From Rhodoferax sp. WC2427 (lineage in GTDB: Bacteria; Pseudomonadota; Gammaproteobacteria; Burkholderiales; Burkholderiaceae_C): a stretch of 64,000 bases of DNA. Positions 1-64,000 of the stretch are shown here, piece after piece (within the stretch, counting starts at the first letter, position 1; every line of letters begins with the position of its first letter). The notes under the pieces were generated by a model that did not search any database, was not told the origin of the DNA, and worked only from the letters and a program-made list of their open reading frames with translations. The stretch is taken from NCBI RefSeq assembly GCF_040822085.1, contig NZ_CP162006.1, positions 806,001-870,000 of the forward strand, in the 5' to 3' direction. The translations under genes and the position numbers were made by a program.

Positions 1-102
1 TTTCTCGGGCATGGTTTTCTTGTTTTTGGTCGTGGTGTAGAAGTGCCCCGTACCTGCTGTAGATTCCAGCTTGATTTTTTCGCGTCCGCCTTTGGTTGCC
101 AT
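1..102 (-). CDS. rpmG: 50S ribosomal protein L33 (partial, C-terminus beyond window)
   Basis: Large-subunit ribosomal protein L33. The 34 visible codons begin [14 protein letters not shown] and continue with [13 protein letters not shown], the characteristic start of bacterial L33 (full length about 55 residues). The start codon is the ATG read from 102 downward. The rest of the gene lies left of the window. It follows rpmB by 11 bp, the usual rpmB-rpmG arrangement, so the two are almost certainly co-transcribed. Confidence 0.95.
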
Positions 103-113
103 GATTCAGCTCC

Positions 114-347
114 TTATGCTTGGCCACGTGCGCGCAAATCGGCGAGCACAGAGTCGATACCGTTTTTGTCGATCAAACGCAGACCGGCGTTGGAGATGCG
201 CAAGCGGATCCAACGGTTTTCTGTTTCGACCCAGAAGCGGCGGTATTGCAGGTTCGGCAGGAACCGACGTTTGGTTTTGTTGTTGGCGTGGGAGACATTG
301 TTCCCCGTCATCGGGCCTTTGCCCGTTACTTCGCATACGCGTGCCAT
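114..347 (-). CDS. rpmB: 50S ribosomal protein L28
   Basis: Large-subunit ribosomal protein L28, 77 residues, the normal family length. The protein starts [20 protein letters not shown], the conserved L28 N-terminus, and continues with the basic segment [14 protein letters not shown] longer upstream reading frame exists, but the family start is the ATG at 347, preceded by GGAGTG as a ribosome-binding site. It is the first gene of the rpmB-rpmG pair; the promoter should lie in the 200 bp between 348 and 550. Confidence 0.97.
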
Positions 348-550
348 GAGGACACTCCAATCAGAGCCGGGGCAGCACACAAGCTGTCCCAGCCAATTAA
401 CGGCAGAAGCCGCACCTCGCCATCCATGAAGGTGGCGGTAAAAATAATTTACCAAACCCAGTCTGCCCTTGGAAGGGCTCGCAAAATTCAGTAAAGCCTA
501 CGATTATAGCCTTGTCGGAGAAAACCTACCCCGACCTGCTTTCAGGCATG

Positions 551-583
551 AAAAAGCCCGCTACTTTTGACAGCAGCGGGCTT
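551..583 (-). terminator. Rho-independent terminator, probably the original tRNA-Thr/fbp operon terminator
   Basis: A 9-bp stem (AAGCCCGCT / AGCGGGCTT, 554-562 with 575-583) is followed on the minus strand by a run of five T residues. It lies 10 bp beyond the orphan 3' end of tRNA-Thr (attL). Before the island inserted, it would have directly followed the tRNA-Thr gene that now lies at 19010-19085. That history is an inference from the att arrangement. Confidence 0.8.
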
Positions 584-592
584 CTCAATATG

Positions 593-637
593 TGGTGCCG
601 GAGAGATGAATCGAACACCCGACCTTCTCATTACGAA
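593..637. repeat. attL: left 45-bp copy of the tRNA-Thr 3' end
   Basis: These 45 bp are identical to 19010-19054, the 3' part (T arm, variable region, acceptor strand and CCA) of the intact tRNA-Thr gene. The match stops at position 637 in the anticodon loop region, after which the sequences diverge. An orphan tRNA 3' fragment at one end and an intact tRNA at the other is the classic footprint of tyrosine-integrase insertion into a tRNA gene. Confidence 0.95.
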
Positions 638-840
638 CTCTGGCACCGATAGCTGTTTATTGTTGCCGATTGCTGTCTTCATTCTTGACGATACGATTTT
701 AACAGCCCAGATTGATGAGAAAAAGCCCCAGCTTTGTGCAGCAACTGTGACATAGCTGTGACATGGGCACGCACAGAAGGGCGCACAGTCGGCCATCTGG
801 CAGACTCTTGGCAGTCTAAAAGTTGTAGGGGTTGAAGAGA
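638..840. other. Left end of island, non-coding, with candidate integrase arm sites
   Basis: This stretch between attL and the first island gene has no convincing gene. It contains two direct copies of TGTGACAT at 747-754 and 758-765, spaced 11 bp (one helical turn). A matching pair occurs near the right end at 18945-18962. This is the layout expected of arm-type binding sites for a tyrosine integrase or for Xis. The function is inferred. Confidence 0.55.
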
Positions 841-1722
841 ATGGCGCAGCGCAAACCAAAAAGGCCGTCCACCGACAGGGCACTGTCATCTAAGCAGTGG
901 GCATGGGAGTTTCTCCGATTCAACGGAGAGTATCGAAAAGCATACGCAGCCTGGATGGAACTTCCGCACGCAGTACGGTGTGTGTCGGTGTCGTCGACTG
1001 GCATACCACTTGGCGACTGCCCTCCCAGTACCCCCATGTCATATTTCGATGTGACCCCGCTTGCGAGGGCGAACGAAACGGTCGCCGAATGGCTATCTCG
1101 TACCGAGGAAGAGCGTAAATCCGGTTGGAAAATTGCGGCTTCTTCAAGGCTGGCCCCTCCGAGGGAATTCTTGATTTCTGAGTGGATTGACCCCCAGTCC
1201 CCCTTGCCGAAGGAAAAAGAGCACATCTGGGACAAGTTCGGCGTGGAGTCAGTAGTCGGTCTGGTCACAGATAAACACTTGCCTCAGCGTGCAGCGGTAG
1301 CTGTGGGCCAGTTGACGGACATGCATGAACTTGCATTCATCGTCGATGTCCGTAGTCCCTTGGCCTTCCTCGAAAAGCAGTTCAAGGACGCAGTTCTTTC
1401 GCATAGGGAGACACTACTCGCACGCGCTGTCGGTGAACAGCCTGATGTGTACGGGGGCAAGGCCATCATCAATAGCGGTGGAATTTACGAAAAGTACATA
1501 GTGATTCTTAATCGACTCGATCAAGGGGAAACCGAGGATGACATTCGCTACAAACAGACTACTGGCGGCCCGAGACTACCCCATTGGGATGCTTATATAG
1601 CCAACATGAAAACTCAAATTCCTGATGCTATAGCGATGAGAGAAGGTGGGTACAGGAAGATCGCCTATCGAGATGACTTTGTCGGTGATTTGAAGAAGAA
1701 GTCCACGACCGGAAAAACATAG
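841..1722 (+). CDS. DUF6499-like / transcriptional-regulator-domain protein of integrative elements
   Basis: A protein of 293 residues. The N-terminus (AWEFLRFNGEYRKAYAAW, residues about 21-38) resembles the DUF6499 / 'transcriptional regulator' segment found at the start of proteins encoded on proteobacterial integrative elements, typically AWEFLRRNPEYR. The remainder is not recognisable to me; it has no clear catalytic motif or membrane segment. An in-frame TTG lies at 832, but AGGGG at 827-831 sits 9 bp before the ATG at 841, so ATG was chosen. It is the first gene of a plus-strand module leading to the replication genes and is probably a DNA-binding or regulatory protein of the element. 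The assignment rests on the N-terminal resemblance only. Confidence 0.6.
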   Translation: MAQRKPKRPSTDRALSSKQWAWEFLRFNGEYRKAYAAWMELPHAVRCVSVSSTGIPLGDCPPSTPMSYFDVTPLARANETVAEWLSRTEEERKSGWKIAASSRLAPPREFLISEWIDPQSPLPKEKEHIWDKFGVESVVGLVTDKHLPQRAAVAVGQLTDMHELAFIVDVRSPLAFLEKQFKDAVLSHRETLLARAVGEQPDVYGGKAIINSGGIYEKYIVILNRLDQGETEDDIRYKQTTGGPRLPHWDAYIANMKTQIPDAIAMREGGYRKIAYRDDFVGDLKKKSTTGKT

Positions 1723-1818
1723 CTCTGCATCTTTTTCCTTAGAGAAATCGTAGTCAAAAAATACGATAGCCAGCGGTGAGCAGTTGTGCTCATCGCTAGT
1801 CCCTCCAAGGAGAAAATC

Positions 1819-2226
1819 GTGCCAGTAACGTCATCCCAAGTCCAACTTGGACGCAGCCCGTCAGCCGTCCAAAATTTTTTCAACCCGCTTCAGCCTGTCA
1901 ATCAGATCGCAGGTCATGGAGGCGCTAGCACATCGGCTGCTTCGGAAGCCCCAAACGTGCTGCCCAAAGAAACCAATCACCAGACTTGGTTTCGCGTATC
2001 TCAGCTAGCCGAAAAGCATAAAGAATTTACTGAAAACGCGATTCGTGCGCAGATTTTTGCGGCAAAGCCGCGTCCAAGTGCAAAAACCAAAGACGGAATT
2101 TCCTGGATTGAGGGAAACGGTTTGGCACCTGCAATCCGGAAGTGTGGACGCGCTGTTTTGATCAATGAATCGATGTATGCAAAGTGGATTGCAACCGGTT
2201 CGTGCACTGAAGGCGGCGAAAAATGA
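1819..2226 (+). CDS. Small winged-helix / excisionase-like DNA-binding protein
   Basis: A protein of 135 residues. The C-terminal half (TWFRVSQLAEKH near residue 55, then NGLAPAIRKCGRAVLI) has the layout of MerR/AlpA-like excisionase folds: an N-terminal helix-turn-helix, then the wing ending in a 'RKVGRRVLI'-type strand. Such proteins act as recombination directionality factors or as activators of element genes. A longer frame opens at a GTG at 1786, but AAGGAG at 1807-1812 is placed 6 bp before the GTG at 1819, so that start was used. The stop overlaps the next start (ATGA at 2223-2226), indicating translational coupling. Function inferred from fold-like pattern. Confidence 0.6.
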   Translation: MPVTSSQVQLGRSPSAVQNFFNPLQPVNQIAGHGGASTSAASEAPNVLPKETNHQTWFRVSQLAEKHKEFTENAIRAQIFAAKPRPSAKTKDGISWIEGNGLAPAIRKCGRAVLINESMYAKWIATGSCTEGGEK

Positions 2227-2678
2227 ACTCGCCCATCAAAAAAATTGATCTTGGCGCCATCAAGGACGATAAGTCTTCGTCATTGCACAAGTCGCTGAAA
2301 ACACGAATCGCCGTTGACGGACTGGTCGCCAATGTAATTGTGATTGATCTTGACCAAGTGTATTTGTCGGACGAAGCCGAAGCGGCACTTAAATGCTGCT
2401 ACCTCTCGGCACCTTACCTGCTCGATAAGTTCGGTGGTCATTACAAGAAGAACCTCATGGCAACAGTCACACGTGGCAACCTCAAAGGCGAGAAGTACAT
2501 CAATACTGAGGCAAACGAATACGTTCACTCTACGGACACAGGAGTCGACATTTTGGTTGTTGGCAAGTGCGTTGAACTCGACAACCGCATCGCGCGCCAA
2601 ATTCACATCACATGCCGCCCTCAGAAGCCCGCGCAAGCTATCGGCTCGGAGAACACGTCAGCAGAAGCTGGGCTGTAA
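2223..2678 (+). CDS. Hypothetical protein of the island replication module
   Basis: A protein of 151 residues that I do not recognise. It has no signal peptide or membrane segment. The central region (VANVIVIDLDQVYLSDEAEAAL, then a KGEKYINTEANEYV stretch) looks like a compact alpha/beta protein. Its start overlaps the stop of the excisionase-like gene by ATGA, and it is followed by the AAA ATPase, so it belongs to the same transcription unit. A role accessory to replication, such as single-strand DNA binding or replication control, is possible from position only. Confidence 0.55.
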   Translation: MNSPIKKIDLGAIKDDKSSSLHKSLKTRIAVDGLVANVIVIDLDQVYLSDEAEAALKCCYLSAPYLLDKFGGHYKKNLMATVTRGNLKGEKYINTEANEYVHSTDTGVDILVVGKCVELDNRIARQIHITCRPQKPAQAIGSENTSAEAGL

Positions 2679-2740
2679 ATAGTCTGCACATCAACAACTT
2701 GAACGTGGCAGCTAAAAAGCGCCAAGCCTCAAAAGAAAAA

Positions 2741-3730
2741 ATGAAAACAAAACGAATATCAGTCAAGGAAAGTAGCAGAACTGGCCTGGCAATCAAGCAA
2801 AGAAACGTCACCCTTGCGAGCGTAAGAGACACTCACTTTCAGCCATGCGAACGCATGACCTTGATTCCAGCAAGCGAGTTGGTCACGCTATCCATTGCAC
2901 CTCGGAAAAAGCACTGGGGCTCCTACATTCAATCCAACCAAACTGGCATGATTTATGGTGAGCGTGGTGGTGGCAAAACATGGCAAGCGATGAGTATCGC
3001 CGTCTCAATCGCCACACGCTCGGAATTTTTGGGAAACAAGCCGGGTATGGCACGTCGCGTTATTTACCTCGACGGAGAGATGGACCTCGTGACGTTTCAG
3101 CAACGTTTGCGCCGAATCTGCGAGAGTCAGGGCGTCGAACCCCCACAGGACCTGAAAGTTTTCACACCTGAATCTTTCACCGATTTACTGCCGTCTATCA
3201 ACACAGCAGAAGGGCAAAAACTCATCGACAAGATGATCGGCACCGACTGGGACGTCCTGATAGTTGACAACTATTCAGCTTGGAGTAGCGATGGCCGTGA
3301 AACAGCCGAAGCATGGGCACCCTTTATGCGCTGGATGCTCGGGCACAAACGCGCAGGTCGTACTGTCATTGTCATCCATCATTCCGGCAAGGCTGGCAAG
3401 CAACGCGGCAGCAGCAAACACGAAGATGCCCTCGACTGGTCAATCAACCTTTTACCGGACAAAAAATCTCCACAGGATGGCGCTCTTCGGTTCACTTTGG
3501 TCTGGGAAAAAGCTCGACACCTTGCAAGCAATGAAATTGCGCCTATTGCAGTGACCATGCGGCAAGGCAAAGACGGATTTTTGACGTGGGAACACCAGCA
3601 GGGCACTCACAAAGACCCCAAGATCGACAGGGCTCTCAAGCTGCGTCAGCAGGGAAAAACCAACATTCAGATTGCGGAAGAGTTGGATGTAGATCGCACC
3701 ACAGTGGGCCGCTGGCTAAAAGACGCCTAA
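2741..3730 (+). CDS. RepA-like AAA ATPase / replicative helicase with C-terminal HTH
   Basis: A RecA-fold ATPase of the AAA_25 / plasmid RepA helicase type. It has a Walker A motif GERGGGKTW about 70 residues in, a Walker B-like strand DVLIVDNYS, and the downstream sensor-like strand TVIVIHHSGKAG that is typical of hexameric RepA-family helicases. The last 40 residues (KLRQQGKTNIQIAEELDVD then RTTVGRWLK) form a helix-turn-helix like those of resolvases. The frame is open from 2612, overlapping the previous gene. I place the start at the ATG at 2741, after that gene ends, although no strong ribosome-binding site supports it; ATG 2855 is another option. With the gpII/X initiator downstream it forms a self-replication module. 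Confidence 0.75.
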   Translation: MKTKRISVKESSRTGLAIKQRNVTLASVRDTHFQPCERMTLIPASELVTLSIAPRKKHWGSYIQSNQTGMIYGERGGGKTWQAMSIAVSIATRSEFLGNKPGMARRVIYLDGEMDLVTFQQRLRRICESQGVEPPQDLKVFTPESFTDLLPSINTAEGQKLIDKMIGTDWDVLIVDNYSAWSSDGRETAEAWAPFMRWMLGHKRAGRTVIVIHHSGKAGKQRGSSKHEDALDWSINLLPDKKSPQDGALRFTLVWEKARHLASNEIAPIAVTMRQGKDGFLTWEHQQGTHKDPKIDRALKLRQQGKTNIQIAEELDVDRTTVGRWLKDA

Positions 3731-3777
3731 AAGCGACTTGATGCAGCCGTGCAAACACTAGCACGCGCGCCGATGCA

Positions 3778-3827
3778 CGCACGCGCCTCCACACATGTAC
3801 TGACTGTCATGCACAGTGGCGCGTGCG
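3778..3827. repeat. Inverted repeat upstream of the rolling-circle initiator, candidate origin hairpin
   Basis: CGCACGCGCC at 3778-3787 and GGCGCGTGCG at 3818-3827 are perfect 10-bp inverted repeats around a 30-nt loop, in the 148-bp gap between the RepA-like ATPase and the gpII/X-type initiator. No T-run follows on either strand, so it does not look like a terminator. A double-strand or single-strand origin for rolling-circle replication is a reasonable guess from position. Confidence 0.5.
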
Positions 3828-3878
3828 AAGTAGAGCTATGGCTATTACTCTCATATTAGATACAGGCACAGATAAGCC

Positions 3879-5048
3879 ATGATTGACTACTTCAACATAA
3901 GCATAGATGGAGATGACTTTCCACCAATTGGTAAACAACTCAGAACCATGCAGCCTAGTGGAGCGGAATCCGAGTCGTTTACCGAGGTCGATGTTCGCGT
4001 TGCCAACGGTGCCCCGGAGTTCACCGCGAAAGTCGAGACCAGAACCAAAACGAAGATGCGATTCAGTGGTTCACCCGCCACATGGTTGCAGGGTCACAAC
4101 GGCATGGGCAGCAATGATTTCCAGCCGTTGGTTAAGGCCAGCGTGTTGTTAGTTTTTGATACGCTAAAACTGTCTTGTCCTGCTTCAGTATTGGACGCGA
4201 TTTCCACTGGGGAATATGACGTTGACGAGGTGCATGTTGCGGAGCAATACCGTATGCCTCACGCGCTGGTTGGGTCAATGTGCGAGAACATCCGTCGCAA
4301 CGCAGATGACTCGCTTCAGGCTACCCCTTTGGGAAAAGGCATCGGTATCCGCTTGTGGCCAAATTCCCGCGACCGCCAGGTCCTGATGTACGACAAGCAC
4401 CATTACTTTATGGACGGTCTTCGGAAGCATAAAACCAAGCTGCTCGGCAACATGCCAATGGGATTTGATCGTATTGGAACGAGCCTTGAATTCGACCGGA
4501 TGAAGGATGAAGTTCTGACTCAGGGCATGCGCATAGAAACACGATTGAAACGCATGTTGGACAACAAAGCGAATCCCTTCAATAGGGGCACGCATTGGAA
4601 ACCGGAAACTGCACGCGAACTGCATCGCAAAGTGTTGCTCGATGTCCCACTTTTGGACCTGCCGCCGGTCCCCATTCAGGAGCAGCTACTTGCGGTAGCT
4701 AGCTCAGATCACAAGATGCTAATCGCGCTGTGGTTGACGGGACGCGATATGCGGCAGTTTTTCGACAGCGACCCCACCTACTACCGGAGACGAACGGCCA
4801 TGATCAATCTGCATGGCATCGATATGTCCACGCCCCCAATTCCTGACAGTGGAATTCGTTGGGCGGATGTGATTGGCGCCGATTCGCTTATTGAAGTGCC
4901 AGCATGGGCAACCGAAAGCGGCTTTGTGCATGTTCCTGAGCGTTGGATTGACTGGCGCGACCCGACTCAAAACCACCGAGCTTGGTTGCGACCGGACCCG
5001 GAAATCCGATTTGGTAAAAGAAGCGGGCCGGACGCTCAATCGAGTTAA
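3879..5048 (+). CDS. Phage/plasmid replication initiator, gene II/X family (inovirus Gp2-like)
   Basis: A 389-residue protein of the filamentous-phage gene II/X replication family. Members nick one strand of the replicative form and start rolling-circle replication. The N-terminus MIDYFNISID is typical. The central part carries the family's RVLMYDK-type block (here RQVLMYDKHHYF) and the MRIETRLKR block seen in gpII proteins. Length agrees with the family (about 350-430). The catalytic tyrosine cannot be fixed by eye; Y in YDK or in the DPTYYRRR segment are candidates. No coat, pIII or Zot-like genes accompany it, so this is an integrated replicon rather than a filamentous prophage. Confidence 0.75.
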   Translation: MIDYFNISIDGDDFPPIGKQLRTMQPSGAESESFTEVDVRVANGAPEFTAKVETRTKTKMRFSGSPATWLQGHNGMGSNDFQPLVKASVLLVFDTLKLSCPASVLDAISTGEYDVDEVHVAEQYRMPHALVGSMCENIRRNADDSLQATPLGKGIGIRLWPNSRDRQVLMYDKHHYFMDGLRKHKTKLLGNMPMGFDRIGTSLEFDRMKDEVLTQGMRIETRLKRMLDNKANPFNRGTHWKPETARELHRKVLLDVPLLDLPPVPIQEQLLAVASSDHKMLIALWLTGRDMRQFFDSDPTYYRRRTAMINLHGIDMSTPPIPDSGIRWADVIGADSLIEVPAWATESGFVHVPERWIDWRDPTQNHRAWLRPDPEIRFGKRSGPDAQSS

Positions 5049-5203
5049 TTTCCCTAGGCAAGTGCGCGGCTTCGCCTCAACGATCACGGCGCAGTAACTT
5101 CGCCGTGTTACCGACAAGAAGCTTTTCGTCATCCCCTGGATTAGCCATGCCCAACGAGCCGGCAAGTTAGGCCGCCGCCGTAAAGGACGGTCTCCCTTGA
5201 AAC

Positions 5204-6241
5204 TTAATGGTGTTTCAAGAAATCCAAAACGTCCGCCACTGCCTGCTTGCGCAGCTTTGCATCACCGCCCATGCGTTGCGTCGAATTCTTCACGCATCGT
5301 TCAGCCTCGACTAATTCGGCGCTGCTCGTGATGGCCCGGTTCTTCCGAAAATCGAAGGCGTTCCCGAGGCCTCCGCCGTCCTTCATTGTCATGAAAATCT
5401 CCATGTCGCAGTCTTTCGCTCCCACTGAGTCCGGCCGATAAAAGAAGGTGCGCAAGAGATCGAAGCCGTGATAGCCGCCCTTGTAAATCTTGTACTGAAT
5501 GTCGTTTCCGTGTTTGGCGAGATCGTCCGCATACTTCGCGCACAGGGACATGTCTTGCGAGTCGTCCAGTTCGGGGTCCGACAAAAGCATCAATATTGGC
5601 GCAGTGGCCTTGTCGCGATCGTCAGTCCGGTAGCGATAGTTGCACATACCAGGGTACAAGACGATGTGACCGGCGAATCTGACCCCCTTGGTATCCACTG
5701 GGTCCTGCCATGTCGGCCACGCGGTCTCGAATGCCACCGTGCCGCCTCGGCTTGAACCCATGTTGTAGATGCGCGTTGCGTCGATTTTTGGGTGTGTTGA
5801 CAGCATACGGAGTGCATTCATCGTGTCGGCAACCTGCGCGGAGGTTGGCACCAAGGTTGAATCACTGCCGGTATTGTTGACGCCACGTGGGCCGAAGCTG
5901 TCTTGGATAAATACGGCATAACCAGCTTCGGTGAGCGCTGGCGCCCACACTTCGCGGACCGTGTTTGATGGACCGCCACTGTCGTGAGAGAAGATGACAG
6001 CAGGCGTCTTGCCGGCAACGTCTTTCGGCATCAATAAATCTCCCCAGACGATCTGCTGCTTCGTGGATTTCATGATCTTTCGCGCGTAGTCCCACCGGCC
6101 TTTCGGTGTCATGGACTGATATTCGATTCGGCCCGTTTCACCTCCGGCCAAGTCAGCTAATGGCGCTGCGCTGACCACAACCGAGGCAAGCAGCATCGAC
6201 TGCGCCGCTAAACCCCGAATCCAGATATTGATCTTTTTCAT
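5204..6241 (-). CDS. Secreted dienelactone-hydrolase-like alpha/beta hydrolase
   Basis: A 345-residue alpha/beta hydrolase. It starts with a Sec signal peptide (MKKINIWIRG, then a hydrophobic stretch ending SAAP), so it is periplasmic or exported. The fold features are visible: oxyanion-side HDSGG, nucleophile elbow GSSRGG (Ser in G-x-S-x-G form), a late acidic region around SDPELDD, and YHGF with the likely catalytic His. A longer frame exists to 6301, but the ATG at 6241 is preceded by AGAGGAAC and begins the signal peptide. It diverges from the XRE gene at 6375 across a 133-bp gap, the usual layout for a regulator and its target. Substrate unknown. As cargo on a defence island it is unexpected. 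Confidence 0.75.
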   Translation of the reverse strand: MKKINIWIRGLAAQSMLLASVVVSAAPLADLAGGETGRIEYQSMTPKGRWDYARKIMKSTKQQIVWGDLLMPKDVAGKTPAVIFSHDSGGPSNTVREVWAPALTEAGYAVFIQDSFGPRGVNNTGSDSTLVPTSAQVADTMNALRMLSTHPKIDATRIYNMGSSRGGTVAFETAWPTWQDPVDTKGVRFAGHIVLYPGMCNYRYRTDDRDKATAPILMLLSDPELDDSQDMSLCAKYADDLAKHGNDIQYKIYKGGYHGFDLLRTFFYRPDSVGAKDCDMEIFMTMKDGGGLGNAFDFRKNRAITSSAELVEAERCVKNSTQRMGGDAKLRKQAVADVLDFLKHH

Positions 6242-6374
6242 CACTGTTCCTCTTGTGTTGTTTTTGAAGTTGATGCCGCCTATGAAGAGTAAAGTCTTCA
6301 AGGCATAGGAAGTCTCTCACAATGAAGCATTTACTCCGTCGCTGTTTATGCGTCATTGAGGCATTTTTGCTTCG

Positions 6375-6755
6375 ATGGCAACGACGGAAAAAATACCCAA
6401 AAAGCGCAAGGCCGCGTCCGAGCGCCATCCGTTGTCGATTGCTTTCGGCAGCTACTTGAAGGAGCTTCGGAAAGCGCAAGACAAGTCGCAGGCTGAACTG
6501 GCGTACGACGCCGGCCTGGACCGGACGTACATTTCGCTGCTGGAGCGTGGTATGTCAGCGCCGTCGCTGCTGGTCTTGGACACCCTGGCGAAGTCTTTCA
6601 AGCTGTCCATGACGCAGTTGGTGGCAGGTCTGGACGAGCATCTGCCAAAGCCGCTTCGCCGAAAAGCCGATCCGATCAAGCGTCGCAGCAATGAAGCCAG
6701 TCTGGCGCTGTCTGCTGAGCGACCTCACGGTAGCCGGCGTTCGCCGTTGCGCTGA
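6375..6755 (+). CDS. XRE-family HTH transcriptional regulator
   Basis: A 126-residue Cro/C1-type DNA-binding protein. The HTH runs from about residue 25 to 80: FGSYLKELRKAQDKSQAELA, then DAGLDRTYISLLERGMSAPS, then a closing helix. A basic tail (KADPIKRRS, RPHGSRRSP) follows. No peptidase or toxin domain is present. No good ribosome-binding site precedes ATG 6375, so a leaderless or weakly translated message is possible. It diverges from the secreted hydrolase and is convergent with the protease module, and may control either set. Confidence 0.85.
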   Translation: MATTEKIPKKRKAASERHPLSIAFGSYLKELRKAQDKSQAELAYDAGLDRTYISLLERGMSAPSLLVLDTLAKSFKLSMTQLVAGLDEHLPKPLRRKADPIKRRSNEASLALSAERPHGSRRSPLR

Positions 6756-6873
6756 TCACAGTCGATCCGTTGGAACCAGATAGCGCGGGTGTGAGGGCCA
6801 CATGCGCATGCGATTCCGGCAACGTGTCTAGCCAGTTGAAGTCAATGACTGGAGTCCATCGGTGACGTTGCCG

Positions 6874-7617
6874 TTATTGCCTTCGGCAACGTACAGCGGC
6901 CAGCAATCGAACCTCTTCTTCGTGCCACTCTGCGGCGGCATACATCCATACGGCGGATTTGCTCTTGTCAGTGTCATTCGGCTTGGTCAGCTTCGTTTTG
7001 GCAGACCGAAGACCTGCGTTGGTGAGAGGCAAGCGAAGACGCGCATTGAAGGCTGCAAACGCGGGCTCACTGGCACTGGGATCAAGCAACAGCAGGGTGT
7101 CGGGATAATGTACTTTGCCGATCACCAGGCCCTCAACGCCGACCGCCAGCGACCAGTGCTTGGTGCGTTGGTGTTTCACCGACGCAAATGCTAAGGCCAC
7201 CATATCTCCACGCATCAGCCAATCCACGGCATAGCCGTCGGCGTTGTCTTCCGCACCGTACTTCGGCGTAAGCTGAATTGGTAGAGCCAGACTCTGAACC
7301 AGTTCCACCCATTCTGGTGCATGCACACCAGAAAAATATGTGTGCGAGAACGTCTTCCACACCAAGGCCGCGGTTCCAAATTTACGGCGGGCCATGTCGT
7401 GCAATGCCGAAGGTTTGACCAGATCAAAAACTATCAACAATATGGCCACGACATGGACCCCGCAAGCGCTGTCTAAACTCGACTGCTGCATGAATGGACT
7501 TACCGGCTCGTTGCGCTTGGATTGGACCGTCAGTGAGTGGCCCGTCTGTAGACCGGCATACACACGCTGGAACCGATAGGCTACTTTTTCTTGGCCGGGG
7601 GTTGAGTGCGCGGGCAT
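6874..7617 (-). CDS. Papain/C39-like cysteine protease-fold protein of unknown role
   Basis: A 247-residue protein with the ordered signature of papain-fold peptidases: Gln before a Cys helix (QSSLDSACGVHVVAILL, Cys near residue 53), then a His strand (KHWSLAVGVEG), then an acidic residue in LLLDPSASEP. That is the C39/papain Cys-His-Asp order. No signal peptide or transporter domain is present, so it should act in the cytoplasm. The ATG at 7617 overlaps the stop of the upstream gene (ATGA), showing tight coupling. It is the last gene of a three-gene minus-strand set. Whether it is an active protease is an inference from the motif order. Confidence 0.55.
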   Translation of the reverse strand: MPAHSTPGQEKVAYRFQRVYAGLQTGHSLTVQSKRNEPVSPFMQQSSLDSACGVHVVAILLIVFDLVKPSALHDMARRKFGTAALVWKTFSHTYFSGVHAPEWVELVQSLALPIQLTPKYGAEDNADGYAVDWLMRGDMVALAFASVKHQRTKHWSLAVGVEGLVIGKVHYPDTLLLLDPSASEPAFAAFNARLRLPLTNAGLRSAKTKLTKPNDTDKSKSAVWMYAAAEWHEEEVRLLAAVRCRRQ

Positions 7618-7997
7618 CAATAGTCTCCAGGCAGCAACAAGGTCGTCACGCTGCGATCCGCTTCCGTGATCACCCAAACGGTGGGCAGCGCTCCACGCTT
7701 GTCTCTGGGCGTGAGTGCCAATCTGGACGCATCCACCAAGCGATACACACTCATCAGCCGCAGCCGTCGCGTGATGGCAAACTCGTTTTCGCCGCGATCT
7801 TCTTCACATATGTCGCCCCAATCGCCGTGTATGTGGCGGCTGCATAGGGCCGCAGCGCTAAAGCCAGTTTGTTGAAGTAGCTCTAGCGCGCCAGGTGTGG
7901 CGACAATCTGGCCCACGCCAAATCGGGCTGAGTTGGTATAGATGACGGTGGTTCTGGCTGTAGGGTGGCTGGTTGTGGGCTGTGGATCAATGGACAT
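7617..7997 (-). CDS. Conserved plasmid/ICE-borne small protein ('GQIVATPGAL' family)
   Basis: A 126-residue protein of a family I recognise from plasmids and integrative elements, usually left as hypothetical or misannotated as a restriction subunit. Its hallmarks are FGVGQIVATPGALELLQQ, then HGDWGDICEEDRGENE, then VWVITEADRSVTTLLLPGDY at the C-terminus. Its function is not known. The start at ATG 7997 has AAGGAG 7 bp upstream; a longer frame to 8096 has no such support. It overlaps the protease gene by ATGA. In other elements the family is often solitary, so its coupling to a protease-fold gene is worth noting. Confidence 0.75.
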   Translation of the reverse strand: MSIDPQPTTSHPTARTTVIYTNSARFGVGQIVATPGALELLQQTGFSAAALCSRHIHGDWGDICEEDRGENEFAITRRLRLMSVYRLVDASRLALTPRDKRGALPTVWVITEADRSVTTLLLPGDY

Positions 7998-8154
7998 GAC
8001 TTTCTCCTTGGTTGTTAACTGAACAGAACAAAAAATGGACGTGGGTTGGCCTCCGAAAACTGGTGTCGGATTTCTCATCACATCGGTGGAAATCAAGGTG
8101 ACCGGCTAATCCGGTCGATGCGGGCTCGCCGCTTGGAGCGAAGACAGTGGCTAA

Positions 8155-9228
8155 CTACGCAACGGCTGCGTACAGCGCTTTAAACAGCGTATGGCTGGTG
8201 ATTGGCTGGTTGGCAATGCGGCAGTCCAGCACGGCGCGTTTAAGCGCTTCGCGGATGCCCTCAAACGTGATGCGCTCTGCCAGTGGCACGTACATCGATG
8301 GCAACGCCGCATAGCCGGTGTACCGCTCAACGATCTGCCGGATGTGCACCATGTTCAGCGGGCGGCCCAGCACGGCACGTTCATAGCACTCGGCGATTGG
8401 CTGAGGGAACCGTTCGTAAAGTGCGCCGATGGGGGTTTCACCGTCATCAACAAGACTCGCATCGAACTCCGGCTCCAAAATGTCGCTCAGGATTGCCGCA
8501 TGTGACCTGTGGGGGGACTCCAACAGTTCAACGAACTCGTCGGTCGCTGTCGCCACATTCAGTAAATGGCGCTGTTCTCCGAGAAAGGCCGTGCCAATAA
8601 AGCGCAGGGCCACCAACGAAATTGGCGGACGGAACATGGCTTCAATCGCCGCAAGCGGCTCATCCAGTAGTGCGGCCAACGCACGGTTTCGATGGCCTTC
8701 ACCAAGCAAGCCGACGTGTTGCAAAGCAACTAGCAGGTGGTCCCTGTGCTCATGCACTGGCCGACCAAGGTTGCTGCTGGCGTATGCAAGCTTTATCCAT
8801 TTGACTTCGGCCATGCTGAGGTGCAAGTGATTCTGAAGCAGGCCTAGCTGGGAAGCGACGATGCTCATGGTTCCTTGCTTTGGCAAGGTGATCCCTGTCA
8901 TCTGTTCGGCCAACTCGGCTAGGTCGATGCGCGGCTCCATCCGGTCGTTGGGACTGAGCAAAAACCGGGGGACTTCGCTCGCTTCGCCAACGGGCTGGGT
9001 ATGTCCCAATTCTTTCCAAAAGTACCGCTGAATCGTTCGACCGACCCACTGCTGGTCTTCGCCTTCCGCGATGTGGACAACCTGTAGTCCGAGGCGATGC
9101 ATGAACCAGTCTTCGGCCTCGGCGCGGAACTTCAGATTTTCGGGGTGAGGCACCCTGCCAAGGGCATCGAAACGGTAGGCCGCATGAAGGGTTTCAAATG
9201 CTTTAGCAATGTTCTCATCTGGGAGCAT
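8155..9228 (-). CDS. Hypothetical all-helical protein, first gene of the protease module
   Basis: A 357-residue protein that I cannot assign. It looks mostly helical and has no signal peptide, membrane span or Walker motif. The region SQLGLLQNHLHLSMAEVKWIKLAYASS and the C-terminal ITFEGIREALKRAVLDCRIA resemble the N-terminal and C-terminal helical parts that flank the ATPase core in some AAA proteins, but the ATPase core itself is absent. The ATG at 9228 has only a weak upstream GGAAC. The next gene starts 157 bp after its stop, so it may or may not share a transcript with the small protein and the protease, although all three are codirectional. Confidence 0.55.
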   Translation of the reverse strand: MLPDENIAKAFETLHAAYRFDALGRVPHPENLKFRAEAEDWFMHRLGLQVVHIAEGEDQQWVGRTIQRYFWKELGHTQPVGEASEVPRFLLSPNDRMEPRIDLAELAEQMTGITLPKQGTMSIVASQLGLLQNHLHLSMAEVKWIKLAYASSNLGRPVHEHRDHLLVALQHVGLLGEGHRNRALAALLDEPLAAIEAMFRPPISLVALRFIGTAFLGEQRHLLNVATATDEFVELLESPHRSHAAILSDILEPEFDASLVDDGETPIGALYERFPQPIAECYERAVLGRPLNMVHIRQIVERYTGYAALPSMYVPLAERITFEGIREALKRAVLDCRIANQPITSHTLFKALYAAVA

Positions 9229-10250
9229 GGTGTTGTTCCAAACCCAGCCGAACCGCCTGCGCGGTCAGCCAGGTCAATTCGGGTTCGTGAAATGCACAGA
9301 CGTGCGAAAACCACACGAAGCTTTTCAGCGGTCAGGCACGATTTCAGGTCATGCGTGGGGGGGAGTTTTGCTAGTCAGGGGACTCGCGCCGCGTGGCAGG
9401 AGTACGTTTTCGAGGCCTTAGTAGTCATCGCTTTAGTAGGATGGCTAGCCAAGCATGCCCTACATCAGCTTCGGCTGACATCTAAGTCGACAGAATTTTT
9501 ATTCATTTTATACCAAAAATCGTATAAAAAAGTACAAAAACATGAATTTAAGTTTTTATCGGTCTTTCGCGTGTTTTTCTAAAATTGGCGTCAGTAACGC
9601 TCTTCAGATTTAAAAAAATGAGAAACTGCTCAAAAAATAAGCAGTTTTGACAGTTTTGCGGACGAAGATTTTTCTAAAGTGGTTGTTGAACAAATTTAGT
9701 TCCACAACCAGATTGGGATCGCCGCGTCTGGCATGTTCAAGAAGTTCATCAACGAACTGACTGGGATGACTTTGCTGCCAGCTAGTAAATTGCGAGACGA
9801 GGGGACGGTAACCGCCACAAGTCTCGGCTTTTAAAAGCAAGGAAACGTTGGCGGCTGTGCAGTAGCTGATGAAGTTTCCGGCTCATCTGGCGGAAGAGTG
9901 CAACCAGAAAATGTATGCCGCTGAGGAGCCAATCGCAGCCACTGATGGGGCTGACGTTTAGCTTTGTGAGTTCGTATGAGTTGCAAGCCGACCTGCGGAA
10001 TGCTTAGAAGCGGACAGCATAGGACAAGTTTTTTTTCTACAGCTTGGGAGCCTTTTCTACGGCATCAACCTGTGGATTTAAACAGTATTTTCCGCTACTA
10101 TCTGGATGTACACCCAGTGTTGTTTGCTGTAGCGAAAGGAGCAGCACCTGAGGGCAGGCGGTAAAATATCGCGCGCGCGAGGGGCTTGGTTTATCCGCAA
10201 ATTCACCCCTTGCCGAGCACGAATTGAAAATGGAAAAACATCAGGAAATC
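9229..10250. other. 1-kb intergenic region, AT-rich, with possible gene remnants and an operator-like site
   Basis: No convincing complete gene is seen. A 76-codon minus-strand frame at 9610-9840 (FVDELLEHARRGDPNLVVEL) looks protein-like but is unrecognised. It may be a remnant. The stretch 9490-9560 is very AT-rich and contains TATAC-8 bp-GTATA (9509-9526), a possible operator or promoter region for the gene starting at 9228. The last 200 bp lead into the methyltransferase. Confidence 0.4.
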
Positions 10251-11267
10251 ATGGCGTCGAAAAAGCTGAAGTCGGCAAAGCCGCTAACGGTGTTGTCTTT
10301 GTTCACAGGCACCGGCGGGCTCGATCTGGGGCTCGAAATGGCCGGCCTCGAGACTATGGTGTGCGTGGACAACGATCCCGAGTCTTGCAAGACTTTGAGG
10401 CACAACCGGCCCGATTGGAGTGTGTTCCAAGGCGACATCAGAGAGTTCGAGCCGGTTGGCACGTTCGACCTGGTTGTGGGTGGGCCTCCCTGCCAAGGCT
10501 TTAGCACTGCTGGAAAGGGTAATCCTGACGATCCACGCAATTTTCTGTGGCAGGAGTATTTCCGAGTTGTTGAACGTGTTCGACCTAAGGCCATTCTTCT
10601 TGAGAATGTCGCCGGAATGATGAACAAGAAGAACAGTCATCACATCGAAGAGTTCATAGAGAAGCTAGCCAGCCTAGGCTATTCGGCAAACTATGGCGTC
10701 CTTGACTCGTCTGCTTTTGGGGTGCCGCAAACCCGCAAGCGGTTGATTGTGGTAGCAGGGTTGGGCTTTACGCCCGAGCTACCACAAGCCGACCCGAGTG
10801 CAAAAAAGGTGTCAGCAAAGGACGCAATCCATGATCTTTTGAAAAGCTCGAAAGCGCCGAATCATGAGCCAAACAATCACGCCCCACACGTTGTTGAGCG
10901 ATGGAAGCTGCTGAAAGAAGGTGAAGTCGATCCAAACTATCGGCGCGGACGCATCTATTCGGATCGACCCTCTCCAACGATTCGTGCGGGTGGGGGGCAT
11001 GGGCCAAATGGTGACCATTTGGCTGGCTTTCATCCTCCGATCCACTACAAGCTACCTCGGCAGCTAACAGTGCGCGAATCGGCGCGAATTCAATCCTTCC
11101 CAGATGATTGGATTTTTTGCGGCAGCAAAACTGCCCAGGGACGTCAAGTTGGAAATGCGGTGCCTCCACTTCTTGGTAAGGCTTTAGGTGAGGCGTTAAA
11201 GCGGTCAATCGAGCAGGCAGATTTCGAACCAGTTCTGCAAAAACGACGCACTGGAACAAGCGGCTAG
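10251..11267 (+). CDS. DNA (cytosine-5) methyltransferase
   Basis: A 338-residue C5-cytosine DNA methyltransferase that protects the host genome in a restriction-modification system using S-adenosylmethionine. Motifs are in the canonical order: I (VLSLFTGTGGLDLGLE), IV with the catalytic Cys (GGPPCQGFS), VI (ILLENVAG), VIII (FGVPQTRKRLIVV), then the target-recognition region, IX (RQLTVRESARIQSFP), and X (GRQVGNAVPP). The frame is open from TTG 10224, with ATG 10230 also possible. ATG 10251 follows AGGAAA and was chosen. It is followed 13 bp later by vsr, and the NotI-like nuclease is convergent. The cognate site cannot be read from sequence; a GC-rich palindrome is expected if the nuclease is a true partner. 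Confidence 0.93.
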   Translation: MASKKLKSAKPLTVLSLFTGTGGLDLGLEMAGLETMVCVDNDPESCKTLRHNRPDWSVFQGDIREFEPVGTFDLVVGGPPCQGFSTAGKGNPDDPRNFLWQEYFRVVERVRPKAILLENVAGMMNKKNSHHIEEFIEKLASLGYSANYGVLDSSAFGVPQTRKRLIVVAGLGFTPELPQADPSAKKVSAKDAIHDLLKSSKAPNHEPNNHAPHVVERWKLLKEGEVDPNYRRGRIYSDRPSPTIRAGGGHGPNGDHLAGFHPPIHYKLPRQLTVRESARIQSFPDDWIFCGSKTAQGRQVGNAVPPLLGKALGEALKRSIEQADFEPVLQKRRTGTSG

Positions 11268-11280
11268 CTAAGGTGATGTG

Positions 11281-11694
11281 ATGGATGTCTTTTCGCCGGA
11301 CAAACGTTCTGACATCATGTCGAAAATTCGCAGCAGGGGAAATGTTGCGACTGAACAGGTCGTTGCGAAGCTATTTCGGCAACACGGCATCACTGGCTGG
11401 CGGCGACATCAAAAACTCAAGGGTACACCTGACTTCACTTTTTATAAAGAGAAGACGGTAGTGTTTGTTGATGGCTGCTACTGGCATGGATGCCCCCGAT
11501 GTAGCCGTGTCCCAAAGTCCAACGTGGAGTTCTGGATCAACAAATTCGAGAGCAATAAGAGGCGTGATCGCCGGGTTAATCGTGAGCTACGTGCCTCAGG
11601 CTGGCATGTAATTCGTGTGTGGCAGTGCCGCCTTAAGAGCCAGGCAGGGTTTTTATCGCGGCTGCGGCGGACATTGAAATTGCCAGCGGAGTGA
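11281..11694 (+). CDS. vsr: Very short patch repair (Vsr) endonuclease
   Basis: A 137-residue Vsr nuclease. It nicks 5' to T in T:G mismatches made when 5-methylcytosine deaminates, so it pairs with the C5 methyltransferase just upstream (13 bp gap). Motifs match E. coli Vsr: TPDFTFY (metal-binding Asp), VVFVDGCYWHGCPRC (the GCFWH block with catalytic His), FWINKFESNKRRDRR, and GWHVIRVWQC. The ATG at 11281 follows an AGGTGA site; an in-frame GTG directly precedes it. The last 62 bp overlap, in antisense, the 3' end of the NotI-like endonuclease gene. Confidence 0.95.
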   Translation: MDVFSPDKRSDIMSKIRSRGNVATEQVVAKLFRQHGITGWRRHQKLKGTPDFTFYKEKTVVFVDGCYWHGCPRCSRVPKSNVEFWINKFESNKRRDRRVNRELRASGWHVIRVWQCRLKSQAGFLSRLRRTLKLPAE

Positions 11695-12850
11695 GTGCAC
11701 TAAGTTCTGCCCTTATCTTGTCTTCGAAAACAGGTTGCGCCACGGGAGTGCCACCAGTTAATCCCTTGACGGCTTCTTCCAGCGTCATGAAATACGCGTC
11801 GCCCTGCGTAAGCTCGAATCGGCGTGAGGTCGGATTATGCTTGTAGTCAACTACAAACCATACAACGTCAGAAAGCGAGACGTGGTCCGTAGTTCGCATC
11901 TTTCCCATCGACTCGTAAAAAGGCCGATCCACCACGACTGCCATTCGTTTACCCCATCTCCGTAGCGTTGGTATTTTTATTTGTAACTGCGGCATCAATC
12001 TTTTTGGGCCACTACTTCGATAGTCTGGGCGCCTGTTCTCGGATGGGAAAACAATTCCGTTTCCGCCGTCTTGGATGTCTTTGGCGATTTGACTAAAGAG
12101 CTTTGGCATTTCCGGGCCAGAAAAATAAACTGCCTGAATTTCCAGTGCGATCCAAGGAAGTGGGTAATCCGGTGGTTTAGAAGCATCGACAACGACCATG
12201 TCAATCCGACCAACGTCCTCACCCTCTGATCCGTCATAAGTCTCTGACGATTCCAAGAAGCCTACTTCTCCGACTAAGATGGGAAAAGGCTGACCTAAGA
12301 TGACACTGGAAGCCCAGTTGAATGCGGTAGCCCCTTCGTGAAAACGATAGGGGCAAAGTGTTCTAAGTGCACCCTTTGCACCTGATACCGGCACTACCTC
12401 GTCGTTCGGCGCGCGCGTATATGCTCTCAGGGAACATACACCACCAGACTTTGTGCAGGGTGTCAGTCCATACCCATCCACTTTTTTGAACGGGCATAGC
12501 TTCGTAGATTTCTGTTCAATACAGAACTTGTTCTCTAGGATCTCGTGTCGCTTTGTCTCCGCCTTATTCAGCGGCACATCGTTGTCGACCTTCCTTCGAA
12601 GTTGGATTAGACGTTCGCGTTCGGGCTTTGTTAGGCTGACCTTTGCTGGCACTCCATAGCTTGAAAATTCCAACCGCTCGGGTGCAGAAAGTTCTGTAAA
12701 AGACTGGCCATACCATTCACCTATACCGAAACGTGTAGTGGGATCGCCCGCCGTAGTCTCCGTTGTTGCGGTCGATGAGTGCGCATCGATTTCGATCGCT
12801 GGTGTAGGTTCATCGTCAGAGGCATGTGCGTCGTGAGTGGTACTCGTCAT
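11633..12850 (-). CDS. NotI-like type II restriction endonuclease
   Basis: A 405-residue protein resembling the NotI restriction enzyme family. The N-terminal half has the cysteine cluster (CPFKKVDGYGLTPC, then GGVCSLR, later LCPYRF) that binds a metal ion in NotI. The catalytic PD-(D/E)XK-type core reads GRIDMVVVD then, 20 residues after the first Asp, ALEIQAVYFSG. The E-x-Q end of this motif is the variant reported for NotI. Length is close to NotI (383). It is convergent with methyltransferase-vsr, and its 3' end overlaps vsr by 62 bp. The chosen ATG at 12850 gives a family-like start; a longer frame to 12892 is less likely. The recognition sequence is not deducible. Confidence 0.85.
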   Translation of the reverse strand: MTSTTHDAHASDDEPTPAIEIDAHSSTATTETTAGDPTTRFGIGEWYGQSFTELSAPERLEFSSYGVPAKVSLTKPERERLIQLRRKVDNDVPLNKAETKRHEILENKFCIEQKSTKLCPFKKVDGYGLTPCTKSGGVCSLRAYTRAPNDEVVPVSGAKGALRTLCPYRFHEGATAFNWASSVILGQPFPILVGEVGFLESSETYDGSEGEDVGRIDMVVVDASKPPDYPLPWIALEIQAVYFSGPEMPKLFSQIAKDIQDGGNGIVFPSENRRPDYRSSGPKRLMPQLQIKIPTLRRWGKRMAVVVDRPFYESMGKMRTTDHVSLSDVVWFVVDYKHNPTSRRFELTQGDAYFMTLEEAVKGLTGGTPVAQPVFEDKIRAELSALTPLAISMSAAAAIKTLPGS

Positions 12851-12977
12851 GTGACCAATTGTGCAGGACAAATTCCAACCGTTTGACCACAAGTTGGCTG
12901 CCTACAACGCACAGTGCGCATGCTGGTGTTGATTGACCATCATTCCTGCCTAGCTTGAGCAGGCTGCTGGCGATCAC

Positions 12978-13100
12978 CATTGGCGCTGAGAGCCGCTTTG
13001 CACGATTGCCGTCGGTGGTGTGGGCGAACTTGCGCCGCCACAGGGTCTGCAACCTGTTCTCACGCATCAAACGCCTTACTCGGTAACCCCCGATGTGCAG
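12978..13100 (-). pseudogene. IS3-family transposase (OrfB) fragment
   Basis: On the minus strand, GYRVRRLMRENRLQTLWRRK followed by FAHTTDGNRAKRLSAP matches the N-terminal DNA-binding region of IS3-family OrfB (typically 'RVRRLMRENGLQA...TTDSNH..PIAPN'). Only about 40 codons remain. No catalytic DDE core or terminal repeat is seen. It abuts the serine-recombinase fragment at about 13095-13105, so two mobile elements have been cut and joined here. Ends are approximate. Confidence 0.75.
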
Positions 13101-13451
13101 CCCCTGACCGGCAAGGGCATCTGCGTCACGCTCGTCAAAGAGAACTTGACGTTCGAGCCACCGGCCACGGGTGCCGACGCGCACAAAACAGCGTACACGA
13201 CTTTGATGCTGCAATTGCTGGGTGCCGTTGGTCAGTTCGAGCGTGCGCTGATAAAAGAGCGGCAGCGCGAGGGTATCGCCATCGCCAAAACCCGATACGT
13301 GTATAAAGGGCGAAAGCAAAGTCTTGATGATGTCGGTCTAGGAAAAAATCGTAAATTTGTGGCGGACGGCATGACCAAGGTTCAGATCGCTGAAAAACGT
13401 GGTATTTCTCGTGCCAGTGTTTACGTTTACCTAAAAGCATCTGGCGTTTGA
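13096..13451 (+). pseudogene. Serine resolvase/invertase, 5'-truncated
   Basis: The C-terminal two thirds of a Tn3-type resolvase or DNA invertase. Recognisable blocks are LTGKGICVTLVKENLTF, LMLQLLGAVGQFERALIKER (the conserved E helix), then a DNA-binding hinge KGRKQSLDD and the C-terminal HTH (GMTKVQIAEKRGISRASVYVYLK). The N-terminal 60 or so residues with the catalytic Ser and Arg pair are missing, replaced by IS3 sequence, so it cannot be active. It indicates that an earlier transposon once occupied this part of the island. Confidence 0.85.
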
Positions 13452-13460
13452 GGGGAGTTA

Positions 13461-13624
13461 AGGACGCTCTGCAAAACTCACAGCGGTCTGTGGCAGCACG
13501 GCCTCGGGCGGTCTGCGGCGTTGCTTTTCTTGCCAATAGCTACGGCTATTGGCTGCTAAATGCGCCTTGCATCCCATCCCGATCAGCACTACCACATCCT
13601 CGCTTGAGTTTTGCAGAGCATCCT
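13461..13624. mobile_element. MITE-like element with 20-bp terminal inverted repeats
   Basis: A 164-bp segment begins AGGACGCTCTGCAAAACTCA (13461-13480) and ends with the inverse, TGAGTTTTGCAGAGCATCCT (13605-13624), matching 19 of 20 positions. TA flanks both ends (13459-13460, 13625-13626), consistent with a TA target duplication, and the repeat symmetry extends outward through TTA/TAA. The interior has no gene and includes a GCCAATAGC/GCTATTGGC hairpin. It looks like an internally deleted insertion sequence that could be mobilised in trans. Parent family not established. Confidence 0.75.
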
Positions 13625-13656
13625 TAAATTAAAATCTTAATGAGAAATATTTAAAT

Positions 13657-14412
13657 ATGAAATATCCTGTTAAAGCGGCTAATGGTCATGCCGGAGAATA
13701 TTTTTTTGCTTACCAAGTCGCGAGTGTCCTAAAATGGCCCTGTAGATTAATCGATATTGATATAGGTATAGATGCGCAGGTTGAAGTAATTAATGATGAC
13801 CGCTTAAGCACTGGCAGGTTCGTAGCATTTCAGATTAAGGCTTCGAGTGTCGAGGAGCCGAACTGTCGCTATGTTACAGATGAGCAATTGCAGTACTGGC
13901 AACAATTGGGATTGCCGGTCTTCGTCGTCCTTGTGGAGCTAGGTAAGCGAAAAATGTTTTTGCATCGAGTTTCCTTTGGGGCCGAATATGAAAGGACTGC
14001 GTCTGGTGCGGTGCGTATCGATTTTGATCGAATAAAAGATATATTTACCAAAGATAGCGAAAGGTTAATAAGGGACGCGGCGTTTGAGGCAAGCTCAAGT
14101 GTGCAACAGCATCTTGATCTTGTCCGTTCTGGTATTTCCAGGATTCAAGAGACGATTGACGCAATGGTGGACTTTCCCGACGCACATTCGCTTATTGAAG
14201 CAATGGAGATGCGTCACGATTTATATGAAAAACTTGCACAAGCTGAAGCTTTAGCCACTGCAATGAAATTTGGGGAGGCTCAAGTTCATAACGTATCGGC
14301 TGAGCTTGAGCAAGTGCTAGATGATCTAAAGTCATTTATGACGCAGTCTTTTATCGTTGACCACGATGATGGTACCCAAGCGATACAGAGGTTCGTTGAT
14401 TCAAGGAGATAG
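13657..14412 (+). CDS. DUF4365 domain protein (PD-(D/E)XK-like fold), candidate defence gene
   Basis: A 251-residue protein whose first 130 residues follow the DUF4365 pattern: NGHAGEYFFAYQVASVL, DIDIGIDAQVEV (acidic strand), FVAFQIKAS (the Q-x-K of a nuclease-like core), then a helix-rich part and VFVVLVELGKRKMFLH. Residues 130-251 are helical (a likely coiled coil around EQVLDDLKSFM). DUF4365 occurs in proteins of anti-phage and mobile-element loci, often as the nuclease or binding part. The gene is visibly AT-rich relative to its neighbours, suggesting separate acquisition, and begins 30 bp after the MITE-like element. No partner gene is adjacent unless the broken frame at 14535-14776 was one. 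Confidence 0.7.
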   Translation: MKYPVKAANGHAGEYFFAYQVASVLKWPCRLIDIDIGIDAQVEVINDDRLSTGRFVAFQIKASSVEEPNCRYVTDEQLQYWQQLGLPVFVVLVELGKRKMFLHRVSFGAEYERTASGAVRIDFDRIKDIFTKDSERLIRDAAFEASSSVQQHLDLVRSGISRIQETIDAMVDFPDAHSLIEAMEMRHDLYEKLAQAEALATAMKFGEAQVHNVSAELEQVLDDLKSFMTQSFIVDHDDGTQAIQRFVDSRR

Positions 14413-15005
14413 GTAGGTTCGCTACAGCGGAGTGCTTATGTGGTTTCCAAGTCTAGGAGTCCGGTCGGCAGAAGAAAAGCACCAAAAAATATAGTGTTTT
14501 ATGGGGTCGTTGACCCCTTACCCAAGACGAAAAAATGGCTTTTAAGCGATTCTGATAGGTAAAAAAGTTTTCACCGATATTGAAATTATTTTAACACTCA
14601 GGCTCCTAGGGAATAATTCGGTCGATGAGCAACATTGTCTATGCCTTGTCAAAGATGATGAGATAGAAAAATTGCCCGGTTATATCGCCAAAAATGAAGC
14701 CCTGGGTTTCATCATTACTACTGAGCGTGGAGTGTGGATTGAAAAGTCTAAATTTTTTGACTTGCTTGGCTGCTAATAATATGAGAAAATAAAGAAACAT
14801 TTCGCTGCAATGGCGAGGTGTATTGACTGACGTGCCCTGCGTCAGTTTGTTTTTTATTCCCCAATTCCACACTTGAGTTTTTCTTGTCATGCCGTTGGCG
14901 CGTGCTGACTAAACACGTCTGTGCGCCCAAGGGTTTGGGGAATATTTTTCTTCAACCTCAGGTAGTGATAACTCTCAGTTATCGACACACAGAAAGACGT
15001 CCAAA
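14413..15005. other. 593-bp AT-rich gap, containing one broken reading frame
   Basis: No intact gene of convincing length. A GGGGTCG-TTGACCCC palindrome at about 14503-14518 lies near the left. The segment 14535-14776 holds the frameshifted coding remnant described separately. The last 230 bp before the recombinase at 15006 have no recognised feature; a minus-strand frame at 14639-14890 has no family character. Confidence 0.4.
14535..14776 (+). pseudogene. Small frameshifted coding remnant
   Basis: The frame 14546-14776 translates into a 76-residue protein-like sequence with balanced composition (for example TDIEIILTLRLLGNNS and EALGFIITTERGVWIEKSKF, ending LLGC), but has no ATG, GTG or TTG near its beginning. 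An ATG at 14535 starts MAFKRF in the next frame and stops at once. A single-base frameshift near 14545 would join them into a gene of about 80 codons. No family is recognised. It may be a decayed gene or a real one with an unusual start. Confidence 0.4.
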
Positions 15006-16001
15006 ATGACCAAAATTTCCGCCGAAAGCACAGGCACGGCAACCGTCCGCAAGTCCGATACAGCCACCATCGGCAACCAGCCACCGAAGCCACCACAGTC
15101 CGTTCTGGACGGTTTTTCAGCCATGGCTGATCGCTTTATGGAAGCTGCACAATCCGAAGCCAGTAAGCGCGCTTACGACAGTGATATTCGGATGCTCGCT
15201 GCCAGTGGAATCACTATTCCGGCAACCGCCGCGGAAGTAATCGAATACCTGGCCCAATTCGCTGGAAAGCTTGCAGTGGCGACCCTTGAGCGGCGGCTCA
15301 TTTCTCTTCACAAAGCCCACCTTGAGAACTCTTTTAAATCCCCGACTGTTCACATTACTGTGAAACGTACCATGCAGGGCATCCGGCGCACGCTTGGGGC
15401 AAGGCAAAAGCATGTAAGGCCAATGGTTAAAGATGACTTGCTAGAGGCAATGGTAATGATTGACCGTCAGAAGCCCGTCAAAGCTGCGCGCGACCGTGCC
15501 CTACTGTTGGTCGGATTTGCATCTGCTATGCGTCGCTCAGAGTTGGTAGCGATACAAGTTGGACATCTGACATGGCTGTCTAGCGGCATTGAAATCTTTT
15601 TGCCCCACAGCAAAACCGACCAAGAACGTCAAGGTCGCACGGTGTTTATACCGTTCGCAAATGGCGACCGCTGCCCGGTGAGTGCGTTGACACAGTGGCT
15701 AGATGTTGCCGAAATCAAAGAGGGTTTTGTCTTTAGAGCCGTCTCCCGCCATGACCGCGTTGCACGGCATGGTTTGTCTGCGCAGTCAGTGGCCCTGCTC
15801 GTTAAGTCCTCGGTGGCGCGAGTCGGAGGTGATGCCGATAAAGTCAGCGGTCATAGTCTACGCGCCGGCTACTGCACACAGGCGGCGATGACGGGGTTGC
15901 AACCGTGGCAAATTCGGGAGCAAACAGGGCACAAGTCAGACGTGACACTTGCCAAATACATTCGGCCTGTAGCAAGGCGGTCCATTCCAACTTTGCTGTG
16001 A
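15006..16001 (+). CDS. Tyrosine recombinase (second, non-terminal)
   Basis: A 331-residue site-specific recombinase of the phage-integrase/XerD type. An N-terminal SAM-like core-binding domain (residues about 35-140) precedes the catalytic domain with Arg in SAMRRSELVA, Lys in LPHSKTDQ, HSLRAGYCTQ, the second His in TGHKSDVT and the nucleophile Tyr in LAKYIRP. All six canonical residues appear present, so it could be active. It is not at the island edge and is unrelated in detail to the integrase at 17714-18847. It is convergent with kwaB. It may mark a nested element or take part in cassette-like exchange of defence genes; that is speculation. Confidence 0.9.
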   Translation: MTKISAESTGTATVRKSDTATIGNQPPKPPQSVLDGFSAMADRFMEAAQSEASKRAYDSDIRMLAASGITIPATAAEVIEYLAQFAGKLAVATLERRLISLHKAHLENSFKSPTVHITVKRTMQGIRRTLGARQKHVRPMVKDDLLEAMVMIDRQKPVKAARDRALLLVGFASAMRRSELVAIQVGHLTWLSSGIEIFLPHSKTDQERQGRTVFIPFANGDRCPVSALTQWLDVAEIKEGFVFRAVSRHDRVARHGLSAQSVALLVKSSVARVGGDADKVSGHSLRAGYCTQAAMTGLQPWQIREQTGHKSDVTLAKYIRPVARRSIPTLL

Positions 16002-16096
16002 CTGGACACGAGAGCGTGCTCGCAGCCGTCCGGAATCATCCCAAGCCATAAAGCTGCCGCTGCGCTGGCGGCGCTTATCACCGCGCTTGCCCAGCA

Positions 16097-17011
16097 TTAG
16101 ACAGCAGCAGTAGATGGCACGTCGTAGGTTGCAAGTGATAACCGTGAGTGCAGGCGATGATCAAGCAATACCTGCATGATGGTTCGCATAGATTCCTCCG
16201 TTACCACGATTCGGCCAGTGGGATCGAATTGGATGTTCCAGCCCTCGGCATTGTTCACTTGCTGCAAGCGTGCCATGTAGTCCGGGTTTGCATAATTAGC
16301 CTTCTGATGAATCACGGCCATCCGCCGAAGGTGCATCGTGTTTGTGCCGACGTGGTCAATCATTGGCTGCAGGTCTGTGAAACTTGCCGCAAATACCGGA
16401 TCAACTCTTAACTCAGCAAAGGAGTTGGCATATTCGATCTTATAGCCCAGCAGCGTCTCAAATGCCGCCTTGCTCATGACCAGGATATCGTTGTCAAGCA
16501 CAATGAAATCCAGGTTCTTCGCAATTGTGAAGCTCTTGTCCGCGACCAAATCCAATTGATTAGCTCGGAAGACGACGTTTATGACGCTGCGCGCCTTCTT
16601 CGTCTTCCAGGTGTCGGTCACCCGCTTGACACAATAAAGTACCTTCTCACCAGCCCGCAGTCGGATCACATAGCCCGCGCAGTTTTTGAGATCACGGTCG
16701 TTTTTAACTCTATGTTCTTCAGAAGGCTCATCCACCAACGCCTTCAGATCGCCAAAGGTAGTCTCATCAGTGCCGACGTGCAAACAGCTAACTTCGTTTC
16801 GCTGGGCAACCAAGGAGTAGTCTTCAACTTCGGTATGGGCCTGCAACGATCCAATAACGATGTTTCGGAGTTCTTGCGCCAGCGCGTCTGAGACCTCAAT
16901 CGAGGTAGAAGAAAAGCCGCCGCCCACTCGCTTCTTAAACACCCAAAGAGACAAAACTGCATCCGCAACAGCAAAGCCTCGGCAATCAGCCAGCGCCTTT
17001 TCCTTCGTCAT
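16097..17011 (-). CDS. kwaB: Kiwa anti-phage protein KwaB (DUF4868)
   Basis: A 304-residue cytoplasmic protein of the DUF4868 family, the second component of the Kiwa defence system. The DUF4868 core is recognisable from about residue 110: GYVIRLRAGEKVLYCVKR, KSFTIAKNLDFIVLDNDILVMS, KAAFETLLGYKIEY, then a helical tail containing the DHVGTNTMHLRRMAVIHQK segment. From published work, KwaB works with membrane-embedded KwaA, binds DNA and blocks phage replication and late transcription. The gene overlaps kwaA by ATGA (17008-17011), so the two are translationally coupled. Length fits the family (about 300-315). No frame damage is seen. Confidence 0.87.
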   Translation of the reverse strand: MTKEKALADCRGFAVADAVLSLWVFKKRVGGGFSSTSIEVSDALAQELRNIVIGSLQAHTEVEDYSLVAQRNEVSCLHVGTDETTFGDLKALVDEPSEEHRVKNDRDLKNCAGYVIRLRAGEKVLYCVKRVTDTWKTKKARSVINVVFRANQLDLVADKSFTIAKNLDFIVLDNDILVMSKAAFETLLGYKIEYANSFAELRVDPVFAASFTDLQPMIDHVGTNTMHLRRMAVIHQKANYANPDYMARLQQVNNAEGWNIQFDPTGRIVVTEESMRTIMQVLLDHRLHSRLSLATYDVPSTAAV

Positions 17012-17601
17012 TTACGATCAACCTTTGAAAGTACGTAGATGCCCTGCACAAGGCAAGAGCTAAGAGTTTGGTTTGGTAAAACGTTCTGGCGGGACAATGC
17101 CCGGAGACTTCGCTTCTTGCCTTCAATGCTGGCTTTGACCTCATACAACTGCCAGCCAACAGCAAGTAGAAGCGGGTTCATCAGAATCTGACCAGATCGA
17201 TAGCTGATCAGGAACATCCACAGCATGAACAAGCCGAACCCGAGCACCTTGCCAGTACCGCCAAGCTCTACGCCCATGAAAGAAACTATGTACGGAAAAA
17301 CGTAGTTGATCAGGTCATTGGGAATGGTCTTCGATTCTTCAATCGTCATTTCAGTGCTACCACGCATGTGCTTCAGCAGCCAAAGAAAAAAGACGAGGCT
17401 GAGAAACGTAACCGCAAGGAAAGTCCAGACCAAGACGGAATTCTGGAATTCGGGCAGATCACATTCGGTCCAGAACTTTGGCCTCCTGCAAAGTAAACGC
17501 GTCCAGAACTCAGACTTAATATCTTGCACTGCAAGGATTAGCGCGAGCGGAAAATATGAACCAAGAAAAAGTAGGGCAGCCGGAAGTAGCTTTATTTGCA
17601 T
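17008..17601 (-). CDS. kwaA: Kiwa anti-phage protein KwaA (membrane sensor)
   Basis: A 197-residue inner-membrane protein with four to five hydrophobic segments: about residues 4-25 (LPAALLFLGSYFPLALIL), 56-76, 97-113, 119-136 and possibly 139-155. A short Cys-containing loop (CRRPKFWTECDLP) follows the first span, and the C-terminal tail is basic and cytoplasmic. The size, topology and coupling to a DUF4868 gene identify KwaA, the membrane sensor of Kiwa that responds to phage attachment or injection. The first gene of the pair, its promoter region holds two adjacent palindromes (17621-17660). The assignment rests mainly on topology and on kwaB. Confidence 0.82.
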   Translation of the reverse strand: MQIKLLPAALLFLGSYFPLALILAVQDIKSEFWTRLLCRRPKFWTECDLPEFQNSVLVWTFLAVTFLSLVFFLWLLKHMRGSTEMTIEESKTIPNDLINYVFPYIVSFMGVELGGTGKVLGFGLFMLWMFLISYRSGQILMNPLLLAVGWQLYEVKASIEGKKRSLRALSRQNVLPNQTLSSCLVQGIYVLSKVDRK

Positions 17602-17620
17602 AGTGCGCCTTCAGCGCGAT

Positions 17621-17660
17621 TAAATTGCTGCAATTTATTACAGACTATCATAGTCCGTAA
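17621..17660. promoter_or_regulatory. Two tandem palindromes upstream of kwaA, candidate operator
   Basis: A perfect 17-bp palindrome (TAAATTGC-T-GCAATTTA, 17621-17637) is immediately followed by a 23-bp palindrome with one mismatched pair around the inner GACTAT-C-ATAGTC (17638-17660). They lie 20-59 bp upstream of the kwaA start codon, where a repressor or activator would bind. No regulator gene is adjacent; the XRE protein of the island is one candidate. Binding is inferred from symmetry only. Confidence 0.55.
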
Positions 17661-17713
17661 CGGGTGACGACGCCCAGTGGCGATGAACTTGTCGCGATCA
17701 GTGTGTAAGCGGG

Positions 17714-18847
17714 TCAGCCTTGCTGGGCTTGTTTGTTGAGAAAGTGCTCGGTTCCGGTTCCAAACTTCTTTTCGTTCATGCTCCGGAGGACGTCGTCAAT
17801 GTGAGACGCGGCTAAGTGGGAGTATCGTTCTGTCATCTTGGTGGTTTGGTGCCCCAACACTTTGCTTATCGACAAGAGGCTCGCACCGTTCATGGCTAGA
17901 TAGCTAGCCGTCGTGTGACGGAGGTCGTGAAACCGAAACTCTGAAATTCCCGCTGTCCTCAGGGCCGCTCCCCAAGTTTTGCGTAGATCGACTGGTTGTC
18001 GTGGGTTCGTCGCACTCGGGAAAATTAGGCCAGTGGCAACACTGGTTTTATGGATTTGGATCAGCGTTGCGCGACGTTCTTCCAGTAGTTCGAGAGAGGG
18101 AGACGTGATAAGCACAGAACGCGGTTTGTCGTTCTTGGTCTTGGTCAGGTGTACCCGTGTAAAGCTCTGATCCGGCGCGGCATGAATGTCTTGCCAGCGC
18201 ATGTTCATGATCTCGCCCTTACGCATTCCGGTCGCGATCGCCAGAACTACCACCAAGTACAGGTCGCGATTGGGTGAGCTTTTGCAGGCAGTGAGCAGAG
18301 ACTCGCGCTCTGAGTCGGTCAAGTATCGGGTGCGCTCGTTATTAACCTTCGGACGCTGCACATTTTCAACTGGCGAAGACTCGCACCAGTTCCACTGCTT
18401 GCGCGCCACGGTGAACGCATGCGAAAGTGCCATCATGTAGCGCAGGACAGTTGCTGGGGCGGGTGGCTTCCCAAGCCTTGTTGTCGACTTTTTGAACTTG
18501 TCGATGCTGCGTGTCACAAGGTCGGTCGTAACTTCAGACAGGGCGTAGTGACCAAGCTGTCCAATCCACCACTCGATATGCGTTTTGTGGTCTTTGCCGC
18601 CGCTCGCCTTGTCAATCAGAACATTTTCTTTGTACCGTTCCAGCATCTCGCGGACGGTGTGCTGGCTCGCTGGATTCTTGCGAATCGTCATGCCAGTGCG
18701 GATTTCGGTTTCCGTCTGAGCCGCCCACTTCTTGGCGTCGTTCTTCCGAAGAAAAGTAGCAGAGCGTGGAGGGTAGCCGTGGATGCGGACTTGAGCTTGA
18801 TAGCTCAGGTTGCCGTCTTGATCTTTGCGTTCGCGGATTGAGGCCAT
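17714..18847 (-). CDS. int: Island integrase (tyrosine recombinase)
   Basis: A 377-residue tyrosine integrase that should catalyse insertion into and excision from tRNA-Thr. Domain order: an N-terminal arm-binding-like beta domain (SYQAQVRIHGYPPRSATF), a core-binding SAM-like domain about residues 65-165, then the catalytic domain with Arg in ATGMRKGEIMNM, Lys in LTKTKNDKPR, HDLRHTTASYLA, the second His in LGHQTT and Tyr in TERYSHLA. It lies 162 bp inside attR and reads away from the tRNA, in the same direction as the tRNA and the fbp operon. The start ATG at 18847 is followed by the usual ASIRERK. Paired TGTGACAT sites occur in its upstream region. Confidence 0.95.
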   Translation of the reverse strand: MASIRERKDQDGNLSYQAQVRIHGYPPRSATFLRKNDAKKWAAQTETEIRTGMTIRKNPASQHTVREMLERYKENVLIDKASGGKDHKTHIEWWIGQLGHYALSEVTTDLVTRSIDKFKKSTTRLGKPPAPATVLRYMMALSHAFTVARKQWNWCESSPVENVQRPKVNNERTRYLTDSERESLLTACKSSPNRDLYLVVVLAIATGMRKGEIMNMRWQDIHAAPDQSFTRVHLTKTKNDKPRSVLITSPSLELLEERRATLIQIHKTSVATGLIFPSATNPRQPVDLRKTWGAALRTAGISEFRFHDLRHTTASYLAMNGASLLSISKVLGHQTTKMTERYSHLAASHIDDVLRSMNEKKFGTGTEHFLNKQAQQG

Positions 18848-18944
18848 TGTTGCAGTTTGTGTACGTCAGCGATAAGCGACGGCGCAAACTTGGCCGAAAA
18901 CGGAGATGCACTGCTGGGCAGTGCTGCCAAATTGTGCCGCCTAC

Positions 18945-18962
18945 TGTGACATGAATGTGACA
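18945..18962. promoter_or_regulatory. Right-end paired TGTGACA(T) sites, candidate integrase arm sites / int operator
   Basis: TGTGACAT at 18945-18952 and TGTGACA at 18956-18962 are direct repeats with an 11-bp period, the same spacing and orientation as the left-end pair at 747-765. They lie 48-65 bp inside attR and about 100 bp upstream of int, so they could be arm-type sites and also affect int expression. A GCACTG-CTGGG-CAGTGC hairpin is nearby but lacks a T-run. Confidence 0.55.
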
Positions 18963-19009
18963 GCAAACGGCACTTTGGACTGTACGACTCGGTAAGTCGT
19001 TGATTCTAT

Positions 19010-19054
19010 TGGTGCCGGAGAGATGAATCGAACACCCGACCTTCTCATTACGAA
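19010..19054. repeat. attR: right 45-bp direct repeat inside tRNA-Thr
   Basis: Identical over 45 bp to 593-637. It is the 3' portion of the intact tRNA-Thr gene, supplied by the element's attP on integration so that the tRNA stays functional. Confidence 0.95.
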
Positions 19055-19085
19055 TGAGCTGCTCTACCGACTGAGCTACACCGGC
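19010..19085 (-). tRNA. tRNA-Thr (anticodon CGT), island integration site
   Basis: 76 nt including the encoded CCA. The cloverleaf is clear on the minus strand: D arm GCTCAGTCGGTAGAGC, anticodon loop TTCGTAA with anticodon CGT, T arm GGGTG-TTCGATT-CATCT. It closely resembles E. coli tRNA-Thr(CGU). One T-T mismatch (positions 6/67) is visible in the acceptor stem. The 5' end is 14 bp after the fbp stop codon, so it is probably processed from the fbp transcript. Confidence 0.95.
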
Positions 19086-19099
19086 ACATTAGCCTTCAA

Positions 19100-20107
19100 T
19101 TATAGCTTGTCGAAATAGGTCTCGGCCTTGGCAACTTCATTTTTGGAGCCCAGCACCACGCTTACGCGCTCGTGGAGCTTTTGCGGGACGATGTCGAGGA
19201 TGCGCTGGGTGCCGGTGCTGGCAGCGCCACCGGCCTGTTCGACCAGCCAGCCCATCGGGTTGGCTTCGTACATCAGGCGCAGCTTGCCGGGTTTGCCGGG
19301 TTCACGCTTGTCCCAGGGGTACAGGAAGATGCCGCCGCGCGTGAGGATGCGGTGCACGTCGGTGACCATGCTGGCGATCCAGCGCATGTTGAAGTCTTTG
19401 CCGCGCGGGCCTTCCGAGCCTTGCAGGCAGTCGTCGATGTAGCGCTTCACCGGGGTGTCCCAGTGGCGCATATTGCTCATGTTGATGGCAAATTCTTGGG
19501 TGTCGGGCGGGATCTGGACGTTTTCTTGGGTCAGGAAGAACGAGCCCTGTTCGCGGTCCAGGGTGAACATGGCAACACCGTTGCCCACCGTCAGTACCAG
19601 CGTGGTTTGTGGGCCGTAGAGGCAGTAACCTGCGGCGACCTGGTTTTTGCCGGGCTGGTAGAAGTCTTGCTCGACCACGGCTTCATCGCCCTTGGGCTTT
19701 TTCAGCACGCTGAAGATGGTGCCGATGCTGACGTTCACGTCGATGTTGCTGGAGCCGTCCAGGGGGTCGAACAGCAGCAGGTATTCGCCCTGCGGGTAGC
19801 CGTTGGGCACGGCGTGGATTTCTTCCATTTCCTCCGAGGCCATGGCCGCCAGGTGGCCGCCCCATTCGTTGGCTTCAATGAGTACTTCGTTGGCAATGAT
19901 GTCCAGCTTTTTCTGGATTTCGCCCTGCACGTTTTCTGATTCGGCCGAGCCCAGCACGCCGCCGAGCGCACCTTTGTTGACGGCGTGGCTGATACCTTTG
20001 CAGGCGCGGGCCACGACTTCGATCAGCAGGCGCAGCTGCGACGGGATCAGGCCGTCAACGCGTTGTTGTTCGACGAGGTAGCGGGTGAGAGAGATGTGTT
20101 GCGACAT
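19100..20107 (-). CDS. fbp: Fructose-1,6-bisphosphatase class I
   Basis: A 335-residue cytoplasmic enzyme that hydrolyses fructose-1,6-bisphosphate to fructose-6-phosphate in gluconeogenesis and, in autotrophs, the Calvin cycle. Family signatures are intact: the metal-binding block [16 protein letters not shown], the upstream EEMEE acidic pair, and the C-terminal [21 protein letters not shown] substrate-binding segment. Length is normal. It follows pepN by 24 bp on the same strand and is the last protein gene before tRNA-Thr. Confidence 0.97.
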
Positions 20108-20131
20108 GGGATTGTTCTTTCCTCGTTATTG

Positions 20132-22825
20132 TTAGTCGGCCAGTGCGCGGGAAACCACCTCGCGCACGTCGTTGCTGAGGTCGGCTTTGGCGGCCACGCG
20201 GCCCAGCGCTTCGCGGGCGGCGGTGCGGTAGGGCTCGGCCAGGTTTTTCCAGCGGTCCAGGGCGCGTGCCAGACGGGCGGCGACCTGGGGGTTGATGCCG
20301 TCGAGCTCCATGACGCGCTCGCTCCAGAACACGTAGCCCGCCGCGTCCTTGCGGTGGAAGGCCCCGGGGTTGGCGCTGCAGTAGCTGAAGACCACGCTGC
20401 GGGCGCGGTTGGGGTTGCGCAGGCTGAAGTCAGGGTGCTTGAGCAACTGGCGCACCGCGGGCAGGATGTCGCCGTTGCGGTCCGGGGCACCGGCTTGCAG
20501 GGCAAACCATTTGTCCAGCACCAGCGGCTCGTCCTTGAACAAGGCATGGAAACGGGGCAGGGCCTGCGCCGCCAGCGGGTGGCCGCTGGAGACCAGGGCG
20601 CTGAGCGCGTTGAAGCGGTCGGTCATGTTGCCCGCATCCTTGAAGCGCTGCAGTGATTTGCCGGGCCAGACCGTGTCGCCGCTGGCAAGCGCTGCCAGGC
20701 AGAGCTGACTCAGGGCCATGCCGGTCAGGGCGCGGCGGCCACTGGACAGCGGATCGGGCGAGTAGGCGCCAGTGTCGCTGTAGCTGGCGTAGACCCACGC
20801 CCAGTCATCGGTCAGCGCCTGTGCCAGCTGGCTGCGCATGGCTTCGCGCACCGCGTGGATGCGCTGCGGATCGACCACGTCGAGCTGTTCGGCCAGGTAG
20901 GTCTCGGATGGCAGGGTCAGCACCAGTTCTTTGAAGGCGGCGTCCAGATCGGGGTGGCGCAACACGCTGCGCATAGCCTCGATATAGGCATCGTTTAGCG
21001 GCTTGTCGCTTATGGTATCAGCGTGAGCAGCTATTAAAGAAATAGCGGATCGCACGGCCAGGCGTTGCCCGGCTTCCCAGCGGTTGAAGGCATCGGTGTC
21101 ATGCGCCAGCAGGGTCAGCAACTGGGCATCGGTGTAGTCGAACGCCAGCACCACCGGGGCCGAGAAGCCGCGCAGGATGCTGGGCACGGGCTCGGCATAC
21201 AGGTTGACGAAGGTCAGCGTTTCCTCAGCCTCCGACATCACGAAGGTGTAGGGCGCGGTAAGCGTGGAGCCGTCGGCGCTGTGCAGGGCGAGCTCGGTGC
21301 CGTCTTGCGCCAGCAAACCCAGGCCGACCGGGATCACGAACGGCTCTTTGGCGGCCTGGCCGGGGGTGGGCGCGCAGGTTTGTGCCAGCGTCAGCGTGTA
21401 GCTGCGCGAGGCGGCATCGTAACGGCCTGCGGCGTGCACGCGCGGTGTGCCGGCCTGGCTGTACCAGCGCTTGAACTGGGGCAGCAGGCGCGCCAGGTCG
21501 GACTGCGGGTTGGCATCGGCAATCGCCTGGGCGAAGTCGTCGCAGGTCACGGCCTGGCCGTCGAAGCGGTCGAAGTACAGGGCCATGCCCTGGGCAAAGC
21601 CGTCTCTGCCGACCAGCGTCTGCATCATGCGCACCACTTCCGCACCTTTTTCGTAGATGGTGACGGTGTAGAAGTTGTTGATCTCGATGTAGCTGTCGGG
21701 CCGCACCGGGTGGGCCATGGGGCCCGCATCTTCAGGGAATTGGGCGGTGCGCAGCACGCGCACGTCTTCGATGCGCTTGACCGCCTTGGCGGACGGGTCG
21801 CGGCACAGGTCCAGGCTGAATTCCTGGTCGCGGAAAACGGTCAGGCCCTCTTTCAGGCTCAACTGGAACCAGTCGCGGCAGGTGACGCGGTTGCCGCTCC
21901 AGTTGTGGAAGTACTCGTGGCCCACCACCGACTCGATGTTGGCGAAGTCGGTGTCGGTCGCGGTGGCCTGGTTGGCCAGCACGTACTTGGTGTTGAAGAT
22001 GTTCAGGCCCTTGTTTTCCATTGCGCCCATGTTGAAGTCGCTGGTGGCGACGATCATGAAGCGTTCCAGGTCCAGCGGCAGGTTGAAGCGGGCTTCGTCC
22101 CAGGCAATCGAGGCCATCAGCGAATGCATGGCGTGCTCGGTCTTGTCCAGGTCGCCGGGGCGCACAAACACCTGCAGCAGGTGGTCTTTGCCGTTGCGCG
22201 CGGTGATGCGCTGCTCGCGGCTCACCAGCTGGCCGGCCACCAGCGCAAACAGGTAGCAAGGCTTGCGGAAGGGGTCTTCCCACTTGGCAAAGTGGCGGCC
22301 ATCGTCCAGCGGGCCCTGGTCCACCAGGTTGCCATTGCTCAGCAGCACCGGGTACTTGGCCCGGTCGGCGCGCAGCACCACGGTGTAGGTGGCCATCACA
22401 TCCGGGCGGTCCAGAAAATAGGTGATGCGGCGAAAGCCCTCGGCCTCGCACTGGGTGAAAAAGGTGTCGTTGCTGACGAACAGGCCCATCAGCTTGGTGT
22501 TCTTAATGGGCGCGCAGGTAGTGAAGATTTCCAGATCGAACGCGCCGTCGTCCACCGAGGGCAGGTTCTCCAGCACCAGCTGGCTGCCTTCGATCTTGAA
22601 GGAGGCCCCCTGGCCGTTGACCAGCACGCGCGCCAGGTTGAGCTCTTCGCCGTCCAGGCGCAGCGCCTGGGCGGGTACGTCGGGGTTACGGCGCATGCGC
22701 ATCTTGTTGAGCACGCGGGTCTTGGCCGGGTCCAGGTCAAAGCACAGCTCCACCGTGTCGATCCAGAAAGCAGGCGCGGTGTAGTCGGCCCGGTGGATGG
22801 CTGTCGCCTGTCCTTCACGGTACAT
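20132..22825 (-). CDS. pepN: Aminopeptidase N (M1 family)
   Basis: An 897-residue zinc aminopeptidase that removes N-terminal residues from peptides in the cytoplasm. Motifs: GAMENKGLNIF (exopeptidase block) and HEYFHNWSGNRV with the HEXXH zinc site; a second Glu follows in LKEGLTVFRDQEF. The C-terminal helical domain is complete. Inside that domain, residues about 594-608 (ISLIAAHADTISDK) are encoded by a copy of the dispersed 50-bp repeat (21003-21046) without breaking the frame. The start overlaps the HAD gene by 11 bp. Confidence 0.97.
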   Translation of the reverse strand: MYREGQATAIHRADYTAPAFWIDTVELCFDLDPAKTRVLNKMRMRRNPDVPAQALRLDGEELNLARVLVNGQGASFKIEGSQLVLENLPSVDDGAFDLEIFTTCAPIKNTKLMGLFVSNDTFFTQCEAEGFRRITYFLDRPDVMATYTVVLRADRAKYPVLLSNGNLVDQGPLDDGRHFAKWEDPFRKPCYLFALVAGQLVSREQRITARNGKDHLLQVFVRPGDLDKTEHAMHSLMASIAWDEARFNLPLDLERFMIVATSDFNMGAMENKGLNIFNTKYVLANQATATDTDFANIESVVGHEYFHNWSGNRVTCRDWFQLSLKEGLTVFRDQEFSLDLCRDPSAKAVKRIEDVRVLRTAQFPEDAGPMAHPVRPDSYIEINNFYTVTIYEKGAEVVRMMQTLVGRDGFAQGMALYFDRFDGQAVTCDDFAQAIADANPQSDLARLLPQFKRWYSQAGTPRVHAAGRYDAASRSYTLTLAQTCAPTPGQAAKEPFVIPVGLGLLAQDGTELALHSADGSTLTAPYTFVMSEAEETLTFVNLYAEPVPSILRGFSAPVVLAFDYTDAQLLTLLAHDTDAFNRWEAGQRLAVRSAISLIAAHADTISDKPLNDAYIEAMRSVLRHPDLDAAFKELVLTLPSETYLAEQLDVVDPQRIHAVREAMRSQLAQALTDDWAWVYASYSDTGAYSPDPLSSGRRALTGMALSQLCLAALASGDTVWPGKSLQRFKDAGNMTDRFNALSALVSSGHPLAAQALPRFHALFKDEPLVLDKWFALQAGAPDRNGDILPAVRQLLKHPDFSLRNPNRARSVVFSYCSANPGAFHRKDAAGYVFWSERVMELDGINPQVAARLARALDRWKNLAEPYRTAAREALGRVAAKADLSNDVREVVSRALAD
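21003..21046 (-). repeat. Dispersed ~50-bp repeat, copy inside pepN
   Basis: On the minus strand it reads GCTATTTCTTTAATAGCTGC followed by TCACGCTGATACCATAAGCG. This matches the shared core GCTAT-n-ATAGCTGCT-nnCGCT-n6-ATAAGCG. It is in frame within pepN and read in the repeat's forward sense. Confidence 0.7.
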
Positions 22826-23504
22826 GGAGGGTCTCCAAAAAATTCGATTGCAAAAGTTCTTCGTAATTGTGCACAGTGGCGATGACGTGCGGCCCGGCCA
22901 GCTCTTCGGGCGTGTTGCTGGTGCAGATGGCCACGGCCCGCATGCCAGCCCGGCGTGCAGCTTCTATGCCAAAGGGTGCGTCTTCGAACACGATGCAGTG
23001 CTCGGGGGCAATACCGATGCGCTGTGCCGCTGCCAAAAAGATAGCGGGTGTGGGCTTGCCGCTGAGGCCCTCGTCACCGCGTGCAATCGCATCGGGTGGT
23101 GGGTTCATCTGCAAATGGCCCAGCGCGAATTCCACGTTGTGGATGTCGCCCGCCGTACCCACAGCCACTTTCAGGCCGCGGGCCCGGGTGGCGGTGTGGA
23201 AGGCGCTGAAGCCCGCCACTTCTTTGAAGATGGGCCCAAAAATGTCGCGGTAAAGCTGCTCTTTCTCGTGCACCAACGCCCAGGCCTGGGACTCAGCCAT
23301 GTCCGGCTGGTCGAGGATCAGGCGCACGCATTCCAGTCCGGTGCGGCCTGTGGTGCGGCGCATCAGCTCGCCGATCTCCATGGCCACACCGTGCTTTTGG
23401 GCAAAGTCCAGCCAGGTGGAGGTGTGGTGCGGCATGGAGTCGACCATGGTGCCGTCCATGTCGAAAATGATGGCTTTGGTGGGTTGCGACAGAAGGGCTT
23501 GCAT
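22815..23504 (-). CDS. HAD-superfamily phosphatase (beta-phosphoglucomutase-like)
   Basis: A 229-residue HAD hydrolase, subfamily IA/beta-PGM-like. Motif I is IIFDMDGTMVDSMP (nucleophile and acid Asp), motif II KVAVGTAGD, the Lys motif in LSGKPTPAIF, and motif IV IVFEDAPFGIEAA. A helical cap lies between motifs I and II. It should dephosphorylate or isomerise a small phosphorylated metabolite; the substrate cannot be told. Its start overlaps the prfB stop and its end overlaps pepN, so it sits inside the prfB-pepN-fbp operon. Confidence 0.88.
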   Translation of the reverse strand: MQALLSQPTKAIIFDMDGTMVDSMPHHTSTWLDFAQKHGVAMEIGELMRRTTGRTGLECVRLILDQPDMAESQAWALVHEKEQLYRDIFGPIFKEVAGFSAFHTATRARGLKVAVGTAGDIHNVEFALGHLQMNPPPDAIARGDEGLSGKPTPAIFLAAAQRIGIAPEHCIVFEDAPFGIEAARRAGMRAVAICTSNTPEELAGPHVIATVHNYEELLQSNFLETLHVP

Positions 23505-24608
23505 TACACGCCTTGCTTGAGGGAGGCTTCGATGAAGATGTCCAGGTCGCCGTCCAGCACCTTCTGGGTGGCCGAGACTTCGACATTGGTGCGCAAATCC
23601 TTGATGCGGCTGTTGTCCAGCACGTAGCTGCGGATCTGGTGGCCCCAGCCCACGTCGGTCTTGGTGTCTTCCAGCTTTTGCTGGGCTTCTTGCTGTTTGC
23701 GCAGTTCGAAGTCGTACAGGCGGCTGCGCAGGCGCTTCCAGGCGACATCACGGTTGCTGTGCTGGCTGCGGCCGTCCTGGCACTGCACCACGATGCCGGT
23801 GGGGATGTGCGTCAGGCGCACGGCCGAGTCGGTCTTGTTGATGTGCTGGCCGCCTGCGCCGCTGGCGCGGAAGGTGTCGGTGCGCACATCGCTGGGGTTG
23901 ATGTCGATCTCGATCGAGTCGTCCACCTCGGGGTAGACAAACACGCTGGCAAAGCTGGTGTGGCGGCCGCCCGAGCTGTCAAACGGGCTTTTGCGCACCA
24001 GGCGGTGCACGCCGGTCTCGGTGCGCAGCAGGCCAAAGGCGTATTCGCCCTCGATCTTGATGGTTGCACCCTTGATGCCGGCGGTGTCGCCGTCGGTGAT
24101 GTCTTCCACGGTGGCGGTGAAACCCTTGCGTTCGGCATAGCGCAGGTACTGGCGCAGCAGCATGCTGGCCCAATCGCAGGCTTCGGTGCCACCGGCACCG
24201 GCCTGGATGTCCAGGAAGCAGGGCAGGGGGTCGGCGGGGTTGTTGAACATGCGGCGGAACTCGAGGGCTTCGACCTCGGTGGCCAGCCCTGCCGTTTCGG
24301 TCTCGATGGTGATCAGGCCGTCTTCGTCACCTTCTTCCTTCGACATTTCGAACAACTCGGTGTTGTCGGCCAGCTCACGGGTGAGCTTGTCCAGCGACAG
24401 CACCACCGCGTCGAGCGACTTCTTTTCCTTGCCCAGTTCCTGGGCTTTTTTCGGGTCGTTCCAGACGCTGGGGTCTTCTAGCGAGGCATTGACGGTGCGC
24501 AGGCGTTCGGCTTTGGCATCGACGTCAAAGATACCTCCGTAAATCTTCGGTACGCACGCTCAGGGTGCTGAGTTGGTTGCCAATGGTGTTGATACGTTCT
24601 GCGTCCAT
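23504..24608 (-). CDS. prfB: Peptide chain release factor 2, with programmed +1 frameshift
   Basis: Release factor 2 terminates translation at UGA and UAA. The gene is split between two frames: a 27-codon first part starting [12 protein letters not shown] at ATG 24608 ends at an in-frame TGA, and the main part continues in the +1 frame. The joined product is 367 residues, the family length. The stop-recognition tripeptide SPF ([11 protein letters not shown]) and the hydrolysis motif GGQ ([10 protein letters not shown]) are present. It is the first gene of the operon with the HAD phosphatase, pepN and fbp. Its promoter lies in the 289-bp gap shared with the divergent GGDEF gene. Confidence 0.97.
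24525..24539 (-). promoter_or_regulatory. prfB +1 recoding site (SD-like CGGAGG, CTT TGA C)
   Basis: Read on the minus strand, the sequence is CGGAGG TAT CTT TGA C. This is the autoregulatory frameshift signal of prfB: an internal Shine-Dalgarno-like element just upstream of the slippery CTT and the in-frame TGA. When RF2 is scarce, ribosomes slip forward one base and make the full protein. Confidence 0.95.
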
Positions 24609-24897
24609 GAGATTCTTCCTTGGGGTGTGTACGGGTCTGCTGCGGGGCACGGGGGCTTCCATGCAGACAAGCGGGCATAGGGTGGCTAATCGGATATTTT
24701 CTCATGCCCCCGTACCCGGGTCAGGGGGGCGGTGTCGGTCCGAGGAGTGCGCTCCAGCGCATTTTCTGACCCGGTGGCTTTTGTATTCAAAAACAGTGTC
24801 TTTGGGCGCGCAAAGGACCACAGAAAGTGCGTTTTGAAACACAATGTATCTTAAAGGCACCTTGCTGCCGCCCGTCTGAGCCCCCGAATGCGACCAG

Positions 24898-27849
24898 ATG
24901 CACACCTCCGTCTTGCCCCATACCGACGCCCACCGCAGATTGAAAGCCAGCATGGTGGCCCTGGGGGTGTTGGCGGTGGCGTCCTTGCTGGTCACCCTGG
25001 CGATGCCACCATTGACCGGCCTGGCCCTGGGCCATACGGACATGTTGTCGGTACATACCGTGATGGAGTTTTTTGCCATCCTGGTTGCCATGCAGGTGGT
25101 GTCGGTGTCCTGGCACGCCTTTGACGCGCGGGAAGCGCGGTCGGCCCCTATCCTGGTGTGCGGCTTCCTGATTGTGGCCTGCTGTGATCTGGTGCATGCC
25201 CTGTCTTATGCGGGCATGCCGGACTTCCTGGCCCCCAGCGGCACGCCCCGGGCCATTTTTTTCTGGCTGATGGGGCGCAGCTTCGAAGTGGCCACCATGG
25301 CCCTGGTGGCCGTGGAGTGGGTGCCACCACTGTCGCGCAAGTTTTGGCTGTGCGTGGGCGTGGGGGTGTCTGCGGGTCTGGTCTGGTTTGGCTCGTATGC
25401 GCTGGAGGCCTTTCCGGCGACTTTCGTGTCGGGGCAGGGTGTCACGCCCTTCAAGGCGAACTTTGAGTATGTGCTGTGCCTGCTGAACCTGGCCGTGGCC
25501 TTGGTGCTGTGGCGCCGTGCCGAGCGCAGCGGCCTGCCGCGCCTGTATATGCTGGCCTTGTCCAGCTTTGTAATGGGCGTGGGGGAGCTGTCGTTCACCG
25601 CCTATGTGGCCCCGTCTGATTTTCAGAACATTTTTGGCCATGCCTACAAACTGGTCGCCTATGTGCTGCTGTACCAGGCCACCTTCGTCACCAGTATCCG
25701 CCAGCCCTTTGAGGATCTGCGGCGCTCCGAAAACAGCTTGCGGGCAAGCGAGAACCGCTACCACTCCGCCCTGGCTTCCTTGTCGGAAGGGGTGGTGGTG
25801 CAGGGCGCGAGCGGAGCCATTCTGACCGCCAACCGCGCCGCCGCGTCCATTCTGGGCCTGACGGTGGAGCAGCTCCTGGGTCTGGGCATGGAGGCTCCGC
25901 ACTGGCATGCCATCCAGCCCGACGGCCTTCCCTGGCCCGCGGATGCCTACCCTTTCAACGTGACATTGCGCACCGGTCGACCCACTTCCAAGGTCACCAT
26001 GGGCATCTACAAGCCGGATGGATCGCTGGTCTGGATTCTGGTGAATTGCGAGCCGATGGGGGTGCCGGGCGACACGGTGGTTCGGTCGGTGGTCACCTCA
26101 TTCACCGACATCACCTTGCGCAAGGAAGCCGAAACCCAGCTACGGATTGCCGCCATCGCCTTCGAGTCCCAGGAAGGGATGATGATCACCGATGCCCGGC
26201 ATGTGATTTTGCGGGTCAACCAGGCTTTTATAGAGAACACCGGCTACTCGGCGCAAGAGGTGGTGGGCAAGACCCCGCGCATGCTGCAGTCGGGGCGGCA
26301 TGACCGCGCTTTCTATGCGGCGATGTGGGAGGTGGTCAACCGCACGGGCGTCTGGCAGGGCGAGGTATGGGACCGGCGCAAGAACGGCGAGCAATACCCC
26401 AACTGGCTGACCATCTCTGCCGTCAAAGGGGCCGATGGCACCGTCACCCACTATGTGGGGGCGCATCTGGATATTTCCCGGCGCAAGGCTGCCGAGGACC
26501 AGCTCCACCGCCTGTCGTTCTACGACCCCTTGACCCAGTTGCCCAACCGCCGCCTGCTGCTGGACCGCCTGGGTCATGCCCTGGCCAACCATGCCCGCAG
26601 CCAACGCCCGGGCGCGGTGCTGCTGATCGACCTGGACCATTTCAAGACCCTCAACGACACCCAGGGCCACGAGGTGGGCGACCGCCTGCTCATCCAGGTC
26701 GCCCAGCGGCTGCAATGCGCGGTACGCCAGGGGGATACGGTGGCCCGCCTGGGTGGCGATGAATTCGTGGTGCTGCTGGAAAGCTTCGATCCCGACAGTC
26801 TGCTGGCCACGCAGATCGAAGTCCGGGCTGAAAAAATTTGCCTCGCGCTGGACCAGCCCTACCAGCTACAACTCAAGCCAGAAGACGGCCAGCGCCATAC
26901 CATCGAGTACCACTCCACCGCCAGCATTGGCGTCACCCTGCTGGGCGGCGGGAACCATAACGTGGATGAGTTGCTGATGCAGGCCGACCTGGCGATGTAC
27001 CAGGCCAAAAATTCAGGCCGTCACGCCATCCGCTTCTTCGACCCCGACATGCAAGCCCGCGTGAATGCGCGCACCGTGCTGGAGGCCGAGATGCGCGAAG
27101 CGCTGCTCAAAGGGCAGTTCCTCTTGCACTACCAGCCCCAGGTGGAAGGGGGGCAGCAGCGCCTCACCGGGGTCGAGGTCCTGGTGCGCTGGCTGCACCC
27201 CGAACGCGGCATGGTGTCGCCCGCCGCTTTTATCCCCTTGGCAGAAACCAGCGGGCTGATCCTGCCCCTGGGTGCCTGGGTCCTGCGAACCGCCTGCACC
27301 CAATTGGCCGCCTGGGCGGGCCAGCCCCACATGGCGGACTTGACGGTGGCGGTGAACGTCAGCGCCCACCAGTTCGCCCAGCCTGACTTCACCGCCCAGG
27401 TGCTGGACGTGCTGGCGCAGACCGGGGCACCGCCCCAGCGCCTCAAGCTGGAGCTCACCGAGAGCACGCTGGTCAGCAACGTCGAGGCCATCATCGCCAA
27501 GATGCTGCTGCTCAAGGCACATGGGGTGGGCTTTTCGCTGGACGACTTCGGCACCGGCTATTCGTCCCTGTCCTACCTGAAGCGCCTGCCGCTGGACCAG
27601 CTGAAAATCGACCAGTCGTTTGTGCGCGACGTACTCACCGACCCCAACGATGCCGCCATCGCCCAGATGATCGTCGCCCTGGGCGGCAGCCTGGGCCTGG
27701 CGGTGATCGCCGAGGGCGTGGAGATGGAAGCCCAGCGCCAGTTTCTGGCCGCCCACGGCTGCCACGCCTACCAGGGCTATCTGTTCAGCAAACCCCTGCC
27801 GCTGGAGGCTTTCGAGGCCTTGGCGCAGCGCCGCCTGGACACTCCCTAA
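24898..27849 (+). CDS. MASE3-PAS-PAS-GGDEF-EAL cyclic-di-GMP enzyme
   Basis: A 983-residue inner-membrane sensor for cyclic di-GMP turnover. The first 265 residues form a multi-span MASE3-like sensory module (HTVMEFFAILVAMQV, LVHALSYAGMPDFLAPS). Two PAS domains follow (about 285-400 and 410-525, the second closed by YPNWLTISAVKG). The diguanylate cyclase domain has an intact active site, RLGGDEFVVLLE (GGDEF at residues 619-623). The phosphodiesterase domain has EVLVRW at residue 760 instead of EAL, with DDFGTGYSSLSYLK and the ENVETE-like AEGVEMEAQR intact. Both activities are therefore possible. It is convergent with the chemoreceptor gene, 7 bp apart. Confidence 0.93.
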   Translation: MHTSVLPHTDAHRRLKASMVALGVLAVASLLVTLAMPPLTGLALGHTDMLSVHTVMEFFAILVAMQVVSVSWHAFDAREARSAPILVCGFLIVACCDLVHALSYAGMPDFLAPSGTPRAIFFWLMGRSFEVATMALVAVEWVPPLSRKFWLCVGVGVSAGLVWFGSYALEAFPATFVSGQGVTPFKANFEYVLCLLNLAVALVLWRRAERSGLPRLYMLALSSFVMGVGELSFTAYVAPSDFQNIFGHAYKLVAYVLLYQATFVTSIRQPFEDLRRSENSLRASENRYHSALASLSEGVVVQGASGAILTANRAAASILGLTVEQLLGLGMEAPHWHAIQPDGLPWPADAYPFNVTLRTGRPTSKVTMGIYKPDGSLVWILVNCEPMGVPGDTVVRSVVTSFTDITLRKEAETQLRIAAIAFESQEGMMITDARHVILRVNQAFIENTGYSAQEVVGKTPRMLQSGRHDRAFYAAMWEVVNRTGVWQGEVWDRRKNGEQYPNWLTISAVKGADGTVTHYVGAHLDISRRKAAEDQLHRLSFYDPLTQLPNRRLLLDRLGHALANHARSQRPGAVLLIDLDHFKTLNDTQGHEVGDRLLIQVAQRLQCAVRQGDTVARLGGDEFVVLLESFDPDSLLATQIEVRAEKICLALDQPYQLQLKPEDGQRHTIEYHSTASIGVTLLGGGNHNVDELLMQADLAMYQAKNSGRHAIRFFDPDMQARVNARTVLEAEMREALLKGQFLLHYQPQVEGGQQRLTGVEVLVRWLHPERGMVSPAAFIPLAETSGLILPLGAWVLRTACTQLAAWAGQPHMADLTVAVNVSAHQFAQPDFTAQVLDVLAQTGAPPQRLKLELTESTLVSNVEAIIAKMLLLKAHGVGFSLDDFGTGYSSLSYLKRLPLDQLKIDQSFVRDVLTDPNDAAIAQMIVALGGSLGLAVIAEGVEMEAQRQFLAAHGCHAYQGYLFSKPLPLEAFEALAQRRLDTP

Positions 27850-27856
27850 AACCGCC

Positions 27857-29422
27857 TCAGGCCGCCAACGCCAGTGGGCCATGGCCCGTAGCGGCTTGGT
27901 TCAGCCGAAACACCGACACCGTCTGTACCAGCTCGGCCGCCTGGTGCTTCAGGCTGTCGGCGGCGGCGGCGCTTTGCTCGACCAGCGCAGCGTTTTGCTG
28001 GGTGGTCTGGTCGATCTGGGTGATGGCCTCGCTGATTTGCGCCACCCCCTGGGTTTGTTCGCGGCTGGCGGCGCTGATGTCGCCCATGATGTCGGTGACG
28101 CGGCGGATGGAGGCCACCACCTCCTGCATGGCGGCGCCACTGTCAATCACCAGCGCCGAGCCCTGGGCCATGCGCTGCACACTGGTCTGGATCAGGCCCT
28201 TGATCTCGCGCGCGGCATCGGCGCTGCGCTGCGCCAGCAGGCGCACCTCGCTGGCCACCACCGCAAAGCCCCGGCCCTGCTCCCCGGCGCGGGCGGCTTC
28301 CACGGCAGCGTTCAGCGCCAGGATATTGGTCTGGAAGGCAATGCCGTCGATCACGCCCACGATGTCGCCGATCTGGGCCGAGGCCTGGGCGATCCCGGTC
28401 ATGGTGTCGGCCGCGCGGGTGAAAACCTCGGAGCCGCGCACGGCCACACCAGAGGCTTGCAGGGCCAGCTGGTTGGCCTGTTGGGCCCCCTCGGTGTTTT
28501 GCTGGATGGTGGCCCCCAGTTCTTCCATGCTGGCGGCTGTTTCTTCCAGGGCCGAGGCCTGGGCTTCGGTACGCGCGCTCAGGTCGTGGTTGCCCAGGGC
28601 GATCTCCTGGCTGGCGCTGGAGACGCTTTCGGCGCTGGCGCGCACGCTGCCGACCACCTGGGCCAGGCTGTTTTGCATGCGGTGCAGGGCATTGAGCAGG
28701 TCGGCCAGCTCGTCTTTGCCCGACGCTGGCTGTGCGGCGGTCAGGTCGCCGCTGGCTACCGATTGCGACACGCCCAGCGCGTGGCCGATGCGGGCGGTGA
28801 TGGTGCGGCTGAAGCGCCAGCTCGCCAGCATCACGGCCAGGCAGACCAGCAGCATCACCGCCAGGCTGATGGTGGTGGCGCGCTGGCCGTTCTGGGCGGC
28901 CAGGTCGGCCACGGCGCGGCTGTCGGTGGCAATGGCTTTTTCGGCCTCGTCCAGTAGCTTGGCGGGTTCGCGGTCCATGCCTTGCACGGCCTTATCGCCT
29001 ACGGTGGGGTCGAAGTCGGCGGCCTTGAAGGCCTCCAGCCCCTTGCGGTACGCCGCGCCCATGGTTTGGTGGGACTGCGCAAAACGCTCGACCAGACCCC
29101 GCGCGTCGCCCGGTGGCAGGGACTGCTGCAGGGTGCTGGCGGCTTTGGCGATCTCGGCTTCCTTGGTTTCAAACGCCTTCCAGTAGCGCGCCAGTGGCTC
29201 GGGGTTTTTGCCGCGCAAGAGCACGTTCTTCCACTCTTGCACCTGCACTTTGAAGTCGTTGAGCAAATGCCCGATCGCCCGCTCGTTGCTGTAGCGCTCT
29301 TGCACCGTGGTCTGGTAGGTTGCCAGCGACTGGTTCAGCTGGTAGATGCCAAACAGCGCGGCGCACAGCACCAGCACCATGGCGGCGGCGAACGCCAGAG
29401 GAAGTTTGAGGCTGAGTTTCAT
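27857..29422 (-). CDS. Methyl-accepting chemotaxis protein
   Basis: A 521-residue chemoreceptor. Layout: TM1 about residues 8-30, a periplasmic helical-bundle sensor domain (31-185, with an [13 protein letters not shown] segment typical of the four-helix class), TM2 about 187-207, HAMP, then the cytoplasmic signalling bundle. The conserved hairpin tip reads [23 protein letters not shown]. The methylation helices flank it. The C-terminus lacks a CheR-tethering pentapeptide. The ligand is unknown. Confidence 0.95.
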
Positions 29423-29503
29423 GCATCACCGCTGTGTAGCGCCCGTGTAGCCAAGGTGATTACATGTTGACACAAATAACCGGTGCATGCCATCGCTTAA
29501 GTT

Positions 29504-29557
29504 GCTATTGAAATAAGAGCTGCTTACGCTCTATCCATAAGCGCTAGCGGCCTAAAA
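29504..29557 (+). repeat. Dispersed ~50-bp repeat, intergenic copy
   Basis: GCTATTGAAATAAGAGCTGC, then TTACGCTCTATCCATAAGCG, then CTAGCGGCC. It lies between the chemoreceptor start and the hydrolase stop, both minus-strand genes, in the forward sense on the plus strand. Confidence 0.75.
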
Positions 29558-29565
29558 GGCTTGCA

Positions 29566-30480
29566 TTATTCGGCCAGGAAGCCCTCCACCAGCCGCGCCA
29601 GGGCTTCGGGCTGGTCGTGGTGCAGCATGTGGCCCGCGTCCTGGACGGTCGCCACCGTGGCGTTCGGCACCGATTGCAGGCGCTGGTGGTATTCGGCCAG
29701 CGTGTAGCCCAGGCCCCAGCGGGCCAGGCTGTCGTCAGACGCCTCGACCGACAGCGTGGGCGCGGTGATGCGCTGGTACACGGCCAGTACTTCGTCGACG
29801 CGGTAGAGCAGGGCGTTGCGCAGCTTGTGGGCCGGGTCGCCCAGAATCTGCCAGGGCCGGGTGCCATCGTTCTGGATGGTGGGGGCCGACCAATGCTGGG
29901 CCAGCCAGTCGGCCTTGTCCTGGGGCAGGCGGGGGTTGGTTTTCATCAGGCGGCCGGCCACGCCGCGCAGGTCGGGGTAGGTTTTCAGGCGCATCTCGCC
30001 CTGGTGCAGGCTGTGCAGGCCGTCCATCCACTGGGCGTAGCGCCCGGGGGCCTGGGACGGCTTGGTGGCCGGCATGCCAAAGCCCTCCAGGTTCACCAGG
30101 CGGCGGATGCGCTCGGGGCGCACACCGGCATACAGCATGGCGATGTGGCCGCCCATGCTGTGGCCCACCAGGTCCACCGCCTGGCCAGGGGCGTAGTGGT
30201 TCAGCAAAAAGTCCAGGTCGGCCAGGTAGTCGGGAAACCAGAAGCTGTCGGCCCCGCCGCCGCCGGTCTGGCCAAAGCCGCGCCAGTCGGGGGCCAGGAT
30301 GTGGCGGTCCTGGGCCATTGCATCCACCATGAACTGGTAGCTGGCGGCCACGTCCATCCAGCCGTGCAACAGCACCAGCGCAGGCTGGCCGGGGCGGGGC
30401 TGGCCCCATTGGCGTACGTGGTACCGGAGGGTGCGGATGGGGGTGAATTCGCTGCGCGAGGGGCGTTGGGTGGCGTACAT
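29566..30480 (-). CDS. Alpha/beta hydrolase
   Basis: A 304-residue cytoplasmic alpha/beta hydrolase. The oxyanion-hole block is LVLLHGWMDVAASYQF, the nucleophile elbow is VGHSMGGHIAM (Ser), and the catalytic His is in AGHMLHHDQPEAL. The core resembles the epoxide-hydrolase/esterase families; the substrate is unknown. It is divergent from the aldo-keto reductase gene with 58 bp between start codons. Confidence 0.9.
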   Translation of the reverse strand: MYATQRPSRSEFTPIRTLRYHVRQWGQPRPGQPALVLLHGWMDVAASYQFMVDAMAQDRHILAPDWRGFGQTGGGGADSFWFPDYLADLDFLLNHYAPGQAVDLVGHSMGGHIAMLYAGVRPERIRRLVNLEGFGMPATKPSQAPGRYAQWMDGLHSLHQGEMRLKTYPDLRGVAGRLMKTNPRLPQDKADWLAQHWSAPTIQNDGTRPWQILGDPAHKLRNALLYRVDEVLAVYQRITAPTLSVEASDDSLARWGLGYTLAEYHQRLQSVPNATVATVQDAGHMLHHDQPEALARLVEGFLAE

Positions 30481-30538
30481 GCCGCAATAATAAAACGTGT
30501 TGTAGGATGGAAAAATCCCCTCTGACTACGCTCCACCC

Positions 30539-31603
30539 ATGAAAAAAATCCAACTCGGTCAAAGCGACCTGCAAGTTACCGCTGTCTGCCTGGGCACCAT
30601 GACCTTTGGCGAGCAGGTGGCCGAGCCCCAGGCCCACGCCATCCTGGACCGCTCGCTGGAGCGCGGCGTGAACTTTGTGGACACGGCCGAGATGTATTCC
30701 GTGCCCGCCCGGGCCGAGACCTTTGGCGCCACCGAAACCATCCTGGGCCACTGGTTCATGAAAAACCCGGGCGCGCGGCACAAGACCGTGCTGGCCACCA
30801 AGGTGGCCGGCCCGTCGCGCGGCATGGGCTGGATCCGCGACGGCAGCCCCGACCTGACCCGTGCCGACATCATCGACGCCTGCCACGGCAGCCTGCACCG
30901 CCTGCACACCGACGTGATCGACCTCTACCAGATCCACTGGCCGGCGCGCCACGTGCCCGCGTTTGGCAGCGTGTACTTCGACCCGGAAAAGGACCTGCCG
31001 GTGTCTGGCATCCACGAGCAGCTCGAAGCCCTGGCCTCGCTGGTCAAGCAGGGCAAGGTGCGCAACATCGGCCTGTCCAACGAAACCCCGTATGGCGTGC
31101 ACGAGTTTGTGCGGCTGGCCGAGCAGCACGGCCTGCCACGGGTGGCCACCGTGCAGAACCCGTACTGCCTGATCAACCGCACGGTAGAAAATGGTCTGGA
31201 CGAAACCATGTACCGCCTGGGCGTGTCACTGCTGGCCTATTCGCCGCTGGGCTTTGGCCTGCTGACGGGCAAATACGATGCCTCGGGCACCACCGGGCCG
31301 GACGCACCCGCCGAGGGCCGCATGGCCAAGTTCGAGTCGATGCGCAAGCAGCGCTGGGGCCGCCCCGAGTCGCTGGAAGCCGCGCGCCGCTACAACGCCC
31401 TGGCCCGCGCCAACGGCATGACCCCCACGCAGATGGCGCTGGCGTTTTGCCATTCCAAATGGCAGGTGGCCAGCACCATCATCGGGGTCACCTCGGTGGC
31501 GCAACTGGACGAGTGCCTGGACGCCTGGGGTACCACCCTGCCGAGCGCGCTGCTGGCCGAAATCGACAAGATCCGCTGGGAGCTGCGCGACCCGGCACAG
31601 TAA
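30539..31603 (+). CDS. NADP(H)-dependent aldo/keto reductase (Tas-like)
   Basis: A 354-residue TIM-barrel oxidoreductase closest in pattern to E. coli Tas. It has the N-terminal LGTMTFGEQ, the catalytic Asp/Tyr region NFVDTAEMYSVP, the Lys strand VLATKVAG, the catalytic His in YQIHWPARH, and a late nucleotide-binding loop around IIGVTSVAQLDECL. It reduces small aldehydes or ketones in the cytoplasm; the physiological substrate is not evident. Confidence 0.92.
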   Translation: MKKIQLGQSDLQVTAVCLGTMTFGEQVAEPQAHAILDRSLERGVNFVDTAEMYSVPARAETFGATETILGHWFMKNPGARHKTVLATKVAGPSRGMGWIRDGSPDLTRADIIDACHGSLHRLHTDVIDLYQIHWPARHVPAFGSVYFDPEKDLPVSGIHEQLEALASLVKQGKVRNIGLSNETPYGVHEFVRLAEQHGLPRVATVQNPYCLINRTVENGLDETMYRLGVSLLAYSPLGFGLLTGKYDASGTTGPDAPAEGRMAKFESMRKQRWGRPESLEAARRYNALARANGMTPTQMALAFCHSKWQVASTIIGVTSVAQLDECLDAWGTTLPSALLAEIDKIRWELRDPAQ

Positions 31604-31610
31604 GTCGATT

Positions 31611-31664
31611 GCTACTATTTAAGTAGCTTCTCACGCTTATGTAATGGGCGATAGCGGCACTTTT
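31611..31664 (+). repeat. Dispersed ~50-bp repeat, intergenic copy (diverged)
   Basis: GCTACTATTTAAGTAGCTTC, then TCACGCTTATGTAATGGGCG, then ATAGCGGC. A diverged forward copy between the aldo/keto reductase and ybaK. Confidence 0.6.
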
Positions 31665-31681
31665 CTTATAAATCATCGGAC

Positions 31682-32173
31682 ATGGCCAAGACTGCGCACA
31701 TTTCGGAAACCCCGGCCACCCAGTTCCTCAAGGCGCAGGGTGTCGCCTTCACCGAGCACCCCTACACCTACCTGGAGCACGGCGGCGCCCAGCACAGCGC
31801 CGAGGTGCTGGGGCTGGACCCGTTCACGGTTGTCAAAACCCTGGTGATGGAAGACGAGCACGCCAAACCGCTGATCGTGCTGATGCACGGCAACCGCGCG
31901 GTGTCGCTGAAGAACCTGGCGCGGCAGATCGGCTGCAAATCGGTGGCGCCCTGCAAGCCCGAGGTGGCGAACCGGCATAGCGGCTACCTGGTGGGCGGCA
32001 CCTCGCCGTTTGCCACCCGCAAAACCATGCCGGTGTACATCGAAGCCGCCATCCTGGCGCTGCCCCGCATTGCCATCAACGGAGGGCGGCGCGGCTACCT
32101 GGTGGGGCTGGACCCGCAGGTGTGCGTGCAACTCTTGAATGCAAAGCCGGTGGACTGCGCCATTCCGCTGTAA
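31682..32173 (+). CDS. ybaK: Cys-tRNA(Pro)/(Cys) deacylase, YbaK family
   Basis: A 163-residue YbaK/EbsC-type editing protein that hydrolyses cysteine mischarged on tRNA-Pro. Visible family features are the N-terminal ATQFLKAQGVAFTEHPY, KTLVMEDE, the MHGNRAVSLKNLARQ block, the catalytic-Lys region KSVAPC, and YLVGGTSPFATRK followed by INGGRRGYLVGL. The length is typical. A diverged 50-bp repeat precedes it. Confidence 0.93.
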   Translation: MAKTAHISETPATQFLKAQGVAFTEHPYTYLEHGGAQHSAEVLGLDPFTVVKTLVMEDEHAKPLIVLMHGNRAVSLKNLARQIGCKSVAPCKPEVANRHSGYLVGGTSPFATRKTMPVYIEAAILALPRIAINGGRRGYLVGLDPQVCVQLLNAKPVDCAIPL

Positions 32174-32221
32174 ACCACACATCTCGGCTGGCAAAATGCG
32201 CCACCGTTTGGAGACATAGTT

Positions 32222-32857
32222 TTGACCACGATTTACCCGATTCTTGCCACCCTGGCCGCCTACCTGCTGGGCTCGCTGTCGTTTGCCGTCATCGTCAGCC
32301 GGGCCATGGGCCTGAGCGATCCGCGCACCTTTGGCAGCAAAAACCCCGGGGCCACCAACGTGCTGCGCTCGGGCAGCAAGCCCGCTGCCATCGCCACCCT
32401 GCTGCTCGATGGAGTGAAGGGCTGGCTGCCGGTGGCCCTGGTGGGCTGGTATGGCGCGCCGTACGGCCTGGAAGAGGGCACCATCGCCCTGGTGGGGCTG
32501 GCAGCGTTTCTGGGCCACCTGTACCCGGTCTTTTTCAAGTTTGTGGGCGGCAAGGGCGTGGCCACCGCGCTGGGCGTGCTGCTGGGCATCCACCCCATTT
32601 TGGGGCTGGTGGCCATGCTGACCTGGCTGCTGGTGGCCTTCATCTTCCGGTTTTCGTCGCTGGCCTCGCTGGTGGCCACGGCCCTGGCCCCCGTGGTGTA
32701 TGTGCTGGGCAGCGGCGGGGCCTGGTACAGCGAAACGCCGGTGCTGCTGTCGATGTGTGTGATGGGCGCGCTGCTGTTCTACCGGCACCGCGAAAATATC
32801 GTGCGCTTGCTGGGCGGCAAGGAATCCCGCCTGGGCAAGGGTAAAAAACCTACCTGA
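32222..32857 (+). CDS. plsY: Glycerol-3-phosphate acyltransferase PlsY
   Basis: A 211-residue inner-membrane enzyme that acylates glycerol-3-phosphate from acyl-phosphate, the first step of phospholipid synthesis. Family motifs: GSLSFAVIVSRAMGL with FGSKNPGATNVLR (motif 1), the FKFVGGKGVATALG loop (motif 2), and a C-terminal RHRENIVRL block. Five hydrophobic spans are visible. The start is TTG at 32222, preceded by TTGGAG. The stop is 1 bp from the stop of the convergent gene. Confidence 0.96.
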   Translation: MTTIYPILATLAAYLLGSLSFAVIVSRAMGLSDPRTFGSKNPGATNVLRSGSKPAAIATLLLDGVKGWLPVALVGWYGAPYGLEEGTIALVGLAAFLGHLYPVFFKFVGGKGVATALGVLLGIHPILGLVAMLTWLLVAFIFRFSSLASLVATALAPVVYVLGSGGAWYSETPVLLSMCVMGALLFYRHRENIVRLLGGKESRLGKGKKPT

Positions 32858-32858
32858 A

Positions 32859-33842
32859 CTAGCGCGCCGTGGCCAGCCGGTCGGCGTAAATGCCCTGGCG
32901 CAGCAGGCTTTGGTGGTTCACGCGCACCGTTACCGCGTCCTGCGTCAGCGCGGCCTGGATCAGGGGGCTGCTGGTGGCGGTGCGGTGCAGGCGCGGCGGC
33001 GCAAAGGTGTCGCCCTTGCGGTTGAGCAACATCGCGACCAGCGGGTGGTTGGCTTTGGCGCTGCGGCGCAGCACCACGGCGGTTTCGCCACTGTCCATGC
33101 GCACATAGGTGCCGGGCGGGCACAGGCCAATGGCGCGCACCAGCGCAAAGCCCACCGGGTCGTGCGGGCCCAGGGCGCTGGTCATGATGCTGCGCACCGA
33201 ATCCGTCACGCTGCGCCCGGTACGCGATTTGCGCGGGCTGACCATCGCGGCATAGCGGTCCACCACGCGCAGGGTGTGCGACAGCCGGGGCACCAGGCCC
33301 AGGGCCTGGATATCGCTGTGGGGGTCGTGGGGGCTATGGTGGGTGGCCACCACATCCAGCCAGTCGGGGTCGGTAATGCCCACGTCGGCCAGCACCTGGC
33401 AGCTGGCGGCGGCGTGGCCACGGATCAATGTTTGCTGGGCGTCGGTGGGCGGTGTGGTTTGCACGGCCAGGCTGTCCTGCAGCTGCGTCATGCCGATGTT
33501 CATGGTCATGGCGGCACACACCAGGCTGTCGCGCTCGCTGTCTACCAGGCGCAATTCGAGGGCGGTGATGTGGCACAGCACGGCGCATACCAGGGCGTGC
33601 AGGGCGCTGTAGCCGACCGATGCGTTGGTGGCCAGCTGGAACAGCAGGTACAGCGCGGTGTCGGTGTCTTGCAGCAGCAGGTCTTGCATCCAGCGGTCGT
33701 ACTGGCGGATCTTGGAGCCAAAGTCGGGGATGTTGTGCGGATTGGCCAGCACCATGGCCAGGCCCGACTCCAGATCGGCCCACAGGCTGAGCAGGTCTTC
33801 GTAGTCGGCATCCTGCGGAGAGGGCACTTGGGTGGTGGGCAT
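32859..33842 (-). CDS. Degenerate HD-GYP-domain protein
   Basis: A 327-residue protein whose middle (residues about 80-210) follows the HD-GYP phosphodiesterase layout: HALVCAVLCHITALEL, a helix where HD-IGK is expected, IRGHAAASCQVLADVG, then VVATHHSPHD. The catalytic HD is replaced (TMNIGMTQ), and the GYP motif is absent. Metal binding and cyclic di-GMP hydrolysis are therefore unlikely, and a binding or scaffolding role is more probable. The C-terminal 100 residues (GTYVRMDSGETAVVLRRS) match the segment following HD-GYP cores. No membrane or receiver domain. Confidence 0.75.
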   Translation of the reverse strand: MPTTQVPSPQDADYEDLLSLWADLESGLAMVLANPHNIPDFGSKIRQYDRWMQDLLLQDTDTALYLLFQLATNASVGYSALHALVCAVLCHITALELRLVDSERDSLVCAAMTMNIGMTQLQDSLAVQTTPPTDAQQTLIRGHAAASCQVLADVGITDPDWLDVVATHHSPHDPHSDIQALGLVPRLSHTLRVVDRYAAMVSPRKSRTGRSVTDSVRSIMTSALGPHDPVGFALVRAIGLCPPGTYVRMDSGETAVVLRRSAKANHPLVAMLLNRKGDTFAPPRLHRTATSSPLIQAALTQDAVTVRVNHQSLLRQGIYADRLATAR

Positions 33843-33912
33843 GGGTCGGGGGGGCGTCTAGAGGGACAGGCCGAATTTAGCAGAGACGGGGCAACAAAAC
33901 CTGTTTGCGGTC

Positions 33913-34554
33913 TCAGTAGCGCCGTTCCAGCACCATCTGGTCGTTGATGCGGGTCATCTGGAACTGGGTCAGGAAGCTATTGCCCAGCAGCACGTAGGGC
34001 ATGGACGAGGGTGTGACCACCGCCTCCACCCCCGGCAGCTCCACATCGCCAATGCGCACCGAGGCCAGCCGGATGCGCCAGCCCACCACGTTGCCGTTGG
34101 CCGTGCCCATGCGGATCTGCTCGCCGTTCTTGTAGGGGATGCCCATGCGCTCGGCGTCATTGACCCCCAGGCTGACCGCGGTGGCCCCGGTGTCCACCAC
34201 AAACTGCATGGCCTGGCCGTTGATCTTGCCCGGCCCCATGAAGTGGCCCTGGCTGTCGGCCGTGAGCACGATCTTGTTGCCTGCCCCCTTGCCCTTGACG
34301 CTCACGGGCGACTCGCCCATGCGCAGGGTGGCACGCTTGCCCGCAATTTCCACCACCGCCTCTTCGTTGGCGGCAGACAGCACCTTGACCCCCATGTAGG
34401 TTTCGCCCGGTGCCACGCTCTTGGGCGCGCGGCCATCGACCAGCAGCAGCGCCTTGCCGCCCATCATGCCGCTCAGCGCCACGGTCTGGGCCTGCGCGCC
34501 CGCCACCACGGCCGCGCACAGCACGGTCAGGCCGAGGCGGTGCAGGAGGTGCAT
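33913..34554 (-). CDS. Retropepsin-like clan AA aspartic protease, periplasmic
   Basis: A 213-residue protein with a signal peptide (HRLGLTVLCAAVVAGAQAQ) and a C-terminal single-domain aspartic protease fold: catalytic FVVDTGATAVSLG, then the flap-like region and LLGNSFLTQFQMTR, as in the bacterial TIGR02281-type proteins. Residues 25-90 form a small beta-rich domain. It would act as a dimer in the periplasm; the substrate is unknown. Its start overlaps the yajQ stop. Confidence 0.88.
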   Translation of the reverse strand: MHLLHRLGLTVLCAAVVAGAQAQTVALSGMMGGKALLLVDGRAPKSVAPGETYMGVKVLSAANEEAVVEIAGKRATLRMGESPVSVKGKGAGNKIVLTADSQGHFMGPGKINGQAMQFVVDTGATAVSLGVNDAERMGIPYKNGEQIRMGTANGNVVGWRIRLASVRIGDVELPGVEAVVTPSSMPYVLLGNSFLTQFQMTRINDQMVLERRY

Positions 34555-35039
34555 CAGTCGCGTTGGTTGTTGAAGCTCAGGGGCAGGTCGGTGATCTCCT
34601 TGCGGATCAGCGCCATGGCCGATTGCAGATCATCGCGCTTGGCACCGGTGATGCGCACCGCATCGCCCTGGATGGCGGCCGTGACCTTGAGCTTGCTGTC
34701 CTTGATGGCGCGGGTGATCTTTTTGGAAACTTCGGTCTCGATGCCGCTGCGCACCTTGATCACCACCTTGACCTTGTCGCCGCCCATCTTCTGCACGTCG
34801 CCCTTGTCGAGGAACTTCACGTCCACATTGCGCTTGGTGAGCTTGTTGGTCAGCACGTCCATGATCTGGTCGAGCTGGAACTCGGCGTCGCCGATCAGGG
34901 TGATCTCTTTGTCTTTCAGCGCGATGCTGGCCGAGGTGCCCTTGAAGTCGAAGCGGGTGGTGATTTCTTTGGTGGTGTTGTCCACGGCATTGCGCACTTC
35001 GGGCATGTCGGGTTCGCAAACGGTGTCGAATGAAGGCAT
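34554..35039 (-). CDS. yajQ: Nucleotide-binding protein YajQ (UPF0234)
   Basis: A 161-residue YajQ-family protein. It begins [20 protein letters not shown] and has the two RRM-like halves with [13 protein letters not shown] and [18 protein letters not shown]. Some YajQ homologues bind cyclic di-GMP. The reading frame extends upstream to 35126, but the family start is ATG 35039. It diverges from murB and is coupled to the protease gene downstream. Confidence 0.95.
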
Positions 35040-35124
35040 GGTTTTCTCGGGAATAGGGGGCGGAATCTGGGCAAATATGGGGCGTGGGGGAGGATGGCCC
35101 GCCGCCCGGTGGGACAATCCAGGC

Positions 35125-36165
35125 ATGTTAATCGAGAAAAATGTTCCCCTGCGCGGCTACAACAGCTTTGGCATCCATGCCCGTGCCCACACCCTGGTGC
35201 GCATCCGCAGCGAGGCCGACCTGCTGGCGCTGCGCGCCGACGCCACGCTGCAGCCGCAGCCCAAGTTCGTGCTGGGCGGTGGCAGCAACATCGTCATCAC
35301 CGGCGACGTGAAGCCGCTGGTGCTCAAAGTTGAGGTGCCCGGCAAGCGCCTGGTGTCCGAGACCGACAAAGCCTGGGTGGTGGAGGCCGGTGCCGGGGAA
35401 AACTGGCATGACTTCGTGGCCTGGACGGTGGAGCAGGGCTACTGGGGGCTGGAAAACCTGGCCCTGATCCCCGGCACCGTGGGCGCCACGCCGGTGCAAA
35501 ACATCGGTGCCTACGGCGTGGAGCTGCAAGACCGCTTCGAGGCGCTGGACGCGGTGGATCTGCTCACCGGCGACAGCTTCACCCTGAACGCCGCGCAGTG
35601 CGCCTTTGGCTACCGCGACTCGGTCTTCAAGCACCAGGGCGGCATGGGGCTGGAAGGCCGGGCGCTGATCACCCGCGTGCGCTTCCACCTGGCCAAGGCC
35701 TGGAAACCGGTGTTGGGCTACCTGGATCTGGAAAAGAAAATGGCCGCCACCGGCATTTCCGCGCCCAGCGCGCGCCAGATCTTCGACTGGATCTGCGAGA
35801 TCCGCCGCGCCAAGCTGCCCGACCCGCAGGTGCTGGGCAATGCGGGCAGCTTCTTCAAGAACCCCACTGTCAGCGCCGAGCAATGCGCCGACATCATCGC
35901 CCGCGAACCCCGCGTGGTGTACTACCAGTTGGCCAACGGCACGGTGAAGCTGGCGGCTGGCTGGCTGATCGATGCCTGCGGCTGGAAGGGCAAATCGGTG
36001 GGCAACGCGGCGGTGTTTGAGAAGCAGGCGCTGGTGCTGGTGAACCGGGGCGGCGCCAAGCACCCGGCCACCGGCGGCGAGGTGATGACCCTGGCCAAAG
36101 CCATCCAGACCAGCGTGTACGAGCGCTTCGGCATCCGCCTGGAGCCTGAACCGGTGGTCGTTTAA
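35125..36165 (+). CDS. murB: UDP-N-acetylenolpyruvoylglucosamine reductase
   Basis: A 346-residue FAD enzyme that reduces UDP-GlcNAc-enolpyruvate to UDP-MurNAc in peptidoglycan synthesis. Motifs: [13 protein letters not shown], the FAD-binding [29 protein letters not shown], the YRDSVFK catalytic-Ser region, and [10 protein letters not shown]. It is a type I MurB by length. The start at ATG 35125 gives [17 protein letters not shown] follows 14 bp later. Confidence 0.97.
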
Positions 36166-36179
36166 CGGGTCAATTTTCT

Positions 36180-36599
36180 ATGCCGCATCTCGTCATCCTC
36201 TACACCGGTCAACTCGACGCACCCGCCGCCCAGGGCGGTAGCGACATCACCCAACTCTGCCGCAGCCTGGCCGACACCATGCTGGGCGTGCAAGACGACA
36301 CGGGCAAACAGCTATTTCCCACCGGCGGCACGCGGGTGCTGGCCTACCCTGCGGCGCACTATGCGGTGGCCGATGGCCAGGGCGACTATGCGTTTGTCTA
36401 CCTGAACCTGCGCATGGGCAAGGGCCGCAGCGAGGCCACCCAGCAGCGCGCGGGCGAGGCCTTGCTGGCCTGTACCCGGGCGCATTTCGCGCCGATTTTT
36501 GAGCAGCGCCCGATCGGCATCACCCTGCAGATCGACGTGGGCCCCGAGGTGTTTGACGGCAAATACAACAACCTGCACCCGCTGTTCCAGAAGAATTAG
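36180..36599 (+). CDS. 5-carboxymethyl-2-hydroxymuconate delta-isomerase-like protein
   Basis: A 139-residue protein of the CHMI family (tautomerase superfamily). It begins MPHLVILYTGQL with the Pro-1 expected to be the catalytic base, and has YAFVYLNLRMGKGRSEATQQ and the C-terminal DGKYNNLHPLF. In homoprotocatechuate catabolism this enzyme isomerises CHM. Here it is separate from any such cluster, so its physiological role may differ. It probably shares a transcript with murB. Confidence 0.85.
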   Translation: MPHLVILYTGQLDAPAAQGGSDITQLCRSLADTMLGVQDDTGKQLFPTGGTRVLAYPAAHYAVADGQGDYAFVYLNLRMGKGRSEATQQRAGEALLACTRAHFAPIFEQRPIGITLQIDVGPEVFDGKYNNLHPLFQKN

Positions 36600-36620
36600 C
36601 GGATACAGGCAGAACGCGCA

Positions 36621-36718
36621 CCTTCCAGAAACACCGCAGAACTGGCTTTGCCAGGCTGCTGGTGTTGCCCCTTGCAAGGGGGTTGGAGAAAGATGCGCAG
36701 CACTGCAGCCTGGGGGTG
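36621..36718. repeat. Dispersed ~95-bp repeat, copy A
   Basis: Nearly identical over its first 65 bp to 38271-38335 (CTTCCAGAA-CACC-CAGAAC-GGCTTTGCCAGGCTGCTGG, then TGTTGCCCC-TGCAAGGGGGTTGG). The GCCTGGGGGTG ending is shared, with a more variable 20 bp between. It lies between the convergent CHMI and ppnP genes and includes a CCCCTTGCAAGGGG palindrome. Confidence 0.85.
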
Positions 36719-36719
36719 T

Positions 36720-37037
36720 TCAACCAAAATGGCAGATGTAGTGGTAAGGGGCGGTGACGCGGATCTGGAAGGAGGTATTGCCTGCCACGCTGAAGGTTTC
36801 GCCTTCGCCCGATTTCACCCACACGTCGGTGCCGGCCAGCATGTATTCGCATTCGCCACCCACGCCTTCCATGATCTCCGGCGCGCCGGTGTTGAAGGTC
36901 AATGTGGCGGGCAGGATCACGCCCACGCTCTTCTTGGTGCCGTCGGCAAAGGTCACGCCGTGGCTGATGCACTTGCCGTCGAAGTAGACGCTGGCTTGGG
37001 TGGTGACGGTAACGCTGGGGATGTGGGTAGTGGTCAT
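36720..37037 (-). CDS. ppnP: Pyrimidine/purine nucleoside phosphorylase PpnP
   Basis: A 105-residue cupin-like protein (former DUF1255) that phosphorolyses nucleosides to free bases and ribose-1-phosphate. Family pattern: ASVYFDGKCISHGVTFADG, KSVGVILPATLTFNTGAPE, and FSVAGNTSFQIRV. Normal length. Its end abuts repeat copy A. Confidence 0.93.
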   Translation of the reverse strand: MTTTHIPSVTVTTQASVYFDGKCISHGVTFADGTKKSVGVILPATLTFNTGAPEIMEGVGGECEYMLAGTDVWVKSGEGETFSVAGNTSFQIRVTAPYHYICHFG

Positions 37038-37053
37038 GGCGAGAAGAGGGTTT

Positions 37054-37107
37054 GCTATTGGTTATATAGCTGCTCACGCTTATTAAATAAGCGCTGGAGG
37101 CATTTTT
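37054..37107 (+). repeat. Dispersed ~50-bp repeat, intergenic copy
   Basis: GCTATTGGTTATATAGCTGC, then TCACGCTTATTAAATAAGCG, then CTGGAGGCA. A close forward match to the family core, just upstream of ppnP. Confidence 0.8.
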
Positions 37108-37161
37108 TACCTAAATTTAGCAGCTACGCGCTTTCGGATTCTAAGCGCGCGGTTTGTCCGT

Positions 37162-37764
37162 TTACATGGGCGGCGTGAAGCCATTGCGGCCCGCCAGAAT
37201 GCGCTGCGCCGTGGGTTGGCCGTTGACCAGCTGGGCGTTTACCAGCACCTTGGCACCGGGCACCAGCAGGCTGGCATCGCCGGGCTGGAAGGTCACCACC
37301 GGTACGTTGGCGGGCACCAGCAGCTTCTTTTCGCCGTCTTTGCACTTCAGCGTCAGCGTGCGGCCATCGCCGGTGGCCACCAGATCGGCCACCGTGGCGT
37401 TGGTCATGGTGCTTTGCGGTTGCAGGTCCCAGGGGAAATGGCCCTCGCCCGTGCCGCGCGCGGCCTCGGGGAACACCAGCACCTCCAGTGCCACCTGGCT
37501 GCCGTCGGCCTGCGGCATGGCGGCGGTACCAATGAAGCTACCGGCCTTGATGTCGGCCAGCGCGATCGGCAAGACCTCGGACACCGGCGTGGCAGGGGTC
37601 ATCCGCAGTTGCACCACTTCGCCGCTGCGCTCCTTGAGGGTGATGCTGCCCGCCTCCACCTTTTCGATGGTGCCGCGCAAACGTACGGTGGGGGCGCTGG
37701 CCTGGGCGAAGACGAGGGCACTGGCGCTGCACAGGGCCAGGCTGGCTATCAGGTGTTTGATCAT
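37162..37764 (-). CDS. Exported beta-barrel/OB-like hypothetical protein
   Basis: A 200-residue protein with a signal peptide (MIKHLIASLALCSASALVFAQ). The mature part begins with a DUF5666-like pattern, VRLRGTIEKVEAGSITLKER, in which short strands repeat (KDGEKKLLVPANVPVVTF, GAKVLVNAQLVNGQPTAQRI). This suggests small OB-like beta domains in the periplasm. No enzyme motif. It resembles periplasmic metal- or copper-binding accessory proteins only vaguely. Confidence 0.7.
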   Translation of the reverse strand: MIKHLIASLALCSASALVFAQASAPTVRLRGTIEKVEAGSITLKERSGEVVQLRMTPATPVSEVLPIALADIKAGSFIGTAAMPQADGSQVALEVLVFPEAARGTGEGHFPWDLQPQSTMTNATVADLVATGDGRTLTLKCKDGEKKLLVPANVPVVTFQPGDASLLVPGAKVLVNAQLVNGQPTAQRILAGRNGFTPPM

Positions 37765-37807
37765 GGTGTGACTGGGTGGTTTTTAAAAAGACTCCCCAGT
37801 CTATGGG

Positions 37808-38161
37808 CTATCGCGGAATCTTGTCGGCCCAGGCATTCGGGCTAAAGCCCACTGTAAGGACATCGCCACCCCATTCCACCACCGGGCGCTTCACGGTGCT
37901 GGTGTGCACCCGCATCACCGCCTGGGCGCTGGCGGCATCCACCACGCTGGCCTGGATGGCCGGGTCGAGCTTGCGCCAGGCCGTGCCCTGGCGGTTCAGC
38001 ACCTTTTCCCAGCCCAACTGGGTGGTCCAGGTGGCCAGCCGGTCGGCGGGGACACCGGCCTTTTTGAAGTCGTGGAAGGTGTAGGGCAGGGCGTGGCTGT
38101 CGAGCCAGACGCGGGCCTTTTTGACCGTGTCGCAGTTGGGGATGCCGTAGAGGGTGATCAT
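37808..38161 (-). CDS. ArsC-family (Spx/YffB-like) reductase
   Basis: A 117-residue thioredoxin-fold protein. It starts ITLYGIPNCDTVKKARVWL with a single Cys (the N-C-D context of YffB-type proteins), then FHDFKKAGVP and KRPVVEWG with the conserved Arg-Pro. This is the ArsC/Spx superfamily. A true arsenate reductase role is not supported by context. Confidence 0.88.
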   Translation of the reverse strand: MITLYGIPNCDTVKKARVWLDSHALPYTFHDFKKAGVPADRLATWTTQLGWEKVLNRQGTAWRKLDPAIQASVVDAASAQAVMRVHTSTVKRPVVEWGGDVLTVGFSPNAWADKIPR

Positions 38162-38191
38162 GGGCAGATTATTCCATAGGGCCCACCAATA

Positions 38192-38247
38192 GCTATATAT
38201 TCAGTAGCGGCTTATGCTTGCTGCATAAGCGGTAGATGCCTAAATTT
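38192..38247 (+). repeat. Dispersed ~50-bp repeat, intergenic copy
   Basis: GCTATATATTCAGTAGCGGC, then TTATGCTTGCTGCATAAGCG, then GTAGATGCC. A forward, somewhat diverged copy directly before the 95-bp repeat copy B. Confidence 0.65.
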
Positions 38248-38270
38248 CATATAACTTGCGTAAAGGCATC

Positions 38271-38362
38271 CCTTCCAGAAGCACCACAGAACCGGCTTTG
38301 CCAGGCTGCTGGTGTTGCCCCCTGCAAGGGGGTTGGCGAGAGCGAAGCGAAGCCTGGGGGTG
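38271..38362. repeat. Dispersed ~95-bp repeat, copy B, just upstream of folC
   Basis: Second copy of the 36621-36718 repeat, 92 bp, ending 14 bp before the folC start codon. It must therefore form part of the folC leader and could carry or disturb its ribosome-binding site. The central palindrome is CCCCCTGCAAGGGGG. Confidence 0.85.
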
Positions 38363-38376
38363 AGACAATCTTCCCC

Positions 38377-39666
38377 ATGCAAACCCTGAACGACTGGCTG
38401 GCGCACTGCGAGCGGCTCCACCCCACCACCATTGAACTCGGCCTGGACCGGGTCCGCACCGTGGCCCAGCGCATGGGCCTGCGCTTCGACTGCCCGGTGA
38501 TCACCGTGGCGGGCACCAACGGCAAGGGCTCCACCTGCGCCATGCTGGAGGCCATCCTGCTGCAGTCGGGCTACCGCACGGGGGTCTACACCTCGCCGCA
38601 CCTGGTGCATTTTGAAGAACGCTGCCGGATTGGTGGCGAGATTGCCGGTGCTGCGGATTTCGTAGCGCACTTTGCAGCCGTAGAGAGCGCAAGAGGCGAT
38701 ATTTCCCTTACCTATTTTGAATTTTCAACCTTGGCGATTCTGGCGCTGATGGCGCAGTCCCAGCTGGATGTGGCGATCCTGGAAGTGGGCCTGGGCGGGC
38801 GGCTGGATGCCGTCAACATCATCGACACCGATTGCGCCATCATCACCAGCGTGGACCTGGACCACATGGAATTTCTGGGCACCACCCGCGAAGCCATCGG
38901 CTTCGAAAAGGCTGGCATCCTGCGCGCGGGCAAACCGGCAGTGGTCAGCGACCCCATGCCGCCGCAAAGCGTGCTGGACCACGCCCAGGCCATCGGCGCC
39001 GACCTGTGGCGCTTTGGCGAAGACTTCAACTTCTCGGGCGACAAGCAGCAGTGGGGCTGGGCCGGGCGTGGGCGCCGCTACGCAGGCCTGGGCTACCCCG
39101 GGCTGCGGGGGGCCAACCAGTTGATGAACGCCTCGGGCGTGCTGGCGGCGCTGACCGCGCTGCGCGAGCAGTTGCCCATCACCGCCCAGGCGGTGCGCAC
39201 CGGCTTGTCCATGGTCGAACTGCCAGGCCGCTTCCAGATCGTGCCCGGCCAGCCCACCCTGGTGCTGGACGTGGCGCACAACCCGCACGCGGTGGCGGCG
39301 CTGGCGGCAAACCTGGATGCCATGGGCTTCTATCCCACCACCCACGCGGTGTTCGGGGCCATGGCCGACAAAGACCTGCTGCCCATGCTGGCGCGCATCG
39401 GCCCGTTGATCGACCGCTGGTATTTCACCGACATGCCCACCCCCCGCGCGGCCACGGCGGCGCACTTGCAAAGCCAGTGGCTGGCCCAAAATACCCGCAA
39501 GGATGCATCCAGTTCGGTGCACACGGACCCCATGCAAGCACTGCATGCGGCCATCGCCGCCGCAGACCCCGCTGATAGAATCGTGGTCTTTGGCTCGTTT
39601 TATACGGTTGGCGGGGTGCTGGAGGGCGGCATTCCCCGGTTGACCGCCAAACACCTCGGCTCCTGA
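38377..39666 (+). CDS. folC: Folylpolyglutamate synthase / dihydrofolate synthase
   Basis: A 429-residue ATP-dependent ligase that makes dihydrofolate from dihydropteroate and adds glutamates. The Mur-ligase pattern is clear: GTNGKGSTCAMLEAIL (P-loop), TSPHLVHFEERCRI, the VGLGGRLDAVNI block, TSVDLDHMEFLG, and the C-terminal LDVAHNPHAVAALA. The upstream frame to 38236 is repeat-derived; ATG 38377 gives the family start MQTLNDWLAHCERLHP. It leads the folC-SPOR-cvpA-purF-gltX run. Confidence 0.97.
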   Translation: MQTLNDWLAHCERLHPTTIELGLDRVRTVAQRMGLRFDCPVITVAGTNGKGSTCAMLEAILLQSGYRTGVYTSPHLVHFEERCRIGGEIAGAADFVAHFAAVESARGDISLTYFEFSTLAILALMAQSQLDVAILEVGLGGRLDAVNIIDTDCAIITSVDLDHMEFLGTTREAIGFEKAGILRAGKPAVVSDPMPPQSVLDHAQAIGADLWRFGEDFNFSGDKQQWGWAGRGRRYAGLGYPGLRGANQLMNASGVLAALTALREQLPITAQAVRTGLSMVELPGRFQIVPGQPTLVLDVAHNPHAVAALAANLDAMGFYPTTHAVFGAMADKDLLPMLARIGPLIDRWYFTDMPTPRAATAAHLQSQWLAQNTRKDASSSVHTDPMQALHAAIAAADPADRIVVFGSFYTVGGVLEGGIPRLTAKHLGS

Positions 39667-39674
39667 CACTCCGC

Positions 39675-40418
39675 ATGGCTTTTTTCAAGTTTCGAACCCA
39701 GGGCGACGAACCGTCGGCAGGCCCCGCTGAAACCATCGACGGCATGCGCCGCCGCGCCCGGCACCGCCTGATTGGCGCGGCGCTGCTGGTGCTGGTGGGC
39801 GTAGTGGGGTTCCCGCTGCTGTTCGATACCCAGCCGCGCCCGGTCGCAGGCGATATCGCCATCGACATCCCCGACAAAGCCAAGGTCAAGCCGCTCAGCG
39901 TGGGCACGGTCAAGTTGGAAAAAGCGGTGGAAACCGATGCGCCCGTGGTGGCCGCCGCCCAGGAATCCAAGGTCTCCACCGAATCCAGCCTCGACCCCAA
40001 GGAAGAGGTGGTGGCACCCCGGCCCGTGGCCAAGGCCGAAAAGCCCGCCAAGCCGGAAGCCAGGCCAGAGCCCAAACCCGAGTCCAAACCGGAACCCAAA
40101 CCCGAAGCCAAGCCCGCCCATAAGCCGGAAGACGACGCAGCCAAGGCCCGCGCTCTGCTGGATGGCAAGGCCACGGCCGACGCCGGCGATGGCCGCTTCA
40201 TCGTCCAGGTGGGTGCATTTGCCGATGCCGACAAGGCCCGCGAAGCACGTTCCAAGCTGGAGCGGGCAGGCTTGAAAACCTATACCCAGGTGGTCGATAC
40301 CAAGGACGGCCCGCGGACCCGGGTCCGGGTGGGGCCGTTTACCGGCAAGGGCGAGGCCGAAAAGGCCGCTAGCAAGATCAAGGGCCTGGCTTTGTCCGCC
40401 TCGATCCTGGCTTTGTAG
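39675..40418 (+). CDS. SPOR-domain cell-division-type protein
   Basis: A 247-residue single-span inner-membrane protein. A short cytoplasmic N-terminus, TM at about residues 33-52, a Pro/Lys/Glu-rich periplasmic linker (repeats of PEPKPE), then a C-terminal SPOR domain (RFIVQVGAFADADKAREARS, with TRVRVGPFTGKGEAEKA). SPOR domains bind denuded peptidoglycan at the septum. The gene lies between folC and cvpA, the DedD position in many proteobacteria, so it is probably the DedD equivalent. Confidence 0.9.
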   Translation: MAFFKFRTQGDEPSAGPAETIDGMRRRARHRLIGAALLVLVGVVGFPLLFDTQPRPVAGDIAIDIPDKAKVKPLSVGTVKLEKAVETDAPVVAAAQESKVSTESSLDPKEEVVAPRPVAKAEKPAKPEARPEPKPESKPEPKPEAKPAHKPEDDAAKARALLDGKATADAGDGRFIVQVGAFADADKAREARSKLERAGLKTYTQVVDTKDGPRTRVRVGPFTGKGEAEKAASKIKGLALSASILAL

Positions 40419-40916
40419 GTGCTGAATTCCGTGGCGCTGCTGGATTGGGCAGTGCTGGCCACTTTGGTGTTGTCTCTGGTGCTGGGCGCGGTGCGCGGCC
40501 TGGTCTATGAGGTGCTGTCGGTGCTGGGCTGGATCGCGGCCTTTGTGGCGGCGCAGTGGTTTGCCGCCGATGTGGCCGCCAAGCTGCCCATGGGCACGGC
40601 TTCGGCCACGCTGCGGTTTGCGGCGGGCTTTGTGCTGGTATTTGTGGCGGCAGCGTTTGCCGCGGGGCTGATCGCCCGTTTGATCAAAACGCTGGTGCAG
40701 GCCGTGGGCCTGCGACCGGTAGACCGCGTGCTGGGGGCTGTGTTTGGCCTGCTGCGCGGTGTCATTTTGGTGTTGATCGGCGGAGTCGTCGTCCACCTGA
40801 CCGGCATGCACCAGGGTGCATGGTGGCAAGAATCGCGCAGCGCCGGTGTGGTCACCGACGTGCTGCACACCGCCCGGCCCTTGTTGCCGGAGGCTTTTTC
40901 AAAATTTTTACCATGA
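40419..40916 (+). CDS. cvpA: CvpA family membrane protein
   Basis: A 165-residue inner-membrane protein with four hydrophobic spans, matching CvpA (colicin V production). The N-terminal DWAVLATLVLSLVLGAVRGL and the FLAAW-like middle are typical. It starts with GTG directly after the stop codon of the SPOR gene, so translation is coupled. The purF gene follows 27 bp later, the conserved cvpA-purF order. Confidence 0.92.
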   Translation: MLNSVALLDWAVLATLVLSLVLGAVRGLVYEVLSVLGWIAAFVAAQWFAADVAAKLPMGTASATLRFAAGFVLVFVAAAFAAGLIARLIKTLVQAVGLRPVDRVLGAVFGLLRGVILVLIGGVVVHLTGMHQGAWWQESRSAGVVTDVLHTARPLLPEAFSKFLP

Positions 40917-40943
40917 CGCAAGTCACTCGCTAGGGAATAAACC

Positions 40944-42470
40944 ATGTGTGGAATCGTTGGAGTTGTCAGCAACGCCCCTGTGAACCAGTTGATCTATGAC
41001 GCCTTGTTGCTGCTGCAGCACCGGGGCCAGGATGCGGCGGGTATCGCCACCCAGCTGGACCGCAAGTTCTTCATGCACAAGGCCAAGGGCATGGTGCGCG
41101 ACGCGTTCCGTACCCGCGACATGCGGGCCCTGCCGGGCAACTGCGGTCTGGGCCAGGTGCGCTACCCCACGGCGGGCAATGCCTACAGCGAAGAAGAGGC
41201 CCAGCCCTTCTACGTCAACGCGCCCTTCGGCATCGTACTGGTGCACAACGGCAACCTGACCAACGCCCACGCGCTGAAGGCCGAGCTGTTCACCACCGAC
41301 CACCGCCATATCAACACCGAGAGCGACTCCGAAGTGCTGCTCAACGTGCTGGCCCACGAGATCGAGAAATCCACCCGCGGCCTGCCGCTGTCGCCCATGG
41401 ATGTGTTTGCCGCCGTGCGCAATGTGCACCGCCGCATCAAGGGTTCGTACGCCGTGATCGCCTCCATCGCGGGCCACGGCCTGCTTGCGTTCCGTGACCC
41501 GTTCGGCATCCGCCCCATGTGCCTGGGCCGCGCGCCCGGCTCGGTGATGTTTGCCAGCGAATCGGTGGCCCTGGAAGGCACCATGCACACCCTGGAGCGC
41601 AATCTGGCCCCCGGCGAAGCCGTGTTCATCGACCTGGAAGGCAATGTGCACGCCCAGCAGTGTGCCGATGCGCCCACGTTGAACCCCTGCATCTTTGAAT
41701 ATGTGTACCTGGCCCGGCCTGATTCGGTGATGGACGGCATATCGGTGTACCAAGCGCGCTTGAACCTGGGCGAGACCCTGGCCAAGCGGGTGATTTCTAC
41801 CGTGCCGCCGCAAGACATTGACGTGGTGATCCCCATCCCCGAGTCCAGCCGCCCCAGTGCCATGCAGTTGGCGCAGTTGCTCGGCCTGCCGTACCGCGAA
41901 GGTTTTGTGAAAAACCGTTACGTGGGCCGCACCTTCATCATGCCCGGCCACGAAGTACGCAAAAAGTCGGTGCGCCAAAAGCTCAACGCGATTGCCAGCG
42001 AATTCAAGGGCCGCAATGTGCTGCTGGTAGACGACTCCATCGTCCGCGGCACCACCTCCAAAGAAATCGTGCAGATGGCCCGCGATGCCGGTGCCCGCAA
42101 GGTCTACATGGCCAGCGCCGCGCCGCCGGTGCGCTTCCCCAACGTCTACGGCATCGACATGCCGACCAAGGACGAGCTGGTGGCGCATGGCCGCACCGTA
42201 GAGCAGATCCGCGAACTGATCGGCTGCGATGCGCTGATTTACCAGGACGTGGACGGCATGAAGCGCGCCATCTGGGCCGCCACCGACACTTCTGTCGGTT
42301 CGCCCAACATGCCCATCAGTGGTTTCGATGCCTCCTGCTTTGATGGCGTGTACGTCACCGGCGACATCACCACCGACGACATCCAGCGCATGCGCGACAA
42401 CCGCCCGGTGGAGCAAGAGTCGGGTGGCGACAACTCCCGCCTGGCCCTGCCGAACGCCGAACCCGCCTAA
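40944..42470 (+). CDS. purF: Amidophosphoribosyltransferase
   Basis: A 508-residue enzyme for the first committed step of purine synthesis, PRPP plus glutamine to phosphoribosylamine. The N-terminal CGIVGVVS supplies the catalytic Cys after Met removal, with an Ntn glutaminase domain ([17 protein letters not shown]). The PRTase domain carries the PRPP loop [17 protein letters not shown]. The 37-residue C-terminal tail after the core is normal. Confidence 0.98.
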
Positions 42471-42484
42471 TTTCTGAGAGTGCT

Positions 42485-43867
42485 ATGAAGACCCGTACCC
42501 GTTTTGCCCCATCGCCCACCGGTTTCATCCACCTGGGCAACATCCGCTCCGCCCTATACCCCTGGGCATTTGCCCGCGCCACTGGCGGTGATTTCATCCT
42601 GCGCATTGAAGACACCGACGTGGAGCGCTCCACCCAGATCGCGGTGGACGTGATTATCGAAGGCATGCAGTGGCTGGGCCTGGACTACGACGAAGGCCCG
42701 TTCTACCAAATGCAGCGCATGGACCGCTACAAAGCCGTGCTGGCCGATCTGGTGGCTGCCGGGCATGTGTACCCCTGCTACATGTCGGTGGCCGAGCTCG
42801 ATGCCCTGCGCGACGCCCAAATGGAAGCCAAGCAAAAGCCGCGCTATGACGGCACCTGGCGGCCCGCAGACGGCAAAACCTTGCCGCCCATTCCCGCAGG
42901 CGTGCAGCCCGTGCTGCGCTTCAAGAACCCGCAGGGCGGCTCGGTGGTGTGGGAAGACAAGGTCAAGGGCCGTATCGAAATCAGCAACGACGAGCTGGAC
43001 GACCTGGTGATCGCCCGCCCCGATGGCACGCCCACCTACAACTTCTGCGTGGTGGTGGATGACCTGGACATGGACATCACCCACGTCATCCGCGGCGACG
43101 ACCACGTCAACAACACCCCGCGCCAGATCAACATCTTCCGCGCCCTGGGCAAAGAGCCGCCGGTGTACGCCCATCTGCCCACCGTGCTCAACGAGCAGGG
43201 CGAGAAGATGAGCAAGCGCAATGGCGCCAAACCCGTCACCCAGTACGCCGTAGAAGGCTATCTGCCCGATGCCATGGTCAATTACCTGGCCCGCCTGGGC
43301 TGGAGCCATGGCGACGACGAAATCTTCAGCCGCGAACAATTCCTGCAGTGGTTCAACCTGGACCACCTGGGCAAGAGCGCTGCGCAGTTCGACGAAGCCA
43401 AGCTGCGCTGGGTCAACGCCCAGCATCTGAAGGCCATGGCCGACGACGCACTGGCGGCGCTGGTGGCGGTGCATTTGCAGGCCAAGGGCATTGCCAGCGA
43501 TGAGCGCCTGCCGGCCATCTGTGGCCTGTTCAAAGACCGCTGCGACACCACCGTGGTGCTGGCCGACTGGGCGGCAACGTTCTACGCCGACGTCACGCCC
43601 AAAGCCGAAGAGCTGGCCCAGCACGTCACACCGGCCATCCAGCCTGCGCTGGCATTGCTGCGCGAGAAGCTGGCGGCCTGCGCCTGGGACAAGCCCAGCA
43701 TTGCGGCCGCCATCAAGGAAGTGCTGGCAGCGCAGGGCCTGAAGATGCCCCAATTGGCCATGCCGGTGCGCGTGTTGGTGATGGGCACAGCCCAGACTCC
43801 ATCGCTGGATGCAGTGCTTTTTTTAAGTTCTCAAGAAAAAGTTTTGCAACGCTTGCAAACATCGTAA
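42485..43867 (+). CDS. gltX: Glutamyl-tRNA synthetase
   Basis: A 460-residue class I aminoacyl-tRNA synthetase. It has the HIGH-type motif [19 protein letters not shown] (HLGN), the KMSKRNGA loop (EKMSKRNG) and a C-terminal anticodon-binding bundle. It begins 14 bp after purF. The tRNA-Glu gene, its own substrate, lies 200 bp downstream. Confidence 0.98.
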
Positions 43868-43882
43868 TTTGCACGCTATAAT
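43853..43882 (+). promoter_or_regulatory. Sigma-70-like promoter of the Ala-Glu-Asp tRNA cluster
   Basis: TTGCAA (43853-43858) and TATAAT (43877-43882) are 18 bp apart. The -35 lies within the last codons of gltX, and transcription would start about 60 bp before tRNA-Ala. A perfect -10 supports strong activity. Confidence 0.75.
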
Positions 43883-43948
43883 TTGAGGCTTGGAAGGTTA
43901 ACAACAAAGCAGAGCTTACAAGGCAAAGCAGAGTTGGAGACAAAGTTG

Positions 43949-44024
<76 letters not shown>

Positions 44025-44073
44025 CTTCTTTCAAGTGTGGAAGTTATTTTTGATAACGTTGTTCCAAGGTTTT

Positions 44074-44149
44074 GACCCTATCGTCTAGAGGCCTAGGACA
44101 CTACCCTTTCACGGTAGGTACCGGGGTTCGAATCCCCGTAGGGTCGCCA
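44074..44149 (+). tRNA. tRNA-Glu (anticodon TTC)
   Basis: 76 nt with encoded CCA. Acceptor GACCCTA/TAGGGTC, anticodon loop CTTTCAC, T arm CGGGG-TTCGAAT-CCCCG. Second in the cluster. Confidence 0.97.
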
Positions 44150-44206
44150 AGTTGTAGCGCTTGGGTATGTTGCTCGCAAGAGCCGTGTGCCGAAAGCTAT
44201 CTACCA

Positions 44207-44283
44207 GGAGTGGTAGTTCAGTTGGTTAGAATACCGGCCTGTCACGCCGGGGGTCGCGGGTTCGAGTCCCGTCCACTCCGCCA
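44207..44283 (+). tRNA. tRNA-Asp (anticodon GTC)
   Basis: 77 nt with encoded CCA. Acceptor GGAGTGG/CCACTCC, anticodon loop CTGTCAC, T arm GCGGG-TTCGAGT-CCCGT. Third in the cluster, followed 6 bp later by a terminator. Confidence 0.97.
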
Positions 44284-44288
44284 CAATG

Positions 44289-44327
44289 GAAAAAGCCTTC
44301 TAGTTCGCAAGAATTAGAAGGCTTTTT
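44289..44327 (+). terminator. Rho-independent terminator of the tRNA cluster
   Basis: AAGCCTTCTA (44293-44302) pairs with TAGAAGGCTT around a TTCGCAAGAAT-type loop and is followed by TTTTT. A strong, standard terminator. Confidence 0.9.
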
Positions 44328-44367
44328 GCTTGGTGAAATTATTTTGAGATCCCCCAGGGACACCTGC

Positions 44368-45795
44368 ATGACCGACACCACGGAAACCACGCTTCTCGAT
44401 ACGTCCCCCAACGGGCCAAATTACCCCGCAGACAGCTTGCTGGTCGAATCGCTCGACATCGAAGCCCAGGGCGTGGCCCACAAACCCGATGGAAAAGTCG
44501 TGTTCATCAAGGGCGCGCTGCCGTTCGAGGTGGTCACCGCCAACATCAACCGCAAAAAAGCCAGTTTCGAGCAGGCCACCGTGGGGGCCATCCACCGCGA
44601 GTCGTCCCAGCGCGTGCGGCCCGGCTGCCCGCATTTCGGGCTGCACGAAGGCGCATGTGGCGGCTGCAAGATGCAACATTTGCACGTAGGTGCGCAGGTG
44701 GCCATCAAGCAACGGGTGCTGGAAGACAATCTCTGGCACCTGGGCAAGCTCAAGGCCGACAGTATCTTGCGTCCCATTGAAGGCCCGGCCTGGGCTTACC
44801 GCTACCGGGCACGGCTGTCGGTGCGCTATGTGCGCAAAAAGGGCGAGGTGCTAGTGGGTTTCCATGAGCGCAAGAGCGGCTACGTGGCCGACATGAAGGT
44901 CTGCCCGGTGCTGCCGCCGCACGTCAGCGCCTTGCTGCTGCCGCTGCGGGCCCTGATTAGCGGCATGGACGCCCGCGAAACCCTGCCGCAGATCGAGCTG
45001 GCCTGTGGCGATACCGTCACGGCCATGGTGCTGCGCCACATGGAGGCCCTGAGTGCGGGCGATCTGGCGCAACTGCGGGCATTTGGCACTTTGCATAACG
45101 TGCAGTGGTGGTTGCAGCCCAAAGGGCCGGACACCATCCATTTGCTGGAGGAGGGCGGCGACCAGCTGGCCTATGCGTTGCCCGAGTTCGGCATCACCAT
45201 GCCTTTCAAACCCACCGATTTCACCCAGGTGAACCCGCAGATCAACCGCGTGCTGGTGGTGCGGGCGCTGCGTTTGCTGGAGGTGCAAAAGACCGAGCGC
45301 GTGATCGACTGGTTCTGCGGCCTGGGTAACTTCACCCTGCCGCTGGCCACCCTGGCGGGCGAGGTGCTGGGCATTGAGGGCAGCGAAACCCTGGTGGCCC
45401 GCTCGCGCGAAAATTACAAGCTGAATCAGGCTCTAGCTCTTGATTCATCGGCGCTAGCAGCTACGAAGTTTGTAGCACGCAACCTGTTCGAGATGACCCC
45501 CGAGTTGCTGATGGCCGACGGCAGCGCCGACAAGTGGCTGATCGACCCGCCGCGCGAAGGCGCTTTTGCACTGGTACAGGCCTTGGCCGCATTACACCAA
45601 GACCCCGCTTTGCGCCAGGGCTGGACGCCGCCCACGCGCATTGTCTACGTGAGCTGCAACCCGGCCACGCTGGCCCGCGATGCCGACGTGCTGGTGCACC
45701 AGGCGGGTTACCGCTGCGTCTCGGCCGGGATGGTGAATATGTTCCCGCACACCGCCCACGTGGAGAGCATGGCGGTGTTTGAGCTGGAAGCGTAA
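44368..45795 (+). CDS. rlmD: 23S rRNA (uracil(1939)-C(5))-methyltransferase RlmD
   Basis: A 475-residue SAM-dependent rRNA methyltransferase with a 4Fe-4S cluster. An N-terminal TRAM-like domain ([20 protein letters not shown]) is followed by the Cys cluster [14 protein letters not shown], the SAM-binding [16 protein letters not shown], and the catalytic [11 protein letters not shown]. Residues near 355-370 ([14 protein letters not shown]) come from a copy of the dispersed repeat. ATG 44368 was chosen over an upstream frame beginning in the terminator. Confidence 0.96.
45430..45476 (-). repeat. Dispersed ~50-bp repeat, copy inside rlmD
   Basis: The reverse orientation of the family core lies on the rlmD coding strand: GCTCTAGCTCTTGATTCATC, then GGCGCTAGCAGCTACGAAG. 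It is translated as [14 protein letters not shown], in the same frame as the copy in the TonB receptor. Confidence 0.65.
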
Positions 45796-45803
45796 GAGCG
45801 TTT

Positions 45804-46178
45804 TTAAGAGGCCTTGGCCTTGCCGCTGCGGGGCTCTTTGGCCTTGGGGGCGGCTTCTTCCTTGGTGGCGGCCACGGCTTCTTCGGCAGGGGCCTCGCCT
45901 TCCACCGGGATTTTGACCACCGAGGCCACGCCCTCGATCTTGTTCTCGCGCATGTACGCGTCCATTTCCTTCCAGCCCTGGAACACCGAGGCCTTGGCGG
46001 CTTTGGGGTTCAGGGTGTAGCAGTCTTCAATGCCGCGCAGCGCGTGGCGGCAGGCACCGCCCGTGGCTTTGGCGTCGGCCTCGCGTGCCAGCACCTTGGG
46101 GTCGGGGTAGACACCCGGGATCTCGCAGCCTGCCAGGAGCAGGACGGCGCAAGAGACAAGGAGGTGGCGGGTGGACAT
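45804..46178 (-). CDS. Small lipoprotein with charged C-terminal tail
   Basis: A 124-residue lipoprotein. The signal peptide ends LLLAGC (lipobox; Cys lipidated). The mature protein has EIPGVYPDPKVLAREADAKA, two Cys (ACRHALRGIEDC) that may form a disulfide, and a Glu/Ala/Lys-rich low-complexity end. ATG 46178 or ATG 46184, two codons upstream, may be the start. Function unknown. Confidence 0.7.
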   Translation of the reverse strand: MSTRHLLVSCAVLLLAGCEIPGVYPDPKVLAREADAKATGGACRHALRGIEDCYTLNPKAAKASVFQGWKEMDAYMRENKIEGVASVVKIPVEGEAPAEEAVAATKEEAAPKAKEPRSGKAKAS

Positions 46179-46255
46179 GGGCATAAAGTGTGGGCAGTAG
46201 CCTAATTATCGGCTTCTGGCCCCCAACATTGAACTTTACTTCGGCAACGGCCCAA

Positions 46256-46277
46256 GAAAAAGGCCCCGAAGGGCCTT
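46256..46277 (-). terminator. Rho-independent terminator after the BI-1 family gene
   Basis: AAGGCCC-CGAA-GGGCCTT hairpin, followed on the minus strand by TTTTTC. It closes the gene at 46300-47001. Confidence 0.85.
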
Positions 46278-46299
46278 GTCGAGAGGGGAGGACGTGCGC

Positions 46300-47001
46300 T
46301 CAGTCGCGTTCGCCGCCCATGATGCCCAGCAACGACAACAGGCTTTGGAAGATGTTGAACAGGTCCAGGTACAGGGCCAGGGTGGCGGTGATGTAGTTGG
46401 TCTCGCCGCCGTCGATGATCTGCTTCAGGTCATACAGCATGTAGGCGCTGAAAATGCCGATGGCGGCCACCGAGATAGCCATCATGCCCGCGGTAGAGCC
46501 CACAAAGATGTTGACGATGCTGCCCACCATCAGCACCAGCACGCCGACGAACAGCCATTTGCCCATGCCGGAGATGTCGCGTTTGATGACGGTGGCCACG
46601 CTGGCCATCACGAAGAACACGCCTGCCGTGCCCGCAAACGCGGTCATGACCAGGTCAGGCCCGTTCTTGAAGCCCAGCACCATGGCGATCATGCGCGACA
46701 GCATCAGGCCCATGAAGAAGGTAAAGCCCAGCAGCACCGGCACACCGGCGGCCGAATTCTTGGTCTTTTCAATGGCATACATGAAGCCGAACGCACCGCC
46801 CAGGAAGACGATCATGCCCAGCCCGCCGCGCAGGCTTTGGGTGATGCCCGTGGCCACGCCCAGCCACGCACCCAGCACCGTAGGCACCAGGCTCAGGGCC
46901 AGCAGCCAGTAGGTGTTGCGCATGACGCGGTTGCGTTGCTCTTGCAAGGCGCCGGTGTTGGGGCTGATGCCAAAACCTGCGCTGGTGTAACGGTCGTTCA
47001 T
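46300..47001 (-). CDS. Bax inhibitor-1 / YccA family membrane protein
   Basis: A 233-residue inner-membrane protein with seven hydrophobic spans, matching the BI-1/YccA family (UPF0005). The C-terminal signature is present: SAYMLYDLKQIIDGGETNYI, then ALYLDLFNIFQSLL. In E. coli YccA interacts with FtsH; in other members a calcium leak or proton-sensing function is reported. No partner gene is adjacent. Confidence 0.93.
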   Translation of the reverse strand: MNDRYTSAGFGISPNTGALQEQRNRVMRNTYWLLALSLVPTVLGAWLGVATGITQSLRGGLGMIVFLGGAFGFMYAIEKTKNSAAGVPVLLGFTFFMGLMLSRMIAMVLGFKNGPDLVMTAFAGTAGVFFVMASVATVIKRDISGMGKWLFVGVLVLMVGSIVNIFVGSTAGMMAISVAAIGIFSAYMLYDLKQIIDGGETNYITATLALYLDLFNIFQSLLSLLGIMGGERD

Positions 47002-47212
47002 AGGGAGGTGTCCTTCAAATTCTGCAAAGCAGTTGGGGAAATTCTAGGGCGATTCAAGGGCAAAGCAGAAATATTGCCGCAGACGAGACCTATTTTTCCT
47101 GGGGGTACTGGACAAACCCGGGCCGAAAATGGCTGATTTTCATGCTGCACTGCGGCAAAAATCAGATGCTGCCGTTATGCTTTGGGTTTTATCCACCCAC
47201 CAGGAAGCTGTC

Positions 47213-47620
47213 TTGAAAACCAAATCCGTACTCGAATTCGCCGACGTGAAAACCATTGCCGATGCCGCCGTTGCCGAAGCGCTGAAGCACCAGTGGGCGG
47301 TGACTATCGCCATCGTGGACGACGGCGGCCACTTGTTGTCTTTGCAGCGCCTGGACGGTGCGGCGGCGCTGTCGTCGCACATTGCGCCCGCCAAGGCCCA
47401 CACCGCCGCGCTGGCCCGCCGTGAATCCAAGGTATATGAAGACATCATCAACGGTGGCCGCACCGCCTTCCTGACCGCGCCCTGCATTGAGGGCATGTTG
47501 GAGGGTGGCGTGCCGATCATCAAGGATGGCCAGTGCATCGGCGCGGTGGGTGTCAGCGGCGTGAAGTCGCCCGAAGACGCGCAAATCGCCCGGGCTGGTA
47601 TCGCCGCCATCGGTTTGTAA
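47213..47620 (+). CDS. GlcG/HbpS-like (DUF336) heme- or cofactor-binding protein
   Basis: A 135-residue single-domain DUF336 protein. It shows the family blocks WAVTIAIVDDGGHLLSLQR, SSHIAPAKAHTAAL, and IEGMLEGGVPIIKDGQCIGAVGVSG. Relatives include GlcG and heme-binding HbpS. TTG 47213 was chosen because AGGAAG lies 5 bp upstream and the resulting start (MKTKSVLEFADV) fits the family. A longer frame from 47129 has no such site. Confidence 0.85.
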   Translation: MKTKSVLEFADVKTIADAAVAEALKHQWAVTIAIVDDGGHLLSLQRLDGAAALSSHIAPAKAHTAALARRESKVYEDIINGGRTAFLTAPCIEGMLEGGVPIIKDGQCIGAVGVSGVKSPEDAQIARAGIAAIGL

Positions 47621-47622
47621 TT

Positions 47623-47678
47623 GCTCTGTTTTTTATAGCTTCTTGCGCTGATTCCATAAGCGCTAGCGGCCACTTTTA
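47623..47678 (+). repeat. Dispersed ~50-bp repeat, intergenic copy
   Basis: GCTCTGTTTTTTATAGCTTC, then TTGCGCTGATTCCATAAGCG, then CTAGCGGCC. A forward copy between the convergent DUF336 and LysR genes. Confidence 0.75.
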
Positions 47679-48607
47679 TCTGAAAAGGGGCTGAGCGCCA
47701 AAGCCTGCGCGCATTCGCCCACGATCCATTCTTTGAAGCGCTGCACCGGCTCCGGCGTGCGCTGGGCGCTGGGCTCCACCAGAAAGTAGCCGTGGGCTGT
47801 GGTGGTGGGCTGGGCGCAGGCGGCCACCAACTGGCCGTGGCGCACCAACTCGTCCACCAGCGGGGTCCAGCCCAGCGCCAGGCCTTGCCCGGCAATGGCC
47901 GCCTGGATGACCAGCGGGTAGTTGTTCAGCGTCAGGTCGTGGCTGTCGCCGGTGCGGGCTACGCCGTGCAGCGCCAGCCAGTTCTCCCAGCCCAGCCAGC
48001 GCAGCGGCTCGGCACTTTCCAGATGCAGCAGGGGCAGCCTGGCCAGATCGGTGGCCTGGCCGGTCAGCCCGTGTGCGGTTAAAAAACCGGGACTGCACAC
48101 CGGCACCACGATTTCCGGAAACAGCGCCACCGCCGTGCAACCCGGCCACTGGCCCGCGCCGAAGGCCACCGCGATGTCCACCGGCTCGCCGCGGATGTCG
48201 AACGGGGCCTGGGTGGTGACGATGCGCACGTCCAGGTTGGGCACCAGCGCCCGCAGCGCGGCCAGGCGCGGCATCAGCCAGTAGGCGGCAAAGCCAAAGT
48301 CGGTGGCCACCGTCAGCACCTGGCGGGCGCGCCGGGCGCGGATGCTGGCAGCGGCCTCGCCAATGCCGCCCAGGCTGTCGCGCACCGCGTTGAACAGTTG
48401 CAGCCCGTCGGCCGTGAGCGACACGCCCCGGTGCCCGCGCTTGAACAGCGGCACGCCCAGGTCCTCTTCCAGCAAACCGATGCGCTGGCTCACCGCCGGC
48501 TGGCTGGTGCCCAGCTCCTGGGCCGCCGCGGTAAAGCTCAGGTGGCGTACCGCGGCCTCAAAAAAGACCAGGCTTTGCAGGGGTGGGAGGCGGCGTGGTG
48601 TTGCCAT
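47663..48607 (-). CDS. LysR-type regulator of choline-sulfate utilisation
   Basis: A 314-residue LysR regulator with an N-terminal winged HTH (HLSFTAAAQELGTSQPAVSQ, RIGLLEEDLGVPLF) and a C-terminal inducer-binding domain. It is divergent from the choline-sulfatase gene with 109 bp between starts and matches the GcvA-like regulators usually paired with betC. It probably activates betC in response to choline-O-sulfate or choline. Confidence 0.88.
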   Translation of the reverse strand: MATPRRLPPLQSLVFFEAAVRHLSFTAAAQELGTSQPAVSQRIGLLEEDLGVPLFKRGHRGVSLTADGLQLFNAVRDSLGGIGEAAASIRARRARQVLTVATDFGFAAYWLMPRLAALRALVPNLDVRIVTTQAPFDIRGEPVDIAVAFGAGQWPGCTAVALFPEIVVPVCSPGFLTAHGLTGQATDLARLPLLHLESAEPLRWLGWENWLALHGVARTGDSHDLTLNNYPLVIQAAIAGQGLALGWTPLVDELVRHGQLVAACAQPTTTAHGYFLVEPSAQRTPEPVQRFKEWIVGECAQALALSPFSDKSGR

Positions 48608-48716
48608 AACGGATATTTATGGATGTATAAGAAATAAAAGTCTTCACGTGCTGATGCCACCTGCGTAGACTGCATTCATTGCATAAACCCCGATTATGTT
48701 TGGAAAGAGAAACAGC

Positions 48717-50237
48717 ATGGCACAACCGAATATTTTGATCCTGATGGCCGACCAGCTCACGCCCTCGGCGCTGGCCGCGTACGGCAACACCGTCAGCAAG
48801 ACCCCGCACATCGACGCGCTGGCCGCAGGGGGCGTGGTGTTTGAGTCGGCCTATACCAATAGCCCGCTGTGCGCCCCGTCGCGCTACGTGTTCATGGCGG
48901 GCAAGCTGCCCTCGGCCATTGGGGCCTATGACAACGCTGCCGAGATGCCCAGTGAGGTGCTGACCTTCGGCCACTACCTGCGCCACGCGGGCTACCGCAC
49001 CATTTTGTCGGGCAAGATGCATTTTTGCGGGGCCGACCAGTTGCACGGCTTTGAAGAGCGCCTGACCACCGACATCTACCCCGCCGATTTCGGCTGGACC
49101 CCCGACTGGGACCAGCCCGAGGTGCGCCCCAGCTGGTACCACAACATGGGCTCGGTCACCGACGCGGGCACCTGCATCCGCAGCAACCAGCTCGATTTCG
49201 ACGAAGAAGTGGTGTTTCTGGCGCAGCAAAAGCTGTTTGACATCGTGCGCGACGACGATGCCCGGCCCTTCTGCATGGTGGTGTCGATGACGCACCCGCA
49301 CGACCCCTACGCCATTCCGCAGCAGTACTGGGACCTGTACCGCGACGAAGACATCGACATGCCGCGCGTGGCTCCCATTGACCCCGCGCAGATGGACCCG
49401 CATTCCCAGCGCCTGCGCCACGTGAGCGACATGGACAGCACGCCCATCAGCGCCGCCCAGACCCGGCACGCCCGCCACGCCTACTACGGCGCAGTGTCGT
49501 ACGTGGACGAGCAGATCGGCAAAATCCGCCGCACGCTGGAGCAGACCGGCCTGGCCGACAACACCATCGTCATCCTGCTGTCCGACCACGGCGACATGCT
49601 GGGCGAGCGCGGGCTTTGGTACAAGATGAACTTCTTTGAAAACGCCTGCCGCGTGCCGTTGATCGTGCATGCGCCGCAGCGTTTTCAGCCGCACCGCGTG
49701 GCGGCATCGGTGTCGCTGGTCGATGTCCTGCCCACCTTGGTGGACATGGCGTTTGACGGTGCGGCCCCGGCCACCCCCGAGGCGCTGGATGGCCGCAGTG
49801 TCTGGCCGCACCTGGTGGGCACCGGCGGGCACGACGAGGTGGTGGGGGAGTACCTGGGTGAGGGGGCGGTGGCTCCGCTCATCATGCTGCGCCGCGGCAT
49901 GCACAAGTTTGTGCATTCCCCCGGCGACCCGGACCAGTTGTTTGACCTGCAGGCCGACCCGAACGAATTGGTAAATTTGGCCACCGACCCGGCTGCGCAG
50001 GACCTGCTGCAGGCCTTCCGCGCCGAGGTGGCTGGGCGCTGGAACATGCCGCAACTGCGCGCCGAGGTGGTGGCCAGCCAGCGCCGCCGCCGTTTCCACT
50101 ACGCCGCGCAAAACCAGGGCGTGCCGCAATACTGGGACCACCAGCCGTTCCAGGCGGCCAGCCAGCGCTACATGCGCAACCACATCGATCTGGACACGCT
50201 GGAAGCGCGGGCCCGGTACCCCGTGGTGAAAGCTTGA
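48717..50237 (+). CDS. betC: Choline-sulfatase
   Basis: A 506-residue type I sulfatase that hydrolyses choline-O-sulfate to choline and sulfate. The formylglycine motif CAPSR is at Cys52, metal residues lie in LMADQL and LSDHGDMLGE, and the C-terminal FENACRVPLIVHAP and GVPQYWDHQPF blocks are typical of BetC. There is no signal peptide, so it is cytoplasmic, as known for BetC. ATG 48717 has GGAAAGAG upstream. No betaine genes are adjacent; only its regulator is. Confidence 0.93.
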   Translation: MAQPNILILMADQLTPSALAAYGNTVSKTPHIDALAAGGVVFESAYTNSPLCAPSRYVFMAGKLPSAIGAYDNAAEMPSEVLTFGHYLRHAGYRTILSGKMHFCGADQLHGFEERLTTDIYPADFGWTPDWDQPEVRPSWYHNMGSVTDAGTCIRSNQLDFDEEVVFLAQQKLFDIVRDDDARPFCMVVSMTHPHDPYAIPQQYWDLYRDEDIDMPRVAPIDPAQMDPHSQRLRHVSDMDSTPISAAQTRHARHAYYGAVSYVDEQIGKIRRTLEQTGLADNTIVILLSDHGDMLGERGLWYKMNFFENACRVPLIVHAPQRFQPHRVAASVSLVDVLPTLVDMAFDGAAPATPEALDGRSVWPHLVGTGGHDEVVGEYLGEGAVAPLIMLRRGMHKFVHSPGDPDQLFDLQADPNELVNLATDPAAQDLLQAFRAEVAGRWNMPQLRAEVVASQRRRRFHYAAQNQGVPQYWDHQPFQAASQRYMRNHIDLDTLEARARYPVVKA

Positions 50238-50428
50238 AATCAGGAGAGTGGGAAAAAAAGCATGGCTAGTCGGCGCGGGGCCGAAACCCCTTGCCGTTGG
50301 CTAGCAAAACGATCCTCACAGGCTCCCTTGCAGAGTCTGCGGATCGCCCCACGATGAAAGCTACAGGACCTACCCAAGTTTCCCCTGTAAGCCCGGAGGG
50401 CAATACAGGGGCGCTGCGTAAGTCCTAC
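50238..50428. other. Intergenic region with hairpins, no gene seen
   Basis: The stretch contains CCCCTGTA (50384-50391) pairing with TACAGGGG (50406-50413), lacking a T-run, and a GGCTAG/CTAGCAA-type symmetry near 50265-50308. It could hold terminators for the convergent betC and hemP. A 31-codon ATG frame at 50262 is not supported. Confidence 0.35.
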
Positions 50429-50653
50429 CTATTTCGTCAGAATCAGTTTGCCCAGCTTGGTGTTCTGCAGGCGGTAAATACAGCCGTTGTGCAGGATCTC
50501 CACGGCCTTTTGGCCCTTGAGCAGATCCCGGCTTTCGACGGCAGATGCCGGTTTGGCGGCAGCCTTGCCCATGTCCATGCCCTGGAGCACGCCGTTGGCG
50601 TTCTCGCCCGAGGTGGGGTTGAACTGGGGGCGGGCTGAAAGGGTTGCGTACAT
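50429..50653 (-). CDS. hemP: Hemin uptake protein HemP
   Basis: A 74-residue protein ending in the HemP signature: ESRDLLKGQKAVEILHNG, then CIYRLQNTKLGKLILTK. HemP proteins are small iron-regulated regulators of heme uptake. It is preceded by a clear Fur box (50698-50716). It is downstream of tonB-exbB-exbD and may have its own promoter. Confidence 0.93.
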   Translation of the reverse strand: MYATLSARPQFNPTSGENANGVLQGMDMGKAAAKPASAVESRDLLKGQKAVEILHNGCIYRLQNTKLGKLILTK

Positions 50654-50697
50654 GGTGAATTCCTTGGTGAAGGGGTGTGCGAGATTTTTCGGTTAGT

Positions 50698-50716
50698 TAA
50701 TGATAACCATTCTCAA
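50698..50716 (-). promoter_or_regulatory. Fur box upstream of hemP
   Basis: On the minus strand: TTGAGAATGGTTATCATTA, a good match to the Fur 19-mer (GATAATGATAATCATTATC) at the GAGAAT and TTATCATT halves. It lies 45 bp upstream of the hemP start codon. Confidence 0.85.
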
Positions 50717-50760
50717 TTGAATCGCAACACCTTTCGTGAATTATTTTTGCAACACCGCCT

Positions 50761-51174
50761 TTACGGTGCCTTGGGCTCGGTAATGAAGCCGATCTTCTTC
50801 ACCCCCGCCTGCTGGGCCGCGGCCATCACCTGGGCCACGCGCTCGTAGCGCACGTCCTTGTCGCCGCGGATGTGCAGCTCGGGCTGGGGTTCCTTGGCGG
50901 CTTCTGCTTGCAGCAGGGGGACCAGATTGGCCTCAGCCACCGGGTTTTCGTTCCACCAGTAGTCGCCCTTGGCATCCACGCTCAGGCGGATGGTTTCGGG
51001 CTTCGCGTCCTGCACCTGGTTGGTGGCGCGGGGCAGGTCGATGTTGACGGCGTGTTTCATCACCGGAATGGTGATGATGAAAATGATCAGCAGCACCAAC
51101 ATCACGTCCACCAGGGGCGTCATGTTGATCTCGTTCATCACCTCATCGGGTTCGTCCTGGGTTCCGAAGGCCAT
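50761..51174 (-). CDS. exbD: Biopolymer transport protein ExbD
   Basis: A 137-residue inner-membrane protein with one N-terminal span (VDVMLVLLIIFIITIPV) carrying the proton-path Asp, and a periplasmic domain. It works with ExbB to energise TonB. It starts 3 bp after exbB. Confidence 0.95.
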   Translation of the reverse strand: MAFGTQDEPDEVMNEINMTPLVDVMLVLLIIFIITIPVMKHAVNIDLPRATNQVQDAKPETIRLSVDAKGDYWWNENPVAEANLVPLLQAEAAKEPQPELHIRGDKDVRYERVAQVMAAAQQAGVKKIGFITEPKAP

Positions 51175-51177
51175 GGC

Positions 51178-51894
51178 TTAGCTCCCTTTTTTCATGGGCA
51201 CCACATTTGCCGCGCTGCCAGTAGCCACGCGGGCTCCGGTAACGAAGAAAGCGTGCAGGTCGTGGGCAAAGCTATTGAGCTTGATCAGGATGGATTTGTT
51301 GCCGCGCACCAGGGCGTTGTAGCCCAGCACCGCCGGAATCGCCACTGCCAGGCCTAGCGCGGTCATGATCAGCGCCTCACCAATGGGGCCCGCCACTTTG
51401 TCGATGGTCGATTGGCCCGACAGGCCGATGCTCAGCAGCGCGTGGTAGATGCCCCAGACCGTGCCAAACAGGCCGATAAACGGTGCGGTGGAGCCCACCG
51501 ATGCCAGGATGGCCAGGCCGGACTGCAGCCGGGCGGTGAATTCGTCCATGCTGTTGCGCAGGCAGCGCGTGACCCAGTCGCTCACGTCCAGGCTGTCGTG
51601 CAGATGGGCCTTGGTGTTGCGGTGGTGGGCGGTGGCTTCGCGGCCTTCCAGGGCCAGCTGCTGGAACGGGTTGGTCGGGTCATCGCCCAGCTTTTTCAGG
51701 CCGGTGGCGAAGTCTTCGCTGTGCCAGAAGTCGGCGGCTGTGCCGGCCAGCTTCTTGAACTTGAAGATGTCCAGCGCCTTGATGATGATGACGATCCACG
51801 AGGCCAGCGACATGGCCAGCAGAATGATGGCCACGGACTTGGTGACAAAGTCGCCTTGCGTCCAGACGTTGGCGATACCGAATTGCGATTCCAT
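51178..51894 (-). CDS. exbB: MotA/TolQ/ExbB-family proton channel protein ExbB
   Basis: A 238-residue inner-membrane protein with three spans; the signature block is LGLAVAIPAVLGYNALVR, with APFIGLFGTVWGIYHAL before it. It forms the proton channel with ExbD. It is located 18 bp after tonB. Confidence 0.95.
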   Translation of the reverse strand: MESQFGIANVWTQGDFVTKSVAIILLAMSLASWIVIIIKALDIFKFKKLAGTAADFWHSEDFATGLKKLGDDPTNPFQQLALEGREATAHHRNTKAHLHDSLDVSDWVTRCLRNSMDEFTARLQSGLAILASVGSTAPFIGLFGTVWGIYHALLSIGLSGQSTIDKVAGPIGEALIMTALGLAVAIPAVLGYNALVRGNKSILIKLNSFAHDLHAFFVTGARVATGSAANVVPMKKGS

Positions 51895-51912
51895 TGAAAA
51901 CTCCAGAAAAAA

Positions 51913-52617
51913 TTAGTTGAGCGAGAAGGGCATGGGGACGATGACGAAAGCGGCCTCGGGCACGCCGTCGCGTTTGCCCGGTACAAAGCGCCAGTGGGCG
52001 ATGGCGGCCAGCGCAGCCTGGTCCAGGCGGTCATAGCCACTGGATTTTTTAATCTCTACTTTTTGCGCATTGCCGTCGGCCCCCACGTACACCAGGACCT
52101 GCACCGTGCCTTGCTCACCCAGCGAGCGGCTCATTCTGGGATAGGCGGGCTTGGGGTTGTTGAGGTAGTTGGCATCGCTGGAGGGCGGCACGATCTTGGG
52201 TGGCGCAGGCGGTGCGGCGGGCGGTGCCACGGGGGCCGCGGCCACGGCCACCGGCTCGGCCAGCGGCGGCGCGGGCGGTTGCGGTGTGGTCACGCCGGTG
52301 GGGGCGTTGGCGGTGGGCGTGGGGTCGGCAATGGCCACCGGGCGCGGCGCGGGAGGCGGTGTGGGCAGCCGGGTCTTGGCAACGGGCTGCTTGACCGGGG
52401 CGGGCGGCGGCGGCGGGGGTTCTTTGGGCCGGGGCGGCTCCACCGTCTGGGCCAGCATTTCCACCGGCACGACGATTTCCACCACCTGCCGTACCAGCCC
52501 GCTTTGCAGGGCCCAGAGGGCCGCGCCGTGGAAAACCAGCACGCCGCCCACGATGACGGCGTTACGGCTGAGGCGGGGCGGTGTGGGGGCGGGAGTGCGG
52601 GACAAGGTGTAGTTCAT
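51913..52617 (-). CDS. tonB: Energy transducer TonB
   Basis: A 234-residue TonB. An N-terminal TM anchor (AVIVGGVLVFHGAALWALQS) is followed by a long Pro-rich periplasmic spacer (PPRPKEPPPPPPAPVKQP, further PAPP runs), and the C-terminal domain with YPRMSRSLGEQGTVQVLVYV and AALAAIAHWRFVPG. ATG 52617 was chosen. First of tonB-exbB-exbD. Confidence 0.94.
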   Translation of the reverse strand: MNYTLSRTPAPTPPRLSRNAVIVGGVLVFHGAALWALQSGLVRQVVEIVVPVEMLAQTVEPPRPKEPPPPPPAPVKQPVAKTRLPTPPPAPRPVAIADPTPTANAPTGVTTPQPPAPPLAEPVAVAAAPVAPPAAPPAPPKIVPPSSDANYLNNPKPAYPRMSRSLGEQGTVQVLVYVGADGNAQKVEIKKSSGYDRLDQAALAAIAHWRFVPGKRDGVPEAAFVIVPMPFSLN

Positions 52618-52685
52618 TCGGAGCGGGCCACAGGCGATCGTCGCCGTTGCTGCCAACGGACGCACAGCGCCTGAACGGCGGTCAA

Positions 52686-52760
52686 TTATTTACGAAAGAT
52701 CCACCAGGCAGAGCCCAGTACGAAGATCAGGCTGCCACAGAGTGAGGTGAAGAGTTCCAT
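52686..52760 (-). CDS. Possible 24-residue single-span membrane peptide
   Basis: The frame MELFTSLCGSLIFVLGSAWW plus IFRK has a hydrophobic core and a positive C-terminus, as in small membrane proteins. GGAAAG lies 6 bp before its ATG. It overlaps the bfd 3' end by 34 bp in another frame and lies between bfd and tonB. Too short to be sure. Confidence 0.4.
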   Translation of the reverse strand: MELFTSLCGSLIFVLGSAWWIFRK

Positions 52761-52972
52761 GCCCGGCTTTCCAAAATGGTGCTGGCGAGCTGGATGGCCG
52801 CGACGGGGTGCGACGCGTTGCATTGCGCCACGATGTCGCGCGCGCAGCCTTCGCAGCGACCGCACTGGGTGGCCACACCCAATTCGAGCTGGATGTCGTC
52901 AAACCCGAAACCGGCACGCGCGTGGCGGACAATTTCACGGTCGGAAACACGTTGGCAAACACAGACGATCAT
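52727..52972 (-). CDS. bfd: Bacterioferritin-associated ferredoxin
   Basis: An 81-residue 2Fe-2S protein with the BFD Cys pattern CVC (residues 4-6) then CGRCEGC, which reduces iron stored in bacterioferritin and releases Fe2+. The C-terminal extension is longer than in E. coli (64 residues). ATG 52972 fits the family (MIVCVCQRVS). It is preceded by an operator-like inverted repeat. Confidence 0.9.
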   Translation of the reverse strand: MIVCVCQRVSDREIVRHARAGFGFDDIQLELGVATQCGRCEGCARDIVAQCNASHPVAAIQLASTILESRAWNSSPHSVAA

Positions 52973-53017
52973 GGCGGCAAGCACATTGGCTGGCAGTTGA
53001 GAAGATGTCGCAATTAT

Positions 53018-53038
53018 AAATGCGAATCCGTCGCATTT
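53018..53038. promoter_or_regulatory. Fur-like operator upstream of bfd
   Basis: AAATGCGA-ATCCG-TCGCATTT, an 8-bp inverted repeat 45 bp before bfd. Its AATGCGAATC core is shared with the site before the TonB receptor (57369-57384). Fur is the likely regulator; that is an inference. Confidence 0.6.
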
Positions 53039-53055
53039 GCAATAGAGGCCGTGGA

Positions 53056-54168
53056 TTACCCTTCAAACAACAGGGCGGGGCTGGCCTGGTCCAGGGTTTG
53101 GCAGCCGCACAAGGCCATGGCGATCTCCAGTTCGTCGCGCAGCAGGCGCAGCACGTGCGCCACGCCCACCGCACCGGCGTTGGCCAGCCCGTACACGTAG
53201 GGCCGCCCGATCAGCACCGCGCTTGCACCCAGGGCCACCGCTTTGAGCACGTCGGTGCCACGCCGGATGCCGCCATCCACCAGCACCGGCAGGTCGCCCA
53301 CTGCGTCCTTGATGCGTGGCAGCACGGCGGCGGTGGCGGGCGCGGTGTCCAGCGTGCGGCCCCCGTGGTTGGAGACGATGATGCCTGCCAGCCCCAGCGC
53401 TGCGGCCTGGCGCGCGTCGGCGGGGTGCAGGATGCCTTTGAGCAGCACTGGCAGCCGGGTCTGGGTTTGCAGCCAGGCCACGTCGTCCCAGGTCGGGGCG
53501 TGGGCCAGCAGGCCGTCGAACAAGGCGCTTTGGCCGGGGTGTAGGGGTTCGGCCGGCATGGGCCGGAAATCCGCCAGGTGCACCGCCGACACCCCCGACG
53601 GCAACCGAAAGCCCGCGCGGCGCTGCCGGTCGCGCGCGCCGTCGGTGGGGCCATCGACCGTCAGGACCAGGGCGTCGCACCCGGCTAGTTCGGCGCGCTG
53701 CACCAGCGCCAGGGTGTGCGCCCGGTTGTCTTGCAGATAAAGTTGGAACCAAAAAGGGCCTCTAGCGCTTTCATTTAGAGCGGTAGCAGCTATTTTTTCG
53801 ATAGCAATACTGGAGTTGGTACTCAGCACCATGCCTGCCCCCAATGCCGCCGCCGCGTAGGCGCTGGCCAGTTCGCCGTCCGGGTGCGCCATGCGCTGAA
53901 AGGCCACCGGGGCCAGCAGGATGGGGTGGGCCAGGGCGCGGCCCAGCAGCGTGATGCGGGTGTGGCCACCGGCCAGCGGCTGCAGCACACGGGGGTAGAG
54001 CTGCCGCGTGTCCCAGGCGCTGCGGTTGGCGCGCAGGGTGATCTCGTCGCCCGCGCCGCCGCTGAAATAGGCCCAAGCATTCGCATCCAGCACCGTGTGG
54101 GCGTGGCGGGCGTGGTCTTCCAGATTGACGATGCCGGGCGGGATTTGGGCGACGGTAGGGGCGTTCAT
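53056..54168 (-). CDS. FMN-dependent alpha-hydroxy-acid oxidase/dehydrogenase
   Basis: A 370-residue TIM-barrel flavoenzyme of the LldD/glycolate oxidase family. It has the N-terminal [18 protein letters not shown], the [16 protein letters not shown] block with the catalytic-Lys strand, the catalytic ISVNHGGR-type [11 protein letters not shown], and [18 protein letters not shown] with the FMN phosphate loop. A repeat copy encodes [17 protein letters not shown] near residue 130. It overlaps the PiuC gene by ATGA. The substrate is unknown; the context suggests an iron-linked function. Confidence 0.9.
53758..53805 (-). repeat. Dispersed ~50-bp repeat, copy inside the FMN oxidase gene
   Basis: On the minus strand: GCTATCGAAAAAATAGCTGC, then TACCGCTCTAAATGAAAGCG, then CTAGAGGC. 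Forward sense and in the same frame as the pepN copy (AI--IAA-A). Confidence 0.75.
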
Positions 54169-54848
54169 GTGTCGGCCCACATGCGCAAAAGGTTGTGGTA
54201 CGTGCCGGTCAAACCGGTGGTTTCTGGCGTTTCGCCGTGCTGCTGGCGCAGGCGCAGCAAATGGGTATCCAGGTCGAACAGCAGTTGGCGCTGTTCCTGG
54301 CTGCGCACCATGCTTTCGATCCAGAAAAAGCAGGCCAGCCGGGCGCCGCGCGTGACCGGCTCGACCTGGTGGACGCTGGTGCCTGCGTACAGCACCAGGC
54401 TGCCGGCAGGCAGTTTGACGCGCTGCGGACCCGCCGAATCTTGGATCACGAGTTCGCCGCCGTCGTAGGCCTCGGGCTCGGTCAAGAACAGGGTGCAGGA
54501 GATGTCGGTGCGCACGCGCTGGCCAGTGTCGGGGGCGAAGCGCACGGCGTTGTCCACATGCGGGCCGTAGAAGTTGCTGATGCCGCTGTAGCGGTTGACG
54601 CGCGGGGTGAACACGCGCTTGGGCAGGGCGGCGGAAAAGAAGGTCGGGTTGCGGTCCAGCCCGCGCAGCAGCAGGGCGCGGATCTGGGTGGCGGCCTCGC
54701 AGTCGTGCGGCAGCTGCTCGTTGTTCTTGACGGCCTGCGCCTGGCTGCCTGCGCTGGCGCGGCCATCCGTCCAGGGGGCATCGACCAGCAGGCCCTGGGC
54801 GTATTGGACTTCGTCGGGGGTCAGGATGTGGGGGATGTGCAGCAGCAT
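54165..54848 (-). CDS. Fe(II)/2-oxoglutarate dioxygenase, PiuC/PKHD type
   Basis: A 227-residue double-stranded beta-helix dioxygenase. The iron ligands are HVD ([10 protein letters not shown]) and the distal His in [13 protein letters not shown], with the 2-oxoglutarate Arg in [13 protein letters not shown]. PiuC-like genes commonly sit beside catecholate-siderophore TonB receptors, as here. ATG 54848 was chosen by family start ([14 protein letters not shown]). It overlaps the FMN oxidase. Confidence 0.9.
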
Positions 54849-54870
54849 GGGGGAATTGTCATTGAACGTC

Positions 54871-54895
54871 AAAAAGCCGTCCCGAAGGACGGCTT
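54871..54895 (-). terminator. Rho-independent terminator after the siderophore receptor
   Basis: AAGCCGTCC (54874-54882) pairs with GGACGGCTT (54887-54895) and is followed on the minus strand by TTTTT. It separates the receptor from piuC, although piuC lies just downstream and may depend on read-through. Confidence 0.8.
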
Positions 54896-54913
54896 GTGTT
54901 GCACTGCTGGGTC

Positions 54914-57238
54914 TTAGAACCGGGCGGTCATGGCCAGTTGGAAGATGCGGCCTGCGCCGGGCACGTAATGGCCACGGTACAGCGCGTCGGCATACAGCTT
55001 GTTGGTCACGTTGTTGATGTTGGCCTTGAAGCTGAGCTGGTCGTTCACGGTGTATTCGGCCATCAGATCGCCGGTGGCGTAGCTGGGCGCTTCCCAGGCG
55101 GGGGCGGTCACGTCGGCTGGCGACTGGGCGCTGCGGAAGTTGATGCCCACGCCGGCACGGATAGCGGGGGTGAACTGGTAGGTGTTCCAGAACGAACCGC
55201 TGTGCTTGGGGCTCAGGCCGGGCCGGTCACCCACGCGGTTGCCCACGGTGGTGGCGGTCGATGCGGCCTTGTCCACCCGGGCCACAGGCATCCACATGTA
55301 CGAGCCCCACATTTCCCATGCGTCGGTGATGCGGCCCGACACGTCGATTTCAAGGCCCGCGGTATGGCGTTTGCCCGACAGCAGCAGGCGGGTGGCGGCG
55401 GTGTCAGGATCGGTATTGCGCTCGTTGAGCTTGGTGGAGCGGAAGATGGCCAGGCGGGTGTTGAAGCGCTTGTCGGCCGAGTCCAGCTTGGCACCGAACT
55501 CGATGTTTTCGCTGCTCTCGGGGTCGGTATTGGCGCTGTTGGCGTTGTACGAATAGGTGTCTGCCGAGGTGTTGAACGAGGTGCCGTACGAGAAGTGGTA
55601 CGAGTGCAGCGGGTTCGGTTGGTACAGCACGCCAAAACGCTTGCTCCAGTTGGAGATGTTTTGCTGGTACGAGGTGGTGGTGACGGGCGTGGTGGCCGCC
55701 GTGGGCACCGCGTAGGTGCTGTAGTTGCCCTTCATGCTGTCGTAGCGCAGGCCGCCCAGCAGCTTCCAGGCGGGGGCGATCTGGACCAGGTCCTGGGCGT
55801 AGATGCCGTAGGCCTTGGCCACAAAGTTGCTGCCTTCGCGGAAGGCGCGCAGCGATTCGTCCACCGATGCACCGTCGTCGGGGCGGCCTGCGGTGGTGTT
55901 GGGCTTGACCAGGTTGACCCCGCCCTGGGCCACACTCAGTGCCGAGTACACGATCTTCTCTTCGCGCGAAAAGTCCACCCCGGTGACCACTTCGTGGCCC
56001 ACGCCCAGTGCGTCAAATTTGCTGCTCAGGTCGCTTTGGAAATTGAGCGTGTCCATGTCCTGGACCTTGAGCTGCGTGCCACGGGCAAACACGGTGCTGC
56101 CGCTGAAGTTGCCCAGGTCCACCGCGGGCTGCACGCCGGTACCGGCAAAGCGCACCGTGCCTGCGCGCTGGTCACGCTGGAAGCGGCCTTTGCGGATCTG
56201 GGTTTTCAGCTCGGTGTCCACGCCAAAGCGGTGGATGTGGGCCAGGCTGCCCATGTTGGCATTGCCGCCGTTCTGGTCGCTGGCCATGCCGAAGTAGGCG
56301 CTCGGGTCCAGGCTGTTGATCAGGGTGTTGGCAGACTGGCTGTCGCTGGCCTTGGGCTTGATCCACGGGATGCCGTAGTTCATGCCGTTGCGGTTGTCCA
56401 GCGAGTACAGGCTGGCAGAGAACTCGTCTTTGGAGCCGATGCCGAAGCGGTAGTTGGCCGCCAGGCCGTCCTTGTCGATGCTGCTTCCCGCGCCGTTGTT
56501 GGTGGCCTGGGTGTACATGCCATTGATGCGCAAGGCGGCATCGTCGGCGGTCTTGATGTTGAAGTCGGCCGTCAGGCGGCGGAAGTTGTGGTTGCCCACG
56601 GTGGTGGTGATCTCGGTCTCGTCTTTCAGCAGCGCGGGCTTGCTGACCTGGTTGACTGCGCCACCCGTGGAGCCCCGGCCAAACAGCATGGAGGCCGAGC
56701 CGCGCAACAACTCGATGCGGTCGTTGTTGAAGGTGTCGCGGTCGTAGAAGGCCGGGTCGCGCATGCCGTCCAGAAAGATGTCGCCGGTCGAGGCCAGCGA
56801 GAAGCCGCGCAAACGGATGTCTTCCTCACCGCCCTCGGCCGCCTGGAAGGTCACGCCCGCAGTGCTGTGCAGCACTTCTTTCAGGGTGTCGAGGTTGCGG
56901 TCATTGATCAGCTTTTCGGTCACCACGGTGATCGACTGGGGGATGTTGCGCAGCTCTTGCTTGCCTTTGCCGATGCTGGTGGTGGTGGCACGCAGGCTGT
57001 CTTTGCCCTCGGCCTGCTCGGTCACGGCCACCGGGGCCAGGGTTTTGGCCTGGGCGGCACTGGCCGCTGTGCCAGGGGTTTCCTGGGCCATGGCCCCCAT
57101 GGAGCCTGCCAACAGCATGGCCCCGAGCGGCAGCATGGTGTAGGTGGACGTTGATTGTGCTGCGGTATTGATAGCTGCTTGTGCTGATGGAATAAGCGCG
57201 AGGGCAGGTTTTTGCTTGAAATGTATGCGTCGGGACAT
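54914..57238 (-). CDS. TonB-dependent siderophore receptor (catecholate type)
   Basis: A 774-residue outer-membrane receptor. It has a signal peptide region, a TonB-box-like stretch near [20 protein letters not shown], a plug domain ([26 protein letters not shown]-like [21 protein letters not shown]), and a 22-strand barrel ending in aromatic Phe (QLAMTARF). It resembles Fiu-like receptors for catecholate siderophores. The N-terminal segment [19 protein letters not shown] is encoded by a dispersed-repeat copy and makes the leader unusually long. A Fur-box-like site lies upstream. Confidence 0.93.
57165..57213 (+). repeat. Dispersed ~50-bp repeat, copy inside the TonB receptor gene
   Basis: The plus strand reads GTATTGATAGCTGCTTGTGC, then TGATGGAATAAGCGCGAGGG, the forward family core. 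The receptor reads it in reverse sense, giving [13 protein letters not shown]. Confidence 0.75.
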
Positions 57239-57368
57239 GGCGGTCGGCCTAGGTAGGTTGCGAGAACGTGGACACGTTCTCAGGACACTGCTGGCTAACG
57301 CGCGGAACGCTTACGAGGTCCGAAATGCTTGGCTGGCTTGGTTAAGTAGTACCGGGTAATTGTAAATT

Positions 57369-57384
57369 AATGCGAATCATTCTT
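57369..57384 (-). promoter_or_regulatory. Fur-box-like site upstream of the TonB receptor
   Basis: AATGCGAATCATTCTT on the plus strand; the minus-strand reading AAGAATGATTCGCATT matches Fur-box halves (GAATGATT). The 348-bp gap 57239-57586 has no gene and otherwise holds the repeat copy at 57521-57577. Confidence 0.75.
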
Positions 57385-57520
57385 GTTAAGAAGTGGGCCA
57401 AAAACCTTGCTGCCCTCTAGAAAAATACGCAATTTGCAACATTGCGTTGCAAATGCCCCACGCGCGCCAGTGGTTTGCTTGGGGTCGGCCATCGGGTCGG
57501 ACTCTGATCTCAAAATTTAC

Positions 57521-57577
57521 AAGAAATCAAGTGCTCGCGCTTATATCTTGAGCGCAAGCAGCTCTTTTTTTAATAGC
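57521..57577 (-). repeat. Dispersed ~50-bp repeat, intergenic copy
   Basis: On the minus strand: GCTATTAAAAAAAGAGCTGC, then TTGCGCTCAAGATATAAGCG, then CGAGCACTTG. A close match to the family core, 10 bp past the DUF1513 stop. Confidence 0.8.
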
Positions 57578-57586
57578 AAATATCGG

Positions 57587-58681
57587 CTACGCCAGCCACT
57601 TGGCGTGGTTGTCCCAGTGCACGCGGTCCAGTTGCCGCTCCAGGCTGTGGGCGGCTACCTCACCGCGCACCCCACCCTGGGCGCCGCTGGCGAGCCAGTC
57701 GGGGCCGAAGGCGGTCAGGGCGCCCACTTCGGGCAGCGGGAGCTGGCGGGGATCGCCCCCCAGGGTGGACCACCAGGCCAGTTGCCCGGCACGGGTGGCA
57801 CTGACGACAAACCGGGCGTCGGCGGGGCTGTTGCGGCCCGGTACATAGGCCACATCGCCGCCATAGCCACCCAGGGCCAGCGCTTCCGGCAGGGCGACGG
57901 TGCGCAGGCCCTGGGCATCCAGCAGGGCCAGCAGCGGGGCGTTGCGGCGGGCGCTGGCATCGGCATGCTCGGCCTGCAGGGCGATGGCCACAGTGCCGTC
58001 GGGCGCGCGGGCCAGGTGGCGCAGGCTCAGGAACGGGTCATGGGCGCGCCAGGCCTGGCGGAGCGTGCCGGTGGCGGCATCCAGGCGGGCGATGGACGAA
58101 TCCATTTGCTGCACATTCAGCTTGGTGCGGCCGGTTTCAGGCAGGTTGAGCAGACCGCCATTGGCCACCAGCAGGCTGCCGTCGGGTTCGACCAGCACCA
58201 TGTGCGGGTCCAGGCCGCCGCTGGAGAATTCGCGGACTTTTTCCAGGCTCACCGGGTCGCGCACGGCAATGAAGCCGGCCCCGGTGTCGGTGCTGGTCTC
58301 GGTGGTGTAGAGGGTGCTGCCGTCCAGCGCAAAGCTGGCGTGGCCGCAAAGCACGCGGTCGTCTTCAATGTCATGCCACAGCACGGCGCGGGCGGTTCGG
58401 GTGTCAAAGCGCAGCAGGTATTCGCCCGGGCGGCGGGCCACGGCCAGCGCCTGGCCCGGCAGGCCCAGCGCCGGGTGCAGCATTTGCACTTCGTGCGCGC
58501 GTTGGGGCAGGGCCACGCCACGCGGTGCGCTGCCGAGTTGCCAGACACCAGCCCAGGCCTGGTCGTCCATGACCCAGGAGGTCAGCAGGCCGGGGGGGGA
58601 TGCAGCTTGGGCGGGCAAAGTGAGGCTGGCAGCGGCCAGGGCCAGCCACTCGCGGCGGCGCAGTGTGGCATCAATCACCAT
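57587..58681 (-). CDS. DUF1513 periplasmic beta-propeller-like protein
   Basis: A 364-residue protein with a Tat-like or Sec leader (RRREWLALAAASLTLPAQA; the RR motif supports Tat). DUF1513 proteins look like seven-bladed propellers, with repeated strands such as DGSTLYTTETSTDTGAGFIAV and EPDGSLLVANGG. In Pseudomonas and others they follow imelysin and di-heme genes in Fur-regulated operons. The last gene of a four-gene operon, overlapping the second imelysin by 11 bp. Confidence 0.85.
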   Translation of the reverse strand: MVIDATLRRREWLALAAASLTLPAQAASPPGLLTSWVMDDQAWAGVWQLGSAPRGVALPQRAHEVQMLHPALGLPGQALAVARRPGEYLLRFDTRTARAVLWHDIEDDRVLCGHASFALDGSTLYTTETSTDTGAGFIAVRDPVSLEKVREFSSGGLDPHMVLVEPDGSLLVANGGLLNLPETGRTKLNVQQMDSSIARLDAATGTLRQAWRAHDPFLSLRHLARAPDGTVAIALQAEHADASARRNAPLLALLDAQGLRTVALPEALALGGYGGDVAYVPGRNSPADARFVVSATRAGQLAWWSTLGGDPRQLPLPEVGALTAFGPDWLASGAQGGVRGEVAAHSLERQLDRVHWDNHAKWLA

Positions 58682-59678
58682 CGGACTCCGAGAAACCGAT
58701 CATGGTCTTCAGCTCGGGGGCGATTTTGTCCTCCAGCAGCTTCTTGGCCTGGGCCAGGGCCTGCATGGCGGCGGTGACGCTGGCGGCGCGGGCCGGGTCG
58801 GCTGCGAGCATGCGGGTGTGCAGCAGGGCCACGGCGGCTTCCAGCTGGGCCGAGAGGGCGAGCTGGTTTTCACCGGCCAGGTAGCCGTTCAGGCTGCCTT
58901 GCTCCTGGCTGCGGCCGGTGCCGACCAGGAAGTTTTGCAGGCTGGCCGCGTTGGCCTGCCACGCCGCCCGGGTGCTGCCGCTGGTGGCGCGCGGCCAGTC
59001 GCTGGTGCGGCCACTGCGGGCGGGTTTGCCCATCTTTTTCCAGCGCAGTTGCTCCAGCCCGCCTACTGCCTGGCTGAACCATTCGTTGAAGGCGGTGAGT
59101 GCGGTGTCGGGGGTCCAGTCGCGGGCGGCGAGGTTTTGGAAATCGGCCAGCAGGGCCTGGCCCTCGGCCGCGCAGCCTTGGGCCAGCACAGCGGCGTAGG
59201 TGCAGGGGGTGGCATCGGGCGGGGTTTGCCACAGCAGCCATTCCAGGGCGGGCAGGCCTTTGGCGGGGGCGCCCAGGTCGTCCAGCGCCGCGGCAGATTG
59301 CGGCGGGTTGGCCATGGCGGCGCTGACCATGGCCGGGCGCGTGGGCCAGAAGTCGATGCTGCGGGCGCTGCGGCGCTCCAGCAGCGGGCCCACGGACACG
59401 GCGCTCAGGCGCTCCCAGTCGAGCATGGCGGCACGCCAGGCGGGGCGGGCGGTGGCCGGGTTGCAGCCCGCTGCCAGCACCTCTAGCAGGGCCGCGCTGC
59501 TCTGGGCAAAGGCCTGCGCGGCCGGCACAAAGTGCAGCCGCAGGGCATTGCGCACCCAGTCGGTCTGGGTGATGGCGGGGCTGGCAATGCGCTGTGGCAG
59601 GTTGGCCGCTCCGGCGGCGCTGCACAGGGTGCCCAAGCCCAGTGCCATCCACTGGCGGCGGTCGATCAAAAGGGTCAC
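58671..59678 (-). CDS. Imelysin-family protein (second copy)
   Basis: A 335-residue imelysin-type periplasmic or outer-membrane-associated protein. It has a leader (RRQWMALGLGTLCSAAGA), the helix-rich duplicated domain, and the family core around GLPALEWLLWQTPP, where the GxHxxE motif has lost the His (G-L-P-A-L-E). It may be part of an EfeO-like iron-handling system. It lies 24 bp after the di-heme gene. Confidence 0.85.
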   Translation of the reverse strand: MTLLIDRRQWMALGLGTLCSAAGAANLPQRIASPAITQTDWVRNALRLHFVPAAQAFAQSSAALLEVLAAGCNPATARPAWRAAMLDWERLSAVSVGPLLERRSARSIDFWPTRPAMVSAAMANPPQSAAALDDLGAPAKGLPALEWLLWQTPPDATPCTYAAVLAQGCAAEGQALLADFQNLAARDWTPDTALTAFNEWFSQAVGGLEQLRWKKMGKPARSGRTSDWPRATSGSTRAAWQANAASLQNFLVGTGRSQEQGSLNGYLAGENQLALSAQLEAAVALLHTRMLAADPARAASVTAAMQALAQAKKLLEDKIAPELKTMIGFSESDGD

Positions 59679-59702
59679 GGCGGCGCTTTCTGTCAGAACA
59701 GG

Positions 59703-61139
59703 TCAGAGGGAGTTCACAAATTTCACCAGCGCATCGCGGTCGGCCTGGGGCATTTTCAGCACCTGCTGGCGGGCCGCATCGGCTTCGCCACCGTGCCACA
59801 GAATGGCTTCCAGCGTGTTGCGGGCGCGGCCGTCATGCAGCAGGAAGCTGTGGTTGTTCACGTCCGGGATCAGCCCGATGCCCCACAGCGGCGGGGTGCG
59901 CCATTGCTGGCCGTTGGCCAGGCCGTCCGGTCGGCCATCGGCCAGGCCCTGGCCCATGTCGTGCAGCAGCAGATCGGTGTAGGGGGTGATCTTCTGGTCG
60001 CGCAGCGCGGGGAAGGGCGATGCACCGGTGGTGTAGCCGGGGCGGTGGCACACGGCGCACTGGGCCTGGGCAAACAGGGCCTGGCCGCGGCGCACGTCCA
60101 GGTTGTCATAGCCGCGCCGGGCGGGTACGGCCAGCGTGGCCTGGTACTGGATGACTTTTTCCAGCGTGGCGTTGTCGATCTCAAACCCGCCGTTTTGGCC
60201 GCCACGGGGGGCTGCGGCGCAGTCTTTTTGCCGGGGCGTGCAGTCTTCGCGGGGGAACTTCTCGGAGGTGATGCCGATGTCGCCGTTGAAGGCGGCCGCC
60301 GACTGGTGCGCCAGGCTGCCGGTGTTGGCCTTCCAGCCAAAGCGGCCCACCACTTCCTTGCCCGCAAACGGGTCGAACACGCGGTTCGCCATGCCATGGA
60401 TGCCGTCGCTGCGGCCGGCCTGCTGCTGCACGTTGGCCAGGATGTCGGCCTCGGGGATCGCGTCGATCAGGCCCACGCCGGGCATCTGCGGCGCGATGCG
60501 CGGGCCCACCAGGGTGCCGGGCTGCATAGGGCCGTAGCCCAGGTCGGTGAAGCGGTAGTGCGGCTGGCGCAGGCTGTAGCGCGTGCCGTCGGCAAACTGG
60601 CCGGGCAGCTCGGTGTAGCGGATGCGTACCTTGCCCTCGGGGCGCACGCCTTGCATGGCGGAGTTGGTGAACTGTTCGCCGTAGGTGGGCTCGTGCCGGG
60701 GCGTGCCCTGTGCATCCAGTACCGACAGGCGGAACAGCAGGCCGATGGGTTGCTCGGCAGTGATGCCGTTTTTAAAGGTGTTGGGCGGTGCGCCGCGCCC
60801 GTCCTGGGTATGGCAGCCGCCGCAGGAACGGGCGATGAAGTGTGGGCCCAGGCCATCGCGGGCAGCGGTAGACGAAGGGGCTTCCACCCAGTTGCGCCGA
60901 AAGAACGAGTTGCCGATGGCGAAGTGGGTGCGGCCTGCCTCGTCCAGGTTGGCGGCGGGGAACGAGAAGGCGTTCAGGCCTTCCTCGAACACGGTGGTGT
61001 CGCCGCCGGGCTTTTCTTCCGAAGTGTCGATGGCGGGAGTTGCTGCCAGGGCCAGCCACGCCACCGCCATCCCGGCCGAAGCCAGGGCGGCGGTGGTGAG
61101 GGTGCGCCAGCGTGTTTTTTGCAGGTTCGGCGAACGCAT
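59703..61139 (-). CDS. Di-heme oxidoreductase (DUF1111, 'thiol oxidoreductase')
   Basis: A 478-residue exported cytochrome. A signal peptide (ALASAGMAVAWLALAATPA) is followed by two c-type heme sites, CGGCH (about residue 105) and CAVCH (about residue 360), with the DLLLHDMGQGLADGRPDG segment typical of DUF1111 members that resemble di-heme peroxidases. It probably handles electrons for iron uptake with the imelysins. It is 4 bp after the first imelysin. Confidence 0.9.
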   Translation of the reverse strand: MRSPNLQKTRWRTLTTAALASAGMAVAWLALAATPAIDTSEEKPGGDTTVFEEGLNAFSFPAANLDEAGRTHFAIGNSFFRRNWVEAPSSTAARDGLGPHFIARSCGGCHTQDGRGAPPNTFKNGITAEQPIGLLFRLSVLDAQGTPRHEPTYGEQFTNSAMQGVRPEGKVRIRYTELPGQFADGTRYSLRQPHYRFTDLGYGPMQPGTLVGPRIAPQMPGVGLIDAIPEADILANVQQQAGRSDGIHGMANRVFDPFAGKEVVGRFGWKANTGSLAHQSAAAFNGDIGITSEKFPREDCTPRQKDCAAAPRGGQNGGFEIDNATLEKVIQYQATLAVPARRGYDNLDVRRGQALFAQAQCAVCHRPGYTTGASPFPALRDQKITPYTDLLLHDMGQGLADGRPDGLANGQQWRTPPLWGIGLIPDVNNHSFLLHDGRARNTLEAILWHGGEADAARQQVLKMPQADRDALVKFVNSL

Positions 61140-61143
61140 CGGC

Positions 61144-62295
61144 TTATTCTTTGGCGGGGTCTACCAAGGTGAGTTTGGTGATGCCCACGGCCTTGGCCGC
61201 ATCCAGGAAGTCCTTGCTTTGCAGCTTGAGCGCGTCGGCCACGGCCTGCACGCGTTTGCGGCCTTCGGGGTCCCCAATCTCGCGGTCAAACGGGGCGTGG
61301 ATCGCAACGGCTGCTTGCACGCTGGCGGCGATATGGCCGCTGGTGCGCTCGGCGGTAGCGGCATCTTTAAGAGCCACCAGGTCGCGCAGCGAAGCGCCTT
61401 GCAACAGGCTGCCGTCGGCGCGCTTGAAGCGGCCCAGCCAGACGTTTTCAATGCCGGTGGCGTTGGCCACGATGTCGCGGTGGGTGTTGTCGGAGAAGCA
61501 GGAGTGCTCGTCTTCCTGGTTTTTGGATGCCAGGGCCACTTCGATGCGCTCGCCGGCCAGTTCGCCGCGCGACAGGGAGCCCACGCCGACCAGCATGTTG
61601 CGTACGGCGTTGGTGCTGGATTTTTCAAATTGGGCGCGGTAGTTCTGGGCATTGGGGGCCCAGGCCTTGGTCAGGCTGGTCAGGTCGCTGACCAGCAGGT
61701 CAGTGACCACCTTCAGGTAGTCGCGGCGGCGGTTGGCGTTGGGGGTTTTGCCGTCCACAAAGTCTTCAAAAGAACGGTCGCCGGGGCCGGTGTCGCTCAG
61801 ATCCTGGCCCCAGAGCAAGAACTCGATGGCGTGCCAGCCGGTGGCGATGTTTTCTTCGCCGCCGCGCTCGTTCAGGGCCGTGAGGGCCTTGGCGGTAATT
61901 TTGACCTTGGGGTTGTTGATGATGCCAGCCTTGGGCTTGCCAACGACGTAGTCCACATAGGCTTCGTCCATCGGCCAGGCGTTGATGCGGCCTTCGGGGC
62001 CGTTTTTGTCATCGATGGGGCCGGCGTAGAAGCGGAAGGCTTCGGTCTGGCCATAAAACTCCCGGGCGGCCAGCCAGGCAGTGCGGGCCTTGGCCAAGCC
62101 GTCAGTGCTGGGGGCTGCGTTGAACGCGGTAATGGCGGCCTGGAGCGCCTGTGCCGTGGTTAGGGTGTCTTCGTAGCTGGCGTAAACCAGCTTGCTGTAG
62201 TCGGCAGCCACGGCGGCTGCCGTGACAGGAGCCATGGTTTGGGCGGTAGCGGAAAAAGCCACCAGCAATGCAGCACTCAGCAGAAGAGATTTCAC
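61144..62295 (-). CDS. Imelysin-family iron-regulated protein (first copy)
   Basis: A 383-residue imelysin (IrpA/IcmP-type) protein with a signal peptide (MKSLLLSAALLVAFSATAQ). It retains the GxHxxE motif in TGWHAIEFLLWGQD and the SFEDFVDGKTPNANRRRDYL block. Despite the name, these are thought to act in periplasmic iron acquisition. GTG 62295 was preferred over ATG 62319: AAGGA lies 8 bp upstream and the signal peptide then begins correctly. It is the first gene of the operon, with a Fur-like site upstream. Confidence 0.88.
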   Translation of the reverse strand: MKSLLLSAALLVAFSATAQTMAPVTAAAVAADYSKLVYASYEDTLTTAQALQAAITAFNAAPSTDGLAKARTAWLAAREFYGQTEAFRFYAGPIDDKNGPEGRINAWPMDEAYVDYVVGKPKAGIINNPKVKITAKALTALNERGGEENIATGWHAIEFLLWGQDLSDTGPGDRSFEDFVDGKTPNANRRRDYLKVVTDLLVSDLTSLTKAWAPNAQNYRAQFEKSSTNAVRNMLVGVGSLSRGELAGERIEVALASKNQEDEHSCFSDNTHRDIVANATGIENVWLGRFKRADGSLLQGASLRDLVALKDAATAERTSGHIAASVQAAVAIHAPFDREIGDPEGRKRVQAVADALKLQSKDFLDAAKAVGITKLTLVDPAKE

Positions 62296-62372
62296 AGCAC
62301 AGGTCCTTGATGTTCCCATCCGCGAAACGCAAGAATGCTGCGGTTAACGCGGACAGGTCAGAAACCCATTGT

Positions 62373-62388
62373 AATGAGATTGATTCGC
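62373..62388 (-). promoter_or_regulatory. Fur-box-like site upstream of the imelysin operon
   Basis: AATGAGATTGATTCGC, about 80 bp before the imelysin start. Its minus-strand reading GCGAATCAATCTCATT keeps the GAATC/CTCATT halves seen in the other Fur-like sites here. A weaker match than hemP. Confidence 0.6.
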
Positions 62389-62411
62389 GATACCGTGCCG
62401 CGCGGATCGCC

Positions 62412-63344
62412 TTACCCGTCCAGGTTGATCTGGGTGATCAGTTTTTGCAGCACCGTGGCGGCCTGGTCGTTGTCGACCTGGCAGGTGCCCGCCGCATGGT
62501 GGCCGCCGCCGCCGTAGGCCAGCATCAGCTCACCCACGTTGGTTTTGCTGCTGCGGTCCAGAATCGACTTGCCAGTGGCCAGCACGGTATTTTGTTTTTG
62601 CACGCCCCACATGACGTGGATGGAGATGTTGCACTGCGGAAACAGCGCGTACACCATGAAGCGGTTGGTGGCCCAGATGGTTTCTTCTGCACGCAGGTCC
62701 AACACCACCAGATTGCCGTGTACCGTGGCGCAGCGTTCAATCTGGGCCTTGGCTTTGACGGCGTGTTCCTGGTAGATATCGATGCGCTCCTTGACATCGG
62801 GCAGCGACAAGATGTCTTCAATGCCGTGGTCGCGGCAGTATTGGATCAAATCCATCATCAGCGCGTAGTTGCTGATGCGGAATTCGCGGAAACGCCCCAG
62901 GCCGGTACGCGCGTCCATCAGGTAGTTCAGCAGCACCCAGCCCTCGGGGTGCATGATTTCTTCGCGCACGTACTGGGCCGAATCGGCCTTGTCCACCGCG
63001 TCCATCATGTCCACGGTGATATTGGGGAAGGCTTTAGCACCGCCGTAGTAGTCAAACACCACGCGCGCCGCCGATGGGGCTTTGGCATCGATCACATGGT
63101 TTTTCAGCCCGCTCTGGTTGCGGATGGTCTCGGAGGCGTGGTGGTCAAACGCGATGTGGGCACCCGCCACGTAGGGCAGGTTGGTGGTGATGTCGCGGTC
63201 GGTGATGGTGATCTTGCCGTCTTGCATGTCCTTGGGATGGACGAACTTGATCTCGTCGATCATGTCCAGCTCATTGAGCAGCACTGCACATACCAGCCCG
63301 TCGAAATCACTGCGGGTGACCAAGCGAAATTTTTCTGTGCCCAT
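62412..63344 (-). CDS. DHH-family phosphoesterase
   Basis: A 310-residue DHH/DHHA1-type phosphoesterase. Motifs: VTRSDFDGLVCAVLL (motif I), HIAFDHHASE (motif III DHH), VDKADSAQY, and the C-terminal GGGGHHAAGTCQ. The class includes exopolyphosphatase-like and NrnA-type nucleases; which of these is unclear. AAGGA 8 bp before ATG 63344 supports that start; ATGs at 63353 and 63365 are alternatives. It is divergent from nothing nearby; the lldD stop is 76 bp away. Confidence 0.85.
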   Translation of the reverse strand: MGTEKFRLVTRSDFDGLVCAVLLNELDMIDEIKFVHPKDMQDGKITITDRDITTNLPYVAGAHIAFDHHASETIRNQSGLKNHVIDAKAPSAARVVFDYYGGAKAFPNITVDMMDAVDKADSAQYVREEIMHPEGWVLLNYLMDARTGLGRFREFRISNYALMMDLIQYCRDHGIEDILSLPDVKERIDIYQEHAVKAKAQIERCATVHGNLVVLDLRAEETIWATNRFMVYALFPQCNISIHVMWGVQKQNTVLATGKSILDRSSKTNVGELMLAYGGGGHHAAGTCQVDNDQAATVLQKLITQINLDG

Positions 63345-63420
63345 GGGGTCCATCCTTTTTGCCATGTTGGCGGTTACAAAATGTACCGGGATTATGCCGC
63401 CTGGGCCACAGCTTGCATGC

Positions 63421-64000
63421 CTAAAACGTGCCGGGCAACAGAATGCTTTTGTCGACGGTGCCGATCTGGGTATGGCCGCAAAAGGCCATCGTCACATCCA
63501 GCTCCTTGTGCAGGATCTCCAGGCATTTGGTGACCCCGGCTTCGCCCATGGCGCCCAGGCCGTACAGAAAGCTGCGGCCGATCATGGTGCCGCGCGCGCC
63601 CAGGGCCCAGGCCTTCAAAACGTCCTGGCCGGAGCGGATGCCGCTGTCCATCCACACCTCGATCTGTGAGCCCACCGCATCGACGATCGCGGGCAGGGCT
63701 TCGATGGCGCTGGGGGCTCCATCAAGCTGGCGGCCACCGTGGTTGGACACCACCATGGCATCGGCGCCGCTGTGGGCTGCCAGGCGGGCATCTTCTGCGT
63801 CCATGATGCCTTTGAGGATGAGCTTGCCGCCCCAGCGCTTCTTGATCCACTCCACGTCATTCCAGTCGAGCTGCGGGTCAAACTGTTCTTTGGTCCAGGC
63901 GCTGAGCGAGGACATGTCGCTGACGTTCTTGGCGTGGCCCACCAGGTTGCCAAACGTGTGGCGACGCGTGCCCGCCATGCCCAGGCACCAGCGCGGCTTG
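63421..64000 (-). CDS. lldD: L-lactate dehydrogenase (FMN-dependent), partial
   Basis: The C-terminal 192 codons of an LldD-type enzyme that oxidises L-lactate to pyruvate. Visible: LILKGIMDAEDARLAAHSGA, VVSNHGGRQLDGAPSAIEAL (catalytic His with Arg), DSGIRSGQDVLKAWALGARG and RSFLYGLGAMGEAG. The N-terminal part with the first FMN contacts is outside the window. A second member of this family lies at 53056-54168. Confidence 0.9.
   Translation of the reverse strand, partial: KPRWCLGMAGTRRHTFGNLVGHAKNVSDMSSLSAWTKEQFDPQLDWNDVEWIKKRWGGKLILKGIMDAEDARLAAHSGADAMVVSNHGGRQLDGAPSAIEALPAIVDAVGSQIEVWMDSGIRSGQDVLKAWALGARGTMIGRSFLYGLGAMGEAGVTKCLEILHKELDVTMAFCGHTQIGTVDKSILLPGTF

Follow-up and report, generated by a model that had tools for sequence, protein, structure and literature searches.

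Related systems and overall plan of the island

Similar in plan to the locus analysed here are the recently described Pseudomonas islands I23, I44 and I55 of the IntY class, of which I55 is transduced by a jumbo phage (PMC12595487). Islands of the I55 class have direct repeats and a tyrosine integrase next to an RNA gene, with the defence genes lying closest to the integrase; their distal region is conserved and encodes a G2P-like protein and an HTH protein, and transfer genes are unrecognised. We analysed a 64,000-nucleotide window of the Rhodoferax sp. WC2427 genome, positions 593–19,054 of which are 18.4 kb of foreign DNA seated exactly in a tRNA-Thr gene. This island shares these features. 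Unlike the I55 class, the island occupies tRNA-Thr rather than tmRNA and has a helicase, a PF05144 replication initiator (Rep) and a C39 peptidase module instead. No Pfam match to YqaJ, RadC or AlpA was found in 20 island open reading frames (ORFs), and the likeness is one of plan, with a different site and other core genes. Because of this likeness, "hitchhiker or satellite", as the initial annotation had it, is a fair class label, although no specific helper was identified.

The II/X-type replicons of filamentous phages and small plasmids have the Rep family PF05144 in common with the island, but the latter differs in its tRNA integration by a tyrosine recombinase, its own helicase, its large defence cargo and its lack of recognised virion genes. 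P4-like satellites and integrated plasmids (AlpA, primase, integrase) also place an integrase at an RNA gene and carry a replication module, whereas the island has a G2P-type Rep and no match to a P4-type primase. Integrative mobilizable elements, too, are integrative without a mating apparatus, but no relaxase match was found in the island. Judging from the sequence, we consider it probable (roughly 0.65) that the island is an integrative and probably still mobile hitchhiker at tRNA-Thr that has its own replicon and is borne by a helper.

Boundaries and attachment sites

The island is delimited by direct repeats at 593–637 and 19,010–19,054, identical at 45/45 positions and lying 18,417 bp apart from start to start. 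The repeat corresponds to the last 45 nt of the 76-nt tRNA-Thr. The intact tRNA-Thr(CGT) gene (19,010–19,085, minus strand) contains the right copy, and the left copy (minus strand) is an orphan duplicate of its 3' part. The start of the integrase gene int1 (17,714–18,847, minus strand) is some 160 bp away from the tRNA copy. The GC content is 52.2% within the island versus 64.3% in positions 19,100–64,000. Two genomes of the same genus (G203 and G204) have an exact empty rpmB–tRNA-Thr–fbp site, in agreement with these boundaries, and the locus thus displays repeats equal to the tRNA 3' end, an adjacent integrase and an empty site in relatives, as expected of an element integrated into a tRNA gene. 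The perfect repeats, the intact tRNA at one end with an orphan 3' fragment at the other, and the integrase at the tRNA end had all been claimed in the initial annotation, and all were recovered. It had also proposed comparison with island-free genomes at this site, with differing boundaries as the refuting outcome; neither empty site shows other boundaries.

Integrase, end motifs and second recombinase

Int1 (PF00589, 3e-28) is 84% identical to an integrase encoded beside the same attachment core in a genome of another genus, G653. Near both ends of the island lie two TGTGAC copies at 11-bp spacing (746–762 and 18,945–18,961, both plus strand), which are candidate integrase arm sites. The window contains exactly two such pairs, 200 first-order simulations of the island yielded none, and the G653 element likewise has the motif at each end. 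Int1 has few close relatives: a search at E 1e-60 found them in 8 of 399 family genomes, which counts against the preferred reading, and among those genomes only G653, the host aside, exceeds 44% identity. More distant relatives (40–44%) adjoin tRNA-Thr sequence (L123, L124), tRNA-Asn (L125, L126) or tRNA-Met (L127, L128); the paired motif was found at none of these six loci, which links it to the close Int1 type.

The second tyrosine recombinase, Int2 (15,006–16,001, plus strand; PF00589, 1e-14), is of plasmid type. Its relatives are 71% identical in G653 and 68% in both G788 and G085, and matches at below 60% identity were found in 2,108 plasmid records; in a Massilia plasmid, Int2 and p159 (see below) adjoin a P4-type primase and AlpA. 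By sequence comparison, int2 and the helicase gene (2,612–3,730) are parts of a plan common to the island and its relative. Neither had been noted in the initial annotation, nor had the transposon/resolvase remnants at 12.8–13.6 kb or the paired end motifs.

A relative with different cargo in both slots

The G653 element (25.9 kb) documents the common architecture: it has the same tRNA-Thr attachment core, end motifs and backbone, reproduces the whole gene order end to end, is 81% identical to the island across the left 174 bp and carries different cargo in both slots. The first slot, between p357 and int2, in the Rhodoferax island holds a C5 cytosine methyltransferase (10,224–11,267, plus strand; PF00145, 1e-67), a Vsr-type endonuclease (11,278–11,694, plus strand; PF03852, 5e-19) and a NotI-family restriction endonuclease (11,633–12,892, minus strand; PF12183, 1e-70). 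Transposase-like and resolvase fragments (12,816–13,451; HTH_21, 2e-6; partial Resolvase, 9e-7) and a DUF4365 protein (13,657–14,412, plus strand; PF14280, 2e-13) follow. The second slot, between int2 and int1, contains adjacent genes for KwaB (16,097–17,011, minus strand; PADLOC, 6e-112) and KwaA (17,008–17,601, minus strand; PADLOC, 2e-71), a Kiwa system in which we saw nothing unusual and which serves as cargo. The Kiwa, NotI–Vsr and DUF4365 assignments made earlier are therefore confirmed. In G653, the Kiwa slot is occupied by a two-gene unit matching neither PADLOC nor Pfam. The possibility that its 371-aa protein is a KwaB relative was rejected, as BLASTP gave no support.

DNA identity also does not point to a recent transfer between the two lineages, as it is no higher for int1 (81%) than for the host gene fbp (84%); this, like the transposon remnants within the cargo, counts against the preferred reading. 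These remnants, together with an inverted-repeat pair in the cargo and the small number of close relatives, would fit an old, immobile element retained for its defence genes. We nevertheless regard such a relic as unlikely, given the 100% identity of the attachment cores, the open reading frames of int1, rep and the helicase gene, and the comparable element that occupies this core in a different genus. G788 retains much of the backbone, but the integrase adjoining its orfC is a different one; in G788, G085 and other stretches, searches for terminal attachment repeats yielded only short or non-terminal repeats. No description of this element lineage was found among the open-licence literature matches listed, which leaves its absence from the literature unproven.

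Transfer and virion genes

Consistent with the initial annotation, no relaxase, type IV secretion or virion families were recognised among the island ORFs compared with Pfam (20 ORFs) and PHROGs (10 ORFs), the HTH of the helicase aside (see below). Being integrative and without transfer genes of its own, the island could be an integrative mobilizable element that lacks a relaxase, carries only an oriT and is moved by a conjugative element. VirB4-family genes are present in G653 and G788, which speaks for such a mode of transfer, but none was found in the host genome, and we consider this explanation doubtful.

Putative replication module and left-end genes

The left end encodes a regulator-like protein (832–1,722, plus strand; Trans_reg_dom PF20109, 1e-5, 26.2 bits versus a cut-off of 23.8), with a 40% identical counterpart at the same position in G653, followed by the small protein OrfB (1,786–2,226, plus strand), without a Pfam match. 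The OrfB relative in G653 (51%) weakly matches HTH_17 (E 0.15) and, by eye, OrfB is possibly an excisionase/AlpA-like DNA-binding protein. OrfC (2,223–2,678, plus strand; no Pfam match; 46% in G653, 41% in G788) adjoins the helicase in relatives as well. The RecA-fold AAA_25 protein with a C-terminal HTH (2,612–3,730, plus strand; PF13481, 2e-21; RadA-type PDB matches, best E 9e-5) is likely a replicative helicase; we read the weak match of its HTH to a terminase small-subunit family (PHROGs, 19.2 bits, E 0.002) as a shared HTH.

Rep (3,879–5,048, plus strand) belongs to the G2P or II/X family of replication initiators (Phage_CRI PF05144, 2e-11; NCBIfam rep_II_X, 3.5e-9) and exceeds the curated family cut-offs. 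The initial annotation's replicon of the island's own thus stands as a phage/plasmid-type Rep, from the family of which we infer the rolling-circle mode. The "inovirus Gp2-like" protein of the I55 class may belong to a family other than PF05144. Rep has 66 relatives, and the rep–helicase pair is adjacent in four related loci, with Rep identities of 26–60%. Rep was found in 2 of 200 genomes of the family and 6 of 399 of the order (both counts include its own genome) and in 5 of 72,556 plasmid records, at 23–24% identity. None of 50,697 phage records contains it, and 65 pattern matches in viral contigs included no true relatives; the failure to find free-living or viral forms in phage, viral-contig and plasmid records counts against the preferred reading. 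No solved structure was related to Rep by sequence at E 1. Upstream of rep lies a conserved non-coding 14-nt block, AAGTAGAGCTATGG (3,828–3,841, plus strand), identical in G653 and G788, which is a candidate origin and Rep nick region but could be regulatory instead. An extended pattern around it, derived from these same sequences, occurs once in the window, in 0 of 100 shuffles and in no viral contig; the block is absent from the more distant L024, L085 and L032, which again counts against the preferred reading.

The family of Rep, which is that of filamentous phages, raises the question of whether the island is a filamentous-phage satellite, with Rep producing single-stranded circles for packaging and export by a resident inovirus. 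The host does carry an inovirus-like prophage with its own PF05144 Rep and Zot, the only Zot of the genome, located outside the island (C1:647667). However, the two share only 15-nt, chance-level matches (E 0.29), no Zot was found in G653 or G788, both of which carry relatives, and no coat, adsorption or assembly/Zot genes were found in the scanned island ORFs. In addition, PF05144 Reps occur on small plasmids too, and the Zot profile also matches in 5 of 14 control genomes, so that a Zot match alone is not specific. We consider this reading improbable.

C39 peptidase module

Downstream of rep are genes for an alpha/beta hydrolase of the dienelactone-hydrolase family (5,204–6,301, minus strand; PF01738, 1e-9), relatives of which (41–45%) recur near the C39 module in L023, L072, L075 and L080, and for the XRE-type HTH regulator of the module (6,375–6,755, plus strand; PF01381, 1e-11), which has a relative in 11 of 14 c39 loci. 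The next product (6,874–7,677, minus strand, for the longest frame; the shared start is nearer 7,596) is a predicted papain-like/C39 cysteine peptidase, based on a conserved Gln-Cys-His-Asp set, the Gln of which falls where confidence in the model is low, and a modelled papain-like fold. No homologue was found in plasmids and phages at E 1e-5, nor a related solved structure by sequence at E 1. The module further includes the small conserved protein p159 (7,617–8,096, minus strand; 13 of 14 c39 loci; 164 plasmid records) and the all-helical p357 (8,155–9,228, minus strand; 76 relatives; model pLDDT 84.5), which has no match among PDB folds (best E 0.25). The protease module noted in the initial annotation is thus present but is not local cargo, since other integrative loci, some with Rep and some without it, also carry the HTH protein, the peptidase, p159 and p357.

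Proposed cycle and implications

That the Kiwa/int1 end and the Rep end arrived separately, making the present unit a chance composite, might be suggested by the two differing tyrosine recombinases and by the backbone of G788 with its different integrase, but is highly improbable given the same paired motif at both ends and the end-to-end conservation of the order in G653. Under the preferred reading of a mobile hitchhiker, Int1, perhaps aided by OrfB, would bind the TGTGAC pairs near the two ends and recombine the 45-bp cores, so that a circle of approximately 18.4 kb would be excised and the tRNA gene would stay intact. Rep would then nick near the conserved block at 3,828, the helicase would power rolling-circle copying and Int2 would resolve multimers. 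The host may benefit from two interchangeable defence slots, for restriction and Kiwa, respectively, and the island would move with a helper, most likely packaged in a double-stranded DNA phage, as reported for I55.

More speculatively, and with low probability, the island could represent an undescribed satellite family, in which a filamentous-type initiator and a RecA-fold helicase would drive rolling-circle amplification, a plasmid-type recombinase would split two defence slots, and a cytosolic C39 module (HTH protein, p357, p159 and C39 peptidase) would sense or control the helper. If so, the gene pair in the Kiwa slot of G653 would be an unknown defence system.

Many defence genes are carried by islands without visible means of moving. 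For this island it is possible to name both ends, the empty site, probable integrase arm sites, a candidate origin and a homologue with other cargo, so that its excision, replication and helper dependence are directly testable, and the two cargo slots predict where in its relatives further defence systems may be sought.

Boundaries and integration site of the island

The host genome is a single contig of 4.78 Mb, and sequence comparison within the window showed that the 45-bp direct repeats proposed in the initial annotation (593–637 and 19010–19054) are identical. The tRNA gene described there as intact at one end is indeed whole, namely, tRNA-Thr(CGT) at 19010–19085 on the minus strand, with the right repeat corresponding to its 3′ part. 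The GC content of the island is 52.2% versus 64.3% for positions 19100–64000. Proteins related to those of the island have named sources such as Acidovorax, Comamonas, Rhodoferax, and Limnohabitans, which suggests a Comamonadaceae-like host. The island is real and well delimited, and we infer that it is mobile.

Of the 8 genomes examined in this genus, 7, counting the host, matched the tRNA-fbp region. Comparison of the rpmB-tRNA-Thr-fbp locus with related genomes lacking the island, as suggested initially, revealed empty sites in G203 and G204, where the joined left and right window flanks align across the junction, the tRNA gene is intact and rpmB lies approximately 250 bp away. The remaining 4 genomes carry DNA between the tRNA gene and rpmB, amounting to approximately 6.7 and 6.3 kb in G039 and G162, respectively, and 1.8 kb in G200; in G201, the left repeat is followed 4.6 kb on by a full tRNA-Thr gene and, approximately 30 kb further, by an fbp-side tRNA copy devoid of its 3′ part. 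The tRNA-Thr gene is an insertion hotspot in the host genus. In G201 (L025 6134–6209 and L026 approximately 16007), the whole tRNA-Thr gene appears to be carried by the inserted stretch, and the inserted element may supply the working tRNA.

Homologous element in genome G653

In G653, a genome from another genus, a 48-bp repeat that shares its core with the island repeat is present at C1:3071035 and 3096925, with a spacing of 25.9 kb. One copy adjoins a relative of the island integrase, int1 (84% identity), and the other end follows the gene order of the island, encoding the regulator (40%), the small proteins orfB (51%) and orfC (46%), the helicase (60%) and the G2P/II-X-type initiator, Rep (60%), and, beyond Rep, HTH (57% over 67 residues), C39 peptidase (52%), p159 (54%), p357 (25%), and the second tyrosine recombinase, int2 (71%). 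ARAGORN found no tRNA in the G653 stretches containing the 2 repeats. Because a full-length tRNA-Thr match is located approximately 40 kb away (3031187) and a further orphan copy at 3105249, the locus looks like an array at that gene.

The 64-kb window contains just 2 instances of the motif TGTGAC-N5-TGTGAC (746 and 18945), which lie inside the 2 island ends. The 45-kb stretch of G653 likewise has just 2, again inside the ends of the element, and the motif was found in 0/200 first-order simulations of the island sequence. The left 174 bp of the island and the equivalent G653 end match at 81%. The motif was absent from 6 other related stretches scanned (G788, G085, G608, G031, G228, and G631) and from 6 loci with int1 relatives of 40% to 44% identity. 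Separately from the repeats, the paired motif ties one integrase type to both ends.

Replication module

Rep scores above the curated thresholds for both Pfam PF05144 and NCBIfam rep_II_X, and a search of a database of 5.8 billion proteins returned 66 relatives at an E-value of 1e-5. The product of the gene upstream of rep is an AAA_25 protein with a RecA fold and an HTH at its C terminus, and the 2 genes are also adjacent in L023, L024, L076, and L085, with Rep identity ranging from 60% down to 26%. A 14-nt block, AAGTAGAGCTATGG, in the gap upstream of rep is identical in the host, G653, and G788, and is proposed, from sequence conservation, as a candidate Rep nick region; it may instead have a regulatory role. 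The extended pattern, which was built from these same sequences, has a single occurrence in the window and was found in 0/100 shuffles, and the block was not found in L024, L085, or L032.

Cargo

The 2 cargo slots, between p357 and int2 and between int2 and int1, respectively, contain restriction genes and Kiwa in the island and are filled by different cargo in G653. There, the first slot contains frames that, judged by eye, look like HsdM and HsdS of type I restriction, together with a frame of 1044 aa and a match to Zeta toxin (PF06414, 1e-8). The second slot contains a pair of 371-aa and 229-aa frames in the position of Kiwa (L089 15510–17268), as well as a transposase-like frame and one of 248 aa. 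The pair has no match in PADLOC or Pfam and is a candidate new defence pair. In Kiwa, according to PMC12904381, KwaA and KwaB form a supercomplex at the membrane, and KwaB binds, but does not cut, injected DNA; the 371-aa protein showed no similarity to KwaB by BLASTP.

Alpha/beta hydrolases recur next to the HTH/C39 module in different elements (window 5204–6301, L023 12494–13540, L072, L075, and L080), with no obvious link to mobility or defence. Plasmid relatives of p159 (7617–8096) are annotated as “type I restriction endonuclease subunit M” or DUF6094, the former name looking wrong for so small a protein. Between the resolvase fragment and the DUF4365 gene, 23-nt inverted repeats (13458–13480 and 13605–13627; 96% complementary, 124 nt apart) possibly represent a small mobile remnant. 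The NotI site, GCGGCCGC, is absent from the island (593–19054) versus 3 occurrences in the remaining window, which may be due to chance, given the lower GC content of the island.

Transfer and relation to described elements

Consistent with the initial annotation, which reported no conjugation or virion genes, the island was found to contain no recognisable relaxase, T4SS, or virion genes. The host carries an inovirus-like prophage outside the window (L117 3195–14850; G000:C1 approximately 641.2–652.8 kb), with an integrase, its own PF05144 Rep, Zot, and secretin-like frames, which shares no sequence with the island beyond chance. Among the 5 genomes searched, Zot was matched in the host only, with none in G653 or G788, both of which contain relatives of the island; the profile also matches 5 of 14 control genomes, and the host match was interpreted jointly with the neighbouring genes. 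VirB4-family genes were not detected in the host genome; G653 has 2 and G788 has 3. Adjoining the prophage, a reverse transcriptase gene (RVT_1, 2e-22) and that of a 318-aa partner without a Pfam match are perhaps retron-like defence cargo.

The closest described class is that of the I23/I44/I55 islands (PMC12595487), in which an integrase adjoins an RNA gene, direct repeats are present, defence cargo lies next to the integrase, and a conserved distal region encodes “inovirus Gp2-like” and HTH proteins, with no transfer genes recognised; I55 was packaged by a jumbo phage. The island shares this plan but differs in site, replication genes, and regulators, and the Gp2-like protein of those islands may belong to a family other than PF05144. 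Hitchers, the wider class, are reviewed in PMC11389934. The island is an integrative element specific to tRNA-Thr that carries defence genes and a replicon composed of a helicase and a G2P-type Rep. Elements of this kind are already known, and the lineage of the island is unusually open to test.
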